DNA from: Cupriavidus pauculus
GTDB lineage: Bacteria > Pseudomonadota > Gammaproteobacteria > Burkholderiales > Burkholderiaceae
Reading direction: 5' to 3'
Length of the DNA: 64,000 nt
Assembly (NCBI RefSeq): GCF_022179805.1
Contig: NZ_BPUO01000004.1
Span: forward strand, 434,001 to 498,000
Made by a program: the position numbers and the translations under genes. The notes beneath the pieces are model-generated. The model was not told where the DNA came from and made no database searches. It worked only from the letters and a program-made list of their open reading frames with translations. Below are positions 1 through 64,000 of the stretch, piece after piece. Numbering within the stretch: the stretch's first letter is position 1; the number at the start of each line of letters is the position of its first letter.

Positions 1-1
1 C

Positions 2-1225
2 AAGATCATCGACGAGATCAACCGCAACCTGCGCCAGTTGCCGGGCATCGAACCCAATTTCTCGCAGCCGGTGCGCGACAACATCCTTGAGAGCATCTCG
101 CAGATCAAGGGCCAGATCGTGATCAAGGTGCAGAGCGACAGCCTGGAGCACAACAAGCACGTGGCCGACCAGATCCTGGCCAACGTGCAGTCGGTCAAGG
201 GCGTGATGCGCGCGTTCATCGACCGCGACGGCGAACTGCCGCAGTACGTGCTGGAATTCGACCGCGCCCAGGCAGCCCGCTACGGCATCAACGTGGCCGA
301 CGTGCAGGACCTGATGGAAAGCGCGCTGGCCGGCAAGGCCGCCACGGAACTGTGGGAAGGCGAGCGGCACTTCAGCGTGGTGGTGCGCCTGAAGCCGGGT
401 GAGCGCGAACTGCCGAACCTGCCGAACATCTTCATGCAGACCGCCGACGGTGCCCAGGTGCCGCTGTCGCAACTGGTGACGTTCCGGGCCGCGTCCGGCG
501 CGATGAACATCAGCCGCGAGAACGGCCAGCGCACCACGTCGATCGGTATCTTCATCCACGACCGCGACATGGGTAGCGTGGTGAAGGACATGCAGGCGCT
601 GGTGAAGAAGAACGTCAACGCCGAGGACGTCAAGATTGGCTGGTCCGGTGAATTCGAGAACCAGGAACGCGCCATGGCGCGGCTGTCGATCGTGGTGCCG
701 CTGTCGGTGCTGATGATCTTCCTGCTGCTGTTCAATGCGTTCCAGTCGTTCAAGAGCGCCGCGCTGATCATCTCGAACATTCCGTTCGCACTGATCGGCG
801 GCGTGTTCGCGCTGTTCCTGACCGGCATTCCGCTGTCGGTGTCGGCCGCCATCGGCTTTATCGCGCTGTTCGGCCAGGCCGTGCTGAACGGCGTGGTGAT
901 GGTGACCTACTTCAACCAGCTGCGCCAGGAAGGCATGCCCGTGCGGCAGGCCGTGCTGACCGGCTCGATGGACCGTCTGCGCACTGTGCTGATGACCGCG
1001 ATGCTGGCCATGCTGGGCCTGTTCCCGATGGCCATCTCGCGCGCCATCGGGTCGGAAACGCAGCGCCCGCTGGCCATCGTCATCATCGGCGGCCTGATCA
1101 CGGCCACCATGCTGACGCTGATCGTGCTGCCCACGCTGTACGAATGGATGGTGGGCCGCAACTGGCCTGACGAGGAAGGCCAGCCGGAAAACGAAAACCG
1201 CCTCAACGATTCGATGGCCAACTGA
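2..1225 (+). CDS. RND heavy-metal efflux pump inner-membrane subunit, 5'-truncated (CzcA/CusA family)
   Basis: This is the C-terminal 407 residues of an inner-membrane proton-driven RND pump; the frame is open to the window edge, so the start lies outside. The visible part covers the second periplasmic (porter) region, with phrases such as NFSQPVRDNI and IKVQSDSLEHN. It then has a run of hydrophobic helices beginning at VVPLSVLMIFLLLF and ending near ATMLTLIVLPTLYEWM. These phrases match the heavy-metal (HME) branch rather than the drug (HAE1) branch. Such pumps work with a periplasmic adaptor and an outer-membrane channel, presumably encoded upstream. The metal cannot be assigned because the diagnostic fourth helix is missing. 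A strong terminator follows. Confidence 0.9.
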   Translation, partial: KIIDEINRNLRQLPGIEPNFSQPVRDNILESISQIKGQIVIKVQSDSLEHNKHVADQILANVQSVKGVMRAFIDRDGELPQYVLEFDRAQAARYGINVADVQDLMESALAGKAATELWEGERHFSVVVRLKPGERELPNLPNIFMQTADGAQVPLSQLVTFRAASGAMNISRENGQRTTSIGIFIHDRDMGSVVKDMQALVKKNVNAEDVKIGWSGEFENQERAMARLSIVVPLSVLMIFLLLFNAFQSFKSAALIISNIPFALIGGVFALFLTGIPLSVSAAIGFIALFGQAVLNGVVMVTYFNQLRQEGMPVRQAVLTGSMDRLRTVLMTAMLAMLGLFPMAISRAIGSETQRPLAIVIIGGLITATMLTLIVLPTLYEWMVGRNWPDEEGQPENENRLNDSMAN

Positions 1226-1249
1226 GCCGGCTGAATTGCCGAGGTAGTG

Positions 1250-1287
1250 AAAAGCCGGGGCGCCTTGACGGGCGCCCCGGCTTTTTT
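1250..1287 (+). terminator. Rho-independent terminator after the RND gene
   Basis: A GC-rich stem (AAGCCGGGGCGCC pairing with GGCGCCCCGGCTT) around a short loop is followed by a run of six T. It lies 25 bases after the RND stop codon and ends that transcription unit before the kinase gene. Confidence 0.88.
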
Positions 1288-1448
1288 CATTGGCACCGGC
1301 CGCATGTCCGACCGGATATCCGGCCCGGCGCAGCAACGCGCTGTAGCATATGGGCTCCAGCAAAAGGCGGGAGGCAGGTTTTCTCCCCGATTCCAGGATT
1401 CCTGTGCCGCCGCAATCGTCCCTCCTGAGGTCCATCTTCCCGAGCATC

Positions 1449-3122
1449 GTGTCGACCGGCGACATGGCGGATCGCGTGCGCCACCACGACTGGGCCCACA
1501 CGTCGCTGGGGCCGATGGCGGCATGGCCAGCCGGTGTGCGCGTGGCCATCAACAATCTGCTGTCGTCGCCGTTTCCGGCCTGCGCCTGTTTTGGCGACGC
1601 GCTGACGATGGTCTACAACGATGCCTTCGTCCCGATCCTGGCGAAGAAGCACCCCGCGCTGGGGCAGTCCTTCCAGCAGGTATGGGCCGAGGCCTGGGAG
1701 CACATCGGGCCGCTCGCGCGCGGCGCGCTGGCCGGCGAGACGGTGTTCATCAAGGATTTTCCGCTGACGACCAACCGCGACGGCCAGCCAGCGCAGGCGT
1801 TCTTCACGTTCAGCTACAGCCCGCTTCACGATGAGAACGGCGCCGTGATCGGCATGCTGGACACCGTGTTCGAGTCGACCGAAGCCGTGGCGGCGGGGCG
1901 CCGGCTGGAGGCGCGCGCGTCAATCCTCGAATACGAGGTGGTGCAGCAGACCGATGCGCGCCAGCAGGCCGAGCATGCGCTCCAGGAAGCCAGGAAGCTG
2001 GAGCCGATCGGCCGCCTGGCGGGCGGTGTCGCCCATGACTTCAACAACCTGTTGCAGGTGATTTCCGGCAATCTGCAGATCCTGGAATTGCGGATGGGCG
2101 CGGACGCCGCCGCGCAGCAGCGGCTGCTGAGCGCCCGCGCCGGCGTGGAGCGCGGCGCCAGGCTGGCCGGGTAGTTGCTGGCGTTCAGCCGCAAGCAGAC
2201 GCTGGACCCCAGCGTCTGCAATGTCAGTGAACTCGTCGCGGGCATGGAAGACATGATCCGGGTGACGCTCGGCGGCAGTTGCGTGCTGCGGATGCACTGG
2301 CCGGAGCGGTCTTGGAATGTGCTGGTCGACACGGCGCAGCTGGAAAACGTGGTGCTGAACCTCTGCCTCAATGCGCGCGATGCCATGGCGGGCGGCGGCC
2401 GGCTCGACATCGAGGTGGGCAACGTGCGGCTCGATGCCATGTCGGCACAGGGCCAGGAGACGCAGCTGGACGGCGACTTCGTGGCGATTTCGGTGCGCGA
2501 TACCGGCGCGGGCATGTCCGCCGATGTCATGGCGCAGGCGTTCGAGCCGTTCTTCACCACGAAGCCGGATGGCAAGGGCACCGGGCTGGGCCTTTCCACG
2601 GCGTTCGGATTCGTCAAGCAATCGGGTGGCCATTTGCTGCTGCAGAGCGAACCGGGCATCGGCACCACCGCAACGATGTACCTGCCCCGGTCGTTCGACG
2701 CCGCGCAGGCGATCCGCGCGCAGCCTGACGACGAACCGGCGGGTGGCGGGACCGAGACCGTGCTGGTGGTGGAGGACGAATCGCAAGTACAGGACACCGT
2801 GGTGGAACTGCTGCGCGGACTCGGCTATTCCGTGCTGCGCAGCAGCGGCCCGGGCAGCGCGCTGGCGGTGCTCGAAAGCGGCCTGCGGATCGACCTGTTG
2901 TTTACCGATGTGGTGATGCCGGGTCCGGTGCGCGCGAACGAACTGGCGCTCATGGCCCGCAAGCTGCAGCCCGAGATCGCCGTGCTGCTTACGTCCGTCT
3001 ATACGCAGGGCGCCGGGCTCGATGCGGGGGGCGATCTGCTGCCGAAGCCCTACTCGCGGGAAGCACTCGCGCGCAAGGTGCGGCAGGCGTTGGCGCGTCG
3101 GCAAGGGCTGGCGGCCAGGTAA
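1449..3122 (+). pseudogene. Hybrid sensor histidine kinase/receiver gene interrupted by an in-frame amber codon
   Basis: One continuous frame encodes an N-terminal PAS-like sensor region, a HisKA dimerisation helix (phosphoacceptor His in GGVAHDFNNLL, about residue 196), an HATPase domain (N box LNLCLNARDAM, G boxes DTGAGMS and GKGTGLGLS) and a C-terminal receiver (VVEDE, phospho-Asp in LLFTDVVMP about residue 487, Lys in LPKPYS). A TAG at 2172-2174 replaces the residue just before LLAFSRKQ, where close family members usually carry Gln; one C-to-T change from CAG would explain it. The stop separates the H box from the ATPase domain, so neither half should signal alone. The GTG at 1449 is preferred because the family N-terminus resembles STGDMADR; an ATG at 1350 is possible. 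Amber suppression, reinitiation at the TTG directly after the stop, or a sequencing error are alternatives. Confidence 0.8.
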
Positions 3123-3136
3123 GACCAGGCCGGCGA

Positions 3137-4402
3137 CTAGCTTGTCTTGTCGCCGCGTTCCGCCGGACGCGGAAACAGCGGCCAGACGCATAGCGCCACC
3201 CCGGCCGTCGTGGCCCAGACCACTGGCCACGATGTGAGTGCCAGCCAATGCGGCAGGCAAAGCGGCGTCAGGAAGAAGCCGAAGAACACCACGGTGTTGG
3301 CCATGCCAAGCGCGGTACCCGCGCGGTCGGCGCCGGCCATCGCCGCCAGCTCTGTGTATCCCACCCCATGCCAGGCGGACACCGCGATACCGGCCAGCCC
3401 CAGCGCCACGGGCAGTAGCGTCATCAGTGTCGCGCTGGACGCACTGCCGTGGACGCAGGCCGCCAGCACCAGGAATGCCGCCACCGTGACCAGCGTGCAG
3501 CCGCGCAGGTAGTGGCGGCGGTTGCCATGGCGATCGGTCCAGCGGCCGCTCCAGACACGCATGACCATCGCGCCGGCCTGGATCGCCACCAGCGTGGCCG
3601 TGATGGTGGCCAGCCCCGCATGGGCGTAGTCGTGCAGGAAGATCGACGCGAACGTCAGCACCGCGAACTGCGGCACGCACAGCAGCCCGATGGCCATGAC
3701 GATGCGCCAGATCTCTGCCCGCCCCAGCGGATTCGGGTGCCGGACCGACGTGGCCGCCGTGGCGTGCCCGTCCGGCGGTTCATGCAGCCAGTGCCAGGTC
3801 AGCAGGGCCGAGACACCGCACAGCACGGCGACCCAGCCATAGGCCCACCCAAAACCAAAGGTCGAAGCCAGCCACGGCAGCGTCAACGCGCCAATGCCGC
3901 CACCCATCGGCACGGCGGTCTGGCGGATGCTCATGGCAAGTCCGCGCTCACCTTCGTGGAACCAGCGCATGACGGCGCGTCCGCTGGCGCCATTGACGCT
4001 GCCGCCGACCAGGCCGACCACCGTCATCGCCACAACCAGCCAGGCCAGGTCCGGGACATGGCCGGAAGTGGGCGCTAACCAGAGCGCCATGCCCAGCAGC
4101 GCCAGGCAGGTGGCGGCCAGGCCGCCCAGCAGCACGGGCCGGTCGCCCCAGCGGTCGGCGGCGAGGCCCCACGGTAATTCGGACAAGGCCGTACCGAGCC
4201 CGAGCGCGCCGACGGCCAGACCGACTTGCGCGGTGTCCAGCTGGTAGCCGGTGCGCATCCAGACCGCGGTGGTGGGCAGGCCGCTGATGGCGGCGATGAC
4301 GCTGGCGTTGGCGGCCACGCCCACGCCCAGGACTTTCCAGCGGTGGGATGGTGCCAGGCGGGGCGGGTGCGACAGGGAAACTTGCAGAGCGTGCAGGGAC
4401 AT
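3137..4402 (-). CDS. MFS transporter
   Basis: A 421-residue secondary transporter of the major facilitator superfamily, expected to have 12 inner-membrane helices. Hydrophobic segments are spread evenly through the protein. The loop between helices 2 and 3 reads GLAADRWGDRPVLLGG, the usual MFS signature, and a second such loop (SGRWTDRHGNRR) marks the C-terminal half. The ATG at 4402 is chosen because residues upstream in the open frame are not transporter-like and run into the promoter of the divergent LysR gene. That LysR gene is its probable regulator. The substrate is unknown. The gene converges on the broken kinase gene with only 14 bases between. Confidence 0.85.
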   Translation of the reverse strand: MSLHALQVSLSHPPRLAPSHRWKVLGVGVAANASVIAAISGLPTTAVWMRTGYQLDTAQVGLAVGALGLGTALSELPWGLAADRWGDRPVLLGGLAATCLALLGMALWLAPTSGHVPDLAWLVVAMTVVGLVGGSVNGASGRAVMRWFHEGERGLAMSIRQTAVPMGGGIGALTLPWLASTFGFGWAYGWVAVLCGVSALLTWHWLHEPPDGHATAATSVRHPNPLGRAEIWRIVMAIGLLCVPQFAVLTFASIFLHDYAHAGLATITATLVAIQAGAMVMRVWSGRWTDRHGNRRHYLRGCTLVTVAAFLVLAACVHGSASSATLMTLLPVALGLAGIAVSAWHGVGYTELAAMAGADRAGTALGMANTVVFFGFFLTPLCLPHWLALTSWPVVWATTAGVALCVWPLFPRPAERGDKTS

Positions 4403-4505
4403 AAGTGACACGTGATCCGAGAGGCGATTTGACGTGTTCCAGTCTGTCACCGAGAATTCATCCTGAAAATCAGAAAATAACGTTCGATTCGTTCGATAAA
4501 ACAGG

Positions 4506-5447
4506 ATGGTTGCGATGTCCCGAACCAATCTCGATCTGGCCGCGCTGCGCACGCTGGTGGCCGGCATGGAACTGGGCAGCTTTGCCCGGGCGGCTGATCG
4601 CGTGGGCCGATCCACGTCGGCGATCAGCGCGCAGATCAAGCGGCTCGAAGAGCAGGCCGGCACGCCGCTGTTCCGCAAGTCGGGGCGCGGCCTGGCGCTG
4701 ACGGCGGCGGGCGAGGCGATGCTTGGCTACGCGCGGCGGCTGGTGGAACTGAACGACGAGGCGGTGACGGCGGTACGTGGCGTGGACCTGTCGGGCGGTA
4801 TCCGGCTGGGCCTGCAGGAAGAATTTGGCGAGGGTTTGCTGCCCGAGGTGCTGGGCCGGTTTGCACGCGCGCATCCCAAGGTACGTATCGAAGCGGTGGT
4901 GTCGCGCAATGCCGACCTGCTGGAGCGGATCGATACCGGACGCTGCGACCTGGCACTGGTGTGGGCCGATATGCACCCGGCCATGTCCGACGGCGTTGCG
5001 GGCTATGCGATGGGGCGCCGCCACGCGACGCGCATCGACGACGTGCCGATGAGCTGGGTGGGCCCGGCGTCGCTGCCGTGGCAACCGGCGGACGGCGAGC
5101 CGCTGCCGCTGGTGGCTTTCGACCGGCCTTGCCAGTTCCATGCGGCCGCGACGGCTGCACTCGATGACGCAGGCATTCCGTGGCGCATCACGTTTTCCAG
5201 CCCGAATCTGGGCGGATTGTGGGCAGCGGCGGCCGCCGGGCTGGGCCTGACGGTGCGCTCGCGCTACGGGCTGCCGGCCAATGTGCGTGCGCTGTCGGCC
5301 GACGAAACCGGTTTGCCGGCGCTGCCGTCGATGTCGCTGGCGATGGTGCGGGCGTCCGCCACGATGCCGCCCGAGGTGGAGCGTCTGGCCGACATCCTGC
5401 TGGCGTCGCTGCGCGGCAGGCCGGATCAGGAAGCGATGGCGGCCTGA
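4506..5447 (+). CDS. LysR-family transcriptional regulator, divergent from the MFS gene
   Basis: A 313-residue LysR regulator. The N-terminal winged helix-turn-helix is clear (LDLAALRTLVAGMELGSFA, then SAISAQIKRLEEQ and LFRKSGRGLALT), followed by a periplasmic-binding-protein-like effector domain. ATGs at 4506 and 4515 are both possible. It is transcribed away from the MFS gene across about 100 bases, the normal arrangement in which a LysR protein controls its neighbour and itself. The effector is not known. Confidence 0.87.
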   Translation: MVAMSRTNLDLAALRTLVAGMELGSFARAADRVGRSTSAISAQIKRLEEQAGTPLFRKSGRGLALTAAGEAMLGYARRLVELNDEAVTAVRGVDLSGGIRLGLQEEFGEGLLPEVLGRFARAHPKVRIEAVVSRNADLLERIDTGRCDLALVWADMHPAMSDGVAGYAMGRRHATRIDDVPMSWVGPASLPWQPADGEPLPLVAFDRPCQFHAAATAALDDAGIPWRITFSSPNLGGLWAAAAAGLGLTVRSRYGLPANVRALSADETGLPALPSMSLAMVRASATMPPEVERLADILLASLRGRPDQEAMAA

Positions 5448-5459
5448 CCCGGCCCACTT

Positions 5460-5816
5460 TCAATCGTCGTAATGGCCGCCATGGCGTGACGGCCGGCACA
5501 GCAATGCGCCCAGCAGCACGCCCACGCCCAGCGCCATGCCAAGTGCCTTGATCGGTTCGCGATGGGTGTACTCGGTCACGCATTCCTGGCCACGCGACAC
5601 GCCATCGGTCACTTGTGCCTTGATCGCTGCCAGCTTGTCCGAGCCTTGTGACGCCTTGTTCAGAAATTTCTGCTTGGCCGACTGGATGGCCTCGCCGGTC
5701 AGGTTCGGCAACTGGGTGAGCAGGTCGTCCAGATCCTGCGCCAGCTGGCGGGTATCGGCCTGCAGCTTCTGCTGGGGCGTCGGCGGATTGATGTTGTTGG
5801 GATCGAGCGGGTCCAT
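5460..5816 (-). CDS. DUF883 (ElaB/YqjD-type) membrane-anchored protein
   Basis: A 118-residue protein with a long amphipathic helical region (LQADTRQLAQDLDDLLTQL onward) and a C-terminal hydrophobic segment (ALGMALGVGVLLGALLC), followed by a short basic and His-rich tail. This is the layout of the ElaB/YqjD/DUF883 family; the E. coli members are inner-membrane proteins associated with stationary-phase ribosomes. The ATG at 5816 has an AGGAGA ribosome site on the minus strand. The role here is inferred from family only. Confidence 0.8.
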   Translation of the reverse strand: MDPLDPNNINPPTPQQKLQADTRQLAQDLDDLLTQLPNLTGEAIQSAKQKFLNKASQGSDKLAAIKAQVTDGVSRGQECVTEYTHREPIKALGMALGVGVLLGALLCRPSRHGGHYDD

Positions 5817-5982
5817 GGCGTCTCCTGGGTGGGCAATCGAAGATCGGGATCGGGACATCTTGCTGCGCAGGTTTCGTACCAGTGGCGACAGAACGTCCAA
5901 AGGCCGGCCACGCCGCGCCACGCCGGCCCGCAGCGGCCGCAACTTACCTGCGTTTGTAATTTACTCCCGCTGCGTCGCACCA

Positions 5983-6011
5983 ATAAAAAAGGCCCGGCTT
6001 CGCGCCAGGCC
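5983..6011 (-). terminator. Rho-independent terminator (minus strand) after the Bug gene
   Basis: On the minus strand GGCCTGGC, a short loop and GCCGGGCC (one wobble pair) are followed by TTTTTT. It lies about 30 bases beyond the stop of the Bug gene that ends at 6044. Confidence 0.82.
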
Positions 6012-6043
6012 ACAAGTACTACCCTCTTTTCGGGACGGTCAGG

Positions 6044-7045
6044 TCAGTCGGCCTGGATGCCGAACTCCTTCACCAGCTTGCCGTAGCGCGCATAGTCGGC
6101 GGCAATCAGCTTCTGCAGCACGGCCGGCTCGCCGCCCACGGGCGTGACGGCAATCGTGGCCATGCGCGCCACCACATCGGGCTGCTTCAGGATCTCGTTC
6201 ACATGGCCGTTGAGCAGGCGCACGATTTCCGGCGGCAAGTTCTTCGGCCCCAGCAACGCCTGCCATGCGCCGATCTCCACGTCCTTGTAGCCCAGTTCCG
6301 CCAGCGTCGGCACGTTCGGCGCGAACGGCGAGCGCTTGAGGTCGGCCACGGCCAGCGGCAGCAGCGTGCCATTGCCCACATACTGCGCCACGGCGCCGTA
6401 GGTGACGTAGGTCATCGGCACCTGGCCGCCCAGCACGTCGACGATGGCCGGGGCGGTGCCACGGTACGGCACCTGCGAGATCTTCACGTTGGCCGACTTG
6501 TTGAACAGCTCGCCCATGATGTGCATCGGCGAACCGTTGCCCGGCGTGGCGTAGGTCTCCAGCTTGCCGGCCTTGGCGCGTGCCACGAGGTCGCTCATCT
6601 TGGCGATGCCGCTGTTCTTGTTCACGACCACGAACAGCGACTGCGTGCCCAGTTCGGCAATCGGCGTCAGGTCGTTCACCACGTCATAGCTGGCACCGGT
6701 GCCGGACTTCAGCACCAGCGGCGCGATCGATACCGTGTTCGGCGCCAGCAGCAGCGTGTAGCCGTCGGCCGCCGCGCGGGCCACGTAGGCGCTGCCGATG
6801 GTGCCGGCGGCGCCCGTGCGGTTTTCGACCACGACCGATTGCTTCAGGCGGGCAGCCAGCTTTTCGGCCATCAGGCGTGCCAGCACGTCGGTGTCGCCGC
6901 CGGCCGGGTAGGCCACCACGATGGTGATCGGCTTGTTGGGATAGCCGCCCTGGGCCATCGACGGGGCGGTGGACAGCAGGGCGGCGGTGCCGATGGCGGC
7001 GCCAAGCGCGCCCAGTACCAGGCGGCGGACAAGGTTCGAATTCAT
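6044..7045 (-). CDS. Tripartite tricarboxylate transporter substrate-binding protein (Bug/TctC family)
   Basis: A 333-residue periplasmic binding protein. It has a cleavable signal peptide (RRLVLGALGAAIGTAALLST, cut near SMAQ). The Bug fold follows, with family phrases KPITIVVAYPAGGDTDVLAR near the mature N-terminus, VVVENRTGAAGTIG and QVPYRGTAPAIVDVLGGQV. Bug proteins bind carboxylates and other small acids; many occur without the TctA/TctB membrane subunits, as here. The ATG at 7045 begins the signal peptide. It lies 13 bases downstream of the porin gene on the same strand, so binding protein and outer-membrane channel are probably co-transcribed as an uptake pair for the adjacent catabolic locus. 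Confidence 0.9.
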   Translation of the reverse strand: MNSNLVRRLVLGALGAAIGTAALLSTAPSMAQGGYPNKPITIVVAYPAGGDTDVLARLMAEKLAARLKQSVVVENRTGAAGTIGSAYVARAAADGYTLLLAPNTVSIAPLVLKSGTGASYDVVNDLTPIAELGTQSLFVVVNKNSGIAKMSDLVARAKAGKLETYATPGNGSPMHIMGELFNKSANVKISQVPYRGTAPAIVDVLGGQVPMTYVTYGAVAQYVGNGTLLPLAVADLKRSPFAPNVPTLAELGYKDVEIGAWQALLGPKNLPPEIVRLLNGHVNEILKQPDVVARMATIAVTPVGGEPAVLQKLIAADYARYGKLVKEFGIQAD

Positions 7046-7058
7046 GGTGTGGCGCCCC

Positions 7059-8156
7059 TTAGAAGATGTGCTTGATGCCGACCATGGCGCCCAGCTGCTG
7101 GCCGCCCGGCTTGGTGTTGGCACCCGCCTGCGCGCCGCTGACCGAGAACGTCAGGTTGCCGTCGTTGTTGATATAGCCGGCCGTGGCATACACCGCGGTG
7201 CGCTTGCTGAAGTTGTACATGCCGCGCACCGAATAGAGCATCGATTTGTTGTCGCTGTTCTGGTAGTTCAGGTAGTAGACCTGGCCGGACAGCGTGAACG
7301 CGGGCGTGATGTCGTAGGCGGCGCCGATGTAGTACAGCTCGGAGAGCGGCGTGGTGCTGGCCTGGTTCTCGCGGCGGATCACGCCGGCGCCGATCTTGGT
7401 GCGGTTCAGCAGCACGTAGCCCGCCAGCGACGCGCGGTCGTCGCGCAGGCTGCTGTTGGTCAGGCCGGCAAACGCGCCCGGGCCGCCGCGCTGCGAATCG
7501 TACGCGGCATAGACACCCCAGGTCTTCGTATCCCAGCCGACCATGGCAGACCATTCGCGGCACTGACTCTTGTTGGCCGGATTCTCGCCGGCGCAGTTGG
7601 TGCCCGACGGGCTGGGGCCGGCATTGGCCACGTCGCGGCCAAAGCTGTACGTCGCGCCCAGTTGCAGGCCGCCGAAGCTGCCCTTGTAGGCGATGGCGTT
7701 GTCGGCGCGCGTGTTCGGGATGTAGCTGTCGAGCGAGCCGGAGCCGAAGGCGTTGGGGCCCAGGATGTCCGGATCGAGGATGGCCCAGAACAGCATCGTG
7801 TACTGGCGGCCGAACGAGACCTGGCCCCATTGGTTCGACTGCAGGCCCACCAGCGCCTGGCGTCCGAACAGGCGGCCACCCTGGTTGGCGGTGCCGGAAT
7901 CGGGCGCGAAGCCGGACTCCAGCACGAAGATGCTCTTCAGGCCGCCGCCCAGGTCCTCGGTGCCGCGCAGACCCCAGCGCGACGGTACGGTGCCGGTCAG
8001 CGTGTTCATGCGCACCACGCTATTGCCGGCCGCGCCAACCTTGTTTACGAATTCCACGCCAGTGTCCACCACGCCATACATGGTGACGGACGACTGGGCA
8101 GTGGCCAGCAGGGGCGCGGCTGCGAGCAGGCCCGCCGCGTATTTTGCGATCTTCAT
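7059..8156 (-). CDS. Outer-membrane general porin (Gram-negative porin family)
   Basis: A 365-residue trimeric-type porin. The signal peptide (MKIAKYAAGLLAAAPLLATA) is followed by the usual first strand SSVTMYGVVDTGVEFV; constriction-loop sequence and alternating beta strands follow, and the protein ends in a terminal Phe (IKHIF), the assembly signal recognised by BamA. The length is normal for betaproteobacterial porins. The 5' region holds two tandem copies of the GTTTC-type motif shared with nearby catabolic promoters, suggesting that this porin is induced with the catabolic locus instead of being a housekeeping channel. Confidence 0.92.
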   Translation of the reverse strand: MKIAKYAAGLLAAAPLLATAQSSVTMYGVVDTGVEFVNKVGAAGNSVVRMNTLTGTVPSRWGLRGTEDLGGGLKSIFVLESGFAPDSGTANQGGRLFGRQALVGLQSNQWGQVSFGRQYTMLFWAILDPDILGPNAFGSGSLDSYIPNTRADNAIAYKGSFGGLQLGATYSFGRDVANAGPSPSGTNCAGENPANKSQCREWSAMVGWDTKTWGVYAAYDSQRGGPGAFAGLTNSSLRDDRASLAGYVLLNRTKIGAGVIRRENQASTTPLSELYYIGAAYDITPAFTLSGQVYYLNYQNSDNKSMLYSVRGMYNFSKRTAVYATAGYINNDGNLTFSVSGAQAGANTKPGGQQLGAMVGIKHIF

Positions 8157-8628
8157 CTACCGTTTCCTTCTCTAGTCTTGTGGGCTCCGTGGACGTTTCC
8201 GGCGGCAACGGTATGGGGGCTGCCGTTTTGTTTGTGTTTCATTAGTAAAACAATGAACTACATAGGAAACGTTTGAGCGAAATATAGGCACGACATCGAA
8301 CGGCGTAGATAGGGAGCAACCCTAGTGCGGTCGGGCGGTGACAGTGGCGAGCGCGCCCGGCACCACTCCGTCGAGGGGGAAGGCGCACGGCGGGCGTGGT
8401 GCGCGGCGCACCGGCTTGGCGCGGCGCGGCGTGTCGGGTGAATCGACAAACGACGTCCGGGCGAACGCCGAGGCGGATCTCGCGGCGGACAGGCGATTGC
8501 CCCATCGCGGGGCCGTGTGCCGGGGGCCATGCACCGGCTTCGAGACCGCGCAGCTGCCAGCAATTTTTCTACTTGTTTACCCTGATCCCACGCCCTGAAG
8601 GACTGCGCCTATAGTCGAGAGGTTTTAT
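8157..8628. other. Intergenic regulatory region between porin and hydrolase genes
   Basis: About 470 bases without a convincing gene. The short open frames here have no family-like content and lie in GC-rich sequence. The left end holds the tandem operator-like motifs upstream of the porin. The right end contains a possible minus-10 element (TATAGT at 8610-8615) and a GAGAGG ribosome site (8617-8622) for the hydrolase. Nothing is recognised in the middle, about 8290-8570. Confidence 0.6.
8236..8270. promoter_or_regulatory. Tandem IclR-type operator candidates upstream of the porin
   Basis: Two 16-base imperfect palindromes lie 19 bases apart. The first is GTTTCATTAGTAAAAC (8236-8251); the second, read on the minus strand, is GTTTCCTATGTAGTTC (8255-8270). 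They are 80-115 bases upstream of the porin start. The same motif recurs at 8622-8656, 9609-9683 and 24727-24761. Assignment to the IclR paralogues is inference from co-occurrence. Confidence 0.5.
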
Positions 8629-8656
8629 TTGCGAACGGTTATTTCATATATGGAAC
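8622..8656. promoter_or_regulatory. Tandem operator candidates over the hydrolase start region
   Basis: GTTTTATTTGCGAACG (8622-8637) and ATTTCATATATGGAAC (8641-8656) are again 19 bases apart and resemble the motif upstream of the porin. They overlap the start region of the hydrolase, downstream of the possible TATAGT minus-10 element, a position suited to repression. Confidence 0.45.
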
Positions 8657-9531
8657 ACATTGCGTCGCATCAGCCACTCGACCCCGGCGCGGGTTTGCTG
8701 GCCGCGCTGGACAGCCATTTCGCCGAGCGCGTGGTGATGACCGGCAGCGACGGCACGCGCACGGCCTGCCGCGTCGGCGGATCGCGCGGGCCGGTCATCG
8801 TGCTGCTGCATGGCATCAGTTCGGGCGCGGCATCGTGGCTGCCTTGCGCGAGCCTGCTGGCGGCGCAGGCGCGCGTGATTGCTTGGGATGCGCCGGGCTA
8901 CGGCCAGTCGTCGCCATTGCCCATGCCGGCGCCTGCCGCGCGCGACTACGCGCTGCGGCTCGAAGCACTGCTGGCGGCGCTGCGGGTGCGGCCGGACCTG
9001 ATCGTCGGCCATTCGCTCGGGGCGTTGATGGCGTCGGCCTACGCCGCGCACGCCGCGCCCGACGCGCAGCCGGACCGCTTCCTGTTGCTGAGCCCGGCGC
9101 TGGGCTACGGCGCGCCAGGCAAGGAAGAAAAGTCGCGCGACGTGGCGCGGCAGCGGATCGAATCGCTGGAATCGCTTGGCGTCGACGGGCTCGCGCAGCG
9201 CGGCCCGACGCGGCTGCTCAGTGCGGCCGCGACGCCCGATGCCCGCGCCTGGGTGCAATGGAACATGCAGCGGCTGAACCCCGACGGCTATCGCCAGGCC
9301 GTGGGTTTGCTGTGTGGCGACGACATCGGCCCCTATCTGCAGGCACGCACGCGCCCGGTGGACGTGGGCTGCGGTGCTGCGGACGTGGTGACCACGCCCA
9401 CCGCATCGGCAGCGCTGGCGCAACGCTTCGACCTGCCGTTCCATGACATCGCCGATGCCGGCCACGCCTGCTACATCGAGCAACCGCAAGCGGTGGCGCG
9501 TTTGATTCGCGCCACCGTCTCTGGCAGCTGA
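8629..9531 (+). CDS. Alpha/beta-fold hydrolase (ring-cleavage-product or enol-lactone hydrolase type)
   Basis: A 300-residue soluble hydrolase with the alpha/beta-hydrolase layout: oxyanion motif VLLHGISSGAASW, the strand ARVIAWDAPGYGQS, the nucleophile elbow VGHSLGAL (Ser), and a late catalytic His in ADAGHACYIEQP. This combination is common in enzymes such as MhpC/BphD-type C-C hydrolases and 3-oxoadipate enol-lactonase. In this setting, next to a Rieske oxygenase and an extradiol-type dioxygenase, hydrolysis of a ring-cleavage product is plausible but not shown. The TTG at 8629 has a GAGAGG ribosome site; the ATG at 8650 lacks one but is a reasonable alternative. Confidence 0.82.
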   Translation: MRTVISYMEHIASHQPLDPGAGLLAALDSHFAERVVMTGSDGTRTACRVGGSRGPVIVLLHGISSGAASWLPCASLLAAQARVIAWDAPGYGQSSPLPMPAPAARDYALRLEALLAALRVRPDLIVGHSLGALMASAYAAHAAPDAQPDRFLLLSPALGYGAPGKEEKSRDVARQRIESLESLGVDGLAQRGPTRLLSAAATPDARAWVQWNMQRLNPDGYRQAVGLLCGDDIGPYLQARTRPVDVGCGAADVVTTPTASAALAQRFDLPFHDIADAGHACYIEQPQAVARLIRATVSGS

Positions 9532-9558
9532 GCAGCACCTGAAGTCACTACCGCGTCT

Positions 9559-9583
9559 GCGCTGGCCGGATATCGGCCAGCGC
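9559..9583. terminator. Perfect hairpin downstream of the hydrolase
   Basis: GCGCTGGCCG and CGGCCAGCGC form a perfect 10-base stem around a 5-base loop, 28 bases past the hydrolase stop. There is no T run, so it may be a weak or Rho-assisted terminator or an mRNA-stabilising hairpin. Confidence 0.45.
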
Positions 9584-9608
9584 CCCCTCTCCGGCGCGGG
9601 TTAACCCC

Positions 9609-9683
9609 GATCAATCTTTAAACCGTCGTTGTCTATAGTCGTACCTGTGTTCAATATTTAAACTCGTGTTTCATAGGTAAAAC
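9609..9683. promoter_or_regulatory. Operator cluster upstream of the Rieske operon
   Basis: Three related elements are seen: GATCAATCTTTAAAC (9609-9623), GTTCAATATTTAAAC (9649-9663) and GTTTCATAGGTAAAAC (9668-9683). The last two are about 20 bases apart, as at the porin and hydrolase promoters. A possible minus-10 (CTATAGT, near 9633) lies between them; the same CTATAGTCG string occurs before the hydrolase. The cluster is about 80-155 bases upstream of the first gene of the oxygenase operon. Confidence 0.5.
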
Positions 9684-9764
9684 GCAGAAAGCGCAAAACC
9701 TGACGAAAGCGAGCAGCGGATTGAGCCAGCCGTCCCCACACAGCAAGCCATGGAGCAAAGCGCA

Positions 9765-10070
9765 ATGGAAAGCCTCGCTTACAACCCGAACCTGGTTCCC
9801 TGGGAGCGTTCCGCGCCCAACAACGTTGCCGGCAAGGGTCACATCGAGAAGCCCGGCCACGTGCCCAACATCGTCTGGCAGACGCGCGCCGCCGCGCCCA
9901 CCGCCTACGAGAACGCGCTGGGCGATGCGCTGGAAGCCGCCTTCGAAGGCGGTGCCAAGTCTCCGGAAGACATCGTGCGCGCCTTCAACCGCGCGGGCTT
10001 GCTGGCCGCCGACGGCCAGTCGTGGACCGAGGAAGGCTTCCTCGCCGAGATGCGCCGCCTGGGCGCCTGA
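9765..10070 (+). CDS. Small protein with recombinase-like helix-turn-helix C-terminus
   Basis: A 101-residue protein that opens the oxygenase operon. The N-terminal half (ESLAYNPNLVPWERSAPNN) has no motif I recognise. The C-terminal half, SPEDIVRAFNRAGLLAADGQ followed by SWTEEGFLAEMRRLG, resembles the small DNA-binding domain after the catalytic domain of large serine recombinases (pattern: N-x-x-G, then a W-[ST] turn, then a final helix). No catalytic recombinase domain is present. The ATG at 9765 has GGAG nine bases upstream; the earlier ATG at 9750 has no ribosome site. Encoded 34 bases before the Rieske subunit, it may be an accessory or regulatory partner; function unknown. Confidence 0.7.
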   Translation: MESLAYNPNLVPWERSAPNNVAGKGHIEKPGHVPNIVWQTRAAAPTAYENALGDALEAAFEGGAKSPEDIVRAFNRAGLLAADGQSWTEEGFLAEMRRLGA

Positions 10071-10104
10071 GCCGCCGGCCGAGAAGACAAGCGAGAACAC
10101 AGAC

Positions 10105-11160
10105 ATGGAATCAAACAAGCAAGCACGCGCCGAAGCGCGCCTCAACACCGGCCTGCGTAACTACTGGTACCCGGTGGCTGCGTCGTGGCAGGTCACGCAT
10201 GCGCCCATCGGCATCACGCGCCTGGGTCAGGACATCGTGGTCTGGCGCGACAAGGCCGGCCGCCTCAACGCGCTGGAAGACCGCTGCCCGCACCGTGGCG
10301 CGCGGCTGTCGATGGGCTGGAACCTTGGCGACCGCGTGGCGTGCTGGTACCACGGCGTGGAAGTGGGCGGCGACGGCCAGGTCAAGAGCGTGCCGGCAGT
10401 GGAGAACTGCCCGCTCGAAGGCCGCACCTGCGTGCGCAGCTATCCGGTGGAAGAACAGGCCGGCGCCATCTTCCTGTGGTTCGGCGACCGCGCGCCCACC
10501 GGGGCCGACGCGCTGCACCTGCCGGAGGAACTGGTCAGCGACGAACACACCAACTTCCTGTGCGTGGCGCACTGGGACTGCAACTACCGCTACGCCATCG
10601 ACAACGTGATGGACCCGATGCACGGTGCCTACCTGCATGCGGTGTCGCACTCGATGGCCAGCGGCGAGAAGTCGGCCACGATGCAGGTGGTGGAGACCGA
10701 GCACGGCCTGGTCTTCGAGAAGACCGGCCAGCGTGGCGTGAACTTCGACTGGGTGGAATTCGGTGAGACCGGCACGCTGTGGCTGCGCCTGTCGATTCCG
10801 TACCGCGACAGGGTGGGCCCCGGCGGCCCGTTCGGCATCGTCGGTATCGCCACGCCGGTGGACGAGGATCACTGCCAGGTGTTTTTCTGGCGCACCCGCC
10901 ACGTGCAGGGCTGGGAGCGCGACGTGTGGCGCTTCCTGTATCGCAACCGCCTGGAGGGCCTGCACTGGGACGTGCTGGAGCAGGACCGCGTGGTGCTGGA
11001 GTCGATGGCGCCGAACGCGCGCGATCGCGAGATGCTGTACGCGCACGATGCCGGCATCACGCGCGTGCGCCGTCTGCTGAAGCGACGTGCCGATGCCGAA
11101 GTGGCCGACGAACCGGTGGCCATGCTGCAACCGGTGACCGGAGCGCACAGCCATGCCTGA
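10105..11160 (+). CDS. Rieske-type aromatic ring-hydroxylating oxygenase, catalytic subunit
   Basis: A 351-residue non-haem iron oxygenase. The N-terminal Rieske domain binds a 2Fe-2S cluster through C61-x-H63 (CPHRGARLSMGW) and C80-x2-H83 (CWYHG). The C-terminal catalytic domain carries the mononuclear iron motif D170-x2-H173-x4-H178 (NVMDPMHGAYLH). The length and the absence of a beta-subunit gene point to the one-subunit phthalate/vanillate-type (group I) oxygenases. These use a PDR-type reductase, which is encoded at 19232 in the same cluster. The expected reaction is hydroxylation or O/N-demethylation of an aromatic acid; the substrate cannot be read from sequence. The SDR gene that follows overlaps its stop by 8 bases. 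Confidence 0.9.
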   Translation: MESNKQARAEARLNTGLRNYWYPVAASWQVTHAPIGITRLGQDIVVWRDKAGRLNALEDRCPHRGARLSMGWNLGDRVACWYHGVEVGGDGQVKSVPAVENCPLEGRTCVRSYPVEEQAGAIFLWFGDRAPTGADALHLPEELVSDEHTNFLCVAHWDCNYRYAIDNVMDPMHGAYLHAVSHSMASGEKSATMQVVETEHGLVFEKTGQRGVNFDWVEFGETGTLWLRLSIPYRDRVGPGGPFGIVGIATPVDEDHCQVFFWRTRHVQGWERDVWRFLYRNRLEGLHWDVLEQDRVVLESMAPNARDREMLYAHDAGITRVRRLLKRRADAEVADEPVAMLQPVTGAHSHA

Positions 11161-11923
11161 CGTCACGTACGCCAACCTGCTGGCCGGCCGCAAGGTGCTG
11201 GTGACCGGTGCCGCGCGCGGCCTGGGCCTGGCCTTTGCCACAGCCATCGCCGAAGCCGGCGCCAGCGTGGCCATGGCCGACATCCTGGCCGACCGCGTCA
11301 ACGAATCGGCCGCCACATTGAAGGCGCGCGGCTTCAACGTGGTGCCGCTGCAGCTCGACCTGAACGATCCCGCTTCGGTGCGGGCCTGCGCCAACGCCGC
11401 GGCCGAAGCGCTCGGCGGGCTGGACGGCCTGGTCAACAACGGCGCGGTGACTGATTCCGGCGGGCGTGGACTGACCGAGCTGGACATCGACACGTGGGAC
11501 CGCGTGATGAACGTCAACGTGCGCGGCACCTGGCTGATGACGGCCGCCTGCACGCCCGCGCTGCGTGCCAGCGGCCGGGGCGCGGTGATCAACCTGGCAT
11601 CGGACACGCCGCTGTGGGGCGCGCCGAACCTGCTGGCCTACGTGGCCAGCAAGAGCGCCATCATTGGCATGACCCGCTCGCTGGCCCGCGAACTGGGCGA
11701 GGCCAATGTCACGGTCAACGCTGTGGCACCGGGCCTGACGCTGGTGGAAGCCACCGAATACGTGCCGCAGCACCGGCACGACCTGTACCGCAACCAGCGC
11801 GCCATCCAGCGCGAGCAGGTTCCCGATGACGTCTGCGGCGCCGTGCTGTTCGCGCTGTCCGACCTTGCCCGTTTCGTGACCGGCCAGACGCTGGCGGTCA
11901 ACGGCGGCTTCGTCATGCAATGA
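11153..11923 (+). CDS. Short-chain dehydrogenase/reductase
   Basis: A 256-residue NAD(P)-dependent SDR with an intact active site. It has the nucleotide-binding motif VTGAARGLGLAF, NNGAV in place of NNAG, Ser in NLASD, and the catalytic pair Y163-x3-K167 (YVASKSA). Directly after a Rieske oxygenase such an enzyme often oxidises the cis-dihydrodiol to the catechol; that role is inferred. The start codon overlaps the oxygenase stop by 8 bases, indicating translational coupling. Confidence 0.88.
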   Translation: MPDVTYANLLAGRKVLVTGAARGLGLAFATAIAEAGASVAMADILADRVNESAATLKARGFNVVPLQLDLNDPASVRACANAAAEALGGLDGLVNNGAVTDSGGRGLTELDIDTWDRVMNVNVRGTWLMTAACTPALRASGRGAVINLASDTPLWGAPNLLAYVASKSAIIGMTRSLARELGEANVTVNAVAPGLTLVEATEYVPQHRHDLYRNQRAIQREQVPDDVCGAVLFALSDLARFVTGQTLAVNGGFVMQ

Positions 11924-11946
11924 GCAATCTCCCCTGAGGAATGGAA

Positions 11947-12483
11947 ATGAGCGATCTGTCGCAACAGCAAAACATCAAGCGCACCTGGGAGCAGCCGGAC
12001 GGCGCTTCGTTCGAATCGTGGATGGAGTCGCGTGTGGCGCGCTTCAGCACCCGCCGCTACGACTGGGATGCACTGAAGTTCCAGGCCGACTACGACCCGA
12101 AGTACCGCCGCGCGCAGATGCGTTACATGGGCACGGGTGGCACGGGTGTGGCCGCGGACGCCAACACGGTGCCGTCGGAGCACTTCACGTTCTCGACGAT
12201 GATCATCCCGGCCGGCCATGAAGGCCCGTCGCACCTGCACACCGACGTCGAAGAGGTGTTCTTCATCCTGCGCGGCAAGATCAAGCTGATCCTGGAAAAG
12301 GACGGCGAGCGCTTCGAGACCATCCTGACCGACCGTGATCTGGTGTCGGTGCCGCCGGGCGTGTACCGCGAGGAAATCAACATCGGCGAGGAAGACGCGC
12401 TGATGTGCGTGATGCTGGGCGCCAAGAAGCCGATCACGCCGACCTATCCGCCGGAACACCCGCTGACCCAGGTCAAGCGCTGA
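11947..12483 (+). CDS. Cupin-domain protein
   Basis: A 178-residue protein with one cupin barrel. The metal-binding motif 1 is recognisable in PAGHEGPSHLHTDVEEVFFIL (the two His and the following Glu), and the second motif is represented by VSVPPGVYREEIN. Cupins in catabolic operons act as dioxygenases, isomerases or sensor-like binding proteins. The ATG at 11947 is preferred because AGGA lies six bases upstream; the ATG at 11941 touches that site. A role in ring cleavage or isomerisation is possible but not demonstrated. Confidence 0.8.
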   Translation: MSDLSQQQNIKRTWEQPDGASFESWMESRVARFSTRRYDWDALKFQADYDPKYRRAQMRYMGTGGTGVAADANTVPSEHFTFSTMIIPAGHEGPSHLHTDVEEVFFILRGKIKLILEKDGERFETILTDRDLVSVPPGVYREEINIGEEDALMCVMLGAKKPITPTYPPEHPLTQVKR

Positions 12484-12504
12484 TCTGCAGCGAGACGCCG
12501 AACC

Positions 12505-13365
12505 ATGAGCGCCAATCCCGAAACCGTTGCCGGCCTGATCGCCGAGGGCCAGGACAGGTACATCGTCCCGGGCCTGGAACGCGGCCTGCGCCTGCTGGCC
12601 GAGTTCAACGCGCGTGACCGCGTGCTGTCGGCGGCCGACCTGTCGCGCCGGCTCGATGTGCCGCGTTCCACGGTGTTCCGCCTGCTGGCCACGCTGGAGG
12701 CCACCGGCTACGTGGAGCGGGCCGATGGCGGGCGCGAGTACCGGCTGGGACTGGCGGTGCTGCGGCTCGGCTTCGACTACCTGGCTTCGCTGGAACTGAC
12801 CGAACTGGGCGGCCCGTTGCTGAACCGCCTGCGTGACGACATCGAATACCCGTGCAACCTCGTGGTGCGCGACGGGCGTTCGGTGGTGTACGTGGCCAAG
12901 GCCGCCGCGTCGCGTCCGTTCGCCAGCAACATCAACGTGGGCGCGCGCCTGCCGGCGCATGCCACGGTGCTGGGCCACGTGCTGCTGGAGGACATGGAAC
13001 TGGAGCCGCTGCGCGAGCTGTATCCGGAGCCGCAGCTTCAGGTCTATTCGGACAGCACGCCGCGCACCGTGGAAGCGCTGCACGAACTGGTGCAGCAGGT
13101 ACGCCAACAGGGCTACGTGCTGCACGAAGGCTTCTTCGAAGCCAGCATTTCCACGATTGCCGCACCGGTGCGCGATCGCACCGGCAAGGTGGCCGCCGCG
13201 TTGGGCGCCACGATTCCGGCGTCGCGGCTGCCGCAGGAAGAACTCGACCGCATGGTCGAAAAAGTCAGGGAAACAGCGGGTGAACTGTCGCGCCTGCTTG
13301 GCTACCGGCCCCACCGTCTCGCCAGAAGTGGGCAGGGCAAGGTGGTTCCCATGTATCGCGATTGA
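12505..13365 (+). CDS. IclR-family regulator inside the aromatic operon (paralogue of the one at 24877)
   Basis: A 286-residue IclR regulator. The winged HTH is at the N-terminus (VLSAADLSRRLDVPRSTVFRL), and the IclR effector domain follows (VVRDGRSVVYVAKA, GARLPAHATVLGHVLLEDM, GFFEASISTIAAPVRDRTG). It is closely similar to the product of 24877-25698 over about 255 residues, roughly three quarters identical by eye, with identical blocks such as VPRSTVFRLLATLE and FFEASISTIAAPVRDRT. The gene sits in mid-operon, so its product would be made with the pathway. It is the best candidate to bind the GTTTC-type operators upstream. Confidence 0.9.
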   Translation: MSANPETVAGLIAEGQDRYIVPGLERGLRLLAEFNARDRVLSAADLSRRLDVPRSTVFRLLATLEATGYVERADGGREYRLGLAVLRLGFDYLASLELTELGGPLLNRLRDDIEYPCNLVVRDGRSVVYVAKAAASRPFASNINVGARLPAHATVLGHVLLEDMELEPLRELYPEPQLQVYSDSTPRTVEALHELVQQVRQQGYVLHEGFFEASISTIAAPVRDRTGKVAAALGATIPASRLPQEELDRMVEKVRETAGELSRLLGYRPHRLARSGQGKVVPMYRD

Positions 13366-13383
13366 GGGGACGAGGGAGTTTCG

Positions 13384-14187
13384 ATGTCCATGATTGAACT
13401 CGACGGCAAGGTAGCCGTCGTCACCGGCGGGTCCTCCGGCATCGGACTGGCCACGGTAGAACTGTTGCTCGAAGCGGGCGCCGCGGTGGCCATGTGCGGC
13501 CGCGATGCCGCGCGCCTGCGCGGCGCCGAGGCAACGTTGCGCGAGCGCTTTGCCGGTTGCCGGCTGTATGCGGCCACGTGCGACGTGCTCGATCCCGTGC
13601 AGGTCAACGCGTTTGCAGCCGACGTGGCGCGCGAACTGGGCCCGGTGGACATGCTCGTCAACAACGCCGGCCAGGGCCGCGTGTCGACGTTCGCCACCAC
13701 CGAGGACGCCGCCTGGTTGGAAGAACTGCAGTTGAAGTTCTTCTCGGTGATCCACGCGACGCGCGCCTTCCTGCCGCAACTCGAACAGTCGGGCCAGGGC
13801 GCCATCGTGTGCGTGAACTCGCTGCTGGCCACGCAGCCGGAGCCGCATATGGTGGCTACATCGGCCGCACGGGCCGGCGTGCACAACCTGGTGCGCTCGC
13901 TGGCCACGGAATTCGCCCCCAAGGGTGTGCGCGTCAACGGCATCCTGATCGGGCTGGTGGAGTCGGGCCAGTGGCGCCGCCGCTTCGAGGCGCGTCCCGA
14001 GGAGGACCGCCACCTTGACTGGCCGGCGTGGACCGCGCGCCTGGCCCGCCAGAAAAACATTCAACTGGGCCGTCTCGGCCTGCCGCAGGAAGCTGCGCGC
14101 GCCATCCTGTTCCTTGCCTCGCCGTTGTCTTCGTACACCACGGGCAGCCATATCGATATTTCCGGAGGACTCTCCCGTCATGCGTAA
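13384..14187 (+). CDS. SDR-family protein with substituted catalytic residues
   Basis: A 267-residue protein with a sound Rossmann start (VVTGGSSGIGLATVELL), NNAGQG and a conserved C-terminal strand (TTGSHIDISGGLS). At the active site the usual Y-x3-K is replaced: the region reads MVATSAARAGV, giving T159 and R163 where Tyr and Lys are expected. Catalysis must therefore differ from the classical SDR mechanism, or the protein binds a substrate or cofactor without classical reduction. GAGGGAG lies five bases before the ATG. Its stop overlaps the start of the ThDP enzyme by 8 bases. Confidence 0.85.
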   Translation: MSMIELDGKVAVVTGGSSGIGLATVELLLEAGAAVAMCGRDAARLRGAEATLRERFAGCRLYAATCDVLDPVQVNAFAADVARELGPVDMLVNNAGQGRVSTFATTEDAAWLEELQLKFFSVIHATRAFLPQLEQSGQGAIVCVNSLLATQPEPHMVATSAARAGVHNLVRSLATEFAPKGVRVNGILIGLVESGQWRRRFEARPEEDRHLDWPAWTARLARQKNIQLGRLGLPQEAARAILFLASPLSSYTTGSHIDISGGLSRHA

Positions 14188-15874
14188 CGAACAACAAGTC
14201 ACCGTGGGCTGCGCCATTGCCGCCTTCCTGGAGCAATGCGGCGTCAAGGCTGCGTTTGGTGTGATCTCGATCCACAACATGCCGATTCTCGATGCGATGG
14301 GCGAACGCGGCAAGATCCGCTTCGTACCGGCGCGCGGCGAGGCCGGCGGCACCAACATGGCCGATGCCTATGCGCGCACCACGGGCAGCCTGGGCGTGTG
14401 CCTGACCAGCACGGGCACCGCCGCCGGCAACGCGGCCGGCGCCATGGTCGAGGCACTGACGGCCGGCACGCCGCTGCTGCACATCACGGGACAGATCGAA
14501 ACGCCGTACCTGGACCAGAGCCTGGCCTACATCCACGAAGCGCCGGACCAACTCACGATGCTGAAGGCCGTGTCGAAGGCCGCGTTCCGCATCCGCAGCG
14601 CCGACACCGCGCTCTCGACGATCAAGCTGGCCGTGCAGACCGCGCTGACCGCCCCGACGGGCCCCGTCAGCGTGGAGATTCCGATCGACATCCAGGCCGC
14701 GCTGATCGCCATGCCGAGCGACCTGAAGCCGCTGCCGGTGCCGCAGCACCAGCCGTCGGAACACGCGCTGGACGCACTGGCCGAGCGCCTGCTCAAGGCC
14801 CGCCGTCCGATGCTGTGGCTGGGCGGCGGCGCGCGCCACGCCAGCCAGCAGGTAAAGCGCCTGATGGACATGGGCTTTGGCGTGGTGACGTCCACGCAAG
14901 GCCGCGGCATCGTGCCCGAGGACGATGCGCGTTCGCTCGGTGCCTACAACCTGCACAAGCCGGTCGAGACGTTCTACCAGACCTGCGACGCGATGGTCGT
15001 GGTGGGTTCGCGCCTGCGTGGCAACGAGACGCTGAAGTACGAACTGAAGCTGCCGCGCCCGTTGCTGCGCATCGACGCAGACCCGGCCTCGGAAGGCCGC
15101 TGCTACCAGAGCGACTACTTCGTCAGCGGCGATGCCGCACTGGCACTCGATGGCCTGGCCGATCGCCTCGAAGGCCGTATCCAGATCGACGCGACCTTCG
15201 CCGATGACCTGCGCCGTGCGCACGACGTGGCCGTGGGCGCGCTGGTCGATGGCCTGGGCCCGTACAGCGCGCTGGTGCAGGCGCTGCAGAAGGCCGTGGG
15301 CCGCAACTTCAACTGGGTGCGCGACGTGACTGTGTCGAACAGCACCTGGGGCAACCGCCACCTGCAGATCTTCGATTCCCGTGCTGGCGTGCATGCGCTG
15401 GGCGGCGGTATCGGACAAGGTCTGGCGATGGGCATCGGCGCTGCCGTGGGTGCTGCAGCCACCGCGTCGGGCAAGAAGACGTTCACGCTGGCCGGTGACG
15501 GCGGCTTCATCCTGAACCTGGGTGAACTGGCCACGGCGGTGCAGGAGCGCGCCGACATGGTCATCGTGCTGATGAACGACAAGGGCTATGGCGTGATCAA
15601 GAACATCCAGGACGCGCAGTACGGCGGCCGCCGCCATTACGTGGACCTGCATACGCCCGACTACGCGCAGCTGTGCCAGTCGCTGGCGCTGCGCCACCGC
15701 CGCGTGAGCAACCTGGCCGACGTTGGTGCCGCGCTGGAAGACGCCACGGTGGAGCCGGGCCCGTTCCTGCTGGAGATCGACATGCTGTCGATCGGCAGCT
15801 TCAAGACGGTCTTTGCCGGCCCGCCGGTCAACAAGCAGGCACCCATCGCCAACACGGCGACGGCCGCGGCCTGA
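14180..15874 (+). CDS. Thiamine diphosphate-dependent enzyme (acetolactate synthase/decarboxylase superfamily)
   Basis: A 564-residue ThDP enzyme with the three-domain layout: N-terminal pyrimidine-binding domain with catalytic Glu54 (ARGEAGGTNMADAYAR), a central domain, and a C-terminal pyrophosphate-binding domain with the GDG-x(24+)-N motif (G439-D-G-G-F to N466). Relatives include acetolactate synthase, benzoylformate decarboxylase and sulfopyruvate decarboxylase. The reaction is probably decarboxylation or carboligation of a 2-oxo acid formed by the pathway, with the aldehyde passed to the dehydrogenase encoded at 16709. The start overlaps the SDR stop; GGAGG lies 11 bases upstream. Confidence 0.85.
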   Translation: MRNEQQVTVGCAIAAFLEQCGVKAAFGVISIHNMPILDAMGERGKIRFVPARGEAGGTNMADAYARTTGSLGVCLTSTGTAAGNAAGAMVEALTAGTPLLHITGQIETPYLDQSLAYIHEAPDQLTMLKAVSKAAFRIRSADTALSTIKLAVQTALTAPTGPVSVEIPIDIQAALIAMPSDLKPLPVPQHQPSEHALDALAERLLKARRPMLWLGGGARHASQQVKRLMDMGFGVVTSTQGRGIVPEDDARSLGAYNLHKPVETFYQTCDAMVVVGSRLRGNETLKYELKLPRPLLRIDADPASEGRCYQSDYFVSGDAALALDGLADRLEGRIQIDATFADDLRRAHDVAVGALVDGLGPYSALVQALQKAVGRNFNWVRDVTVSNSTWGNRHLQIFDSRAGVHALGGGIGQGLAMGIGAAVGAAATASGKKTFTLAGDGGFILNLGELATAVQERADMVIVLMNDKGYGVIKNIQDAQYGGRRHYVDLHTPDYAQLCQSLALRHRRVSNLADVGAALEDATVEPGPFLLEIDMLSIGSFKTVFAGPPVNKQAPIANTATAAA

Positions 15875-15886
15875 ACGGAGATGTCC

Positions 15887-16693
15887 ATGCTGCATGTGTC
15901 GATGGTGGGTTGCGGGGCGATTGGCCGTGGCGTGCTGGAGCTGCTGAAGTCCGACCCCGACGTCGTGTTCGATGTGGTGGTGGTGCCCGAAGGCACGATG
16001 GACGAGGCACGCGGTGCGTTGTCCACGCTGGCGCCCAACGTGCGCGTGGCCACGCGGCTCGCCGACGGCGACGTGCGCCCCGACCTGCTGGTCGAGTGCG
16101 CGGGCCACCGGGCACTGGAAGAGCACGTGGTGCCGGCACTCGAACGCGGCATTCCGTGCCTGGTGGTGTCGGTGGGCGCGCTGTCGGAGCCCGGCATGGC
16201 CGAGCGCCTGGAAGCGGCCGCGCGGCGTGGCAACACGCAGGTGCAGCTGCTGTCGGGCGCCATCGGTGCCATCGACGCCCTGGCGGCGGCACGCGTGGGC
16301 GGCCTGGACGAAGTGATCTACACCGGCCGCAAGCCGGCGCGCGCATGGGCCGGCACGCCGGCCGAGCAGATGTTCGACCTGGACGCGCTGACCGAGCCGA
16401 CCGTGATCTTCGAAGGTACGGCGCGCGATGCGGCACGGCTCTATCCGAGGAACGCCAACGTGGCGGCCACGGTGTCCCTGGCGGGGCTGGGGCTGGACCG
16501 CACGTCGGTCAAGCTGCTGGCCGATCCGTCGGCCGTGGAAAACGTTCACCACGTGGAAGCACGCGGCGCGTTCGGCGGCTTCGAACTGACCATGCGTGGC
16601 AAGCCGCTGGCCGCCAATCCCAAGACGTCCGCGCTGACCGTGTTCAGCGTGGTGCGCGCACTCGGCAACCGCGCCCATGCGGTGTCGATCTGA
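15887..16693 (+). CDS. L-aspartate dehydrogenase-family protein
   Basis: A 268-residue NAD(P)-dependent enzyme of the aspartate dehydrogenase (NadX-type) family. It has a Rossmann start (VSMVGCGAIGRGVLELL), the conserved AGH and SVGAL blocks, the family phrase LSGAIGAIDAL, and C-terminal ANPKTSALTVFSVVRAL with the His-containing NRAHA. Characterised homologues, including ones from Ralstonia eutropha JMP134 and Pseudomonas aeruginosa, interconvert L-aspartate with oxaloacetate and ammonia via iminoaspartate. The ATG at 15887 has GGAG six bases upstream; the ATG at 15881 is too close. Its place between a ThDP enzyme and an aldehyde dehydrogenase suggests that it acts on a pathway intermediate and not in NAD synthesis. 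Confidence 0.85.
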   Translation: MLHVSMVGCGAIGRGVLELLKSDPDVVFDVVVVPEGTMDEARGALSTLAPNVRVATRLADGDVRPDLLVECAGHRALEEHVVPALERGIPCLVVSVGALSEPGMAERLEAAARRGNTQVQLLSGAIGAIDALAAARVGGLDEVIYTGRKPARAWAGTPAEQMFDLDALTEPTVIFEGTARDAARLYPRNANVAATVSLAGLGLDRTSVKLLADPSAVENVHHVEARGAFGGFELTMRGKPLAANPKTSALTVFSVVRALGNRAHAVSI

Positions 16694-16708
16694 AGCGAGT
16701 AATACCCG

Positions 16709-18184
16709 ATGACGACGCAACAAGTTCTCCCGATCCTGATCGCTGGCGTATGGCGCGCCGGCGGCGGCGACCGCTATGCCACGCGCTACCCCGCCACGGG
16801 CGAGGTGGTGGCCGAGCTGAACGCGGCCAGCCTGGCCGACGTAGAGGAGGCCATCCAGGGCGCGCACCAGGCGTTCCGTACCAGTGGCTGGCCCCGCCGC
16901 AAGCCGCATGAGCGTGCCGCCGTGCTGTACCGCGTGGCGGAGCTGATTCGCGCCAAGTCCGAGGCCCTGGCCCAGCGCCAGCGCCTGGACAACGGCAAGC
17001 CCATCAGCGAAACGCGCGCACTGGTGGCCAGCGCGGCCAGCACGTTCCAGTTTTTCGCCGCCGCGCTGGAAACGCTGGAAGAGCAGATCACGCCGCAACG
17101 TGGCGACTGCCTGACGATGAGCGTCTACGAGCCGATGGGCGTCGTGGCGGCCATCACGCCGTGGAATTCGCCGATCGCCAGCGAAGCGCAGAAGATGGCA
17201 CCGGCGCTGGCTGCCGGCAACGCGGTCATCGTCAAGCCGGCCGAGGTGACACCGCTGATGGCGCTGGAACTGGCCGCGATCTGCGAGGAAGCCGGCGTGC
17301 CGCGTGGCCTGATCAGCGTGCTGCCTGGCAAGGGCTCGGTGATTGGCGACGCCATCACCAAGCATCCGCTGGTGCGCCGCGTGTCGTTCACGGGCGGTAC
17401 CACCACTGGCAAGCACATCGCCCATATCGCCGCCGACAAGATGATGCCGGTGTCGCTGGAACTGGGCGGCAAGTCGCCGACCATCGTGTTCGACGATGCC
17501 GATCTCGACCACGCCGTGAATGGCGTGCTGTACGGCATCTTCAGCTCGTCGGGCGAATCGTGCATCGCAGGCTCGCGCCTGTTCGTGGCGCGCTCGCAGT
17601 ACGAGCCGTTCCTGGACCGCCTGGCGGCTGGCGCGGCGAAGCTGCGCGTGGGCGACCCGGCCGACGAGCGTACCCAGATGGGGCCGCTGATCACCGACCG
17701 GCACCGCGACAGCATCGATTCGTATGTGGCGGCGGGCGTGGACGAAGGCGGCCAATTGCGTACCGGCGGCATTCGCCCCGACGTGGCAGGACTGCCCAAT
17801 GGCTACTTCTATACGCCGACGATCATCGAAGGGCTTGGCAACGACGCGCGCATCTGCCAGGAGGAAATCTTCGGGCCGGTGCTGGTGACGATGCCTTTCG
17901 ACGACGAGGACGATCTGATCGAACAGGCCAACGACAGCATCTACGCGCTGGCCGCTGGCATCTGGACGCGCGACTACAAGCGTGCATGGCGGGTGGCACG
18001 ATCCGTGCAAGCCGGCAACGTATGGATCAACACGTACAAGCAGTTCTCGATCTCGACGCCATTCGGCGGCTGGCGCGACAGCGGACTTGGCCGTGAGAAG
18101 GGACGCCTTGGCATCCTGCAGTACATGGAGCAGAAGAGCGTGTACTGGGGCTTGAACGAACAACCGCTGCCGTGGGCCAACTGA
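16709..18184 (+). CDS. NAD(P)-dependent aldehyde dehydrogenase
   Basis: A 491-residue aldehyde dehydrogenase of normal length. The cofactor-binding region is present (TPWNSP, FTGGTTTGK), as are catalytic Glu251 (LELGGKSP) and the nucleophile Cys285 (SGESCIAGSR); the C-terminal PFGGWRDSGLGRE block is intact. It would oxidise an aldehyde intermediate to the acid, plausibly the product of the ThDP enzyme or of ring cleavage. It follows the aspartate dehydrogenase gene after 15 bases. Confidence 0.9.
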   Translation: MTTQQVLPILIAGVWRAGGGDRYATRYPATGEVVAELNAASLADVEEAIQGAHQAFRTSGWPRRKPHERAAVLYRVAELIRAKSEALAQRQRLDNGKPISETRALVASAASTFQFFAAALETLEEQITPQRGDCLTMSVYEPMGVVAAITPWNSPIASEAQKMAPALAAGNAVIVKPAEVTPLMALELAAICEEAGVPRGLISVLPGKGSVIGDAITKHPLVRRVSFTGGTTTGKHIAHIAADKMMPVSLELGGKSPTIVFDDADLDHAVNGVLYGIFSSSGESCIAGSRLFVARSQYEPFLDRLAAGAAKLRVGDPADERTQMGPLITDRHRDSIDSYVAAGVDEGGQLRTGGIRPDVAGLPNGYFYTPTIIEGLGNDARICQEEIFGPVLVTMPFDDEDDLIEQANDSIYALAAGIWTRDYKRAWRVARSVQAGNVWINTYKQFSISTPFGGWRDSGLGREKGRLGILQYMEQKSVYWGLNEQPLPWAN

Positions 18185-18227
18185 GGCCATCGCGCGCAAA
18201 CGCAAACCGGCAGGACGGAGACTGGAA

Positions 18228-19193
18228 ATGAAGGTATTGGGAATCGATGAAATCGTCTACGGCGCCGACGATTTCGATGCATGTCGCGGATTCTTCGGAG
18301 ACTGGGGCCTGGCCATCAAGCGCGACGACGCGCAGGGCCTGGACTTCGAAACGCTGAACGGCTGCCGCGTGCTGGTGCGCAAGATCGGTGACGCCGCGCT
18401 GGCACCGGCCATCGAAGAGGGCCCGACGCTGCGCGAAGTGGTGTGGGGCGTGGACAACGAAGCATCGCTGCGCGAACTGCGCGAGGCCATCGCGGGCGAG
18501 CCGACGTTCGTGTCGCTGGAAGGCGGCGCACGTATCGGCTGCACCGACCCGAACGGGCTGGCCGTACGCTTCCAGGTGTCACGCAAGCACGACGTGGCCG
18601 TGGATTGCGCGCTGATGAACACGTGGAACGACAAGCCGCGCATGAACCAGCGCAGCCCGATCTACGAACGCGCGATCCCCATCGAAGTGGGCCACGTGGT
18701 GTTCTTCGTCAAGGACGTGAAGGCCACCGAGCGCTTCTACATCGAGAAGTTCGGCTTCGTTCAATCGGACAACTACCCGGACCGGGGCGCCTTCCTGCGC
18801 TGCACGGCCGAGGGCGGTCACCACGACCTGTTCCTGCTGCAACTGCCGCATGGCAAGGCGGGGCTGAACCACGTGGCGTTCACCGTGCGCGACATCCACG
18901 AGGTGTTTGGCGGCGGCATGAACATGTCCCGCAAGGGCTGGGACACGCAACTCGGCCCGGGCCGTCATCCGATTTCGTCAGCCTATTTCTGGTACTTCAA
19001 GAATCCGGCCGGTGGCCTGATCGAGTACTACGCCGACGAAGACCAGCTCGACGCGCACTGGGAACCGCGTGCCTTCGAGCCGGGCCCCACGATGTTCGCG
19101 GAGTGGGCCATCGAGGGTGGCATTGACGGCAATACCCGCCGCCAGAAGAATGCCGGCGGACCGGAAGGCAAGTTCCTGACGGAAAAGCGGTAA
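18228..19193 (+). CDS. Two-domain VOC extradiol-type ring-cleavage dioxygenase
   Basis: A 321-residue type I extradiol-dioxygenase-like protein made of two vicinal-oxygen-chelate modules. The N-terminal module (from VLGIDEIVYGADDFDACRGF) lacks obvious metal ligands. The C-terminal module has a plausible 2-His-1-carboxylate iron site: H156 (EVGHVVFF), H215 (GLNHVAF) and E266 (GLIEYYAD). This is the expected ring-opening step after the Rieske oxygenase and SDR. GGAG lies seven bases before the ATG. Glyoxalase-like isomerase activity is a less likely alternative. Confidence 0.85.
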   Translation: MKVLGIDEIVYGADDFDACRGFFGDWGLAIKRDDAQGLDFETLNGCRVLVRKIGDAALAPAIEEGPTLREVVWGVDNEASLRELREAIAGEPTFVSLEGGARIGCTDPNGLAVRFQVSRKHDVAVDCALMNTWNDKPRMNQRSPIYERAIPIEVGHVVFFVKDVKATERFYIEKFGFVQSDNYPDRGAFLRCTAEGGHHDLFLLQLPHGKAGLNHVAFTVRDIHEVFGGGMNMSRKGWDTQLGPGRHPISSAYFWYFKNPAGGLIEYYADEDQLDAHWEPRAFEPGPTMFAEWAIEGGIDGNTRRQKNAGGPEGKFLTEKR

Positions 19194-19231
19194 AGCATCG
19201 AGCATCAAGAAGCATTGAGAAGGAAGCCGTC

Positions 19232-20188
19232 ATGAGTGCGAGCCAATCTTTGACACTGCGCGTGCAGGCCATGCGCTTCGAGGCGCGCGGCGTTGTCAGC
19301 ATCGAGCTGCGCGACCCCGCCGGCGTGCCGCTGCCCGAGTTCGCGCCCGGTGCGCATATCGACCTGCACCTGGCCAACGGCCTGGTGCGCAGCTATTCGC
19401 TGTGCGGCGCACCCGAGCAGCGCGACCGCTATACCGTGGGCGTGCTGAACGACCGCAACAGCCGGGGCGGTTCGCGCTTCGTACACGAGCAGCTGCGCGT
19501 GGGCACCACGCTGACGGTGGCCGTGCCGCGCAATCACTTCGCGCTGGACGAGGACGCCGCGCACACGGTGCTGGTGGCCGGCGGTATCGGCGTCACGCCG
19601 ATCGTCTGCATGGCGCGCCGGCTGGCCGAGCGCGGCCGCTCTTTCACGCTGCTGTACTGCGCCCGTTCGCGGGAAGAAGCCGCGTTCGTCGAGCAACTGT
19701 CGGCCTATGGCGATGCCGTGCGCTTTCACTTCGATGACGAAGCGGGCGTGCCACCGGACCTGAAGGCGATGCTGGCCGGCCAGGAGGCGGGCACGCATTT
19801 CTACTGCTGCGGTCCCGGTCCGATGCTCAACGCGTTCGAATCCGCATGCGAAGCCCACGGCTATCCGAACGTCCACATCGAGCGCTTTGCCGCCGACCCG
19901 GCCACCGAGTCGGTGCAGGAAGGCGAGTACAGCGTGCAGCTGCAACGATCGGGCAAGACCGTGCGGGTGCCGTCCGGCAAGTCGCTGCTCGATGCGCTGC
20001 TGGAGTCCGGCGTGCAGGTGGAATACAGCTGCCGCGAGGGCGTGTGCGGATCGTGCGAGACGGCCGTGGTGGAAGGCTGCCCCGAACACCGCGACAGCGT
20101 ACTGAGCAACAGCGAGCGTGCATCGAACCGGACCATGATGGTTTGCGTGTCGGGCTGCAAGGGCCAGCGCCTGGTGCTGGACCTCTGA
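19232..20188 (+). CDS. Oxygenase reductase, flavin/NAD domain plus C-terminal 2Fe-2S (PDR/VanB family)
   Basis: A 318-residue electron-transfer protein for the Rieske oxygenase. The order is a flavin-binding barrel (VRSYSLCGAP), a pyridine-nucleotide domain (VLVAGGIGVTPI and YCCGPGPM), then a C-terminal plant-type ferredoxin domain with C267-x4-C272-x2-C275-x29-C305. This order identifies the phthalate dioxygenase reductase class, which pairs with one-component Rieske oxygenases such as the one at 10105. AAGGAAG precedes the ATG. Confidence 0.92.
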   Translation: MSASQSLTLRVQAMRFEARGVVSIELRDPAGVPLPEFAPGAHIDLHLANGLVRSYSLCGAPEQRDRYTVGVLNDRNSRGGSRFVHEQLRVGTTLTVAVPRNHFALDEDAAHTVLVAGGIGVTPIVCMARRLAERGRSFTLLYCARSREEAAFVEQLSAYGDAVRFHFDDEAGVPPDLKAMLAGQEAGTHFYCCGPGPMLNAFESACEAHGYPNVHIERFAADPATESVQEGEYSVQLQRSGKTVRVPSGKSLLDALLESGVQVEYSCREGVCGSCETAVVEGCPEHRDSVLSNSERASNRTMMVCVSGCKGQRLVLDL

Positions 20189-20252
20189 CCCATCCGCGCC
20201 GCGCCGTGGATGCGCGGCCACCACGACTGCCCGCCGCAAAACGCAGAACCGC

Positions 20253-21782
20253 ATGTTTCAGGGACAAAGCGGCCACGCGGGTAACTGCCCCACACGATTT
20301 TCGGAAAAGACACCCGTGTTGACACAGAGACAAGACGCCGCGCCCATGCAGGCGGCAGCCGTTGGCTATGACGCCGCCGCTGCCGGCGATGCGGCCGCAC
20401 ACGCCCCCGCGCAATCCTCCACGCAAGCCACGCCGACCACGCGCGGCCAGATTATCGCGCGCATCGAGCGCATGCCCGGCAACATGATGCACGTGCGTGC
20501 ACGGCTGCTGATCGGGCTGGCCACGTTCTTCGACGGCTTCGATGTGATCGCCATCGCCGCGACGCTGCCGCTGCTGATCGGCAAGTGGTCGCTGACGCCG
20601 GGCCAGATCGGCTTGCTGATCGCCGCGCCGTCGGTGGGGCAGCTGGTCGGCGCGCTGCTGTTTCCCGCGCTGGCCGAACGCTTCGGGCGTTTGCGCTCGA
20701 TTGGCTGGAGTGCCGGCATCATCGGCCTGATGAGCCTGGCGTGCGGATTCGCGCCGTCATTCGAAATATTCCTGCTGCTGCGCATCGTGCAGGGGTTGGG
20801 GCTGGGCGGCGAGCTGCCCGTGGCGGCCACCTATATCAACGAGGTGACGCGCGCGCACGGACGCGGCAGGTTCGTGCTGCTGTACGAGATCGTGTTCCCG
20901 ATCGGGCTCATGGTGTCCAACGCGATGGGCGCGGTGCTGGTGCCACGCTATGGCTGGGAGGTGATGTACTTCTTGGGCGGCGTGCCTCTGGTGCTGTTCT
21001 TCGTGCTGCGCCGCCTGATTCCCGAGTCGCCGCGCTGGCTGGCCGAGAAGGGCCGGCTGGAGGAAGCCGACCAGGCGCTGCGCCAGTTCGAGGCGCGTGC
21101 CAAGCAGCCGCTGGCGCCGGTGGGCGATACGTCGCGCTTCGATGCGATGGGCGGCAAGCATCCGCGCCGCCGTGTGCGTGATCTGGTGGGCCGCGCCTAC
21201 CTGGGCCGCACGCTGGCCGTGTGGATGCTGTGGGCGACGTGCGGCTTTATCCAGTACGGGCTGTCCACGTGGCTGCCCACGATCTACAAGACCGTCTATC
21301 ACGCGCCGCTGCAACTGGCGCTGAACCTGGCGGCCGGCGCCTCGGTGCTGGGCGTGGTGGGGTCGCTGATCTGCGCGCTGGTGGTGGACAAGGTGGGACG
21401 CAAGCCGGTGATCAACGTGTCGTTCGTGCTGTGCGCGGCGTCGCTGGTGCTGGCCGGTGTGTTCCACGCGTCGTCGGTTTACGTGGTGGCCACGTTCTGC
21501 GCGATGGCGATGGGCTTCCTGGCCTGCGGCTTCATCACGGCCTATGTCTACACACCCGAGCTGTACCCGACCAGCATCCGCGCGATGGGCTGCGGCCTGG
21601 GCGGCGCATGGCTCAAGATCTCGGCCATCTTCGCGCCGGGCATCATCGCGTCGACGATCGGCACGGGCAACCTGAGCATGGCGTTCTACGGACTGGCCGT
21701 GGTGCCGCTGCTGGCTGCGGTGACCGTCTACCTGCTTGGCATCGAAACCAAAGGGCAGGTGCTGGAAGAACTGGAAGTCTGA
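20253..21782 (+). CDS. MFS aromatic acid:H+ symporter (AAHS family)
   Basis: An inner-membrane proton symporter with 12 predicted helices. The first helix carries the AAHS signature FFDGFDVIAIAATLP, loop 2-3 reads ALAERFGRLRS, and the second half has VDKVGRKPVINV. Family members (PcaK, BenK, VanK types) import protocatechuate, benzoate or similar acids. The first about 75 residues are Ala-rich and hydrophilic; true starts at 20316 (GTG) or 20346 (ATG) are equally possible because no ribosome site is decisive. As last gene of the cluster it probably imports the pathway substrate. Confidence 0.87.
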   Translation: MFQGQSGHAGNCPTRFSEKTPVLTQRQDAAPMQAAAVGYDAAAAGDAAAHAPAQSSTQATPTTRGQIIARIERMPGNMMHVRARLLIGLATFFDGFDVIAIAATLPLLIGKWSLTPGQIGLLIAAPSVGQLVGALLFPALAERFGRLRSIGWSAGIIGLMSLACGFAPSFEIFLLLRIVQGLGLGGELPVAATYINEVTRAHGRGRFVLLYEIVFPIGLMVSNAMGAVLVPRYGWEVMYFLGGVPLVLFFVLRRLIPESPRWLAEKGRLEEADQALRQFEARAKQPLAPVGDTSRFDAMGGKHPRRRVRDLVGRAYLGRTLAVWMLWATCGFIQYGLSTWLPTIYKTVYHAPLQLALNLAAGASVLGVVGSLICALVVDKVGRKPVINVSFVLCAASLVLAGVFHASSVYVVATFCAMAMGFLACGFITAYVYTPELYPTSIRAMGCGLGGAWLKISAIFAPGIIASTIGTGNLSMAFYGLAVVPLLAAVTVYLLGIETKGQVLEELEV

Positions 21783-21803
21783 CCGGCACGCACGTCGTGG
21801 TTG

Positions 21804-21841
21804 GCCCCGCAGCCGTCTTTCCCGGCGAGCGGGGCTTTTTT
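21804..21841 (+). terminator. Rho-independent terminator ending the aromatic operon
   Basis: GCCCCGC and GCGGGGC form a stem with an 18-base loop followed by six T, 22 bases after the permease stop. Confidence 0.82.
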
Positions 21842-21896
21842 GTTGCACGCGTATGCGGCCATAATGCATGTCGTCCTACAACACACCAAGGAAGAC

Positions 21897-23474
21897 ATGC
21901 GCACCCCATCGGCTTTCCACGCTCGCCCCCGCAGACTCGTGCTCGCCGCATCGCTGGCGCTGGCATCGCTGGGCGCGGCGAATGCCGCCTCGCTCGACCG
22001 CACGCAACTGGCGCAATCGGCGGACAAGGCGGCCAACGCCAGCTATCGCGAATGGGTGGAACTGCTCGCCATTCCCAACGACGCCACCGTGCCGGCCGAT
22101 ATCCAGAAGAATGTCGACTGGCTGGTCAAGGCATTTTCGCGGCGCGGCTTCCAGGCGCGTGCACTGGCCAATGGCGACAAGCCGATGGTGTACGCCGAAT
22201 TCCAGGCGCCCGGTGCCTCGTCCACGCCGCGCAAGACCGTGCTGTTCTACATGCACCTGGACGGCCAGTCGGTGACGGCGTCGCAGTGGGCGCAGAAGAG
22301 CCCGTGGGAGGCCACGCTGAAGGCGCGCTCGTCTGATGGCAAATGGGAAGCGCTGCCGCTGGACAAGCTCTACGGCGGACAGGTGGACCCGGAATGGCGC
22401 CTGTTTGCGCGGTCGTCGTCGGACGACAAGGGTCCCATCGTGATGTTCCTGGCGGCGTTTGACGCGCTGAAGGCTGCAGGCGTCGAGCCCGGCGTGAACA
22501 TCAAGGTGCTGCTGGATTCGGAAGAGGAAAAGGGTTCGCCGTCGCTGGGCAAGGTCATCGGAGAAAACCTCGAAGCGCTGCGCAACGACGGCATGGTGAT
22601 CTTCGACGGCCCGATGCACCAGAGCAACCAGCCCACGCTGGTGTTCGGCAACCGGGGCATCCAGCTCGTGCAGCTCAAGGTGTTTGGCGCCAGCCAGGGA
22701 CTGCATAGCGGCCACTACGGCAACTATTCGGCCAATCCTGCGCAGCGCATGGCCAGCCTGCTGGCCTCGATGAAGGACGACAACGGACGCGTCACGATTC
22801 CCGGCTACTACACGCCGGTGAAGATCGACGACCGCGCCCGGAAGATCATGGCCGCCGTGCCCGACGACGAGGCCGCGCTGAAGCGGCGGCTGGGCATTGC
22901 CAGCACCGAGAAGGTCGGCGCGAATTACCAGGAAGCCATGCAGTATCCGAGCCTGAACGTGCGCGGCATCGTGGCCGGCGATGTCGGGCCGAAGGCGCGC
23001 ACCATCATTCCGGAAGTGGCCATTGCGGACATCGACCTGCGCACCGTGCCCGAGACGCCGCCCGAAACACTGGTGGCGCTGCTGCGCAAGCACATCGAGA
23101 AGCAGGGCTATCACCTGGTGAACGGCGAGCCGACCGCTGAAGAGCGGGCGCGCTACCCGAAGCTGGCCGCGCTGACGGCGGACGAGGTGTCGGCATCCAG
23201 CTCGGCCGCGCGCACGGATCTGGAAGCGCCGGTCTCGCGGTGGCTGCAAGGTGTGATGAATGACACCTATGGCAAGCCGCCGGTGCAGATCCGCATGATG
23301 GGCGGCACGGTGCCGACGGGCGCCGCGGTGCAGGCACTGAAGTCGCCGTTCGTGATCGTGCCGCTGGTCAACGCCGACAACAACCAGCACAGCTTCGACG
23401 AGAACATGCGGCTGGGTAACTATCGCGACGGCATCCGAACCGTCATGGGAATCCTGCAGACGCCGTTCAAGTAA
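21897..23474 (+). CDS. Exported M20-family metallopeptidase
   Basis: A 525-residue zinc peptidase with an N-terminal signal peptide (RRLVLAASLALASLGAANAA). The M20 ligands and catalytic residues are visible: His and Asp in YMHLDGQ, Asp in SSSDDKGP, the Glu-Glu pair in LLDSEEEKGSPS, and a late His in DNNQHSFDE. The dimerisation domain sits in the middle (LHSGHYGNYSANPAQRM). It is probably a periplasmic dipeptidase or carboxypeptidase. The ATG at 21897 has AAGGAAG just upstream. It follows the terminator and is separate from the aromatic operon. Confidence 0.87.
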   Translation: MRTPSAFHARPRRLVLAASLALASLGAANAASLDRTQLAQSADKAANASYREWVELLAIPNDATVPADIQKNVDWLVKAFSRRGFQARALANGDKPMVYAEFQAPGASSTPRKTVLFYMHLDGQSVTASQWAQKSPWEATLKARSSDGKWEALPLDKLYGGQVDPEWRLFARSSSDDKGPIVMFLAAFDALKAAGVEPGVNIKVLLDSEEEKGSPSLGKVIGENLEALRNDGMVIFDGPMHQSNQPTLVFGNRGIQLVQLKVFGASQGLHSGHYGNYSANPAQRMASLLASMKDDNGRVTIPGYYTPVKIDDRARKIMAAVPDDEAALKRRLGIASTEKVGANYQEAMQYPSLNVRGIVAGDVGPKARTIIPEVAIADIDLRTVPETPPETLVALLRKHIEKQGYHLVNGEPTAEERARYPKLAALTADEVSASSSAARTDLEAPVSRWLQGVMNDTYGKPPVQIRMMGGTVPTGAAVQALKSPFVIVPLVNADNNQHSFDENMRLGNYRDGIRTVMGILQTPFK

Positions 23475-23524
23475 GCGTGTTGCCGGGGCCGCGCCATCGC
23501 CGTGTTTGGCGCGGCCTTGGATGT

Positions 23525-23565
23525 GAGACGAATCTGATTTGGGCTTGCTTGAGACGAATACGATT
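23525..23565. repeat. Pair of 15-base direct repeats
   Basis: GAGACGAATCTGATT (23525-23539) and GAGACGAATACGATT (23551-23565) match at 13 of 15 positions and start 26 bases apart, upstream of the small coiled-coil gene. They may be a regulator site. Confidence 0.45.
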
Positions 23566-23660
23566 CCCCTTTCGGCCGGAATCTCTTATGTTGGTGGCGA
23601 TGCATGCGGGGGCCAGGGTTGGCGGCCGCATTGCAGCACCAGAACGCATAAGGGGGTCAT

Positions 23661-23978
23661 ATGGAAGCAGTCCTGGCGGGCTTGGCAAGCGGCGGTGTCG
23701 GCAGCGCGCTGTCAGCCTATTTCTTTCTGCATACCTACACGAACGAGAAGCTGGCGCCAATCGGCGAGACATTCGAAAGGCTCGACAAGCGTGTGGACAG
23801 GCTCGATGTGCGCGTCGACAGAGTCGAGGTCAGGCTGGCGAAAGTCGAAGCGAGACTCGATGTGATGGACGAGAAGCTCAATGTCATGAACGAGAAGATC
23901 ACGGCATTGGACAAGAGGTTCGTTGGGCTAGAAGGCAAGGTGGACCGCATCCTGGAGATTGTGGCGATGCGGATTTGA
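23661..23978 (+). CDS. Small membrane-anchored coiled-coil protein, unknown function
   Basis: A 105-residue protein not assigned to a named family. A short N-terminal hydrophobic stretch (AVLAGLASGGVGSALSAYFF) is followed by about ten near-perfect heptads (KRVDRLD, VRVDRVE, VRLAKVE, ARLDVMD, EKLNVMN, EKITALD), predicting one long parallel coiled coil. An AAGGGGG ribosome site precedes the ATG, supporting a real gene. It may be a structural or scaffold protein on the inner face of the membrane; this is inference from shape only. Confidence 0.75.
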   Translation: MEAVLAGLASGGVGSALSAYFFLHTYTNEKLAPIGETFERLDKRVDRLDVRVDRVEVRLAKVEARLDVMDEKLNVMNEKITALDKRFVGLEGKVDRILEIVAMRI

Positions 23979-23990
23979 CCGCCACGGCAA

Positions 23991-24013
23991 CAGGCCGCCA
24001 CCCCGGCGGCCTG
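23991..24013. terminator. Perfect hairpin between convergent genes
   Basis: CAGGCCGCC and GGCGGCCTG form a 9-base stem with a 5-base loop between the coiled-coil gene and the convergent MarR gene. No T run is present on either side. Confidence 0.4.
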
Positions 24014-24026
24014 CCCTTATCTGCCT

Positions 24027-24551
24027 TTACTCCTTGCCCGCTCCCGTGCAGATCCCATGCAGCTTGCGCAGGCCCGAGTACAGGCCCTGGCGCTCTTCAG
24101 GCGTCAGCAGCCGGATGACCGATGCCTGCCCGCGCCGCGCCAGCGGAATGACCTGCGCATGGAGCGCCGCGCCGGCGTCGCTGATCTTGCAGGCCAGTCG
24201 CTTGCGCGGCGTGGCGCCCTCCGATTCCAGCGTCACCAGTCCTCGGTCTTCCAGTAGCCGCAGGGTCCGGCTGACCAGCGCCTTGTCCGAGGTGGACTGC
24301 TTGACCAGTTCCGCGAATGACATCGATTCGCCGTGCGCCAGCAGGGCGAGGATGCGCCATTCCGGCACGGTCAGGTCGAACTGGGTGGCATAAGGCTCCG
24401 TCACACTGCTGCGCAATGCCGTCACCAGTTGGCTGAGCATGGTGGTCAGGAAGTCGTTGACGGTCAGGCCAGTGCCGGCTTCGTCAAGATTCGACCAGGG
24501 ATCGGAGCCCCCGGCGGTGGCCGGGGGGTGCTGGGTGGTGGTACTGGACAT
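24027..24551 (-). CDS. MarR-family transcriptional regulator
   Basis: A 174-residue winged-helix regulator. After a disordered N-terminus it shows the MarR core: VPEWRILALLAHGESMSFAELV, the recognition helix SDKALVSRTLRLLEDRGLV, the wing ESEGATPRKRLACKISD, and a C-terminal dimerisation helix. It is divergent from the second IclR gene, with a GTTGA-GAGA-TCAAC palindrome between them. MarR proteins in such positions usually sense aromatic acids. Confidence 0.85.
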   Translation of the reverse strand: MSSTTTQHPPATAGGSDPWSNLDEAGTGLTVNDFLTTMLSQLVTALRSSVTEPYATQFDLTVPEWRILALLAHGESMSFAELVKQSTSDKALVSRTLRLLEDRGLVTLESEGATPRKRLACKISDAGAALHAQVIPLARRGQASVIRLLTPEERQGLYSGLRKLHGICTGAGKE

Positions 24552-24690
24552 GAGGGCGCCAAGAAGGAATGCCGGAAATTCGGCGGAAATGCGTGTGCGA
24601 TTGTCTCATATCGATTGTTGTTCGCAACTTTGTGCCGTACGACGCTACCCACTTCTCTTTTGATGCATTGTCAATTGGTAGTTTGCTTAA

Positions 24691-24704
24691 GTTGAGAGAT
24701 CAAC
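24691..24704. promoter_or_regulatory. Perfect inverted repeat between MarR and IclR genes
   Basis: GTTGA-GAGA-TCAAC, 140 bases upstream of the MarR start and about 170 upstream of the IclR start. The size fits a MarR operator. Confidence 0.4.
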
Positions 24705-24726
24705 AAACACCGCCTACATTGAAATC

Positions 24727-24761
24727 GTTCCTGGCGTGAATCTTGGTTTCATATATAAAAC
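24727..24761. promoter_or_regulatory. IclR-type operator candidates upstream of the second IclR gene
   Basis: GTTTCATATATAAAAC (24746-24761) is the most symmetric copy of the motif also found at 8236, 8641 and 9668. A weak partner, GTTCCTGGCGTGAATC, starts 19 bases earlier. The position, 116 bases before the IclR start, suits autoregulation or cross-regulation. Confidence 0.48.
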
Positions 24762-24876
24762 GCATCTGCTACTGTTTCGGAGCGATGGTGCGCGGTGTGC
24801 GCATCGGCGGCGCGGAGCATGTTATATCGATCCGTTGCCGTCCACTGGCAAACCGAACGTTAGGCAGAGAGAAACC

Positions 24877-25698
24877 ATGAGCAATGACACGCCCGCAGAG
24901 GAGACACAGGACAAGTACATCGTGCCGGGCCTGGAGCGGGGACTGCGGCTGCTGGGTGAATTCAGCAGCAAGGACCGCACGTTGTCGGCGGCGGAACTGG
25001 CGAGGCGGCTGCAGGTGCCGCGCTCGACGGTGTTCCGGCTGCTTGCCACGCTGGAAATGATGGGCTTTGTCGAGCGCACCGATGGCGGCCGGGAGTTTCG
25101 GCTGGGCATGGCGGTGCTGCGGCTGGGGTTCGATTACCTGGCATCGCTGGAATTGACCGAATTGGGGCGGCCGCTGCTGGACCGCCTGCGCGACGAGATT
25201 CACTACCCGTGCAATCTCGTGGTGCGCGACGGGCGCTCGATCGTCTATGTGGCCAAGTCGGTGGCTTCGCGGCCGTTCACCAGCACGGTCAATGTCGGCA
25301 CGCGCCTGCCCGCGCATGCCACGGTGCTGGGGCGGGTGCTGCTGGAAGACCTGACGCTGGCCGAATTGCGTGACCTGTATCCCGAGCAGCGCCTGGAGGT
25401 GTTCTCGGAGAGCACGCCGCGCACGGTGGAAGAGTTGTACGAGATGGTGCAGCGCGACCGCCAGCGTGGCTACGTGCTGCACGAAGGGTTCTTCGAGGCC
25501 AGCATCTCGACCATCGCCGCGCCGGTGCGAGATCGCACCACGCGGGTGGTGGCGGCGCTGGGCGCGACGATCCCGGCGGCACGGATCGACACGGCACTGC
25601 TCGATCCGATGGTGGGCAAGGTGCGCGAGGCGGCGGCGGAACTGTCCCGCTTGCTGGATTACCGGCCAGACCTGAGCGGCAGGGTGGCTGGCGGATGA
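24877..25698 (+). CDS. IclR-family regulator (paralogue of the one at 12505)
   Basis: A 273-residue IclR regulator with N-terminal winged HTH (LSAAELARRLQVPRSTVFRLL) and effector domain (VNVGTRLPAHATVLGRVLLED, EASISTIAAPVRDRTTR). It closely resembles the in-operon IclR at 12505 and probably arose by duplication. It is followed 34 bases later by a Bug protein and then the molybdenum hydroxylase, so it likely controls that set. The ATG at 24877 has AGAGAGAA upstream; the upstream in-frame extension covers the operator and is not coding-like. Confidence 0.88.
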   Translation: MSNDTPAEETQDKYIVPGLERGLRLLGEFSSKDRTLSAAELARRLQVPRSTVFRLLATLEMMGFVERTDGGREFRLGMAVLRLGFDYLASLELTELGRPLLDRLRDEIHYPCNLVVRDGRSIVYVAKSVASRPFTSTVNVGTRLPAHATVLGRVLLEDLTLAELRDLYPEQRLEVFSESTPRTVEELYEMVQRDRQRGYVLHEGFFEASISTIAAPVRDRTTRVVAALGATIPAARIDTALLDPMVGKVREAAAELSRLLDYRPDLSGRVAGG

Positions 25699-25732
25699 TG
25701 TAGCCGCGACCACAACTGGCAGGAAAAGAATC

Positions 25733-26791
25733 ATGCAGGACGGTAGCCCCCACGCAAGCCCTTATCCCGAAGTATCCGGCAGCCCAGGTGCCGTGCGGCA
25801 GCGCGGGCCGCGCTGGATGCGCATCGCGATGCTCGTCGTCGGCACCGTTACCGGGCTGGCGCTGGGCGGCGTGGCCCGGGCGGCAACCGATTGCGCCACG
25901 GTGCGCATCGTCGTGCCGTTTCCCGCCGGGGGTGCTGCCGACCAGTTGGCGCGCACCGTGTCGCAGGGCCTGCAGCAGCGCCGGGGCACGACCATCGTGG
26001 TCGACAACAAGCCCGGAGCCAACGGCAACATCGGCATCGATGCCGTGCGCCGCGCGGCGGGCGACGGGTGCACCTGGCTGGTGGTGCCGGCCGGCAACCT
26101 GACGATCAATCCCACGTTGTTCCCCGCGCTCTCCTATCAGGTCGCGCGCGATTTCCGTCCGGTATCGCTGCTGGCCAGTTCGCCGAACGTGCTTGCCGTG
26201 CATCCGTCGGTGAAGGCGCGCAACGTTGCCGAGCTGGTGGCGGTGGCCAGGCAGGCGGACCAGCGCAAGGAGCCGCTGGGCTATGCCAGCCCCGGCGTGG
26301 GCAGCGGTCTGCATCTGGCGGGCGAACTGTTCCGGCACAAGGCTGGCGTGACCATGCTGCACGTCCCGTACAAAGGCACCACGCAGGCCGTGAACGACGT
26401 GGTGGGCGGCCAGGTTCCCGTGCTGCTGGGCACATGGCCGACGCTGGCGCCGTTTATCCAGTCGGGCGCGCTGCGCGCCATCGTGGTCACGCAGTCGACG
26501 CGTTCGCCGGCGGCCCCCGATGTGCCGTCGCTTGCCGAACAGGGTATGCCGGGCATCAACGTCAGTTCCTGGTACGCGTTGCTGGTGCCGTCCGCCACAC
26601 CGAAGCCGATGGCCGATTCGCTGTCCGCCGATATCCATACGTTGTTCACCACGCCATCGGTGCGCGGCGATCTGCAGCGCCAGGGGCTGGAACCCGTGGC
26701 GAGCACGCCCGAGGCACTGGCCGCGCGCATCCGCGATGAAGCCGCGGCGTGGGCCACGCTGATCCGCACGTACCACATCACGGCGGAATAG
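25733..26791 (+). CDS. Bug/TctC-family periplasmic substrate-binding protein
   Basis: A 352-residue binding protein with an unusually long N-terminus before the signal hydrophobic core ([18 protein letters not shown], cut near ARAA). Bug phrases follow: [36 protein letters not shown] and [28 protein letters not shown] precedes the ATG at 25733. Encoded between the IclR paralogue and the molybdenum hydroxylase, it probably captures that enzyme's substrate or a related acid. No TctAB membrane genes are present. Confidence 0.88.
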
Positions 26792-26916
26792 CGATCAGCG
26801 CCGCACCCTGGCGGCGCAACCCTTCGAGACATCCCTTACCCGAGTCGTATCTGGCCGCACCCTGCGCCGTGCAGGGTGGCGTGCGGCCGTCATTTTCCTG
26901 CACCAGCGAGGCAAGC

Positions 26917-27357
26917 ATGGACTTTGTGTTGAACGGAAAAGCAACCCGCTTCGATGGCGACGGCGACACGCCGCTGCTGTGGGTGATTCGCGATGACGCC
27001 GGCCTGACCGGCACCAAGTACGGTTGCGGCATCGGCGCGTGCGGCGCGTGCACCGTGCACGTCGACGGCAACGCGCAGCGGTCGTGCGTGACGCCGGTGT
27101 CCAGTGTGGCGGGACGCAGCATCACGACGATCGAGGGCTTGTCGCCAGACCGATCGTCGAAGGTGCAGAAGGCGTGGATCGCCAAGGATGTGCCGCAGTG
27201 CGGCTACTGCCAGTCCGGCATGGTGATGGCGGTCAGCGCACTGCTGAAGAGCAATCCGCATCCCACCGACAAGGACATCGACGCAGCCGTGAGCAATCTG
27301 TGCCGCTGCGCCACCTATCACCGCATCCGGGAGGCCATCCATGCCGCAGCAAAGTGA
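26917..27357 (+). CDS. 2Fe-2S subunit of a molybdenum hydroxylase (IorA-like)
   Basis: A 146-residue protein with two 2Fe-2S clusters, the small subunit of xanthine-oxidase-family enzymes. The N-terminal ferredoxin-like cluster motif is [15 protein letters not shown] with a later Cys (QRSC); the C-terminal helical cluster motif is CGYCQSGM and [10 protein letters not shown]. The length is typical of the two-subunit isoquinoline 1-oxidoreductase (IorAB) type. GCGAGG lies five bases before the ATG. Its 3' end overlaps the large-subunit gene by 17 bases. Confidence 0.93.
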
Positions 27358-29524
27358 AGCCGTGAAGAGCCCGTCGCGACGTGGCTTTCTCGTGGGTAGC
27401 GCCGCGGTGGCTGGTGCGCTGTGCATCCCGTTGCCGGTGTTAGCCAACCGCACGGTGGATAGCGGTCCGCATGGCACGCATGAGATTACCGACTGGATCT
27501 GGATCGAGCCGAACGGCAAGATCACGCTCGGACTGTCGCAGTGCGAATGCGGCCAGGGCGTCTACACGGGCATGCCGCAGGTGCTGGCCGACGAGCTCGA
27601 CGCCGACTGGCGCGCTATCACCGTGACCTTCGTCACCGGGCGCGACGCCTACCGCACGGGCGCCGCCTATGAAGAGCCGCAACAGTTCGTGGGCGCGTCG
27701 ATGTCGGCCACGCTGTTCTACGAGCGCCTGCGCATTGCCGGCGCGCAGGCGCGCGAGGTGCTGACGTTGACTGCCGCCAAGCGGCTGCAGGTACGTCCGG
27801 GCCAGTGCTACACCGAGAACGGGCGCGTCTTCCATGGCGGCACCGGCCGCTCGCTGGGCTATGGTGAACTGGCCGAGGAAGCGGCAAAGCTGCCGCTGAA
27901 TCCGGCGCCGCGCCTGAAGAACGAAGCCGCGCACAAGCTGATCGGGCGCGATCTGCAGCGCCTGGATACGCCGGCCAAGGTCGACGGCTCGGCCGAGTTC
28001 GGCATCGATGTGCGCGTGCCGGGCATGCTCTACGGCGCGTTGAAGATGCCGCCCACCGTCACCGGCAAGGTCACGGGCATCCGCAATGCCGATGCCGTAC
28101 GAGCCATGCCCGGCATTCAGGCCGTGGTGCAGGCGCCCGATGCGGCAATCGTGGTCGCTACCAGCTACTGGCTCGCCAAGAAGGGGGCCGACGCGCTGGA
28201 ACTCGACATCGATCCGGGTGCCGCCAAGAATCTCGACAGCGACGCCATCATGGCCGCACGCAAGGCGGCACTGGGCGCGCCGCAGGCTGTGGTGGCCACG
28301 CGGCTGGGCGATGCCGATGCCGTGCTGGCCAGCGCCGGCAAGGTCGTGGAGGCCGACTATCACACGCCGTACATCGTGCACGCGACGATGGAATCGGTGA
28401 ACGCCACCGTGCATGTGCGCGAGGATGCCATCGAGGTATGGGGCCCGATCCAGGGCCAGGATTTCGTGCGCAACGCGCTGGCCAAGCTCTACCAGCGCAA
28501 GCCGGAAACCATCATCGTCCACACGACGTTCCTGGGCGGCAGCTTCGGGCGCAAGTTCCTGCCGGACTTCGTGGTGCACGCGGCGCGTGCGTCGGCGGCG
28601 GTGGGCAAGCCGGTCAAGGTCATCCGCTCGCGCGAGGACGATATCCGCCATGGCTTCTATCGCCCCGGCGTGTCGGGCCGCTTCCGTGCGGTGCTGGACG
28701 AGCAGGGCATGCCGCGTGCCATGCACGCGCGGCTGACTGGTCAGTCGCTCTATGGCGTGATCAAGGCCGAGCGCATGGCGAAGAACGGCGGCTGGGACGA
28801 GACGATGCTGGAGGCGATCTACGATTGCGTGTATCGCGTGCCGAATCTCAAGGTCGACATGATCGACGTGAAGCAGCCGATTCCGGTCAGCTTCATGCGC
28901 AGCGTGGGTTCCACGTCGAGCGTGTTCATGCTGGAGAGCTTCGTCAACGAAATGGCCGATGCGGCGGGCATGGACCCGTATCGCTACCGCCGCGCGCTGC
29001 TGTCGCACAGCCCGCTGGCCGTGCGCACGCTGGACGCGGCAGCCAAGGCGGCCAACTGGCAGCGCAAACCGGCACCGGGCGTGACGCGCGGCTTCACGTT
29101 CAGTCTCTACACGGGGCGGGGCGAGGCGTTCCAGACCTATGTGGCGATGGCGCTGGAACTGGTGCGCGACGGCAGCGCGTTCAAGGTGCGGCGCGTGGTG
29201 TGCGCGGTGGAGTGCGGGCGCGCGATCAATCCGAATCTGATCCGCGCGAACATCGAGGGCGGCATCGGCTTTGCACTGACCAACACGCTGAAGAGCGAAG
29301 TGACGTTCAAGGGCGGGGTGGTGCAGCAAAGCAACTTCCACGACTACCCGCTGCTGCAACTGGCCGAGATGCCCAGGATCGACGTGGTCATCGTCGACAG
29401 CGACCGTCCGCCGCAGGGTTGTGGCGAGGTGTCGCTGGGGCCGGTGGCGCCGGCCGTGGCGCATGCGCTGTACCAGGCCACGAAGTCACGGCGCCGGTCG
29501 ATGCCGATGAAGCTCGAAGCCTGA
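27341..29524 (+). CDS. Molybdopterin-binding large subunit of a molybdenum hydroxylase (IorB-like)
   Basis: A 727-residue catalytic subunit. The twin-arginine signal ([19 protein letters not shown]) indicates folded export to the periplasm. Molybdenum-cofactor-binding phrases include [27 protein letters not shown] and [10 protein letters not shown]. The catalytic Glu is in [12 protein letters not shown] near the C-terminus. The expected reaction is hydroxylation of an aldehyde or an N-heteroaromatic ring carbon with water as oxygen donor. No cytochrome c or FAD subunit gene is adjacent, so the electron acceptor is open. Confidence 0.9.
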
Positions 29525-29528
29525 CCGT

Positions 29529-29568
29529 AAAAAAGCTGCCTCTCCACGCCGAAGACTGCGTGGAGAGG
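29529..29568 (-). terminator. Rho-independent terminator (minus strand) after the SDR gene
   Basis: CCTCTCCACGC and GCGTGGAGAGG form a perfect 11-base stem; on the minus strand it is followed within five bases by TTTTTT. It ends the SDR transcript 29 bases past its stop, and may also slow reading from the convergent molybdenum-hydroxylase operon. Confidence 0.85.
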
Positions 29569-29596
29569 GCGGCCTTGCTGGTGGGTAGCGCTGGCC

Positions 29597-30337
29597 TCAG
29601 GCCGCGAAACCCCCATCCACATTCAGGCTGGCACCAGTCACGAAGCTCGATTCGGGGCCGGCCAGATACGCCACCATGCTGGCGATTTCCTCGGGCTTGC
29701 CGTGGCGCGGCAGGGCCATCAGACCGTGCAGCGACTTTGCGAAATCCGAGTTCTCGGGGTTCATGTCGGTATTCACCGGGCCGGGCTGCACGTTGTTGAC
29801 GGTGATGCCACGCGGGCCCAGGTCTCGCGACATGCCTTGCACCAGGCCCTTCAGTGCGGACTTGCTCATCGCGTAGGCGGCGCCGCCGGCAAACGGCATG
29901 CGGTCGGCGTTGGTGCTGCCGATGTTGATGATGCGGCCGCCTTCGCCCATATGGGACAGCGCTGCCTTGCTGGCCACGAACACGGCGCGTACGTTCACGG
30001 CCACGGTCTTGTCGAAGTCGTCCAGCGAGAACTCTTCCACCGGGCCCAGGTGCAGCACGCCGGCGTTGTTCACCAGGATGTCGATCTTGCCGAAGTGGAC
30101 GGCGGCGTCATTGATGGCACGCGTCACCGCAGCGGCGTCGGCGGCATCGGCCTGGTACGCCTTGGCACGGCCGCCAGCGGCCTGGATCGATTCCACCAGT
30201 TCCTGCGCGCCGGCGCCGGAGCTCTGGTAGGTGAATGCGACGGCGGCACCGTCGCGGGCCAGGCGGCGGACCACGGCGGCACCGATGCCGCGTGCACCGC
30301 CAGTTACGAAGGCAACCTTGTTCGAGAGCGTAGTCAT
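29597..30337 (-). CDS. Short-chain dehydrogenase/reductase
   Basis: A 246-residue classical SDR. It has VTGGARGIGAAVVRRL for the cofactor, NNAGVL, Ser in INIGSTNAD, the Tyr-x3-Lys pair in AAYAMSKSALKG, and the C-terminal VTGASLNVDGGFAA. Its sequence is of the 3-oxoacyl-reductase-like group, whose members reduce many ketones. It is divergent from the LysR gene at 30451, which probably regulates it. Confidence 0.88.
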   Translation of the reverse strand: MTTLSNKVAFVTGGARGIGAAVVRRLARDGAAVAFTYQSSGAGAQELVESIQAAGGRAKAYQADAADAAAVTRAINDAAVHFGKIDILVNNAGVLHLGPVEEFSLDDFDKTVAVNVRAVFVASKAALSHMGEGGRIINIGSTNADRMPFAGGAAYAMSKSALKGLVQGMSRDLGPRGITVNNVQPGPVNTDMNPENSDFAKSLHGLMALPRHGKPEEIASMVAYLAGPESSFVTGASLNVDGGFAA

Positions 30338-30450
30338 GATGTGTTCCTTGTGATGTCAGTGAAGATGTGACCAGTATGGTTGGTGGTTTCCACTACCGCT
30401 AGTCACAAATCACGATCAAGTTCTTCAACCATTGGTATAAGCTTCGGGCT

Positions 30451-31374
30451 ATGGAAGCCCTGAACCTGCTCGAATCGTTTGTCCAAAGTGCCGAAACCGG
30501 CAGTTTTTCGGCCGCAGCCCGCCGGCTGGGGCTCACGCCGGCCGCCGTCAGCAAGAACGTGGCGCGGCTGGAGGCCCATCTGGGGCTGCGGCTGTTCCAG
30601 CGCAGCACGCGCAAGCTCACGCTGACGCTGGGGGGCGAGCAGTTCCTGCGCCAGGTGTCCGATCCGTACGCGACCCTGCGCGATGCCTTTGCCAGCGTGG
30701 CGCAGGACGATGGCAAGCCGGCCGGCGTGCTCAAGGTCAGCATGGGCGTGGCGTTCGGGCGCGAGTACCTGGTGCCGCTGCTGGGCGAATTCCTGGAGCG
30801 ATATCCGGCTATCGTGCCCGACTGGCATTTCGATAATCGCGCCGTCGACCTGATTGCCGGGGGCTTCGACGTGGCGATCGGCGGCGGCATCGACCTGACC
30901 GAGGGCGTGGTCGCGCGCGAACTGGCGCGGACTCATGTGGTGGCAGTGGCGTCGCCGGCGTACCTGTCGGGGCGGACGCTTCCGACGCATCCGGCTGGCC
31001 TGGCCGAGTTCGATGGCATCGTGCGCCGGTCCGCGTCCACCGGCCGCCTGCGATTGTGGAACCTGCGCAATCAGGTGGGTGAGGAAGCGCTGGCGGAGCC
31101 GCGCACGCGGCTGATCTTCGACGATCCCGAAGCCATGGCCCACGCAGCCATGCAGGGGCTGGGCGTGGCGCTGCTGCCCATGCCCCACGCCGCACCCTGG
31201 CTGGAGCGCGGGGCGCTGGTGCGTCTGTTGCCGGGCTGGTGTGCCGACAACGGACCCGTCGCGCTTTACTACCCGAACCGCAAGCTGCTGCCGCCCAAGA
31301 CGCGCGTGTTCATCGACTTCATTGTCGAGGCCTTCCAGCGCAAGGGCCTGGCGCGCCGATTCGACGGACGCTGA
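30451..31374 (+). CDS. LysR-family regulator divergent from the SDR gene
   Basis: A 307-residue LysR protein with the N-terminal HTH ALNLLESFVQSAETGSFSAAA and VSKNVARLEAHLGLRLFQRS, then an effector domain. It belongs to the large group of LysR proteins that repress or activate a neighbouring SDR or oxidoreductase gene. The 113-base intergenic region contains the shared promoters. Confidence 0.87.
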   Translation: MEALNLLESFVQSAETGSFSAAARRLGLTPAAVSKNVARLEAHLGLRLFQRSTRKLTLTLGGEQFLRQVSDPYATLRDAFASVAQDDGKPAGVLKVSMGVAFGREYLVPLLGEFLERYPAIVPDWHFDNRAVDLIAGGFDVAIGGGIDLTEGVVARELARTHVVAVASPAYLSGRTLPTHPAGLAEFDGIVRRSASTGRLRLWNLRNQVGEEALAEPRTRLIFDDPEAMAHAAMQGLGVALLPMPHAAPWLERGALVRLLPGWCADNGPVALYYPNRKLLPPKTRVFIDFIVEAFQRKGLARRFDGR

Positions 31375-31452
31375 ACGGGCGGCTGGGCAGATGCGCTGCG
31401 TGGACTATGCTTCGGAAGTTCGAACCACGCGAATGCAGGGGGAGGGGCAGTG

Positions 31453-32670
31453 ATGAGCGTCGAAAAAATCGAGATTCCCGGTAGCCAGGGCGGCACGCTG
31501 TCTGCACGGATGGAATGGCCCGACGGCCCGGTGCGGGCGCATGCGCTGTTCGCGCATTGCTTCACCTGCGGCAAGGACAGCCTGGCGGCCACCCGCATCG
31601 CGCGGGCGCTGACCGCGCAGGGCATTGCCGTGCTGCGCTTTGATTTCACCGGCATTGGCGCCAGCGAGGGCGATTTCGCCAGCACCAATTTCTCGTCGAA
31701 CCTGGCCGACCTGGAAGCCGTGGCCATGTACATGCGCACCCGCGGCCAGGCCCCGGCGCTGCTGATCGGGCACAGCCTTGGCGGTGCGGCCGTGCTGGGC
31801 GTGGCGCGCCGGCTGCCCGAGCTGCGCGCGGTGGTGACCATCGCCGCACCCAGCGATCCGCGCCATGTGCTGGGCCTGCTGGGCGACAACGTCGAGCGCA
31901 TCCGCGCCGAAGGCGAGCTTGAAGTGAAGCTGGCCGGCCGGCCATTCCGCATCGCGCGCCAGTTCATCGACGATGTGTCCAGCCACAGGTTGCTCGACGA
32001 GGTGGCTCACCTTGGCAAGCCGCTGCTGGTGATGCAGTCGCCCACCGACGATACGGTCGAGGTGGAGAACGGCCTGGCCATCTTCGAGGCCGCCGCGCAG
32101 CCGAAAGCCTATGTGGCGCTGGACGGTGCCGACCACCTGCTGCAGAACCGCGCCGGCGCGGCCTACGCGGCCAGCATGATCACTGCGTGGTCGCAGCACT
32201 ATCTGCCCACGCTGACCGAGGACGTGCAGGATGCGATTCCGGAGCCCGGCGTGGTGATGGTGGCCGAGCGCCACCGGGGCCGCTACCAGCAGACGATCCG
32301 CATGGGCAGCCATGAGCTGGTGGCCGACGAGCCCGTTGCCGTGGGTGGCGACGACGCCGGCCCGAATCCGTACGAGCTGTTGCTGTCGGCGCTTGGCGCC
32401 TGCACGTCGATGACCATGCGCATGTATGCCGAGCGCAAGTCGCTGCCGCTGGAGCACGTGGCGGTGCAGCTACGGCACGAGAAGATCCACGCCGAGGACT
32501 GCGCGGCCTGCGAGACCACGGTGGGGATGGTGGACCGGATCGAGCGGCGCATCGCGATCCGTGGCGACCTGAGCGACGAACAGCGCGCGTCGCTGATGGC
32601 GATTGCCGACAAATGCCCCGTGCATCGCACGCTGCATTCGGAAATCCGGATCGATACCTTGCCGGGCTAG
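31453..32670 (+). CDS. Alpha/beta hydrolase-OsmC fusion protein
   Basis: A 405-residue two-domain protein. Residues 1 to about 250 are an alpha/beta hydrolase (AHCFTCGKDS, FDFTGIGASEG, nucleophile Ser in IGHSLGGAAV, late His in DGADHLL). Residues from about 265 to the end are an OsmC/Ohr-type domain with the two redox Cys in LGACTSMTMRMYAERK and ADKCPVHRTL. OsmC proteins reduce organic hydroperoxides with thiol cofactors, so the fusion could hydrolyse a peroxy-ester or thioester and reduce the product. GGAGGGG lies five bases before the ATG. Its stop codon overlaps the convergent LysR stop. Confidence 0.9.
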   Translation: MSVEKIEIPGSQGGTLSARMEWPDGPVRAHALFAHCFTCGKDSLAATRIARALTAQGIAVLRFDFTGIGASEGDFASTNFSSNLADLEAVAMYMRTRGQAPALLIGHSLGGAAVLGVARRLPELRAVVTIAAPSDPRHVLGLLGDNVERIRAEGELEVKLAGRPFRIARQFIDDVSSHRLLDEVAHLGKPLLVMQSPTDDTVEVENGLAIFEAAAQPKAYVALDGADHLLQNRAGAAYAASMITAWSQHYLPTLTEDVQDAIPEPGVVMVAERHRGRYQQTIRMGSHELVADEPVAVGGDDAGPNPYELLLSALGACTSMTMRMYAERKSLPLEHVAVQLRHEKIHAEDCAACETTVGMVDRIERRIAIRGDLSDEQRASLMAIADKCPVHRTLHSEIRIDTLPG

Positions 32671-33617
32671 CCGATCCCAAGCACGCGCCGGCGCGCGGCA
32701 TCGAATGCCGCGCCTTCGGCCACGAGCCACTCCTCCACTTCGGTCACCTGCGCGCTCTGCCCGTGCGCGCAGACGAAGTGATACGACGCGTGGCTAGGCG
32801 CGTGAATGCCCCACAGGTCCACCAGCCGGCCCGACTCCAGGTCTTCCAGCACCAGCGCGGACCGGCCGATGGCCACGCCTTGTCCGGACAACGCCGCATT
32901 GATGGCCAGTTGCGACAGGTTGAAGCGCTGGCCGTCAGCCGTATCGGGCAGGGTCAGCCCGGCGTGGCGCAGCCAGCATTGCCATTCCTCGAACTCGCCG
33001 GCGCCGTCCCACGGGCTCACGTCGTGCAGCAGCATGTTGGCGCGCAGGCCGGCCGGCGAGCGCAGTTCGGGATGCGCAGCGGCGTAGGCGGGGCTGGCCA
33101 CGGGGATCAGCCATTCCTCCAGGAACCGGTGCGCCTTCAGGTCCGGATAGCCGCCGGGGTCGAAGCGCACGGCCGCCTCGGTGCCGTCGCGCTGCATGCG
33201 CGAGCGGTCGAGCGCGTGGAATTCGCCATAGACCCGCAGGCCGATGTCCGGATGCTGGCGAAAGAAGCTGCCCAGCCGGGGCGTCAGCCACACCATGGCG
33301 AACGACGGCGAGCACGACAGCGCGATGGGCTGCTTGTCGCGCGGCCGGCGCAACTGGGTCAGCGTGCCTTCGATGGCCTGGAACGACTCGCGCAGCACAA
33401 AGCGCAGGCGCTCGCCCTCGGGCGTCAGCACCAGCGCGCGCGGCGTACGCAGGAACAGCGGGCGGTCCAGCCACTGTTCGAGCTGCTTCACCTGCTGGCT
33501 GACCGCGCCCTGCGTGACGCACAGCTCGGCGGCGGCCTGGGTGAAGTTGCAATGCCGCGCCGCCGCCTCAAAACAGCGCAGCCAGCCCAATAATGATGCG
33601 GACAGGGTGTTTGCCAT
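32667..33617 (-). CDS. GcvA-like LysR regulator divergent from dsdA
   Basis: A 316-residue LysR protein of the GcvA/DsdC type: N-terminal LLGWLRCFEAAARHCNFTQAA and VTQGAVSQQVKQLEQWL, then RPLFLRTPRALVLTPEG and an effector domain. Because it is divergent from D-serine dehydratase, it is the likely dsdC-type activator. A perfect ATTAG-TAGGA-CTAAT palindrome overlaps its start codon; CTAAT is the core recognised by GcvA-type proteins. It ends within a CTAG that also forms the stop of the convergent fusion gene. Confidence 0.85.
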   Translation of the reverse strand: MANTLSASLLGWLRCFEAAARHCNFTQAAAELCVTQGAVSQQVKQLEQWLDRPLFLRTPRALVLTPEGERLRFVLRESFQAIEGTLTQLRRPRDKQPIALSCSPSFAMVWLTPRLGSFFRQHPDIGLRVYGEFHALDRSRMQRDGTEAAVRFDPGGYPDLKAHRFLEEWLIPVASPAYAAAHPELRSPAGLRANMLLHDVSPWDGAGEFEEWQCWLRHAGLTLPDTADGQRFNLSQLAINAALSGQGVAIGRSALVLEDLESGRLVDLWGIHAPSHASYHFVCAHGQSAQVTEVEEWLVAEGAAFDAARRRVLGIG

Positions 33618-33630
33618 TAGTAGGACTAAT
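33616..33630. promoter_or_regulatory. CTAAT palindrome between dsdA and its LysR gene
   Basis: ATTAG-TAGGA-CTAAT, a perfect 5-5-5 inverted repeat over the LysR start codon and about 80 bases upstream of dsdA. It suits binding by the GcvA-like LysR protein, with autorepression as a consequence. Confidence 0.55.
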
Positions 33631-33709
33631 GCATTGATCAGTACAAATGGTTTGTCATGACGTTGTAATGGGACAAGAATGAGTCCATCCCATCCGATGA
33701 TTTGAGCCC

Positions 33710-35038
33710 ATGCAGACCGTCACCTTACCGTTGTCGCCTCAACAGCAAAGCGATCTCGGCACCGCCCGCCCGCTGTTCTGGGCCAATCCGCAGCGGTCCG
33801 AAGACGCCGCCGTCGCCACGGTCGTGGAAGGGCGTGGCATTAGTCTAGCTGATGTGCGCGGCGCCCAGGCCCGCTTCCAGCGCTTCGCGCCGCTGCTGGC
33901 GCAACTGTTCCCGGAACTGCAGGCCGAAGCGGGGCGCATCGAATCCGCGCTGGTGGCAGTGCCCGATATGCAGCGCGCCCTGGAGATCCCGTCGTCGCAG
34001 GGCTCGCTGTGGATCAAGGCCGATCACAGCCTGCCCGTGGCCGGGTCGATCAAGGCACGCGGCGGCATCCACGAAGTGCTGGAGTTCGCCGAGTCGCTGG
34101 CGCTCGAACATGGCCTGGTCACGCTCGACGACGACTACAGCGTGCTGGCCGAAGCCCCGGCGCGCGCGCTGTTCAGCCGCTACCAGGTGGCCGTGGGTTC
34201 CACCGGCAACCTGGGCCTTAGCATTGGCGTGATGGCTTCGGCGCTGGGGTTCCGCGCCGCCGTGCATATGTCGGCGGACGCCAAGGAATGGAAGAAGGCG
34301 CGGCTGCGTGCACGCGGCGTCGAGGTGGTGGAGCACACCGGCGACTACGCGTCGGCCGTGGCGGCCGGGCGGCGCAATGCCGATGCCGATCCGTACTGCT
34401 ACTTTGTCGATGACGAGCGGTCGCTGTCGCTGATGCTTGGCTACAGCGCCGCCGCGTTGCACCTGCAGGCGCAACTGGAGGCAGCGGGCTTGCGTGTCGA
34501 TGCATCGCATCCGCTGTTCGTGTACCTGCCCTGCGGCGTGGGCGGCGCGCCGGCCGGCATCGCTTTCGGCTTGCGCCAGCTTTATGGTCCGCACGTGCAC
34601 CCGATCTTCGCGGAACCCACCCAGTCGCCGTGCTTCCTGGTGGAAATGCTCGCACCGGGTGCCTCGGTCTATGACGTGGGCCTGACCAACCGCACCGAGG
34701 CCGATGGCCTGGCCGTGCCGCAGGCGTCGGAACTGGCCGCGCAGGCCATGCGCCCGCTGCTGGCTGGTGTCTACACGGTGCCCGACGATAGGCTGTTTGC
34801 CGACCTGCATCGCCTGCGCGAAACCGAAGGCATGCGCATCGAACCGTCGGCTGCCGCCGGATTCAGCGGTCCGGGCATGCTGCTCGGCACGGACGCGGGC
34901 CGCGCCTACCTGAAACAGCACAAGCTTGAAGCACTGATGCCCGATGCCACGCATCTGGTATGGACCACTGGCGGCCTGTTCGTGCCGCCCGAGGAGTACG
35001 CGCGCTTTGCCGAACGCGGCGCGGCGCTGGCAGCCTGA
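33710..35038 (+). CDS. dsdA: D-serine dehydratase (D-serine ammonia-lyase)
   Basis: A 442-residue PLP enzyme, the same length as the E. coli protein, that converts D-serine to pyruvate and ammonia. The PLP-binding Lys is K115 in GSIKARGG, followed by the phosphate-binding GSTGNLGLS and the conserved EPTQSPCFL and GGLFVPP blocks. D-serine is toxic to many bacteria, so the enzyme detoxifies it as well as providing carbon and nitrogen. Regulation by the divergent LysR protein is likely. Confidence 0.93.
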
Positions 35039-35092
35039 TCCAGGCCGATTTTCATTCGATCCTATTCGATTGCACTGTTGCGGAGCCCCACC

Positions 35093-36085
35093 ATGATCCG
35101 ATCGCTTTTCAAGTTCGCCCCGACCGTCGTCCCCGCCATCGCCGCGTGCGGCCTGGCCATGGGCGCCACGCTGGCCCATGCCGACACGTTTCCGTCCAAG
35201 CCGATCCAGCTCGTGATTCCGTTCCCGCCGGGCGGCGCCACCGACGTGATCGGCCGCCTGGTCGGCAAGAAGCTTGGCGACAAGCTGGGCCAGACCGTGG
35301 TGGTCGACAACCGCCCCGGTGCCGGCACCATCGTCGGTGCAAGCTACGTGGCCAAGGCCGCGCCCGATGGCTACACGCTGCTGGCCAGTTCGGGCACGAC
35401 GTTCACGGTCAACCCGGCCATCCACGCCAAGCTGCCGTACGACCCGGTCAAGAGCTTCGAGCCGATCGGGTTCACGGGCCGCACCGGCCTGATCCTGCTG
35501 GCCAACAAGGACCAGCCGATTGGCAACCTGAAGCAGCTCGTGGCCGCCGCCAAGGCGCAGCCGGGCAAGCTCACCTATGGCTCGTTCGGCAGCGGCACCA
35601 CCGCGCAGTTCGCGGGCGAGATGCTGTTCAACCTGGCCGGCGTGAAGCTGCTGCATGTGCCGTACAAGGGCAGCGCCCCGGCCATGACCGACCTGATCGG
35701 CGGACAGATTCCGTTCACGGTCGACACCGTGGCCGCCGCGATTCCGCAGGTGAAGGCGGGCAAGGTCAAGGCCATCGCCGTGACCACGGCAAAGCGCTCG
35801 TCGCTGCTGCCCGACGTGCCCACCGCCGCCGAAGCCGGCGTGCCGGGCATCGATGCCGATACGTGGCTGGCGCTGGTGGCGCCGCGCGGCCTGCCGGCCG
35901 ACGTGAAGCAGAAGCTGGAAAAAGCGCTGGCCGAGGTGATGGCTGACGCCGACACGCGCGCTGCGCTGGTCAAGGCCGGTTTCGAGCCCATCGAAGGCAA
36001 CGGCGCGGCCGTCTCCGCGCAGATCACCAAGGAACTGCCGCTGATGCGCGCCACGGCGCAACGTGCGAACATCACCGCCGACTGA
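35093..36085 (+). CDS. Bug/TctC-family periplasmic substrate-binding protein
   Basis: A 330-residue exported binding protein with signal peptide (APTVVPAIAACGLAMGATLAHA) and Bug phrases KPIQLVIPFPPGGATDVIGR, VVDNRPGAGTIVGASYV and HVPYKGSAPAMTDLIGGQI. GGAG lies seven bases before the ATG. The amidase gene begins 43 bases downstream, so it probably serves uptake of an amide or acid used by that enzyme. Confidence 0.9.
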   Translation: MIRSLFKFAPTVVPAIAACGLAMGATLAHADTFPSKPIQLVIPFPPGGATDVIGRLVGKKLGDKLGQTVVVDNRPGAGTIVGASYVAKAAPDGYTLLASSGTTFTVNPAIHAKLPYDPVKSFEPIGFTGRTGLILLANKDQPIGNLKQLVAAAKAQPGKLTYGSFGSGTTAQFAGEMLFNLAGVKLLHVPYKGSAPAMTDLIGGQIPFTVDTVAAAIPQVKAGKVKAIAVTTAKRSSLLPDVPTAAEAGVPGIDADTWLALVAPRGLPADVKQKLEKALAEVMADADTRAALVKAGFEPIEGNGAAVSAQITKELPLMRATAQRANITAD

Positions 36086-36128
36086 CCGGCAAGTCGAGCG
36101 ACGCCATCGAATCAAGGAGGAGACGTAA

Positions 36129-37658
36129 GTGAACGAAGCACAGAAGACGCTGGTGGCCCGGCCAGCCACCGAGTTGCGGCGCATGATCGGCAGCAAGGAA
36201 ATCTCGCCGGTCGAATTGCTGGACGCGTGCATCGCGCAGATCGGCCAGGTCAACCCGTTCCTGAACGCGGTGACCGCCACCTGCTTCGAGCGCGCCCATG
36301 ACGAAGCGCGCGCTGCCGAACGCGCGGTGCTCGACGGCCAGCCGCTGGGGCTGCTGCACGGCCTGCCGCTGGGCGTGAAGGATCTGGAGGCCACGGCCGG
36401 CCTGCTGACCACCTATGGCTCGCCGCTGTATCGCGACAACGTGCCGGCCGAAGACAATGTGCTGGTGGCGCGCCTGCGTGCTGCCGGGGCCATCGTGGCC
36501 GGCAAGACCAATATTCCGGAGATGGGTGCGGGCGCCAATTCGCGCAACGATGTCTGGGGCGCCACTGGCAATCCGTTCAATCCCAACCTCAATGCCGGCG
36601 GATCGTCGGGCGGCTCGGCCGCGGCGCTGGCAGCGGACCTGCTGCCGGTCTGCACGGGCTCGGACACGGGCGGATCGCTGCGCATTCCGGCGGCCAAGTG
36701 CGGCGTGGTGGGCTTCCGTCCGTCGCCCGGCGTGGTGCCGAGTTCGCGCAAGCTGCTGGGCTGGACGCCGATCTCGGTGGTGGGGCCGATGGGCCGCACC
36801 GTGGCCGATGCCTGTCTGCAACTGGCGGCGTCGGCGGGCGTGTCGGCCGGCGATCCGCTGACCTATCCGCTGGACCCGATGTCGTTCCTGGTGCCGATGC
36901 CGGTGGACCTGGGCAGCCTGCGCGTGGCGTACACCGAGGACTTCGGCTGCTGCGACGTGGACGACGACATCCGCCGCACCTTCCGCGAGAAGATCGCCGC
37001 GATGCGCCACCTGTTCCGTAGCTGCGATGCCATCGACATCGACCTGGGCGACGCGCACCGTTGCTTCGACGTGCTGCGTGCCGAGAGCTTCGTGGCCGGC
37101 ATGCGCGACGCCTACGAGCGCGATCCGTCCAAGCTGGGGCCCAACACGCGCGCCAACTACGAGATGGGCGCGCGGATGTCGCTGGTGGACAGCGCGTGGG
37201 CCCAGGCCGAGCAGACGCGCATCCTGCAGCGCTTCCAGCAGCTCTACCGCGACTATGACGTGATCCTGTCGCCCACCACGCCGGTGTCGCCGTTCCCGTG
37301 GACCTCGCTCTACGCCGAATCGATCAACGGCGTGCGCCAGGAGAACTACTACCGCTGGCTGTCGCTAACCTACGTGGTCACGCTGACCACGCATCCGGCT
37401 TTGTCGCTGCCGTGCGGCCGCGACCATGCGGGCATGCCGTTCGGTCTGCAGATCGTCGGCGGCTTTCGTGAGGACCATCGCACGCTGGGCATCTCGCACG
37501 CGATGGAACAGGCGTTCGCGGCCATCCCGGCACTGCGCCGGCCGCTGCCCGACCTGGCTGCCCTGAAGCCCGCCGACCCGGCGCTGACCTCGATCGTGAC
37601 GGCACCGGCCGTGCTCGACGCCAAGGTCAAGCAAGGCAAGGAAGCGTCGGCCGTCTGA
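36129..37658 (+). CDS. Amidase-signature-family hydrolase
   Basis: A 509-residue amidase with the Ser-cisSer-Lys triad K84 (GVKDLEA), S159 (GGSSGGSAAAL) and S183 (GSDTGGSLRIP). The family hydrolyses amides, aryl amides, ureas or carbamates; substrate not assignable. The GTG start is supported by AAGGAGG seven to nine bases upstream. Between two Bug genes and ahead of acyl-CoA enzymes, it likely releases an acid that is then activated by the synthetase at 39636. Confidence 0.9.
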   Translation: MNEAQKTLVARPATELRRMIGSKEISPVELLDACIAQIGQVNPFLNAVTATCFERAHDEARAAERAVLDGQPLGLLHGLPLGVKDLEATAGLLTTYGSPLYRDNVPAEDNVLVARLRAAGAIVAGKTNIPEMGAGANSRNDVWGATGNPFNPNLNAGGSSGGSAAALAADLLPVCTGSDTGGSLRIPAAKCGVVGFRPSPGVVPSSRKLLGWTPISVVGPMGRTVADACLQLAASAGVSAGDPLTYPLDPMSFLVPMPVDLGSLRVAYTEDFGCCDVDDDIRRTFREKIAAMRHLFRSCDAIDIDLGDAHRCFDVLRAESFVAGMRDAYERDPSKLGPNTRANYEMGARMSLVDSAWAQAEQTRILQRFQQLYRDYDVILSPTTPVSPFPWTSLYAESINGVRQENYYRWLSLTYVVTLTTHPALSLPCGRDHAGMPFGLQIVGGFREDHRTLGISHAMEQAFAAIPALRRPLPDLAALKPADPALTSIVTAPAVLDAKVKQGKEASAV

Positions 37659-37672
37659 TTGCCGTCGCTGTG

Positions 37673-37703
37673 CTCTCCGGTGCTCCCACGGGGCGCCGGA
37701 GAG
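37673..37703. terminator. Hairpin after the amidase gene
   Basis: CTCTCCGGTGC and GCGCCGGAGAG form an 11-base stem with one wobble pair and a 9-base loop, 15 bases past the amidase stop. There is no T run, so it may attenuate rather than terminate. Confidence 0.45.
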
Positions 37704-37796
37704 TCGAAGCCCAATTCCGTCCCATGGAATTGACCGGCTGCGTTTGATCCGCCATCGGCCTACCCTCCTGTCATACGAAACAGACAGGAGACAACC

Positions 37797-38792
37797 TTGG
37801 CAACTGCTGCATTTCGCGTGGCGCGCAGGCTCGCCGCGCTGACCCTTCCCCTTGCCGTGCTGGCTGGCATTGCCGCGCCGGCGCAGGCGGCCTTTCCCGA
37901 CAAGCCGATCCGCATCGTCGTGCCGTTCTCGCCAGGAGGCGGCACGGACCTGATCGCTCGCGCGATGGGGGTGCCCATGGCGCAAGACCTGGGGCAGGCC
38001 GTCGTCATCGACAACAAGCCGGGCGGCGGCACCATCATCGGCACCGACAACGTGGCCAAGAGCGCGCCCGATGGCTACACGCTGGTGATGGCCACCTTCG
38101 CACATGCCGTCAACCCGAGCCTCCAGCCGAAGCTGCCGTACGACACCGCAAAAGCATTCACGCCGGTGGTGCTGGTGGGCCGCTCGCCCAACGTGCTGGT
38201 GGTGCGCGCCGACAGCCCCTACAAATCCGTGAAGGATGTGATCGCGGCGGCAAAGCTGAAGCCGGGCGCCATCTCGTTTGCGTCGCAGGGGCCGGGCACG
38301 TCGGCGCACCTGGCCGGTGAACTATTCAAGAGCCTGGCCAAGGTCGACCTGAACCACATCCCCTACAAGGGCGCCGGCCCCGCCATCACCGACCTGCTTG
38401 GCGGTCAGGTGGACATGATGTTCGCCACCGCGTCGGCGGTGGGCAACCTCCTGGAATCCGGCAAGCTGCGCGCGCTGGGCGTGACCGCATCGCAGCGATC
38501 CACGAGCCCGGACCTGGCAAAGGTGCCGACCATCGCCGAGAGCGGGCTGCCCGGCTACGCGGCCGAAAGCTGGTACGGGCTGTTCGCGCCCGCCGGCACG
38601 CCGGCCGCCGTGGTGGCGCGGCTCAATGCGGCGGCGCGCAAGGCCGTCAACGCCGATGCGTTCCGCAAGCGCGCGGAAGCCGAGGGGCTGATCGTCAGCC
38701 CCGGCACACCCGAGGAATTCGGACGCTACGTGCACGGCGAGGAAGCGCGCTGGAGCAAGGTCGTCAAGGACGCCCACATCACGCTGAACTGA
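37797..38792 (+). CDS. Bug/TctC-family periplasmic substrate-binding protein
   Basis: A 331-residue binding protein with signal peptide (LAALTLPLAVLAGIAAPAQA) and Bug phrases KPIRIVVPFSPGGGTDLIAR, VIDNKPGGGTIIGTDNV and HIPYKGAGPAITDLLGGQV. The TTG start is supported by AGGAG six bases upstream. It starts a run of genes leading to the enoyl-CoA hydratase and acyl-CoA synthetase. Confidence 0.88.
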   Translation: MATAAFRVARRLAALTLPLAVLAGIAAPAQAAFPDKPIRIVVPFSPGGGTDLIARAMGVPMAQDLGQAVVIDNKPGGGTIIGTDNVAKSAPDGYTLVMATFAHAVNPSLQPKLPYDTAKAFTPVVLVGRSPNVLVVRADSPYKSVKDVIAAAKLKPGAISFASQGPGTSAHLAGELFKSLAKVDLNHIPYKGAGPAITDLLGGQVDMMFATASAVGNLLESGKLRALGVTASQRSTSPDLAKVPTIAESGLPGYAAESWYGLFAPAGTPAAVVARLNAAARKAVNADAFRKRAEAEGLIVSPGTPEEFGRYVHGEEARWSKVVKDAHITLN

Positions 38793-38832
38793 ACGTCCCT
38801 CTCGCACACCCCCCATTCGATAAGCAAAGCAT

Positions 38833-39630
38833 ATGAACGACTACACCCTGATCCAGCTCGACGTGCGCGACGGCATTGCCGTGCTGACCCTGAACCGCCC
38901 CGAAAAGCGCAATGCCATCAGCGATGACATGCGCACCGAACTGATCGACGCACTGGAGCGCGTGACGGCCGACCGCAACATCCGCGCGCTGGTACTGACC
39001 GGCAGCGGCAAGGGCTTCTGCGCGGGCGGCGACGTGGCCGGCATGCAGCGCCGCATGGACGCGCCCCCGGGCGAAGTGGGCTTCAACGGCTGGACGCGCC
39101 AGCAGCGCGTGCACCATTCCGTCGGGCTGCTGCACAACATGCCCAAGCCTGTCATCGCGGCGGTCAATGGTGGCGCCAACGGACTGGGCGCGGACCTGGC
39201 CATGGCCTGCGATCTGGTGATCGCGTCGTCGGCGGCCAGCTTCACGTGGTCGTATATCCATCGTGGCCTGATTCCCGATGGCGGCGGCATGTACTTCCTG
39301 CCGCGCCGCGTGGGGCTGGCCAATGCCAAGCAGCTGATCTTCGGGGGCCGCAAGGTCGAGGCCGACGAGGCGCTGCAACTGGGCATCGCCGACCGGCTGA
39401 GCTCGTCGCCCGAGGCGCTGGTCGATGAGGCCGTGGCGTGGGCGGCGGAAATGTCGCACGGCTCGGCCACGGCGCTGGCGCTGGGCAAGTCGATCCTGAA
39501 CCAGACGTTCGAGCTAACGGCCGACCAGGTGTTCGGGCAGGGCAGCCAGGCGCAGGGCATCTGCTACACCAGCAGCGAACATCGTGAATCGGTGCTGGCC
39601 TTCCTGGCCAAGACCGCCAACAAGGGTTGA
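38833..39630 (+). CDS. Enoyl-CoA hydratase/isomerase-family protein
   Basis: A 265-residue crotonase-fold protein. The CoA-binding and oxyanion phrases NRPEKRNAIS and GKGFCAGGDVAGMQ are present, as is NGGANGLGADLAMACDLVIAS. The second catalytic position is Asp in GLIPDGGG, as in PaaG-like isomerases and hydratases. It likely acts on the acyl-CoA made by the downstream synthetase, whose gene begins 5 bases past its stop. Confidence 0.87.
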   Translation: MNDYTLIQLDVRDGIAVLTLNRPEKRNAISDDMRTELIDALERVTADRNIRALVLTGSGKGFCAGGDVAGMQRRMDAPPGEVGFNGWTRQQRVHHSVGLLHNMPKPVIAAVNGGANGLGADLAMACDLVIASSAASFTWSYIHRGLIPDGGGMYFLPRRVGLANAKQLIFGGRKVEADEALQLGIADRLSSSPEALVDEAVAWAAEMSHGSATALALGKSILNQTFELTADQVFGQGSQAQGICYTSSEHRESVLAFLAKTANKG

Positions 39631-39635
39631 GCATC

Positions 39636-41762
39636 ATGGCAGCACAACTTTCCACCAAGGCCGATGCACGCGCCGACGCCATCGCGCGTCTGGTCAAGCC
39701 ACGCAGCGTGGCCGTGATCGGCGCGTCGGCCGATCCGAACAAGACCGCCGGGCGTCCGGTGTCGTACCTGACGCGCCACGGCTTTGCTGGCTCGATCTAT
39801 CCGGTCAATCCCAAGGTCGATGCCATCGACGGCATCCGCTGCTATCCCGATATCGGCTCGCTGCCCGAAGTGCCCGACGTGGGCATCGTACTGCTGGGCG
39901 CAGAGCGCGCGCACCAGGCCGTGCGCGAACTGGCCGCACGCGGTACGGGCGCGGCTATCGTGCTGGCCAGCGGCTATACCGAGACCGGTGACGTGGGCGC
40001 ACGACGCCAGGCCGAACTGATCGAGGCGGCGGGCGGCATGCGGCTGCTGGGGCCGAACACGATCGGGCTGGTGAACCTGACCGACAACATTCCGTTGTCG
40101 GCCAGCGGTGCGCTGGCCATGGACCACTTTCCGGCAGGCAATATCGGCGTGGTGTCGCAGAGCGGCGGCATCCTGGGCGCGCTGCTGTCGCGTGCGGCGG
40201 CGCGTGGCATCGGGTTGTCGAAGCTGGTGTCGACCAGCAATGAGGCCGACCTGGAATTGGCCGACTTCATCGACTACCTGGCCGACGATCCGGCCACGCG
40301 CGTGATCGCGCTCTATGTGGAAAGCGTGCGCAACGTCGAGCGCTTCCGCGCGGCGGCGTTGAAGGCCGCCGCCGCCGGCAAGCCGGTGGTGGCGTTCAAG
40401 ATCGGCCGTTCCGAGGCCGGTGCGCGCGCGGCGGTGTCGCACACCGGCGCCATGGCCGGTGCCGACCGCATGTACGACGCGCTGTTCCGCCAGCTTGGCG
40501 TGATCCGCGCGCAGACGTTCTCGGACCTGATCGACATTCCGGCCGCGCTGGCCACGGGCCGCGTGCTGCACGGCAAGCGCATCGCGGTGCTGACCTCCAC
40601 GGGTGGCGCCGGCACGCTGGTGTCCGACAGCCTGGGCGTCTCCGGTTTCGAAACGCCGGCACCCGACGCGCAGACGGCCGAGCGGCTGCGCGCGCTGCAG
40701 AAGGGCGACCACGCGGCGCTCGACCGCAATCCGATCGACGTCACGCTGGCGGGCCTGCAACCCGACCTGCTGCGCGGTGCGATTCGCGCGCTGCTGGCCA
40801 GCCCCAGCTACGACGCCGTGACGATCATCGTAGGTTCGTCTGGCCTGGCCATGCCGGACCTGATGGCCGATGCCATCAACGATTGCCTGCCCGAGAGCGA
40901 CAAGCCCGTGGTGGCCTACGTGAGCCCGCACGCGCCGCAGGTGGCGGCCGTGCTGAACGAGCGCGGCGTGCCGGCCTTCATGGCACCCGAAAGCTGTGCG
41001 GTGGCGTTTGCCGCGATGCTGGCGGCGGGCGAGCTTCCGACCGGCTCGGGCGATGCGCCGGCGCAAGCAGCATCCGCCATCGACCTGGGTGACGTGCCGG
41101 CAGGCTCGCTCGACGAACACGCGGCCAAGCAGTTGTTCGCGCGCTTTGGGCTGCCCGGCGTGCGCGAGACCGTGGTACACGATGCGGCAGGCGCCGAGGC
41201 GGCTGCGCGTGCGCTGGGCGAGCGTGTGGTGCTCAAGATCCTGTCCGAGTCGATCACCCACAAGAGCGACGTCGGCGGCGTGGCCGTCAACGTGGCACCG
41301 GCGGATATCGGCGCACGGCTGGCCCGCATGCGCGACGACGTGCAACGCCATACCGGCGAGACGCCCGAACGGTTCCTGGTGCAGGAAATGGTGGGCGGCG
41401 GCGCAGAGCTGATTTTGGGCACCCATCGCGATGCGCTGGGCACAGCGATCCTGCTGGGCATGGGCGGCGTCACGGCCGAACTGTTCCAGGACACCACGCT
41501 GCGCCTGCTGCCCACGGGCGGCCTGAGCCGCGCCGAGGCGCTGTCGATGGTGCGCGAACTGAAGACGTGGCCGCTGCTCGATGGCTATCGCGGCCGGCCG
41601 AAAGCCGACGTTGAGGCGCTGGTCGATGCTATCGTGGCGTTTTCGCGGATGGCGGCCGCTTTGGGGCCGCGTCTGGTGGAAGCCGAGATCAACCCGGTAT
41701 TCGTGCTGCCGGCCGGCCAGGGCGTGCGCGCGGCGGACGGCGTGGCGGTGATCGGCGCATGA
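39636..41762 (+). CDS. NDP-forming acyl-CoA synthetase (acetate-CoA ligase family)
   Basis: A 708-residue fused enzyme: N-terminal CoA-binding domain (VAVIGASADPNKTAGRPV), succinyl-CoA-ligase-like domains including SHTGAMAG with the conserved His, and a C-terminal ATP-grasp domain (LGERVVLKILSESITHKSDV, GVAVNV). It activates a carboxylic acid to its CoA thioester with ADP formation. AAGGG is nine bases before the ATG. Together with the crotonase it forms the acid-processing half of this cluster. Confidence 0.88.
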   Translation: MAAQLSTKADARADAIARLVKPRSVAVIGASADPNKTAGRPVSYLTRHGFAGSIYPVNPKVDAIDGIRCYPDIGSLPEVPDVGIVLLGAERAHQAVRELAARGTGAAIVLASGYTETGDVGARRQAELIEAAGGMRLLGPNTIGLVNLTDNIPLSASGALAMDHFPAGNIGVVSQSGGILGALLSRAAARGIGLSKLVSTSNEADLELADFIDYLADDPATRVIALYVESVRNVERFRAAALKAAAAGKPVVAFKIGRSEAGARAAVSHTGAMAGADRMYDALFRQLGVIRAQTFSDLIDIPAALATGRVLHGKRIAVLTSTGGAGTLVSDSLGVSGFETPAPDAQTAERLRALQKGDHAALDRNPIDVTLAGLQPDLLRGAIRALLASPSYDAVTIIVGSSGLAMPDLMADAINDCLPESDKPVVAYVSPHAPQVAAVLNERGVPAFMAPESCAVAFAAMLAAGELPTGSGDAPAQAASAIDLGDVPAGSLDEHAAKQLFARFGLPGVRETVVHDAAGAEAAARALGERVVLKILSESITHKSDVGGVAVNVAPADIGARLARMRDDVQRHTGETPERFLVQEMVGGGAELILGTHRDALGTAILLGMGGVTAELFQDTTLRLLPTGGLSRAEALSMVRELKTWPLLDGYRGRPKADVEALVDAIVAFSRMAAALGPRLVEAEINPVFVLPAGQGVRAADGVAVIGA

Positions 41763-41780
41763 CGGCATGACGGCATGAAG
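41757..41780. repeat. Three tandem octamers at the synthetase stop codon
   Basis: GCATGACG, GCATGACG and GCATGAAG are consecutive and overlap the TGA of the synthetase. Probably slippage in the junction; no function is evident. Confidence 0.6.
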
Positions 41781-41799
41781 CACAGAGGAGAAAAGCAGG

Positions 41800-42723
41800 A
41801 TGAAGGAAGCAGCCGCCAGTGAAGCGGAATCGACAGCAGCAGGTCTGCAAGGCATCCCGGACGAGCAAGGCGCGCGTGAAGCTGCTGCGTTCGTCCATCA
41901 GTTGGAGCAGCAGGCGCGCATCCACGTGACCGATGCCGGCGGCTGCCGCATCGTCTGGCGCCGCTTTGGCCAAGGACCGCACCTGCTGATGGTGCACGGC
42001 GGCCACGGTAGCTGGCTGCACTGGGCGCGCAATATCGAGGCGCTGGCCGCGCGGCATACGGTCTGGGTGCCGGACCTGCCCGGCTATGGCGCGTCGGACG
42101 ATCCGCCCGACGGCGAGATGGCCACGCTGGTGGCCACCGTGGCGGCTGGCTTCGCGCAGTTGCCCATCGACGGGCCGGTCGACCTGGTGGGCTTCTCGTT
42201 TGGCGGCCTGGCGTCGTCGTACCTGGCCAGTGCCTTGCCGAACGTGCGTAGCCTCGCGCTGATGGGGCCGGGCGGGCATGGCGGCGTCAGGCGCCAGACC
42301 ATCGAACTGGTGGACTGGCGTCGTGCGACCGATGCCGCCGCACTGGCGCAGGCGATGCACCACAACGTGGCCGCGTTCATGATTGCGGACCCGGCCCGGA
42401 TCGATGCGCTGGCGTTGCTGGCCTATACCGAGTCGTGCCGGCACACGCGTTTCCGCAGCAAGCAGATTTCGCGCGCCGGCGGGCTGGCCAATGCGCTGGA
42501 CCGGTTCCAGCAGACACCGCGCCGGCCGATCCTGGTGGCGTATGGCGAGGACGATGTCACCGCCGACCCGTCCGCCGTACTGGCGACGCTGGTCGATGGC
42601 CGCCCGCATCGGCAAGGTGCCGTCGTGGACGGCGCCGGGCATTGGGTCCAGTACGAGGCGCACGACGCCATCAACGCCTTGCTGCTGGAATGGCTGGCGG
42701 ACGTCGCGCGCGAAGCGGGCTGA
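41800..42723 (+). CDS. Alpha/beta-fold hydrolase
   Basis: A 307-residue hydrolase: oxyanion motif LLMVHGGHGSWLHW, PDLPGYGASDD, nucleophile Ser in LVGFSFGGLAS, and late His in DGAGHWVQYEA. It resembles carbon-carbon and ester hydrolases of catabolic pathways. It follows the acyl-CoA synthetase by 37 bases and precedes the IclR gene by 4 bases, so it belongs to the same transcript. Confidence 0.85.
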   Translation: MKEAAASEAESTAAGLQGIPDEQGAREAAAFVHQLEQQARIHVTDAGGCRIVWRRFGQGPHLLMVHGGHGSWLHWARNIEALAARHTVWVPDLPGYGASDDPPDGEMATLVATVAAGFAQLPIDGPVDLVGFSFGGLASSYLASALPNVRSLALMGPGGHGGVRRQTIELVDWRRATDAAALAQAMHHNVAAFMIADPARIDALALLAYTESCRHTRFRSKQISRAGGLANALDRFQQTPRRPILVAYGEDDVTADPSAVLATLVDGRPHRQGAVVDGAGHWVQYEAHDAINALLLEWLADVAREAG

Positions 42724-42727
42724 GCCG

Positions 42728-43534
42728 GTGGACGCCAGCGACGCACAACGACGGGCGCGTGGCCGCCCGGCCAACTTGCTGGCCAATCGTTCGCTCGAAC
42801 GCGGCATCGAGATCCTGCGCGCATTCCGCCCGGGGTCAGAGGTGCTTGGCAACGGCGAACTGGCCGAACGCACCGGACTTGCGCGCTCCACGGTCAGCCG
42901 GCTCACGCAGAGCCTGGTCGATACGGGATTCCTGCAATACGATCCGGCGCTGCGCGCGTACCGGCTGGGCGTGCCGGTGCTGAGCCTGGCGCATGCCATG
43001 CGCAGTGGGTCCACGGTGCTGCAACTGGCGGCGCCGATGATGCGCGAACTGGCGCAGGCGGAATACCTGAACGTGGGCCTGGCGCTGGCCGACCGCGATG
43101 AAATGGTCTATCTGGAATCGATCCGCCATGGCCGCAAGGCGTCGCTGCGCAGTGTGGTGGCGGGGCAGCGCGTGCCGATGGCGCTGACGTCGCTGGGACG
43201 CGCCTGGCTGGCGCTGGCGCCCGAAGCCGACTTCGCGGCGCGCATGGCCGATTTCGCGGCGCGCTCCGCGCATTGGCCTGAATTGCGTGAGGAGATCGAG
43301 ACGGCGGTGGCGCATGTGCGCCGGCACGGCTGGTGCGCCGCCGCGTGGCAGCCCGAAGTGGTGGCCATCTCCACGCCGCTGGCGCTCGAACACTATCCGG
43401 TGCACGTGCTGAACATCAGCCTGTCCACACGCGCGTCGGTCAAGGACGTGACGCGCGACATGGCGCCCCGGCTGATGCGGCTGGCCGACGACATCCGTCA
43501 CGCCGTGGAAACCGCTCAGTCGGAGCCGCTGTAG
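42728..43534 (+). CDS. IclR-family regulator of the amidase/acyl-CoA cluster
   Basis: A 268-residue IclR protein. The HTH region (EVLGNGELAERTGLARSTVS) is followed by the effector domain (LADRDEMVYLESIRHGRK, GQRVPMALTSLGRAWLA). The GTG at 42728 is chosen because upstream codons lie inside the hydrolase gene in another frame. It is only distantly related to the two close IclR paralogues at 12505 and 24877. As last gene of the cluster it probably controls it. Confidence 0.85.
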   Translation: MDASDAQRRARGRPANLLANRSLERGIEILRAFRPGSEVLGNGELAERTGLARSTVSRLTQSLVDTGFLQYDPALRAYRLGVPVLSLAHAMRSGSTVLQLAAPMMRELAQAEYLNVGLALADRDEMVYLESIRHGRKASLRSVVAGQRVPMALTSLGRAWLALAPEADFAARMADFAARSAHWPELREEIETAVAHVRRHGWCAAAWQPEVVAISTPLALEHYPVHVLNISLSTRASVKDVTRDMAPRLMRLADDIRHAVETAQSEPL

Positions 43535-43555
43535 CTGGCTGGTTGTCGCCGGCCG

Positions 43556-44509
43556 TCAGGTCAGGCGGGTTTGCGTCACCGACACCACCTTGGCCCAGCG
43601 CGCGATCTCGGCCTGCAGGAACTGCGTGAATTGCGCCGCGTTGTTACCCACCGGATCGAGCCCTTCGCCGGTCAGCCGCTTGCGCGTGGCTGGCGATGCC
43701 ACGGCGGCAGCGGCCGCCGCTTCCAGCTCCTTGACCGTCTCCGGCGCCATGCCGGCCGGGCCGAACAGGCCGTACCACGAGCGGTAGTCGAAATGGGGAA
43801 TCACATCGGCAATCGGCGCCAGGTTCGGAAAGGCCGCGAGCCGGTTTGCGCTGCTCACGCCCAGACCCTTGATCTTGCCGGCCTGCAGCAGCGGCTGCAC
43901 GGTGGCCACGTTGCCCAGCAGCAGGTCGGCCTGGCTGCCCATCACATCGGCCACGGCCGGGCCGGCGCCCTTGTACGGCACGCTGACAATGTCGATGCCA
44001 GCCTCGTGCTTGAGCATTTCGCCGGCCAGATGATTGGCGCTGCCCACGCCAGCCACGGCCAGGCTGATCTTGCCGGGCTTGGCCTTGGCCAGCGCGATCA
44101 GTTCGCGCAGGTTGTTTGCTTCCAGCCCCGGACGTGCCACCAGGATCAACGGCGAGCTGGCAATCAGCGAGATCGGCGTGAAGTCCTTGATCGGATCGAA
44201 CGCCTTCTTCTCGAACAGGGCTGGATTGATGGCGTGGCTGGTGTAGCTGAGCAGCAGCGTGCCGCCATCGGGCTCGGCCTTGGCCACGGCCACGGCGGCA
44301 ATGTTGCCGGCCGCGCCGCCACGGTTCTCGACGATGAACGGATGCTTGAGGCGCTGTTCCAGGTCGGCCGCCAGCGAGCGGGCGACGATGTCGGTGCCGC
44401 CGCCGGGTGTGGCGCCGACGAGCATCTTGGTCACCGAGGGCGCGGCGTGAAGATCGGTGGGCAACACCAGCGCTGCGGACAGCAGCGCCAGGAAGTCGCG
44501 TCGTTGCAT
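43556..44509 (-). CDS. Bug/TctC-family periplasmic substrate-binding protein
   Basis: A 317-residue binding protein. A twin-arginine-like start (QRRDFLALLSAALVLPTDLHA) precedes the Bug core: KMLVGATPGGGTDIVARS, IVENRGGAAGNIAAVAV and SVPYKGAGPAVADVMGSQ. It is downstream of and on the same strand as the TauD-type dioxygenase, 98 bases away, so the two probably act on the same compound. Confidence 0.88.
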   Translation of the reverse strand: MQRRDFLALLSAALVLPTDLHAAPSVTKMLVGATPGGGTDIVARSLAADLEQRLKHPFIVENRGGAAGNIAAVAVAKAEPDGGTLLLSYTSHAINPALFEKKAFDPIKDFTPISLIASSPLILVARPGLEANNLRELIALAKAKPGKISLAVAGVGSANHLAGEMLKHEAGIDIVSVPYKGAGPAVADVMGSQADLLLGNVATVQPLLQAGKIKGLGVSSANRLAAFPNLAPIADVIPHFDYRSWYGLFGPAGMAPETVKELEAAAAAAVASPATRKRLTGEGLDPVGNNAAQFTQFLQAEIARWAKVVSVTQTRLT

Positions 44510-44607
44510 GGGGTTGTCTCCGTTTCTCTTTATGAATCCGGCGCCTCATGCAAGTGGGCGCCGTGCGGGAATGCGCGGCCGGGGGGCGCCGGCCGGTGAT
44601 GCATAGG

Positions 44608-45726
44608 TCAGGCGCTGGCGGTCTCCGCGTGCTGCGTGGCTGCGGGCCACGGCTTCAGCGGCATGTTCATCGCCTTGGCCTGGCGCTGCTCGAAGGCATC
44701 GAACGCCGCGCCACGCGCGCTGCCGCGCAGGCCGCCGCGCACGGCGCCGGCCCGTACATCGGTGAAGTAGACGCCCCAGTCGTCGGGCAGCGGCTGCGAG
44801 CCGGGCACCGCCAGCCACAGGCGCAGCAGGTGGCGCTTGCGGTCGAATTCCTCGTGGTCCTCGAAATTGGTGCGTGAGTGCACGGCGACGTAGTTGTTCA
44901 GCAACTGCATGTCACCCTGTTCGAGCTGCATCGAGAAGCAGAGTTCGGGATCGGTCAGCAGCGTGTCGAGCAGGTCCAGCGCCTCGGTCTGCGCCTGCGT
45001 CAGGCGCGGCACAGCGTCGAAGTCACGCTGCGCGGCCACCACGTTCTTGCGGTTGATGCGGAACGCGAATGCGGACGGATGGCTGCCCAGGATCGGCAGC
45101 GGATAGTAGGGCGGCTGCGACGGGTCCTGCGCACCCTGGTAGCTGTAATAGAACGGCTGCTGCAGCACCGGGATCAGGTCGGGCCGGCGCTGCGCCACGG
45201 CGTCGCGCAGCGCGATCGAGCTGACCACCTTGCTTTCGCCGCCGGACTTGGCCGCGCGGCGGCAGATTAGGCCCACGATGTCGCCGGAATCGGTGTGGAA
45301 ATCTAACCCGGCATTGGTGTTGTAGCCGCGGCCGTTGGTGGTCTTGTACGCCGCGCCAACGTCACGCACGTCGTTCATGAAATCGCTGGCACGGTTCTGG
45401 GTGCGCGCCACGCCCATGTACAGGCCCATGCCCCAGTAGGCCAGCCGCGTGTCGTCCTCGGACCAGCGGTCCACCGGAAAGCCCTTTACCAGGCACATGC
45501 CCCAGCGGCCCTGCGTCATCGCCACGGCACGGTCCAGCGCCTGGCGGGCGCCTTCGTCCAGCGGAAAGTCTTCGCGGGTCATGTCGAGGAACGGTTTGCC
45601 AAGGGCGCGGGCATGGGCCAGCGCGTGGTCGAAGCTGGCCACCTCGGCGGCGGTCAGGCGCAGGATCCACGAGGTATCGCGCTGGGCATCGGCGGCAAGC
45701 CAGGCTTGGGGGCGTTGTGCGGGCAT
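44608..45726 (-). CDS. TauD/TfdA-family 2-oxoglutarate-dependent dioxygenase
   Basis: A 372-residue non-haem iron oxygenase. The iron ligands are H144-x-D146 (LDFHTDSGD) and the distal His in NNYVAVHSRTNFED; the 2-oxoglutarate-binding Arg is in RHLLRLWLA. Relatives hydroxylate taurine, 2,4-D, sulfate esters and trimethyllysine-type compounds, so the substrate is open. It is divergent from the LysR gene at 45853, the likely regulator. Confidence 0.88.
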   Translation of the reverse strand: MPAQRPQAWLAADAQRDTSWILRLTAAEVASFDHALAHARALGKPFLDMTREDFPLDEGARQALDRAVAMTQGRWGMCLVKGFPVDRWSEDDTRLAYWGMGLYMGVARTQNRASDFMNDVRDVGAAYKTTNGRGYNTNAGLDFHTDSGDIVGLICRRAAKSGGESKVVSSIALRDAVAQRRPDLIPVLQQPFYYSYQGAQDPSQPPYYPLPILGSHPSAFAFRINRKNVVAAQRDFDAVPRLTQAQTEALDLLDTLLTDPELCFSMQLEQGDMQLLNNYVAVHSRTNFEDHEEFDRKRHLLRLWLAVPGSQPLPDDWGVYFTDVRAGAVRGGLRGSARGAAFDAFEQRQAKAMNMPLKPWPAATQHAETASA

Positions 45727-45819
45727 GTGAATGTCTTCGTTATCGGGTTGGGCGGGGGCTGTGCAGCCTTGCGCGACGTCGTGAAGCCAGTCTATGCTCG
45801 GCCAGTGCCAAGAAAAAGT

Positions 45820-45835
45820 GACGTTGTTTGACGTC
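45820..45835. promoter_or_regulatory. Inverted repeat between the dioxygenase and LysR genes
   Basis: GACGT-TGTTTG-ACGTC lies 18 bases before the LysR start and about 95 bases before the dioxygenase start. It is a candidate LysR or autoregulatory site. Confidence 0.4.
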
Positions 45836-45852
45836 CTTCATAAGGATTCCTG

Positions 45853-46737
45853 ATGAAGCTGGAGACCTTCGCCACGCTGGCGGCCGTGATCGAGGAAGGC
45901 TCGTTCGCGGCGGCGGCCGCCACCATGCACCTGACCCCGAGCGCGATCAGCATGCAGATGAAGCAGCTTGAGCAATACCTGGGGCAGCCGCTGTTCGACC
46001 GCTCGGGGCTGCAGGTCAGGCCCAACGCGCTGGCGCGCGAGGTGGCCGCGTCGATGGAGGGTGGCTTGCGGCACCTGACGGCCTTGCGCCGCCGTACCAG
46101 CGTGGCCGTGGAAGGCGCGGTGCGGCTGGGCGTGATCGAATCGATGCAGCCCGTGCTCTTGCCCGGCACGCTGCGCTACCTGCGCGACCGCTATCCGCGC
46201 CTGACGGTCAAGCCGGTGCGCGGACGCAGTACCGGGCTGATGGAAATGGTGAAGGCCGGCCAACTCGACGCCGCCGTGGTGGCCCGGCCAGAAACGGGTC
46301 GCATGGCCAGCCTGCGCTGGTACCCCGTGGCCACGCGCGAACTGATGCTGATCGCCCCGCCCGACGGCGGCAGCCGCAATGAGTCGGCTGTCGACCTGCT
46401 GTCTCGTCACGACTGGATTCGCTACGACCGAGCCACGGTGACGGGTGCGATGGCGGCGCGTCATGTGCATGGGCTGTTGCCGGACAAACGCAGTGCGATG
46501 GAGTTTGACAGCGTGACCGCCATCGTGGCGATGGTCAGCGCGGGGTTGGGCGTGTCGGTGGTGCAGTTGATGGATCCGACGGTGGTGGACCGATATCCGG
46601 TGCGGCGCATTCGCTTGGGACCCGATGCGCCGGTGCTGCAGATGTCGCTGGTGCTGCGCAAGGCCGACGAGGATAGCCGGTTGTTGCAGGCGTTGAGGGA
46701 GGCTGTGGAGGTGACGATGAAGGCGGGAAGTACGTGA
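45853..46737 (+). CDS. LysR-family regulator divergent from the TauD-type dioxygenase
   Basis: A 294-residue LysR protein: HTH region KLETFATLAAVIEEGSFAAA and AISMQMKQLEQYLGQPLFDRS, then an effector domain. It probably controls the dioxygenase/Bug pair encoded in the opposite direction. Its 3' end is followed by the insertion-sequence flank after 17 bases. Confidence 0.87.
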   Translation: MKLETFATLAAVIEEGSFAAAAATMHLTPSAISMQMKQLEQYLGQPLFDRSGLQVRPNALAREVAASMEGGLRHLTALRRRTSVAVEGAVRLGVIESMQPVLLPGTLRYLRDRYPRLTVKPVRGRSTGLMEMVKAGQLDAAVVARPETGRMASLRWYPVATRELMLIAPPDGGSRNESAVDLLSRHDWIRYDRATVTGAMAARHVHGLLPDKRSAMEFDSVTAIVAMVSAGLGVSVVQLMDPTVVDRYPVRRIRLGPDAPVLQMSLVLRKADEDSRLLQALREAVEVTMKAGST

Positions 46738-46772
46738 ACCCGGCTACCGGTTTTCTCCCCTCTCCCTCCGGG

Positions 46773-48256
46773 CTGAGCTTTACCCACAAGCTTGGCCGGC
46801 TATTCCGAATTAAAGATACGGAACATCTCTGTGATTTCGTGCAAGACGAGGAAGCCTCGCCAGATGACGGTAGCGCCGGGCGGAGGATCGTTGCGGCGAT
46901 CTAGGTAGCCGCCAAGGGTGGCTATCCATCGCATCGCTTGGTTCAGGGACGGCACTTGGTCCGGTAGTCGGGTGGTGCGATGCACGCGGCAATACAGCGC
47001 CTGCCATTCGACTGGTTAGAGCACAACTTCGCAGGGCAAATCACCATCGATGCGGGCAAGAAGTGTGGTGTAGAGGATGCGCCAGGCGATGACGGCGAAC
47101 AGGGACGTGGCACGCTCGAAACGCTCGAGCGTGCCAAACTGGCGGGCTTCAATGCGGCAGCCGCTCTTGATTACCCGGTGCCATGTCTCGATCGTCCAGC
47201 GCCGTGCATACCACGCCAGCCGCTCGAGGGCCTGCTCGGGCGAGTGCGTGGGCACCGAGCTGAGCAGCATCCACTCGAGTGGCTCAATGCCGGCGGGAGC
47301 ATGCTCCTTAATAACGTGAATGGCGAAGACATCGAGTTCGGGTAACTGGCTCGCCCGTAGCTTGGGCGGCCGCAAGCGAACGGGCGCGTATCGCACTGTC
47401 AGCCGTGCCGTGCGCTGGGTGCGCGTACCCCTGGCGGGAATCAACAACTCCGTGTGGCCAGCCGTAGGTGTGTTCAGCACGGTCTGCCAAAGATAGTCCT
47501 GTGGGTCCCGAACGCGGCGATTCCATGCCGCGCGCACCAGCCAATCCACTCCCTGTGGCCGCTTGGCGGCAAACAGTTCGTAGACGTCGCTTTCGCGATC
47601 GCCGACACCAACCAGACGGGTCTGCGCACAGCGCGACTTCAATGCCGACAGGTGTGCCAAGCCTTCGATCCACTTGATGCTCTCCTTCTCGTGAATCGGA
47701 CGGGACTTGCGCTGCACCGCACTTCTCTTGGCCGCTTCCGTACGCGCCCAAGTCTTCATGCCCAGCACACCGAGCGGCAAGCCCTCCGGGCTCACCGCCA
47801 GCAAGCTGTGCATCATGAAGCCGCGCTCATTGCCACCGGTGCAGTAACCAAGCCCTTGCGTGGCGTGCAGATGCGTCAGATTGAATTCGGTGGTGTCCTG
47901 TATCGCCAGCACCACCGGCAGTTGTTCCATGCGATGCAGTGTCTGCGCGATATGCGGCGCCAGCACCCCGTCGGTGTCGACCTGATCGTTGTCGAAGAAA
48001 CGGTATGCCGCTTTCAGTTCGGCGGGCGCAAGTGCTTGTGGCAGCGAGGTGTGGGGACTGGCTGCTAGTTGGCGCGCCAACGCGATCAAGCGATACGACA
48101 GGCGAGCGTCTCCGAAATTCGCTTGCGCAAATTCCTCGCTCGCCCAGTCTGTCGTGTCGTCCTCGATTGCCAACCCGCTGCCGCAAAATAAACAGGATGC
48201 GCGGAAGTTAACACCGTCCGCCGAGGTTTACAACCGGATTTGTGGGTAATCCTTAG
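46773..48256 (-). mobile_element. IS4-family (Tn5/IS50-like) insertion sequence
   Basis: The element is bounded by imperfect terminal inverted repeats: CTGAGCTTTACCCACAA on the left and, on the minus strand, CTAAGGATTACCCACAA on the right. These resemble the Tn5/IS50 ends (CTGACTCTTATACACAA). It carries one transposase gene, broken by a stop codon, on the minus strand. It lies between the LysR gene and the malonate decarboxylase operon. The exact ends depend on whether the flanking palindrome belongs to it. Confidence 0.82.
46800..48173 (-). pseudogene. IS4-family transposase gene with an in-frame ochre codon
   Basis: One frame of 457 codons encodes a Tn5-like transposase but is interrupted by TAA at 47016-47018. 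Residues before the stop (385) include the DDE triad: Asp in LAIQDTTEF, Asp in VGVGDRESD, and Glu within the IS4 YREK signature (YARRWTIETWHRVIK). After the stop the same frame continues with EWQALYCRVHRT to a normal family C-terminus ending FRIFNSE. The missing 71 residues correspond to the dimerisation region of Tn5 transposase, so the copy is probably inactive or acts only as an inhibitor. GTG at 46985 could restart the tail. Confidence 0.85.
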
Positions 48257-48306
48257 CCCGGAGGGAGAGGGGAGCAAGACAAGGGCAGAGGATTGTTGCC
48301 AGCGGC

Positions 48307-49230
48307 TTACTCCGCCGTCTCCCGCCCCATCAACACCTTCACACTATCCGCCCGCACCTCGGCCAGCGCCACGGCCTGCGGAAATAATGGCTGACACAGG
48401 CGCGTCAACACGTTTCCAGGCGGCATTTCCACCACCAGCCGCATCTCGCACGCACGCGCCAGCAACATCGTTTCGTGCCAGCGCACGGGCAGAGCCATAT
48501 TGCGCGCGAGGTCGTCGACGATGCGGGCCGGGTCGCGCAGTTCGCGGGCCGCGCTGGCGCTGAAGTAGCGCAGCGACGGCCGCGTGAATTTCACTTCGTC
48601 GAAGGCGCGGCGCAAGGTGACGGCGGCGTCATCGAGTAGTGCGCAATGCGATGGCACGGCAATCGCCACGCGCTGCGCCGTGCGTGCGCCGGCGGCCAGC
48701 GCCAGATCGGCTACGCGCGCCATCGCCGCATCCGACCCCGCGATCACGAGCTGGCTCTCGGCGTTGTAGTTCGCGATAAAGACCGGCATGTCGGGCCGAT
48801 TCACCTCGGCGACGATACGTTCCAGCGGGCCTTGCTCCATCCCCAGGATCGCCGTCATGCCGTAGCCGGACGGATAGGCCGTCTCCATCAGCCTGCCCCG
48901 CAGCGCCACAAGACGCACCGCATCGGCAAACGGCAGCACACCAGCCGTCACTGCGGCGGCATACGCGCCAATCGACAGCCCGGCCACGGCGTGCGCGATG
49001 GCGCCATCGGCAAGCAAGGCCCGTGCGCTGGCCACGCCGGCCACCAGCAGGCAAAGCTGCACCGATACCGTGGAAGCCAGGTGCACGGCGTCGTCGTGCG
49101 CCATGATGTCGGCGCCCAGCGCGTCGCTGGCCTCGGCGAGCGTGCGCCTGACGGCCGGGTGATCGGGCAATGTGTGGAGCATGCCGGGCCGCTGCGCGCC
49201 CTGGCCAGGAAAAGTCAGCAGGGTTGGCAT
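48307..49230 (-). CDS. mdcH: Malonate decarboxylase, malonyl-CoA:ACP transacylase subunit
   Basis: A 307-residue FabD-like acyltransferase that loads a malonyl group onto the decarboxylase acyl-carrier subunit. It has LLTFPGQGAQRPGML at the N-terminus, the active-site Ser in GLSIGAYAAA, the Arg in LRGRLME, and the His in IAVPSHCALL. It is the last gene of the mdc operon; its start overlaps the end of mdcG by 16 bases. Confidence 0.9.
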   Translation of the reverse strand: MPTLLTFPGQGAQRPGMLHTLPDHPAVRRTLAEASDALGADIMAHDDAVHLASTVSVQLCLLVAGVASARALLADGAIAHAVAGLSIGAYAAAVTAGVLPFADAVRLVALRGRLMETAYPSGYGMTAILGMEQGPLERIVAEVNRPDMPVFIANYNAESQLVIAGSDAAMARVADLALAAGARTAQRVAIAVPSHCALLDDAAVTLRRAFDEVKFTRPSLRYFSASAARELRDPARIVDDLARNMALPVRWHETMLLARACEMRLVVEMPPGNVLTRLCQPLFPQAVALAEVRADSVKVLMGRETAE

Positions 49231-49853
49231 ACGGGCTGCCAGGGGTCGTCGCACAGCACCGGACCCGTATTGGTTTTCAGCAGCACGCGGCCGTGGGTGC
49301 GCAGCCGTTCGCGTAGCGCAAAGGCGCCGTGCGGCGTGGCTACCTGGATGTCGAGGCGGACCACGTCCGTGTCGATCAGCGACTGCAGCGCGGCCAGCGT
49401 TCGGGCCGCCAGCGGCTCGGCGGCTTCCAGCAGCAGGTCGATGTCGCTGCCGGCATGCAACACGTCGATGCCCGACGCCAGCGTGAAACCCACCGCGCCG
49501 GTCACGCCCCAGCGATGGGGCAATGCGCCCAACTGCCGGGCAATCGGGTCCAGTGCATGTAGCGCGGGTATCTCGTCGCGCCGGGGATGCAGCCGCCAGA
49601 ACCCTTCGCGTGCGATATCGAACGGCGAGACCAGCGTGGCGCACTGGCCGGCATCGATCCACGTGGCGTGGCGCTGGGCGCGCTCGCGGCCCCGGATGCC
49701 CACCGGCACGCGGCCGGCCGCATCATGATCGCGGCGCACTACCAGCGGCGCCTGTGCGAGCCAGTCCGCATCGGCCCAGTCCGGCACGCTCCCGGTCGCC
49801 AGCAGCGCGGCGGGATCGCGCAGCCAGACCAGATCGTGCGGCTGCGGGTGCAT
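49215..49853 (-). CDS. mdcG: Malonate decarboxylase holo-ACP synthase (phosphoribosyl-dephospho-CoA transferase)
   Basis: A 212-residue transferase that attaches the phosphoribosyl-dephospho-CoA prosthetic group to Ser25 of MdcC. The nucleotidyltransferase-like metal motif is GSDIDLLLEA, followed by DVVRLDIQV. The start is one base past the mdcE stop and the end overlaps mdcH, so expression is tightly coupled. Confidence 0.88.
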   Translation of the reverse strand: MHPQPHDLVWLRDPAALLATGSVPDWADADWLAQAPLVVRRDHDAAGRVPVGIRGRERAQRHATWIDAGQCATLVSPFDIAREGFWRLHPRRDEIPALHALDPIARQLGALPHRWGVTGAVGFTLASGIDVLHAGSDIDLLLEAAEPLAARTLAALQSLIDTDVVRLDIQVATPHGAFALRERLRTHGRVLLKTNTGPVLCDDPWQPVCQPC

Positions 49854-49854
49854 G

Positions 49855-50685
49855 TCAGTCCTTCCACTGGCTGGCAAGCACCTCGCGCGCGCGGCGCGTG
49901 GCGCCACGGTTTTCGCCTTGCAGGCGGCCGCGCAAGTCACGTTTGGGATCGGCATCGATATCGGCCAGCGCTTCCTGCAGATGGCCGTTGACCGTGGACA
50001 GGTCGGCGGCGGTGGGCGCGGCGGCGTCTTGCACGGCGACCGTGCGCCAGAGCAGGCCCAGCGTGGCGTAGTTGTCGAGGTCGTAGGCCATCGGCGGCAC
50101 CGTGGCCGCAAACGCTTCCAGGTCTTCCACGCTGCGCAGCGTGATGCGCGCGGCAGCTTCCTCGCCCATCGCATGGACCTGCACGCCGGGATCCTTCAGG
50201 GCCAGGATGCGGTTGGCCTGGTAACCGTGGGCCAGGAACGCGCCCGACATGGCCTTGCCAACCAGCAGTGCGATCACCGGATGCCCTTCCAGCCGCGCCG
50301 TGGCGTAAGCGGCGGCAGCACTGGCCAGTGCCTGGTGGATGCCGAATGCTTCCTCGCGGCGACCGTACGCCTGGCTGGGCGTGTCGACGATGGCGATGAT
50401 GGCGCGCTTGACCGGCAGGTCGCGGTCGGCGGCTACGGCCTCATGCACGGCACGCGCCAGCGACCAGCCTTCGAGCAGCCCGGTCTCGCCTTGGCGGGCG
50501 CGTGGAAACGGGCTGGCGGCGTCGGGCACCACGGCGATCAGCCGAGCGGCGCGGCCCGCCATTTCGATATCGGCCACCTGCACCGATGCCGGATAGCCGG
50601 GCAGCCGTGGTGCGTTGCCGCTCAGGGCATCGAGCCAGCTTGTGCCGCGGCCGGATGCTGGCTGTTGTGCGCGGATGTCGCTCAT
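49855..50685 (-). CDS. mdcE: Malonate decarboxylase gamma subunit
   Basis: A 276-residue carboxyltransferase-fold protein. With MdcD it removes CO2 from malonyl-ACP to regenerate acetyl-ACP. The family phrases FPRARQGETGLLEGW, VDTPSQAYGRREEAFGIHQAL and GKAMSGAFLAHGYQANR are all present. It overlaps mdcD by 4 bases. Confidence 0.92.
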   Translation of the reverse strand: MSDIRAQQPASGRGTSWLDALSGNAPRLPGYPASVQVADIEMAGRAARLIAVVPDAASPFPRARQGETGLLEGWSLARAVHEAVAADRDLPVKRAIIAIVDTPSQAYGRREEAFGIHQALASAAAAYATARLEGHPVIALLVGKAMSGAFLAHGYQANRILALKDPGVQVHAMGEEAAARITLRSVEDLEAFAATVPPMAYDLDNYATLGLLWRTVAVQDAAAPTAADLSTVNGHLQEALADIDADPKRDLRGRLQGENRGATRRAREVLASQWKD

Positions 50686-51536
50686 TGTCGTTCTCCATAG
50701 AGACGGCGGACCGTAGCCGGATCGGGCTGGTGGATGGCGTCCCCGGCGGTGTAGTCCGCCATGCGGCGCAGATAGTCTTCGTACTGTTCGGTGCGCGTGG
50801 TGTTGTCCACCGGCTCCGCCACAAGCTCGGCCACTACGTCGCGAATCTCGGCAGCGTCGTCCTCGACGTAGCGGTCGGCCAGCCCGGTGACGTAGCGCTG
50901 CTCGCCGCCGGTCAGGCCCCAGATGAACGGACGGTCGCGCGAATCGTATTCGCCGACGCCGGCTTCCTGTTCGATCACGGCCGGGCCATTGAGCCCGAGG
51001 CGCGCTTCACGCGTGACCACCAGCGCGCTGCACAGCCCAGCGGCAATCGACATGCCGCCGAAGCATCCCACCTGGCCAGCGATGACGCCGATCACGGGCT
51101 GGTAGCGGCGCAGGTCGACGATGCCGGCATGGATCTCGGCAATCGCGGCCAGCCCCAGGTTGGCTTCCTGCAGGCGCACGCCGCCGGTTTCGAACAGGAT
51201 CACCGCGCGCGTGGGCACGCCCTTGCGGTTGTCGTCGGCGGCCAGTTCCAGCGCGCCGGCGATCTTGGCGCCGCCCACTTCGCCCAGGCTACCGCCCTGG
51301 AAGGCGCCCTCGATGGCCATCACCACGGCCGGCAGGCCGTCGATCTTGCCCTTGGCGACGATCACGCCGTCGTCGCCCTGCGGCACCACGCCCTGGCGCT
51401 CCAGCCACGGCGAGGTCAGGCCGTCGAAGGGGCCAGCCAGTTCGCGGAACGTGCCGGCGTCAAGCAGTGCGCGTGCACGTTCGCGGGCGCCCAGTTCGAC
51501 AAAGCTTTCGCGTGAGATCAGCGTGGCGCGGGTCAT
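50682..51536 (-). CDS. mdcD: Malonate decarboxylase beta subunit
   Basis: A 284-residue carboxyltransferase-fold subunit that acts with MdcE on malonyl-ACP. Diagnostic phrases are ESFVELGARERARALLD, AIEGAFQGGSLGEVGGAK, ILFETGGVRLQEANLG and GQVGCFGGMSIAAGL. It overlaps both neighbours by 4 bases (ATGA-type junctions). Confidence 0.93.
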   Translation of the reverse strand: MTRATLISRESFVELGARERARALLDAGTFRELAGPFDGLTSPWLERQGVVPQGDDGVIVAKGKIDGLPAVVMAIEGAFQGGSLGEVGGAKIAGALELAADDNRKGVPTRAVILFETGGVRLQEANLGLAAIAEIHAGIVDLRRYQPVIGVIAGQVGCFGGMSIAAGLCSALVVTREARLGLNGPAVIEQEAGVGEYDSRDRPFIWGLTGGEQRYVTGLADRYVEDDAAEIRDVVAELVAEPVDNTTRTEQYEDYLRRMADYTAGDAIHQPDPATVRRLYGERQ

Positions 51537-51841
51537 GTCGGCTCCTTGCTGTCGAGTGCCTCGAATGCTTCGGCCAGGCGCATGCCGACCACGCCGGGCG
51601 TGGCGCCGAAGTCGTGGATGCGGATCTTCATCGCGGCGCGCGGCTCGGCGCTGAACACGCGGGTGAGCTGCGCATCCCAGACACGGGAATAGCCGTTGAC
51701 GGATGTGGTGACGTCGACCAGCGTCTTGCCTTCCTCGCCGGGTTCGATGATCACTTCGAGGTCGCCGGAGCCCACCACGCCCACCAGCACGCGGCGCGGG
51801 GCCGGCTGGCCGGCGGCATATTCAAAACGGAGCTGTTCCAT
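51533..51841 (-). CDS. mdcC: Malonate decarboxylase acyl-carrier protein (delta subunit)
   Basis: A 102-residue acyl-carrier protein. The prosthetic-group Ser is S25 in VGVVGSGDLEVI, the same position as in the characterised Klebsiella protein. It carries the acetyl/malonyl group between MdcA, MdcH and the MdcDE decarboxylase. The ATG at 51841 gives the expected length; it overlaps mdcD by 4 bases. Confidence 0.92.
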   Translation of the reverse strand: MEQLRFEYAAGQPAPRRVLVGVVGSGDLEVIIEPGEEGKTLVDVTTSVNGYSRVWDAQLTRVFSAEPRAAMKIRIHDFGATPGVVGMRLAEAFEALDSKEPT

Positions 51842-52746
51842 CAGTCTTCTCCAGATTGCACGGCGCACAGCCGGTCAAGGAATAGGGTGGCGGCCAGCAG
51901 GTCGGCGCTGCCGCCCGGCGATGCGTGACGTGCCTGCATCGTGGCTTCCAGATCGTGCAGGCGGCGGCGTCCGGCCAGGGTGCCGATACCGCCCGCGTCG
52001 AGCACGGCCTCGGCGCCGGCCTGCACATCGGCCAGCCCTGTGCGGCCCGCGCGCGCCAGCACGCAGGTATCGTCGAGCCGCGCCATGATGGCCAGCAGCG
52101 CGTTGACCTGTGCGGTGGGCTCGGCATCGCCCCGGCCGCGCGCCTCGCGCAGCGCGGGCAGGCCGATATCGAGCACGTGCGGAAAGCCGGCCTCCGCCTG
52201 TTCGCGCGCACCGCCCACGCCGTACGCGGCGCGTGCCAGTTCGCCCTTGTTGCCGGTATGCAGCGGACGATGGCGGTCGGGCAGCCGGGCAATCACGGCA
52301 GCCATCCGCGCCACGGCATTCACGTTGCGCGTGTTGCCAAGCCAGCCGGCGGCACCGGCCAGCAGGCCCAGCGCCCAGATGGCACCGCGATGTGTGTTGA
52401 TGCCGCCGGTGGCGCGCAGCATGGTGGCTTCCGCATCGCGGCCGAGTGCCCCCAGACGCTCGCGCAGCGCCACGTCGATGCGCCGCGCCTGCTGTCCGGC
52501 GCGCGCCATTTCTACAAAACCGTCGTGCAGGCTGTGCGCGGAGGCAATCATCAGCGACAGCGACATGTCGGCGTGCGCGCCGTTGCCGCGTGCATCGACC
52601 AGGCCGGGCTTCGGTGACAGCGTGGCTTCGTCCACCAGCACGGCCACGGCCAGGTCGCCGATGGTTTCGGCAAATTCGTCGGCAAAGACGCTGGAGACGT
52701 GCGGCGGCCGGATGTCGCGGCGGGCCAGCGATGCGAGCGCGGCCAT
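51841..52746 (-). CDS. mdcB: Triphosphoribosyl-dephospho-CoA synthase
   Basis: A 301-residue CitG/MdcB-family enzyme that makes the prosthetic-group precursor from dephospho-CoA and ATP. Conserved blocks are ATLSPKPGLVDARGNGAH, DMSLSLMIASAHSL, ATGGINTHRGAIWALGL and HTGNKGELARAAYG. It shares one base with both mdcA and mdcC (TGATG-type junctions). Confidence 0.92.
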   Translation of the reverse strand: MAALASLARRDIRPPHVSSVFADEFAETIGDLAVAVLVDEATLSPKPGLVDARGNGAHADMSLSLMIASAHSLHDGFVEMARAGQQARRIDVALRERLGALGRDAEATMLRATGGINTHRGAIWALGLLAGAAGWLGNTRNVNAVARMAAVIARLPDRHRPLHTGNKGELARAAYGVGGAREQAEAGFPHVLDIGLPALREARGRGDAEPTAQVNALLAIMARLDDTCVLARAGRTGLADVQAGAEAVLDAGGIGTLAGRRRLHDLEATMQARHASPGGSADLLAATLFLDRLCAVQSGED

Positions 52747-54404
52747 TACCAGCTCCTGAAGCGTGCCGGCGGGTTATAGAGCCCGCCCGACCATTCCACC
52801 AGGTCGGCCATGCTGCGTGCGGCCAGCAGCGAGCGCGACGCCTGGGCACGATGCACGCCAAGGTCCTCGGGCAATGCGATCAGGCCGTCGCTGCGCATCT
52901 GGCGCGTGGTGGCGGGGTCGTGCCGCATGCCGATCGGCGTGACGCCGGCCACGGCGGCGATCATGCGGCGCCGTTCCTCCAGCGAGCGTGCCTTGTAGAG
53001 ATAGGCGATGCCTTCCTCGGTCAGCACGTGGGTCACGTCGTCGCCGTAGATCATCACGGGTGCCAGCGGCATGCCGCTGTCCTTGGCCACCTGCACGGCG
53101 TCCATCGATTCCACGAAGGTCGGCTTGCCGCCGGCCTGGAATGTTTCCACCATCTGCACCACGAGCTTGCGGCCACGCGCTAGTGGGTCGTCGGTCTCGA
53201 TCAGGTCCAGCCAGGCCGGCGTGGCGTGCCGGCGGCCGCCCGGGTTGTGGCCCATGTTCGGCGCGCCGCCAAAGCCGGACAGGCGGCCGCGCGTGACCGT
53301 CGACGAATGGCCGTCGCCGTCGATCTGCAGCGTCGAGCCGATAAACAGGTCCACCGCGTACTGGCCGGCGAGCTGGCAGAACGCGCGGTTGGACCGCATG
53401 CTGCCATCGGCGCCGGTGAAGAACACATCGGGCCGCGCGGCCACGTAGTCTTCCATGCCCAGTTCGCTGCCAAAGCTGTGCACGCTTTCCACCCAGCCAG
53501 ACTCGATGGCCGGGATCAGCGTGGGATGCGGGTTCAGCGTCCAGTACTTGCAGATCTTGCCCTTCAGGCCCAGTTGCTCGCCGTAGGTGGGCAGGATCAG
53601 TTCGATGGCAGCGGTGTTGAAGCCGATACCGTGGTTCAGCGACTGGACGTTGTGGCGCTCGTAGATGCCGCGGATGGCCATCATCGCCATCAGGATGTGC
53701 ACGGGCTTGATCAGACGCGGATCGCGCGTGAACAGCGGCTCGCAGAAGAACGGCTTGTCGGACTGCACCACGTAGTCGATCCAGGAGCCCGGAATGTCCA
53801 CGCGGGGCAGGTCGGCCGGGTCGTCGACGATCTCGTTGACCTGGGCAATCACGATACCGTCGCGGAACGCGGCTGCTTCCACCAGCGCCGGTGAATCCTC
53901 GGTGCTCGGGCCCGTGTAGAGGTTGCCCTGGCGGTCGGCCTTGTAGCCGGCGGTCAGCACGATGTTCGGCGTCAGGTCGACATAGAGTCGCGAATACAGC
54001 TCGATATAGGTGTGGATGGCGCCCACTTCGAGCAGGCCGTCTTCCAGGAACTGGGATATCCGCACGCTCTGGGCGCCGGCATAGGCAAAGTCGAGCTTGC
54101 GGGCAATGCCGCGCTCGAACAGGTCCAGATGTTCCACCCGGCTCACGCTCGGGATGATCATGTGCAGGTCGTGCAGGCGCGACGGGTCGGCGTCGGCCAG
54201 CGCGCGAGACAGGAAATCGGCCTGCTTCTGGTTATTGCCTTCCAGCACCACGCGGTCGCCCGGCGCGGTGATCGTTTCGAGGAAGCGGACGATGTCGTCG
54301 GTGGGTACGACCTTGCCGGTGGCGATGCGCGCCCCAAGGCCCTGGCGGCGCCGCTTCTCGGTGCGGCGCGTATCCCACTGTCGTTCCGGTATCGGGTTCA
54401 GCAT
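52746..54404 (-). CDS. mdcA: Malonate decarboxylase alpha subunit (acetyl-ACP:malonate ACP transferase)
   Basis: A 552-residue CoA-transferase-like subunit that exchanges the acetyl group on MdcC for malonate, the first catalytic step. Typical phrases are DRVVLEGNNQKQADFLS, GLLEVGAIHTYIELYSRL, FCQLAGQYAVDLFIGSTLQI and SGFGGAPNMGHNPGGRRH. GGAG lies six bases before the ATG. A possible promoter (TTGTTT, 18 bases, TATCGT) and a perfect 15-base palindrome lie in the 135-base gap to mdcR. Confidence 0.93.
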   Translation of the reverse strand: MLNPIPERQWDTRRTEKRRRQGLGARIATGKVVPTDDIVRFLETITAPGDRVVLEGNNQKQADFLSRALADADPSRLHDLHMIIPSVSRVEHLDLFERGIARKLDFAYAGAQSVRISQFLEDGLLEVGAIHTYIELYSRLYVDLTPNIVLTAGYKADRQGNLYTGPSTEDSPALVEAAAFRDGIVIAQVNEIVDDPADLPRVDIPGSWIDYVVQSDKPFFCEPLFTRDPRLIKPVHILMAMMAIRGIYERHNVQSLNHGIGFNTAAIELILPTYGEQLGLKGKICKYWTLNPHPTLIPAIESGWVESVHSFGSELGMEDYVAARPDVFFTGADGSMRSNRAFCQLAGQYAVDLFIGSTLQIDGDGHSSTVTRGRLSGFGGAPNMGHNPGGRRHATPAWLDLIETDDPLARGRKLVVQMVETFQAGGKPTFVESMDAVQVAKDSGMPLAPVMIYGDDVTHVLTEEGIAYLYKARSLEERRRMIAAVAGVTPIGMRHDPATTRQMRSDGLIALPEDLGVHRAQASRSLLAARSMADLVEWSGGLYNPPARFRSW

Positions 54405-54486
54405 GACGTCTCCGGTGTGCTGCGGTCGTTACCAGAACGATAGGCGACAGCAACCCCGGCAAACAATCAAGCTGGACGGCGGAACG

Positions 54487-54501
54487 TTACGCTGGGCGTA
54501 A
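54487..54501. promoter_or_regulatory. Perfect palindrome upstream of mdcA (MdcR operator candidate)
   Basis: TTACGC-TGG-GCGTAA is a perfect 6-3-6 inverted repeat centred 90 bases upstream of the mdcA start. LysR activators usually bind such dyads about 60 bases upstream of the transcription start, which matches the promoter proposed near mdcA. Confidence 0.6.
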
Positions 54502-54539
54502 AAGTGGCGTTGGCGTTTCAGCGCCTCAGCGCTTCGGCA

Positions 54540-55451
54540 TCAGCACTTCTGGGTCAGCATGCGGCAGACCGCCGCCAGCGCCAGCAGGTTGGGGTCGCGC
54601 TCGCGGCGCCGCAGGAAGCTGAGTCCGATGGTCTGCTTCATGCCGTAGTCGGCGGTCAGCGGCACGAAGGCCACGTTGCGCGCGAACACGTCGCGCACGC
54701 GGCCCGGCAGCAGCGAGTAGCCGATGCCGCCGCCCACGAGGTTCATCAGCGAGAAGATGTCGCCCACCTTCATCACCACATTGGGCGTGAAGTCGGCAAT
54801 CCGGAACGCCTCGGCAAAGCCGCTGGACGTCACGAAACCATCGCCCAGCGACACAAACGGCTCGTCGCGGCACTGGCGCAGGTCCACGGCGTCCAGCTTG
54901 GCGTAGTGCGAATCGGCCGGCGTGGCAAAGAAGATGTCGTCCTCGAACATCGGAATCGACTCGATCTCCGGGCCCGGTTCGGGCAGGCCCATCAGCGTGG
55001 CGTCGATGGTGCCATGGCGCAGCTTGTCCAGCAGGTCGGCGTTGGAGCCCAGCACCAGTTCGGTCTGCAGCTCGGGGCGGCGCATCTTGATGCCGATCAC
55101 CACCTGCGGCACGGTGCGGATGGTCAGCGAATACAGCGAGCCGATCTTGAGCTGGTCGGCCGAATAGCCGGCGGCCTCGCGCGTGATGCGCACGCCGTCG
55201 GCCATGGTCTTGAGCACGTCGCGCGCCACGTCGGCCAGCACGTGGGCCGCCTCGGTGGGCAGCAGGTTGCGCCCCTCGTGGCGGAACAGCGCGCAGCGCA
55301 GCCCTTCTTCCAGCGAATGCAGGGCCCGGTGCACGCTCACCGTGCTGACTTCTAGCGTCTCGGCGGCCTTGGCCAGGTTGCCGGTTTCCATGAACGCGAG
55401 CAGCGCTTCGAGCTTGCGGAACGTGATGTCTTCGCTGATGCGTTCGGGCAT
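54540..55451 (-). CDS. mdcR: LysR-family regulator of malonate decarboxylase
   Basis: A 303-residue LysR protein: HTH region ITFRKLEALLAFMETGNLAKAAE and VSTVSVHRALHSLEEGLRCA, then an effector domain (IGIKMRRPELQTELVLGSN, VVMKVGDIFSLMNLVGGGIG). Location directly upstream of mdcA and resemblance to MdcR proteins support the name. Unlike most LysR activators it is on the same strand as its target and is not divergent. The ATG at 55451 gives the normal N-terminus. Confidence 0.85.
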   Translation of the reverse strand: MPERISEDITFRKLEALLAFMETGNLAKAAETLEVSTVSVHRALHSLEEGLRCALFRHEGRNLLPTEAAHVLADVARDVLKTMADGVRITREAAGYSADQLKIGSLYSLTIRTVPQVVIGIKMRRPELQTELVLGSNADLLDKLRHGTIDATLMGLPEPGPEIESIPMFEDDIFFATPADSHYAKLDAVDLRQCRDEPFVSLGDGFVTSSGFAEAFRIADFTPNVVMKVGDIFSLMNLVGGGIGYSLLPGRVRDVFARNVAFVPLTADYGMKQTIGLSFLRRRERDPNLLALAAVCRMLTQKC

Positions 55452-55544
55452 GGGAGAAAGGATCGGGGCGGTGTGCGGACAGGCCCCGATCATCGCACAC
55501 CAGCGGCGGCCACGCCATTTGGGCCGGCCCGGTGCCGCGCAAAT

Positions 55545-55587
55545 ATGTCGCCCGATGTCACCAGCCCGGCATGACATATCCCGACAT
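55545..55587. promoter_or_regulatory. Four-half-site symmetric operator upstream of the secreted repeat protein
   Basis: ATGTCG, 4 bases, ATGTCA, 11 bases, TGACAT, 4 bases, CGACAT: two direct half-sites 10 bases apart, mirrored exactly on the other side. A 10-base half-site period is typical of OmpR-family response regulators; such a regulator is encoded 1.5 kb downstream. It lies 94 bases upstream of mdcR and 98 bases upstream of the secreted protein. Confidence 0.55.
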
Positions 55588-55684
55588 GAATTGCGGGGCG
55601 ACAGGCGCCGGTTCGCATCCTAGAGTTCAGCCCGTCGACGCGATGCACGCGTCAAAACGAACCAGAACCGAGAGGACTTCCACC

Positions 55685-56644
55685 ATGGCCCGTCGCACCC
55701 TGATCGTCGCAGCCGGAGCGCTGCTCATGCTTGCCAATGCGCCCGTCTTTGCCTGGAGCGGTGGCCATTTCAACGCCTACACGCCGCGTGGCGAGTTCAG
55801 CGGCGGCCATGCGATGTCGTGCGGCGGCGGAAGCTGCTCGCATGCCGGTGGCGCGGTGGGCCCCTGGGGCGGCGCGGCTACCAACACCGGCACCGTGACG
55901 CGCAATGCACCGGGCCAGTTCTCGAATTCGGGCACGGCGGTGGGACCGAACGGTCGTTCGGTACAGCACGACGGCAGCACCAGCTGCGCGGGCGGCACCT
56001 GCGACCACACCGGCGACATGACCGGATCGAACGGCCACTCGGCCACCACCAACGGCAGCGTGACGCGTAACGGCGTCGGCCAGTACAGCTCGTCGGGTAC
56101 GGTGACCGGCGGCAATGGCAACAGCTACGGCCACTCGGCATCGACGAACTGCGCCGGCAACACCTGCGACCGCTCCGGCACCGTGAACAACAGCTATGGC
56201 GGCAGCGTCACGCACTCCGGCAGCGCCACCCGCGTGGCCCCGGGCGTGGTGACCACCGGCAGCGGCAGCACCGTCTACCACGGCGCCACCGTCAGCGCGG
56301 GCGCAACGGTCAGCACCGGCACCACGGTGGTTGTGGGTGCCGCCCCGGTGTACGTGCCGCCGCCCCCGCCGGTAGCCATCGTGGCCCCGGTGCCGGTCTA
56401 TGTGCCGCCGCCCCCGCCCGTCGCCGTGGTGGCCCCCGCGCCGGCCGTGATGCCGCCGCCGCCCCCGCCGGTGGTCGTGCCGGCCCCCGTGGTGATCGCA
56501 CCGCCCCCGCCGGTTCGCGTGGCACCGCTGCCCACCGTGGTGGTGACCGCACCGCGTCCGGTGTACGTGGCGCCGGCCCGGGTGGCCGTGCTGGTGCCGG
56601 GCCACTGGGTGGGCCATGTATGGGTGCCTGCTCACTACGCTTGA
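55685..56644 (+). CDS. Secreted protein with three 55-residue CxxxxC repeats and a Pro-rich C-terminus
   Basis: A 319-residue exported protein. The signal peptide (RTLIVAAGALLMLANAPVFA) is followed by three repeats of exactly 55 residues, each with a C-x4-C pair (C46/C51, C101/C106, C156/C161) in Gly/Ser/Thr/Asn-rich sequence. Residues about 215-300 are PPPPP-V-type proline-rich repeats. It ends in VPGHWVGHVWVPAHY, a W-x-G-x-W-like motif seen in several Burkholderiales envelope proteins. GAGAGGA precedes the ATG. No enzyme motif is seen; a surface or envelope structural role is likely. Confidence 0.8.
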   Translation: MARRTLIVAAGALLMLANAPVFAWSGGHFNAYTPRGEFSGGHAMSCGGGSCSHAGGAVGPWGGAATNTGTVTRNAPGQFSNSGTAVGPNGRSVQHDGSTSCAGGTCDHTGDMTGSNGHSATTNGSVTRNGVGQYSSSGTVTGGNGNSYGHSASTNCAGNTCDRSGTVNNSYGGSVTHSGSATRVAPGVVTTGSGSTVYHGATVSAGATVSTGTTVVVGAAPVYVPPPPPVAIVAPVPVYVPPPPPVAVVAPAPAVMPPPPPPVVVPAPVVIAPPPPVRVAPLPTVVVTAPRPVYVAPARVAVLVPGHWVGHVWVPAHYA

Positions 56645-56722
56645 GCGGCTGGATCTGACGAATTCTCAACCCCGCCGAGACCGCCGGATAAGCCGGCGCC
56701 GGCAAACCAACGGAGTTTCACC

Positions 56723-57022
56723 ATGAAGAAGATGATGGCAGTAGTGATCTTGTGTATTGTTTCGGCAGGTGCCATGGCCCAGGGGATGCCCGGTGGCGGC
56801 GGTGAAAACAAGATGGAGCGGACCGAGCAGGTGCTCTCGCAGCTCCAGACGCGTTTTGCCAATGCCAACACCACGCGTGACGGCAAGCTGACGCGGGCGC
56901 AGGCGCAGGCGGGCATGCCGATGGTGGCGAAGCATTTCGACGAGATCGATACGCACCATGTGGGCTACCTGACGCTGCCGCAGATCGAAGCCTTCATGGC
57001 GCAGCGCATGCGGTCGCGTTGA
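56723..57022 (+). CDS. Small secreted EF-hand-like protein
   Basis: A 99-residue protein with signal peptide (MKKMMAVVILCIVSAGAMAQ). Two EF-hand-like helix-loop-helix segments follow (RFANANTTRDGKLTRAQA and HFDEIDTHHVGYLTLPQIEAF), but the loops lack several acidic ligands, so calcium binding is doubtful. It begins 78 bases after the repeat protein and 42 bases before the response regulator, suggesting a common transcript and a periplasmic role linked to the two-component system. Confidence 0.82.
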   Translation: MKKMMAVVILCIVSAGAMAQGMPGGGGENKMERTEQVLSQLQTRFANANTTRDGKLTRAQAQAGMPMVAKHFDEIDTHHVGYLTLPQIEAFMAQRMRSR

Positions 57023-57064
57023 TGGGTCAAGAAAAAGAACAGGAAAAAGTACCGGAGACACGGC

Positions 57065-57778
57065 ATGGAGCAGGGACACCGCATCATCGTGCTCGACGAC
57101 GAAGCCGAGCTGCGCAACATGCTGCAGCGCTTTCTGACCGGCCATGGCTTCCAGGTGCGCGCCGTGGCCGACGGCAAGCAGCTCAACCGCTACCTGCAGC
57201 GCGAGCCGTACGACCTGCTGGTGCTGGACCTGATGATGGAGCCCGAGGACGGGCTCACGGTCTGCCGCCGGCTGCGCGCCGAAGGGCAGACCATGCCGAT
57301 CCTGATGCTGACGGCCAAGGGTGATCCGGCCGACCGCGTGGTGGGCCTGGACACCGGTGCCGACGACTACCTGGCCAAGCCCTTTCTGCCCGACGAACTG
57401 GTGGCCCGCATCCGCGCATTGCTGCGGCGCCAGAAAATCGCGTCGGGCGATCCCACGGTTACCAGCCAGACGCTGAGCTTTGGCGAATTCCGCTTCGATG
57501 TGGGCAAGCAGGCGCTCACGCGGGGCGGCGAGCCCGTTGAGGTGCATTCCGCGCAGATGCTGCTGCTGCACGCGTTGGGGTCGTCGCCGAACCGGGCGGT
57601 GAGCCGCGAGAACCTGCTGGCGCGTGCGCGTGGCCGCGACCATGACGCGCTGGACCGCAGCATCGACGTGCAGATCCTGCGGCTGCGCCAGATCGTCGAG
57701 GAAGACCCTTCCAAGCCGCGCTTCATCAAGACCGTCTGGGGCGTGGGCTACATGCTGGTGGCGGGCGTGGACGCGTGA
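57065..57778 (+). CDS. OmpR-family response regulator
   Basis: A 237-residue regulator: receiver domain with acidic pair (IVLDDEAEL), phospho-Asp in LLVLDLMMEPEDG, Thr in MLTAKG and Lys in LAKPF, then a winged-helix DNA-binding domain (VSRENLLARARGRDHDALDRS, VDVQILRLRQIVEEDP-like ending). It pairs with the kinase encoded immediately downstream (stop and start share one base). It is a candidate for the symmetric operator at 55545. Confidence 0.92.
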   Translation: MEQGHRIIVLDDEAELRNMLQRFLTGHGFQVRAVADGKQLNRYLQREPYDLLVLDLMMEPEDGLTVCRRLRAEGQTMPILMLTAKGDPADRVVGLDTGADDYLAKPFLPDELVARIRALLRRQKIASGDPTVTSQTLSFGEFRFDVGKQALTRGGEPVEVHSAQMLLLHALGSSPNRAVSRENLLARARGRDHDALDRSIDVQILRLRQIVEEDPSKPRFIKTVWGVGYMLVAGVDA

Positions 57779-59085
57779 TGCGCAGCCTGCTGCCGCGCTC
57801 ATTGCTGGCACGCAATATCGTGCTGCTGGTGATCCTGGTGTTCCTGACCCAGGCGTGCTCGCTGTTCGTGCTGCTGCACTACGTGCAGCGTCCGCGCGTG
57901 GAGCGTGCGGCCACGGTGTTCTCGCAGTACATCGGCATGATGGATCGCGCGCTCAACGCCATGCCGCCCGACGAGGGCAAGGCGGCGCTGGCCCGCATCG
58001 GCGGCCAGACCGAACCGCCGGCCGACGATCCGCCTGGCGCCGAGGTGGCGCACCCGTTCCGCACCTGGCAGCGCGATGTCTTCATGCGTGCGCTGAACCG
58101 ACACCTGGCCCGCGATACCGACGTGCGCTGGCAGGACAGCGGCGACGAGGAAAAGCTCTGGATCCGCGTGCACGCGGCAGGGCATCCGGCGTGGATCGCG
58201 CTGCCGATGACCGCCGATTCCCAGGCCAGCGGCATTACGGCGGCCATCGCGCTGTCCGCGGCGCTGGGCCTGCTGGCGGCGCTGACGGGCTATCTGCTGC
58301 AGCGGCATATCAACCGGCCGCTGCAGGACCTGGCGCATGCCGCCAACGAGATCCACGCGGGCGAGATGCCCGAGCCGCTGCCGACCAACGGCCCGACCGA
58401 GATCGCCGAGGTGAGCCGCACATTCAACGAGATGACCGAAGCGCTGCAGCAGGCAGAGAAGACGCGTGCGCTGATGCTGGCGGGTGTGTCGCACGACATC
58501 CGTACGCCGCTGACCAAGCTGCGCCTGGCCATGGCAATGACCATGCCGCGTGGCACCGATGACGCATTCGTGGCCTCGGTGGAGGGCTATCTCGATCACA
58601 TCGACATGATCCTGCAGCAGTTCATGGACTACGCGGGCAGTGGCGAGAAAGAGGCGCCGCAGCCCGGCGATCTCAACGCGCTGGTCAGCCAGCTTGCCGC
58701 CGATTTCGCGGGCCTGGGGCATGAGTTCGAACTGGACCTGGGGCCGTTGCACCCGGTGGTGTACCGGCCCACGAGCATGCTGCGCATGTTGATGAACCTG
58801 ATGCAGAACGCCATCAAATACGGCAAGACGGGGCTCTTCGTGCGCACCTGGCAGGCCGATGGGCATGCGCACGTGGCGATCTGTGATCGCGGCACCGGCA
58901 TCGGCGTGGCCGAACTCGAAAAGCTGCGTGCGCCATTCAGCCGTGGCAGCAACACGCGCGGGGAAGGCGGCACGGGCCTGGGGCTGGCCATCGTCGACCG
59001 CATCGCGCGGCTGCACGGCGGCATGCTGTCGTTTCGCGAGCGCGACGGCGGCGGGCTGGAAGTGGTGGTGTCGCTGCCCGCGTGA
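57778..59085 (+). CDS. HAMP-domain sensor histidine kinase (EnvZ/RstB type)
   Basis: A 435-residue inner-membrane kinase. A first membrane segment (NIVLLVILVFLTQACSLFVLL), a periplasmic domain of about 140 residues, a second segment (GITAAIALSAALGLLAALTGYLL), a HAMP linker, the phosphoacceptor His in AGVSHDIRTPLTKLRLAM, and the ATPase boxes (LMNLMQNAIKYG, DRGTGIG, GGTGLGLAIVDRI). The ATG at 57778 forms a TGATG junction with the regulator. The signal is unknown. Confidence 0.92.
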   Translation: MRSLLPRSLLARNIVLLVILVFLTQACSLFVLLHYVQRPRVERAATVFSQYIGMMDRALNAMPPDEGKAALARIGGQTEPPADDPPGAEVAHPFRTWQRDVFMRALNRHLARDTDVRWQDSGDEEKLWIRVHAAGHPAWIALPMTADSQASGITAAIALSAALGLLAALTGYLLQRHINRPLQDLAHAANEIHAGEMPEPLPTNGPTEIAEVSRTFNEMTEALQQAEKTRALMLAGVSHDIRTPLTKLRLAMAMTMPRGTDDAFVASVEGYLDHIDMILQQFMDYAGSGEKEAPQPGDLNALVSQLAADFAGLGHEFELDLGPLHPVVYRPTSMLRMLMNLMQNAIKYGKTGLFVRTWQADGHAHVAICDRGTGIGVAELEKLRAPFSRGSNTRGEGGTGLGLAIVDRIARLHGGMLSFRERDGGGLEVVVSLPA

Positions 59086-59193
59086 CATGGAATGAAATAG
59101 TTCCTGCCTGGCTTGTTGCAGGGCCGTCGACCAATACTGGGTCTGCCCGGCACCGATGTCCGGTGCCAACCGAAACCCAGCAAGGACCCGATC

Positions 59194-59952
59194 ATGCAAA
59201 CCACTTTCCAAGCCTTCTCGCGCACCGCCAAGCAACTGACCATCGCCGCCATGGCAGCCGCCACGATGATGATGGCCGGCGGCGCCTCCGCCGCGACGAT
59301 GATCTCCGAAGCGTCGGTGCCGGCATCGGTGTCGCGTGTGCAGCCGGAAGTGGTCTATGTGCGCGGCTTCGATGTGGACGCTGGCCAAGTCAAGGTCGAC
59401 AACTCGATGATGCATCGGATCAAGGCCATGGCATCGGACAACGGCGGCAGCGCGCAGGACCAGGACGCGATGGCGGCACGCAATGCCACGGTCGACGAGA
59501 TCGTCAAGCAACTGCAGGCCAAGGGCGTGAATGCCGTGCGCCTTGATGGCCCGGTGCCCACCGACGCCAACGCGCTGATCGTGGAAGGCCGCTTCGACAA
59601 GATCGATGAAGGCAAGCAACGCCGCCGCACGCTGATCGGCCTGGGCGCTGGCAAGAGCGACGTGTCGGCATCGGTGCAGGTGCTGTACCAGCCGGCGCAT
59701 GCGCAACCGATTCCGCTGGCCCTGTTCGATACCAGCGCCGACAGCGGCCATATGCCCGGCGTAGCCGAGACGGCCGGCGTGGGTGCGGCGGCCAGCCATG
59801 TCGCCACGGCGGCAGCGACCGGTGTGGCCGTGCACGGTGCCAGCGAATACAAGCGCGATAGCGTCAATGCCGAAGCCGCGCGTGTGGGCGACGCCGTCGT
59901 GAAGCAGGTGATGGCCGTGATCGGCCAACCCGGCCGCGCCGCGCGTATCTGA
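59194..59952 (+). CDS. Exported DUF4410-family protein
   Basis: A 252-residue protein with signal sequence (LTIAAMAAATMMMAGGASAA). The mature part resembles DUF4410 proteins: VYVRGFDVDAGQVKVDN, a NATVDEIVKQLQAKGVNAVRL segment, then ALIVEGRFDKIDEGKQRRRTLIGLGAGKSDV, and a helical tail (EAARVGDAVVKQVMAVIG). Function unknown; such proteins are periplasmic or outer-membrane associated. AAGGAC precedes the ATG. Confidence 0.82.
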   Translation: MQTTFQAFSRTAKQLTIAAMAAATMMMAGGASAATMISEASVPASVSRVQPEVVYVRGFDVDAGQVKVDNSMMHRIKAMASDNGGSAQDQDAMAARNATVDEIVKQLQAKGVNAVRLDGPVPTDANALIVEGRFDKIDEGKQRRRTLIGLGAGKSDVSASVQVLYQPAHAQPIPLALFDTSADSGHMPGVAETAGVGAAASHVATAAATGVAVHGASEYKRDSVNAEAARVGDAVVKQVMAVIGQPGRAARI

Positions 59953-59977
59953 GCCGGATTGCAACGGATCTAACGGA

Positions 59978-60007
59978 AAGGACGCCCTCGGGCGTCCTTC
60001 CTTTTTT
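59978..60007 (+). terminator. Rho-independent terminator after the DUF4410 gene
   Basis: AAGGACGCCC and GGGCGTCCTT form a perfect 10-base stem with a 2-base loop, followed after CC by TTTTTT. Confidence 0.9.
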
Positions 60008-60019
60008 CTGATGCATCAG
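60008..60019. promoter_or_regulatory. Perfect 12-base palindrome upstream of the MarR gene
   Basis: CTGATGCATCAG lies 35 bases before the GTG start, directly after the terminator. A related CTGATTCATC occurs about 27 bases further on. It is a likely MarR autoregulatory site. Confidence 0.5.
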
Positions 60020-60054
60020 ATACATTGGCGTGTCGCTGATTCATCCGAAATGCC

Positions 60055-60495
60055 GTGAAACACTACACACGCGAAAACTTCCAACTGACGCAGAGTGTCG
60101 GATTTCACCTGAACCGGGCGCGCAACAGCCTGCTGATGGAGATGGATGCCGCGCTGCGTCCGCTGGACATCACCGCCCAGCAGATGGGGATCATGCAGTC
60201 GCTGATGCGCGGCGCAGCCAATACCCCGCTCGAAATCAGCCGGCTGCTGGGCATCGACACCGGCCTGATGACGCGCATGCTGGACAAGCTCGAAAACAAG
60301 GGCCTGCTGCAGCGCCAGCGCAGCGACGAAGATCGGCGCGTCATCCACTTGATCCTGACGGCCAAGGGCAAGGCGGTAGCGGCGCAGATTCCCGACATCG
60401 CGCCCGATGTGCTCAATCACCGCCTGCGCAATTTCTCGAAAGACGAGTTCAACGAATTCATGCGCCTGCTGCAGAAGTTCGTGGACGGCAGCTGA
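60055..60495 (+). CDS. MarR-family transcriptional regulator
   Basis: A 146-residue MarR protein with a complete winged-helix core: ITAQQMGIMQSLMRGAANTPLE, recognition helix IDTGLMTRMLDKLENKGLL and wing QRSDEDRRVIHLILTAKG. The GTG start at 60055 is the only suitable one. It converges on the YbfB-like MFS gene, which it may or may not control. Confidence 0.87.
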   Translation: MKHYTRENFQLTQSVGFHLNRARNSLLMEMDAALRPLDITAQQMGIMQSLMRGAANTPLEISRLLGIDTGLMTRMLDKLENKGLLQRQRSDEDRRVIHLILTAKGKAVAAQIPDIAPDVLNHRLRNFSKDEFNEFMRLLQKFVDGS

Positions 60496-60516
60496 GCGCG
60501 CCGCCCACGAACTCGT

Positions 60517-61758
60517 TCAAGCGGCGCGTGGCGCGCGCACGGTGAAGTCCGCGATGAATGCCACGGCCATGGCGACCGCGCCGCACGCAAAGATCAATGC
60601 GTAGTTCTCGTGCGAGTGCGAGAACAGCCACGCGTAGCCATAGCCGCCCAGTGCCTGGAACAGCGCGAACGATGCCGTGGCACGGCTCCAGGCCGCGCGT
60701 TGCGCCGTGGGGTCATGCGGCAGCAGTTCCTGCACGCGGCCCAGCACCATGGGCACGATGCCGGGCGTGAACGCACCGAGCACGATGGTCGCGACCCACA
60801 ACGCTGCCGTGTGGTGCGACAGCGCAAGCAGGCCCACCGCCAGGCCTTGCATCACCATGGCGATGCGATAGCCGTTGCGAAAGCCCACGCGGCCACCCAG
60901 CCAGCCACCGAGCAGCGGCCCGGCAATCGCGGCGATACCGTACAACACCCAGTAGCGTGCGCCGATTGCCGCGCCCTGTCCGAGGCCGCGCGCCACGTAA
61001 TCCACCAGCAGCACCATTGCAGGCACCAGCCCGAGCGCGTTGGCCGCGTACTGGATATAGATCACGCGCAGCGCGCGACGGTGACCAGCCAATGCGCCGT
61101 CGGCCGCATGGTGGCCGGCCAGCGTGGGGGCCGGCATGCCGGGCGGGGTGTCGGTGGCGGGCCAGCCGGACCAGCTCAGTGCCGTCAGCAGTAGCGATAC
61201 CGCACCCAGGCCAAACCACGTGGCGCGCAGGCCGAGCTTGAGCAGTTCCGGCACCAGCGTGCCGGATGCCGCGATGCCGAGCCCCAGGCCCAGGAAGATC
61301 ATGCCGCTGACAAAGGCACGGCGTCCCGGTGCGATATGCGGCAGGATCGCCGTGGCCACCAGCACCATGATCGCGCCGCCCGACAGGCCGGAGATAAAGC
61401 GCCAGACAAAGAACCAGCTCACCGATACCGGGAACGCGCAGGCGAAGAACGCCGCCGTGGCGGCCACCATCAGCCAGCGCAGCGCGTGGCGGTTCGAGAG
61501 CCGCGCCGCAATCGGGCGGCCCAGCAGCGCGCCGGCCAGGTAGCCGGCAAAGTTGGCGGCGCCTAGCGCCACCGTATCGGCTGCGCTGAACCAGTGGGCC
61601 TGGATCAGCGACGGAATCAGCGGCGTGTAGGCAAAACGGGCCAGGCCGATGGCGACCAGGCTGGCGCACAGGCCCGCGAACGCAGCGTGCAGCGCGCGGG
61701 TGTCGAGCGAGCGGTCTTGGCTCGTCATCGCGGTGGGGGCGGGGGCATCTTGTGACAT
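60517..61758 (-). CDS. YbfB/YjiJ-family MFS transporter
   Basis: A 413-residue, 12-helix transporter. The start of the membrane domain (CASLVAIGLARFAYTPLIPSLI), the loop GRPIAARLSNRHALRW and the phrase SGLSGGAIMVLVATAILPHI are typical of the YbfB/YjiJ group. The ATG at 61758 has AAGGAAC upstream. The TetR gene lies upstream on the same strand, 104 bases away, so it is probably TetR-regulated export. Substrate unknown. Confidence 0.87.
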   Translation of the reverse strand: MSQDAPAPTAMTSQDRSLDTRALHAAFAGLCASLVAIGLARFAYTPLIPSLIQAHWFSAADTVALGAANFAGYLAGALLGRPIAARLSNRHALRWLMVAATAAFFACAFPVSVSWFFVWRFISGLSGGAIMVLVATAILPHIAPGRRAFVSGMIFLGLGLGIAASGTLVPELLKLGLRATWFGLGAVSLLLTALSWSGWPATDTPPGMPAPTLAGHHAADGALAGHRRALRVIYIQYAANALGLVPAMVLLVDYVARGLGQGAAIGARYWVLYGIAAIAGPLLGGWLGGRVGFRNGYRIAMVMQGLAVGLLALSHHTAALWVATIVLGAFTPGIVPMVLGRVQELLPHDPTAQRAAWSRATASFALFQALGGYGYAWLFSHSHENYALIFACGAVAMAVAFIADFTVRAPRAA

Positions 61759-61862
61759 CGGATGTTCCTTCGGTAATTTCAGCGCGAACGCTTCCGCCAC
61801 GCGGCAAGTTCGCATTGCCGCATGGAGGTGTGAACAGGGAAAGCGGAAACGGGGAAAGTGGC

Positions 61863-62471
61863 TTAGGCGGGTGGGGCGTCCTGCGCGTGCAATCCCAGCG
61901 AGGCCAGCGCGGGCCGCACCGAGGCTTCCAGCAGCGCGCGGTCCGGCATCACGCGCGATAGCACGCGCATGCCCACCTGCAGCGACAGCAACATGGCGGC
62001 CGCGTCGACGGCGTTGTGATGCGAGGCAATCCCACCGTCGGCCTGCGCCGCGCGAATTGTCCGCTCGAAGAACTCGCGCAGCAGCGACAGTTCCAGCGCC
62101 ACGGCGGCCTTGAGTTCGGGGTCTTCGTGAGAGGCTTCCAGCGCGGTATTGATCAGCATGCAGCCACGATGCGGCAGCTCGGTGGCGCCGCGCTCGACGC
62201 TTTCGGCAAAGAACCGTACCAGGGCCTCGGCGGGCGGATAGCTGCCCTCGATCCGGGCGATGCGCTCGCGCAGCGTGCGGTTCAGGTAATCGTCCAGCGC
62301 CTGCATGAACAACTGGCGCTTGTCGCCAAATGCGTTGTACAGACTGGGCTGGGTCAGGCCCATGGCCTGCGTCAGCTCACGCGTGGAGGTGGCGTGGTAG
62401 CCCTTGGCCCAGAACGTCTGCTGGGCGGCGGACAGGGCCGCCTGGGCATCAAATTGTCGGGGTCTTGCCAT
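61863..62471 (-). CDS. TetR-family transcriptional repressor
   Basis: A 202-residue TetR protein: N-terminal HTH (AALSAAQQTFWAKGYHATST, RELTQAMGLTQPSLYNAFGDK) and an AcrR-like ligand domain (PHRGCMLINTALEASHEDPEL). It is upstream of the YbfB-like MFS gene on the same strand. A strong inverted repeat sits at its promoter, consistent with autorepression. Confidence 0.88.
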   Translation of the reverse strand: MARPRQFDAQAALSAAQQTFWAKGYHATSTRELTQAMGLTQPSLYNAFGDKRQLFMQALDDYLNRTLRERIARIEGSYPPAEALVRFFAESVERGATELPHRGCMLINTALEASHEDPELKAAVALELSLLREFFERTIRAAQADGGIASHHNAVDAAAMLLSLQVGMRVLSRVMPDRALLEASVRPALASLGLHAQDAPPA

Positions 62472-62529
62472 GTTTTGTATCGATCTGTACGAAACGGTGA
62501 AACGGATTATAGATCGAACGATACAAAAC
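62472..62529. promoter_or_regulatory. Inverted repeat at the TetR promoter
   Basis: GTTTTGTATCG (62472-62482) and CGATACAAAAC (62519-62529) are an exact 11-base inverted pair spaced 36 bases; each is next to a GATC-containing extension. The pair starts immediately upstream of the TetR start codon. Confidence 0.6.
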
Positions 62530-62570
62530 GCAAGAACCCTGCAGGTTGGGGGGGTATGGGGGGTGGACGG

Positions 62571-63416
62571 TTAGCGCCGGCTGTAGCCGAGCAGTGCGGA
62601 CAGATCCCGGGCCGCGGCCTTGACCTCTTTCTCGGTGCGCTCGCGCAAGGCGCCGTCGGCCTCGAAGCGCTGCTGGGGGCCGGCCACGCTGATGGCCGCG
62701 ATGATCTCGCCGGTGGCGTCGCGTACCGGTGCGGCGCACGAATCGATGCCTGGTTCGAAGGCCGAGAAACTCCACGCGCAACCGCGCTCGTGATCGGCCG
62801 CGAGGATGTCGGACAGTCGCGCGTGCGTGGCCGGGCTCTGGCCTGTGACCGTGGGCAGCGGATCATTGCCGAGCCGTTCGCGCAGCGCTTCGGGCGGCAG
62901 ATGGGCAATCAGCATGCGTCCCGGCGTGGTCAGGTGGGCGGGCACGCGGCTGCCCACCTGGATATTGCTGACCAGGCCGGCGTTGGGCATCTCGCGCAGC
63001 AGGTAGAGCACGTGGCCGCCATCGGGCACGGCCAGGTAGGCCGACAACTGCAGCGATTCGCAGAGCCGCGTCAGCACGCGGCGCGCGAACGACGTGAGGT
63101 CGTTCGATGCCAGCACCTGCGACGCCAGTTTCAGGAACGAGAACCCCACCGTGTGCCCGCCTTGCGGCAGGCGTTCCACCACACCCTCGTGTTCCAGCGT
63201 CGCCAGCAGGCGCATCACGGTGACGCGGTTCACGTCGATGCGGCGGCCCACTTCGCTGAGGTTGGCCGTGGAGCCGCCTTCGGCGATGAATCGCAACAGC
63301 CGCAGGCCGCGCATGACCGGCGTGACCAATTGCTGCGCGTTGCCGTCTTCAATCTCGTCGACCGTGTCGGCGGCTTCATTGGCAAAGGTGTCACGCGGCT
63401 GGCGGGGCTTCGGCAT
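62571..63416 (-). CDS. IclR-family regulator of the adjacent FAD hydroxylase
   Basis: A 281-residue IclR protein: HTH region TANLSEVGRRIDVNRVTVMRLLATLE, effector domain phrases VPDGGHVLYLLREMPN and PGIDSCAAPVRDATGEIIAAI. It is 42 bases downstream of an FAD aromatic hydroxylase gene on the same strand. It differs clearly from the close pair at 12505 and 24877. Confidence 0.87.
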   Translation of the reverse strand: MPKPRQPRDTFANEAADTVDEIEDGNAQQLVTPVMRGLRLLRFIAEGGSTANLSEVGRRIDVNRVTVMRLLATLEHEGVVERLPQGGHTVGFSFLKLASQVLASNDLTSFARRVLTRLCESLQLSAYLAVPDGGHVLYLLREMPNAGLVSNIQVGSRVPAHLTTPGRMLIAHLPPEALRERLGNDPLPTVTGQSPATHARLSDILAADHERGCAWSFSAFEPGIDSCAAPVRDATGEIIAAISVAGPQQRFEADGALRERTEKEVKAAARDLSALLGYSRR

Positions 63417-63458
63417 GGATCAGGGGGAATGAAACGGAAGGGATTGGTCGCGCCCGGC

Positions 63459-64000
63459 TTACTGCAGCGGTACCTGCCAGGCGTCGTAATCGTACACCCA
63501 GTCGGCATTGCCACCGGCCTTGAGCCATTCGTTGCCGCGCGACCCGATTTGGATACGGCTCGTGCGATCGTGGCGCGCGGCCTGGTAGCGGGCCAGCGCT
63601 TCGGGCACGGTGTCGGTGGTGGCATCGGCCAGGCAGCGGGCCAGCACCACGCCGTCCTCGATTGCCATGCCGGCGCCCTGCGCCATGAACGGCATCATCG
63701 GATGGCAGGCGTCGCCCATCAGCGCGATATGGCCGGCTGACCACGACGGCAGCGGATCGCGTACGTACAGCGCGGAGATCAGCACGTCGTCGCAGGCATC
63801 GAGCAGCGCGCGCGCGTCGGGATGGAATCCGGCATAGGCGGCGCGCAGGTCTTCCACGCGGCCCGGCGTGGTCCACGACTCATGACGCCAGCTATCTTGC
63901 GCCACGGTGGCGAACACAAAGATCTCGCGGCCACGGTTCAGCGGGAACGTCACGATCTGGCTGGTCGACTCGGGTCCCCACCATTTGGTGAACGCGCCGA
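63459..64000 (-). CDS. FAD-dependent aromatic hydroxylase, 5' part outside the window
   Basis: The C-terminal about 180 residues of a class A flavoprotein monooxygenase; the frame is open to the window edge. The FAD-ribityl motif is clear (IALMGDACHPMMPFMAQGAGMAIEDG), as is the upstream TKWWGPEST and the tail YDYDAWQVPLQ. These fit the salicylate 1-hydroxylase/3-hydroxybenzoate 6-hydroxylase group, with the exact substrate open. An IclR gene follows. Confidence 0.87.
   Translation of the reverse strand, partial: GAFTKWWGPESTSQIVTFPLNRGREIFVFATVAQDSWRHESWTTPGRVEDLRAAYAGFHPDARALLDACDDVLISALYVRDPLPSWSAGHIALMGDACHPMMPFMAQGAGMAIEDGVVLARCLADATTDTVPEALARYQAARHDRTSRIQIGSRGNEWLKAGGNADWVYDYDAWQVPLQ

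What the first reader, a model, noticed from the sequence alone, without database searches (positions are those of the whole stretch)
8236..24761. Shared tandem GTTTC-type operator links four promoters and two IclR paralogues
The 16-base motif GTTTC(N6)AAAAC occurs at 8236, 9668 and 24746, and a variant at 8641. In each place a second, weaker copy lies 19-20 bases away (8255, 9649, 24727, 8622). The sites precede the porin, the hydrolase, the Rieske operon and the second IclR gene. Two closely similar IclR proteins are encoded at 12505 and 24877. This suggests one regulon joining the aromatic locus to the molybdenum hydroxylase locus, with binding as paired dimers two helical turns apart. The motif and spacing are seen directly; the IclR link is inference.
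Basis: partly seen in the sequence, partly recalled or inferred. Interest (0 to 1): 0.75.

Follow-up and report, generated by a model that had tools for sequence, protein, structure and literature searches.

The report
Double-operator IclR regulon, two catabolic loci
Four promoters in two neighbouring catabolic gene clusters of a Cupriavidus carry the same pair of palindromes just behind the promoter, very probably binding sites of two near-identical IclR-type regulators, which makes this a well-supported but ordinary kind of bacterial switch for a pathway whose substrate is still unknown.

Summary
GTTTC-N6-AAAAC occurs 5 times in the 6.8-Mb genome, 3 of them here. A pattern for the whole pair, drawn from the four sites, matches the own genome with 0-2 mismatches only at those four; the offset is 19 nt each time. 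In 20 same-genus genomes fetched, the porin, hydrolase and Rieske-operon sites are kept in 20 of 20, the Mo-hydroxylase-operon site in 18 of 20; the two exceptions have no Mo genes beside IclR B. Of 60 genus genomes 48 have the pair, the same 48 that have the IclR; the other 12 lack the Rieske gene too. Pairs with offset 19 recur in other genera of the family. The pairs sit just downstream of conserved -10-like boxes, pointing to repression. Motif type and spacing match the published IclR rule (PMC8222616), so this is a new member of a known kind. Beyond that: a second regulon-specific element (GGGTTAACCC-like) upstream of three promoters, two paralogues with one recognition helix, and different Mo hydroxylases behind one operator. 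Binding, repression and inducer are inferred, not tested.

The parts
7059..8156 (-). porin gene (Porin_4), regulated gene to the left
   Evidence: Pfam PF13609, E 5.9e-52
8236..8270 (-). tandem operator of the porin promoter: strong palindrome 8236-8251, weaker 8255-8270, offset 19
   Evidence: strong site kept in 20 of 20 relatives fetched
8281..8286 (-). presumed -10 box TATATT of the porin promoter, 10 nt upstream of the operator
   Evidence: read; position conserved in 21 of 21 rows
8310..8324 (-). upstream element TAGGGTTGCTCCCTA (read on the - strand), presumed second regulator site
8574..8587 (+). upstream element TGTTTACCCTGATC of the hydrolase promoter
   Evidence: one of 3 genome matches to KGKTWACCCYRRTC (reversed control 1)
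8610..8615 (+). presumed -10 box TATAGT of the hydrolase promoter, 6 nt upstream of the operator
   Evidence: read
8622..8656 (+). tandem operator of the hydrolase promoter: weaker 8622-8637, strong 8641-8656; the strong palindrome overlaps the likely ATG at 8650
8650..9531 (+). alpha/beta hydrolase gene (start codon presumed)
   Evidence: Pfam Abhydrolase_6, E 3.6e-21
9598..9612 (+). upstream element GGGTTAACCCCGATC of the Rieske-operon promoter
9634..9639 (+). presumed -10 box TATAGT of the Rieske-operon promoter, 9 nt upstream of the operator
   Evidence: read; position conserved in 21 of 21 rows
9649..9683 (+). tandem operator of the Rieske-operon promoter: weaker 9649-9664, strong 9668-9683
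9765..10070 (+). 101-aa protein gene with HTH_62 domain, first gene of the Rieske operon
   Evidence: Pfam PF20552, E 3.4e-26; homologue in 37 of 43 loci compared
10105..11160 (+). Rieske oxygenase gene (Rieske + VanA_C domains)
   Evidence: Pfam; start read
11153..12483 (+). SDR dehydrogenase (11153-11923) and cupin (11941-12483) genes of the operon
12505..13365 (+). IclR paralogue A, inside the Rieske operon
   Evidence: HTH_IclR + IclR_C; 75% identical to paralogue B
13384..23474 (+). rest of the operon: SDR, TPP enzyme, aspartate dehydrogenase-like, aldehyde dehydrogenase, extradiol dioxygenase-like, ferredoxin reductase, MFS transporter, M20 peptidase
   Evidence: same strand, gaps under 70 bases
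24692..24720 (+). promoter-like -35 TTGAGA and -10 TACATT of the IclR-B / Mo-hydroxylase operon
   Evidence: 1 found, 0.4 expected in shuffles
24727..24761 (+). tandem operator of the IclR-B / Mo-hydroxylase operon: weaker 24727-24742, strong 24746-24761
24877..25698 (+). IclR paralogue B
   Evidence: HTH_IclR + IclR_C
25733..29524 (+). TctC solute receptor (25733-26791), [2Fe-2S] subunit (26749-27357) and Mo-cofactor subunit (27341-29524) of a molybdenum hydroxylase

Best explanation
The four sites are double operators of one local IclR-type regulon. Each holds two palindromes with centres about 19 nt apart, placed directly downstream of the -10 box and covering the presumed transcription start. 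The IclR proteins encoded in the two loci (A at 12505, B at 24877) carry the same recognition helix and most likely bind these operators as two dimers on one DNA face (a tetramer). They would block initiation or promoter escape until an intermediate of the pathway releases them. The regulon comprises uptake (porin, TctC receptor), the alpha/beta hydrolase, the Rieske-oxygenase operon including IclR A, and the IclR-B / Mo-hydroxylase operon, so both regulators would be under their own control. The three promoters of the Rieske locus also share a GGGTTAACCC-like element about 43 nt upstream of the inferred start, probably the site of an unidentified activator. Shown: sites, spacing, rarity, conservation, position relative to conserved -10-like boxes, co-occurrence with IclR. 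Inferred: binding by IclR, tetramer, repression, inducer, the activator.
For: Rarity: exact motif 5 per genome, 3 here; pair pattern at 0-2 mismatches only at the four places. Conservation: porin, hydrolase and Rieske sites in 20 of 20 relatives fetched, B site in 18 of 20. Column identity over 21 sequences (18 for B): strong palindrome 0.86-0.94, weak 0.82-0.91, flanks 0.44-0.68. Offset -19 is the best partner position at all four promoters. IclR link: 48 of 60 genus genomes have the pair, exactly the 48 with IclR at E <= 1e-60; 12 of 12 without it lack the pair; reversed control 0 in 60 of 60. A and B share the core recognition helix PRSTVFRLLATLE. Four Ralstonia records keep the pair at the Rieske promoter. 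In 18 of 18 loci scanned (16 of other genera of the family, 1 Ralstonia-like, G016) the best pair has offset 19 and p <= 0.02 against shuffles, with 18-21 allowed. Mo link: same pair at the head of two arrangements of the operon, a pair at the Mo genes inside the Rieske locus of G016, no site where no Mo genes were found beside IclR B. Repressor geometry: -10-like box at a nearly fixed distance upstream; the strong hydrolase site overlaps the likely ATG. Precedent: IclR group 1 motifs and tandem sites 18-22 nt apart, tetramer binding (PMC8222616).
Against: No binding or expression data. The 12 genomes without IclR also lack the Rieske gene (with 6 of 6 positive controls), so the co-occurrence is that of a whole module. 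Helix and site do not change strictly in step across the family: L147 has the PRTTVFRLLQTLE helix of other genera but a Cupriavidus-like site GTTTCACATATGAAAC. The strong palindrome is 16 bp (GTT-10-AAC), one base shorter than the published GTT-11-AAC class. The partner sites are weak and some read better as 15-mers. The scoring matrix was built from sites in these same loci and the pair pattern from the four sites. The sigma-70 scan finds no standard promoter at the Rieske-locus promoters, so those -10 boxes rest on conservation. Some IclR proteins are activators. A MarR gene next to the B operator is an alternative regulator there.
Confidence: 0.78

Rival explanations
1. IclR A/B bind these double sites but act as activators, or as dual regulators like PcaU/PobR, rather than as plain repressors.
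For: Both proteins have TIGR02431 (PcaR/PcaU/PobR) as best NCBIfam match, though below its cut-off; the IclR family includes activators and dual regulators (PMC8222616, introduction read). The Rieske-locus promoters lack a standard sigma-70 promoter match.
Against: The sites lie downstream of the conserved -10-like boxes and, at the hydrolase, over the likely start codon, a poor place for an activator; a separate conserved upstream element is in a better position.
Confidence: 0.13
2. A different regulator, such as the MarR-type protein at 24027-24551 or an unlinked factor, binds the GTTTC pairs; IclR is a bystander in the cluster.
For: MarR stands beside the B operator in 16 of 20 relatives, and IclR and sites come and go as one cluster.
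Against: MarR was not found (E <= 0.01, within the fetched DNA) in 4 of 20 B loci that keep the site (L075, L078, L079, L082). The published IclR class predicts this motif type and spacing (PMC8222616). A different palindrome, GTTGA-N4-TCAA, lies beside the B operator in 18 of 18 rows and may be the MarR site, though it is present in those four loci as well.
Confidence: 0.07
3. The similarity is chance or a compositional accident of A+T-rich intergenic DNA.
For: With 2 mismatches the single 16-mer is not enriched in the window (17 against 13.2 expected), and the weak partners are poor matches.
Against: Exact copies and the pair are strongly concentrated here, reversed-pattern controls are 0 in 60 of 60 genus genomes, and columns of the palindromes are conserved above their flanks.
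Confidence: 0.01

Closest known systems
IclR-family group 1 tandem operators (Suvorova and Gelfand 2021, PMC8222616)
   Same: Palindrome of GTTYC...GRAAC type; tandem palindromes with 18-22 nt between centres; IclR-family gene inside the regulon; catabolic and transport genes as targets.
   Different: Strong palindrome is GTT-10-AAC (16 bp) instead of GTT-11-AAC (17 bp); one operator set in two loci with two paralogues; a second conserved element upstream. Whether this regulon is already in the paper's supplementary tables could not be checked.
PcaR / PcaU / PobR subfamily (TIGR02431)
   Same: Best NCBIfam match for both proteins (181.6 and 179.8 bits).
   Different: Below the family cut-off of 284.75 bits; the genes behind the operators are not recognisable beta-ketoadipate pathway genes; sites are GTTTC-type, not the GTTCGAT-type printed for PcaU in PMC8222616.
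TtgV of Pseudomonas putida (PDB 2XRO, as described in PMC8222616)
   Same: IclR family; its complex with DNA is the only one that paper names, and tetramer binding is the model for paired sites.
   Different: Regulates efflux pumps; not compared residue by residue here, and not among the 12 chains found by sequence for P0002 at E <= 1e-10.

Membership tests
IclR-family transcription factor | HTH_IclR domain plus IclR_C effector domain | tested here: met
   Both domains above Pfam cut-offs in both proteins
IclR group 1 motif, GTT-11-AAC subgroup | GTTYCRY ... RYGRAAC inverted half-sites | tested here: met
   Strong sites GTTTCAT-N2-RTRAAAC in the window; GTTCCAT-N2-ATGGAAC-like in many loci of other genera
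IclR group 1 motif, GTT-11-AAC subgroup | 17-bp palindrome with 11 bases between GTT and AAC | tested here: not met
   Strong sites have 10 bases between GTT and AAC; some weak partners read better as 15-mers
IclR tandem-site regulons | two palindromes with 18-22 nt between centres | tested here: met
   19 nt at all four; -19 is the best partner offset at all four promoters
IclR tandem-site regulons | protein binds as a tetramer to the pair | not testable with these tools
   needs footprinting or gel shift
PcaR/PcaU/PobR subfamily (TIGR02431) | score at or above the curated cut-off | tested here: not met
   181.6 and 179.8 bits against 284.75
PcaR/PcaU/PobR subfamily (TIGR02431) | control of beta-ketoadipate pathway genes | tested here: inconclusive
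   Genes behind the operators are a porin, hydrolase, Rieske operon and Mo hydroxylase; the hydrolase matches PcaDC at 87.4 bits, far below its cut-off of 390; pca genes elsewhere in the genome were not searched

The most novel reading that the evidence does not exclude
The two paralogues, with one recognition helix but separately evolving effector domains, compete for or mix on the same double operators, so that the whole regulon integrates two different pathway signals (one from the Rieske branch, one from the Mo-hydroxylase branch). An unidentified activator at the GGGTTAACCC-like element adds a third input at the uptake, hydrolase and Rieske promoters. Other genera of the same family would have arrived at a two-regulator design independently, since their IclR pairs fall in a clade of their own in the tree (the split between their two copies is itself weakly supported).
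Probability: 0.3. Interest if true: 0.62.

Novelty: new member of a known kind. Interest (0 to 1): 0.45.

Why it matters
It defines a compact regulon, recurrent across a bacterial family, with named operators for a pathway whose substrate is unknown: whatever releases the IclR proteins is likely to be a pathway intermediate, so the operators give a handle on the orphan pathway. It also offers a natural series of promoters (operator kept, missing, or present before a different enzyme) for studying how a regulon follows genes that move, and a case of two near-identical regulators on one set of operators.

Tried and rejected
Single 16-mer with mismatches as evidence: not enriched in the window; only exact copies and pairs are informative. 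Off-cluster single sites in the own genome (10 loci looked at): no convincing partner at 18-22 nt among the three best partners printed for each; one weak partner at 22 nt (L025). Not taken as regulon members. Three genus genomes without IclR have one single-palindrome hit each (G011, G027, G051); those of G011 and G027 have no good partner, that of G051 was not looked at.

Pathway identity: kynurenate/quinaldate degradation was considered because of the enzyme mix; the structure searches and a paper search gave no support, so the substrate is left open. A similar cluster in Pseudomonas aeruginosa was recalled from memory; two paper searches on it returned nothing and it was not tested.

HTH_62 protein as the factor for the GGGTTAACCC element: considered and not adopted, because the gene was not found in L147, L149 and L152, which still show a GGGTTT-type element upstream of a pair.

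Co-variation of helix and site as proof of binding: considered and dropped, because L147 breaks it. In one search a coordinate slip lost most reverse-strand loci (50 proteins); one search corrected it (85), but the helix table was not printed again. My first Rieske query carried residues of a wrong frame at its start; one search repeated the absence test with the corrected gene and six positive controls. Dropping the co-variation argument is why confidence is 0.78 and not 0.8 as I had first written.

Class-wide search for relatives (274 genomes) found only the own genome at E <= 1e-65; the family search (299 genomes) was used instead. Papers: two read in part, PMC8222616 (abstract, introduction part 1, results part 1, regulog section, discussion, passages) and PMC6449761 (passages only, 12 of 19 places). 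No paper on an IclR regulator of this cluster appeared in the listings; supplementary tables could not be opened, so it may be listed there. Motif scores use a matrix built from sites in these loci.
Full report
Observation. The three exact GTTTC-N6-AAAAC copies are part of a total of five in the 6.8-Mb genome; the symmetric form GTTTYAYNNRTRAAAC has three copies without mismatch genome-wide, all here, and eight with one mismatch elsewhere. From the two off-cluster copies of the first form, three or more in 16.5 kb has a probability of about 2e-8. Allowing two mismatches, the single 16-mer is not enriched in the window, so the case rests on exact copies and on pairing. A pattern for the whole 35-bp pair, drawn from the four sites, finds those four in the own genome without mismatch, nothing at one or two, and 18 rows at three. 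Of the 18, three are the same sites on the other strand and one lies in front of another, distant IclR gene; the reversed control gave 2 and 6 matches. The offset is exactly 19 nt at all four.

Surroundings. To the left a porin gene reads away. To the right come the alpha/beta hydrolase and then a long same-strand operon: a 101-aa HTH_62 protein, Rieske oxygenase, SDR, cupin, IclR A, SDR, TPP enzyme, aspartate dehydrogenase-like protein, aldehyde dehydrogenase, extradiol dioxygenase-like protein, ferredoxin reductase, MFS transporter and M20 peptidase. No motif hit of note stands directly before IclR A, which would follow the operon promoter. The fourth site heads IclR B, a TctC receptor and a two-subunit Mo hydroxylase. 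IclR A and B are 75% identical; the next relative in the genome is 36%.

Promoter anatomy. At the three promoters of the Rieske locus a TATAGT/TATATT box lies 6-10 nt upstream of the first palindrome. Across 21 genomes a TATA/TATC box stays within a base or so of that position in 21 of 21 rows (Rieske), 21 of 21 (porin) and 18 of 21 (hydrolase; the three others read TATG). At the fourth promoter a TTGAGA-17-TACATT match ends 6 nt before the first palindrome (0.4 such matches expected by chance). The operators therefore cover the presumed start region, and the strong hydrolase palindrome overlaps the likely ATG at 8650. This is the geometry of repression. It is an inference, because no start site is mapped and the sigma-70 scan finds no standard promoter in 8150-9760.

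Conservation in the genus. Record titles of close loci name the genus Cupriavidus. In 20 same-genus genomes fetched, the porin, hydrolase and Rieske strong sites are present in 20 of 20 and the B site in 18 of 20. Anchored on the strong palindrome and without gaps, column identity is 0.86-0.94 in the strong palindrome, 0.82-0.91 in the weak one and 0.44-0.68 in the flanks (21 sequences for three promoters; for B 18 of 21, two having no site and L091 falling below the script's cut). Flanks shift in ungapped rows, which exaggerates the contrast. The best partner offset is -19 at every promoter. Across 60 genus genomes the pair pattern is found without mismatch in 48, reversed control 0 in all 60; these are exactly the 48 that encode the IclR at E <= 1e-60. 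The other 12 also lack the Rieske gene, while six of six positive-control genomes show it, so this is the presence or absence of a whole module.

Beyond the genus. Of the loci, 18 of 43 were scanned. The four titled Ralstonia (L118-L120, L122) keep the pair at the Rieske promoter; a fifth record with that title, L102, is the contig of G053 and belongs to the window's genus. In other unnamed genera of the family the cluster is recognisable, with IclR proteins mostly 53-60% identical to B. In 18 of 18 loci scanned (16 of those genera, L163, and G016's L165) the best pair in the porin-to-Rieske region, or the corresponding region where no Rieske homologue was found, has offset 19 and p <= 0.02 against 200 Markov shuffles, although offsets 18-21 were allowed; second pairs at the other promoter are often weaker (p up to 0.07). 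L146, which has no cluster, and L164 were not in that scan. Sites drift towards GTTCCATATATGGAAC and helices read PRTTVFRLLQTLE in many of those genera, but not in step: L147 has that helix with a Cupriavidus-like GTTTCACATATGAAAC.

The Mo-hydroxylase link. In the window's group (9 of the 20 relatives) the B site heads IclR B - TctC - [2Fe-2S] - Mo subunit. In 9 others it heads a TctC gene with a different [2Fe-2S] gene and IclR B about 5.7 kb further on; in the one read in full, L084, the order is TctC, Mo-cofactor large subunit, FAD subunit, [2Fe-2S] subunit, CoxG-like protein, IclR B. So the enzyme type differs under the same operator. In G016, with a single IclR match, homologues of the window's Mo genes (77 and 82%) lie between porin and Rieske behind their own pair (L165 position 8096). 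In two relatives (G009, G012) no Mo genes were found within 10 kb of IclR B on either side (L116, L117) and no site stands before it; the rest of those genomes was not searched for Mo genes. Some relatives also have remote pairs in front of uptake genes: TctC in G003, G005 and G007, and an ABC ATPase with an NMT1-type binding protein in G016 (Pfam for L171 and L173; L168 and L170 by reading).

A second element. The three promoters of the Rieske locus share a GGGTTAACCC-like element whose centre lies 31-33 nt upstream of the first base of the -10 box, about -43 from the inferred start. A pattern drawn from two of them has 3 matches in the own genome, two being those, reversed control 1. Similar sequences stand in about the same place at G016's Mo promoter, the remote uptake promoters and the Ralstonia-like Rieske promoters; in other genera they are less regular (by eye). 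The definition is post hoc and the protein is unknown; an activator is the simplest guess.

Two regulators. The core recognition helices of A and B are the same. In the tree the proteins of the other genera form one starred clade of 27 rows (L146 excepted, a long branch), which has two groups of its own; the split between those groups and the order of branches at the base of the Cupriavidus proteins are not well resolved.

Comparison with the known. Suvorova and Gelfand (PMC8222616) describe IclR motifs of this type and report tandem sites with 18-22 nt between centres in 94 orthologous groups, explained by tetramer binding. Our strong site is one base shorter than their GTT-11-AAC subgroup. 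Both proteins score below the PcaR/PcaU/PobR cut-off. The finding is therefore a new member of a known kind, and may already be listed in that paper's supplement, which could not be opened.

Verdict. Observation confirmed, interpretation supported. Binding, repression, tetramer and inducer remain to be shown. Interest is moderate: the architecture is known, while the shared two-regulator, two-locus design and the orphan pathway are worth testing.

Noticed in passing
window 9765-10070: A 101-aa protein with a recombinase-like helix-turn-helix domain (HTH_62) is the first gene of the Rieske operon; a homologue was found in 37 of 43 loci compared. Its role is unknown.
   Followed up: partly
window 24691-24704: Palindrome GTTGAGAGATCAAC overlaps the -35 of the IclR-B promoter; GTTGA-N4-TCAA is present in 18 of 18 B-promoter rows, also in loci where no MarR gene was found nearby. 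It could be the operator of the divergent MarR gene at 24027-24551.
   Followed up: partly
L190 (own genome, contig C5, 195989-196023): A 3-mismatch hit to the pair pattern consists of two palindromes at offset 19 in front of another, distant IclR gene (C5:196176-196910, 26% identical to B), as if that regulator had a tandem operator of its own.
   Followed up: partly
L084 3955-9410 against window 25733-29524: Two different kinds of Mo hydroxylase (three-subunit set with a CoxG-like protein, or two-subunit) stand behind the same operator in different same-genus genomes.
   Followed up: partly
L118, L165 and window 8650-9531: The alpha/beta hydrolase gene lies between cupin and IclR in the Ralstonia loci, in G016 and in 15 of 16 cluster loci of other genera, but has its own promoter with its own double operator in the window and in the 20 A loci of the genus fetched first.
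   Followed up: partly
L168, L170, L171, L173: Double operators far from the cluster in some relatives precede transporter genes, so the regulon seems to include remote uptake genes there.
   Followed up: partly
window 21801-23474: The M20 peptidase gene at the end of the operon was detected in only one of the 20 relatives' B loci (L075).
   Followed up: no
G040:C25:2846-2880: One further exact match to the pair pattern in a relative lies outside the cluster; its surroundings were not read.
   Followed up: no
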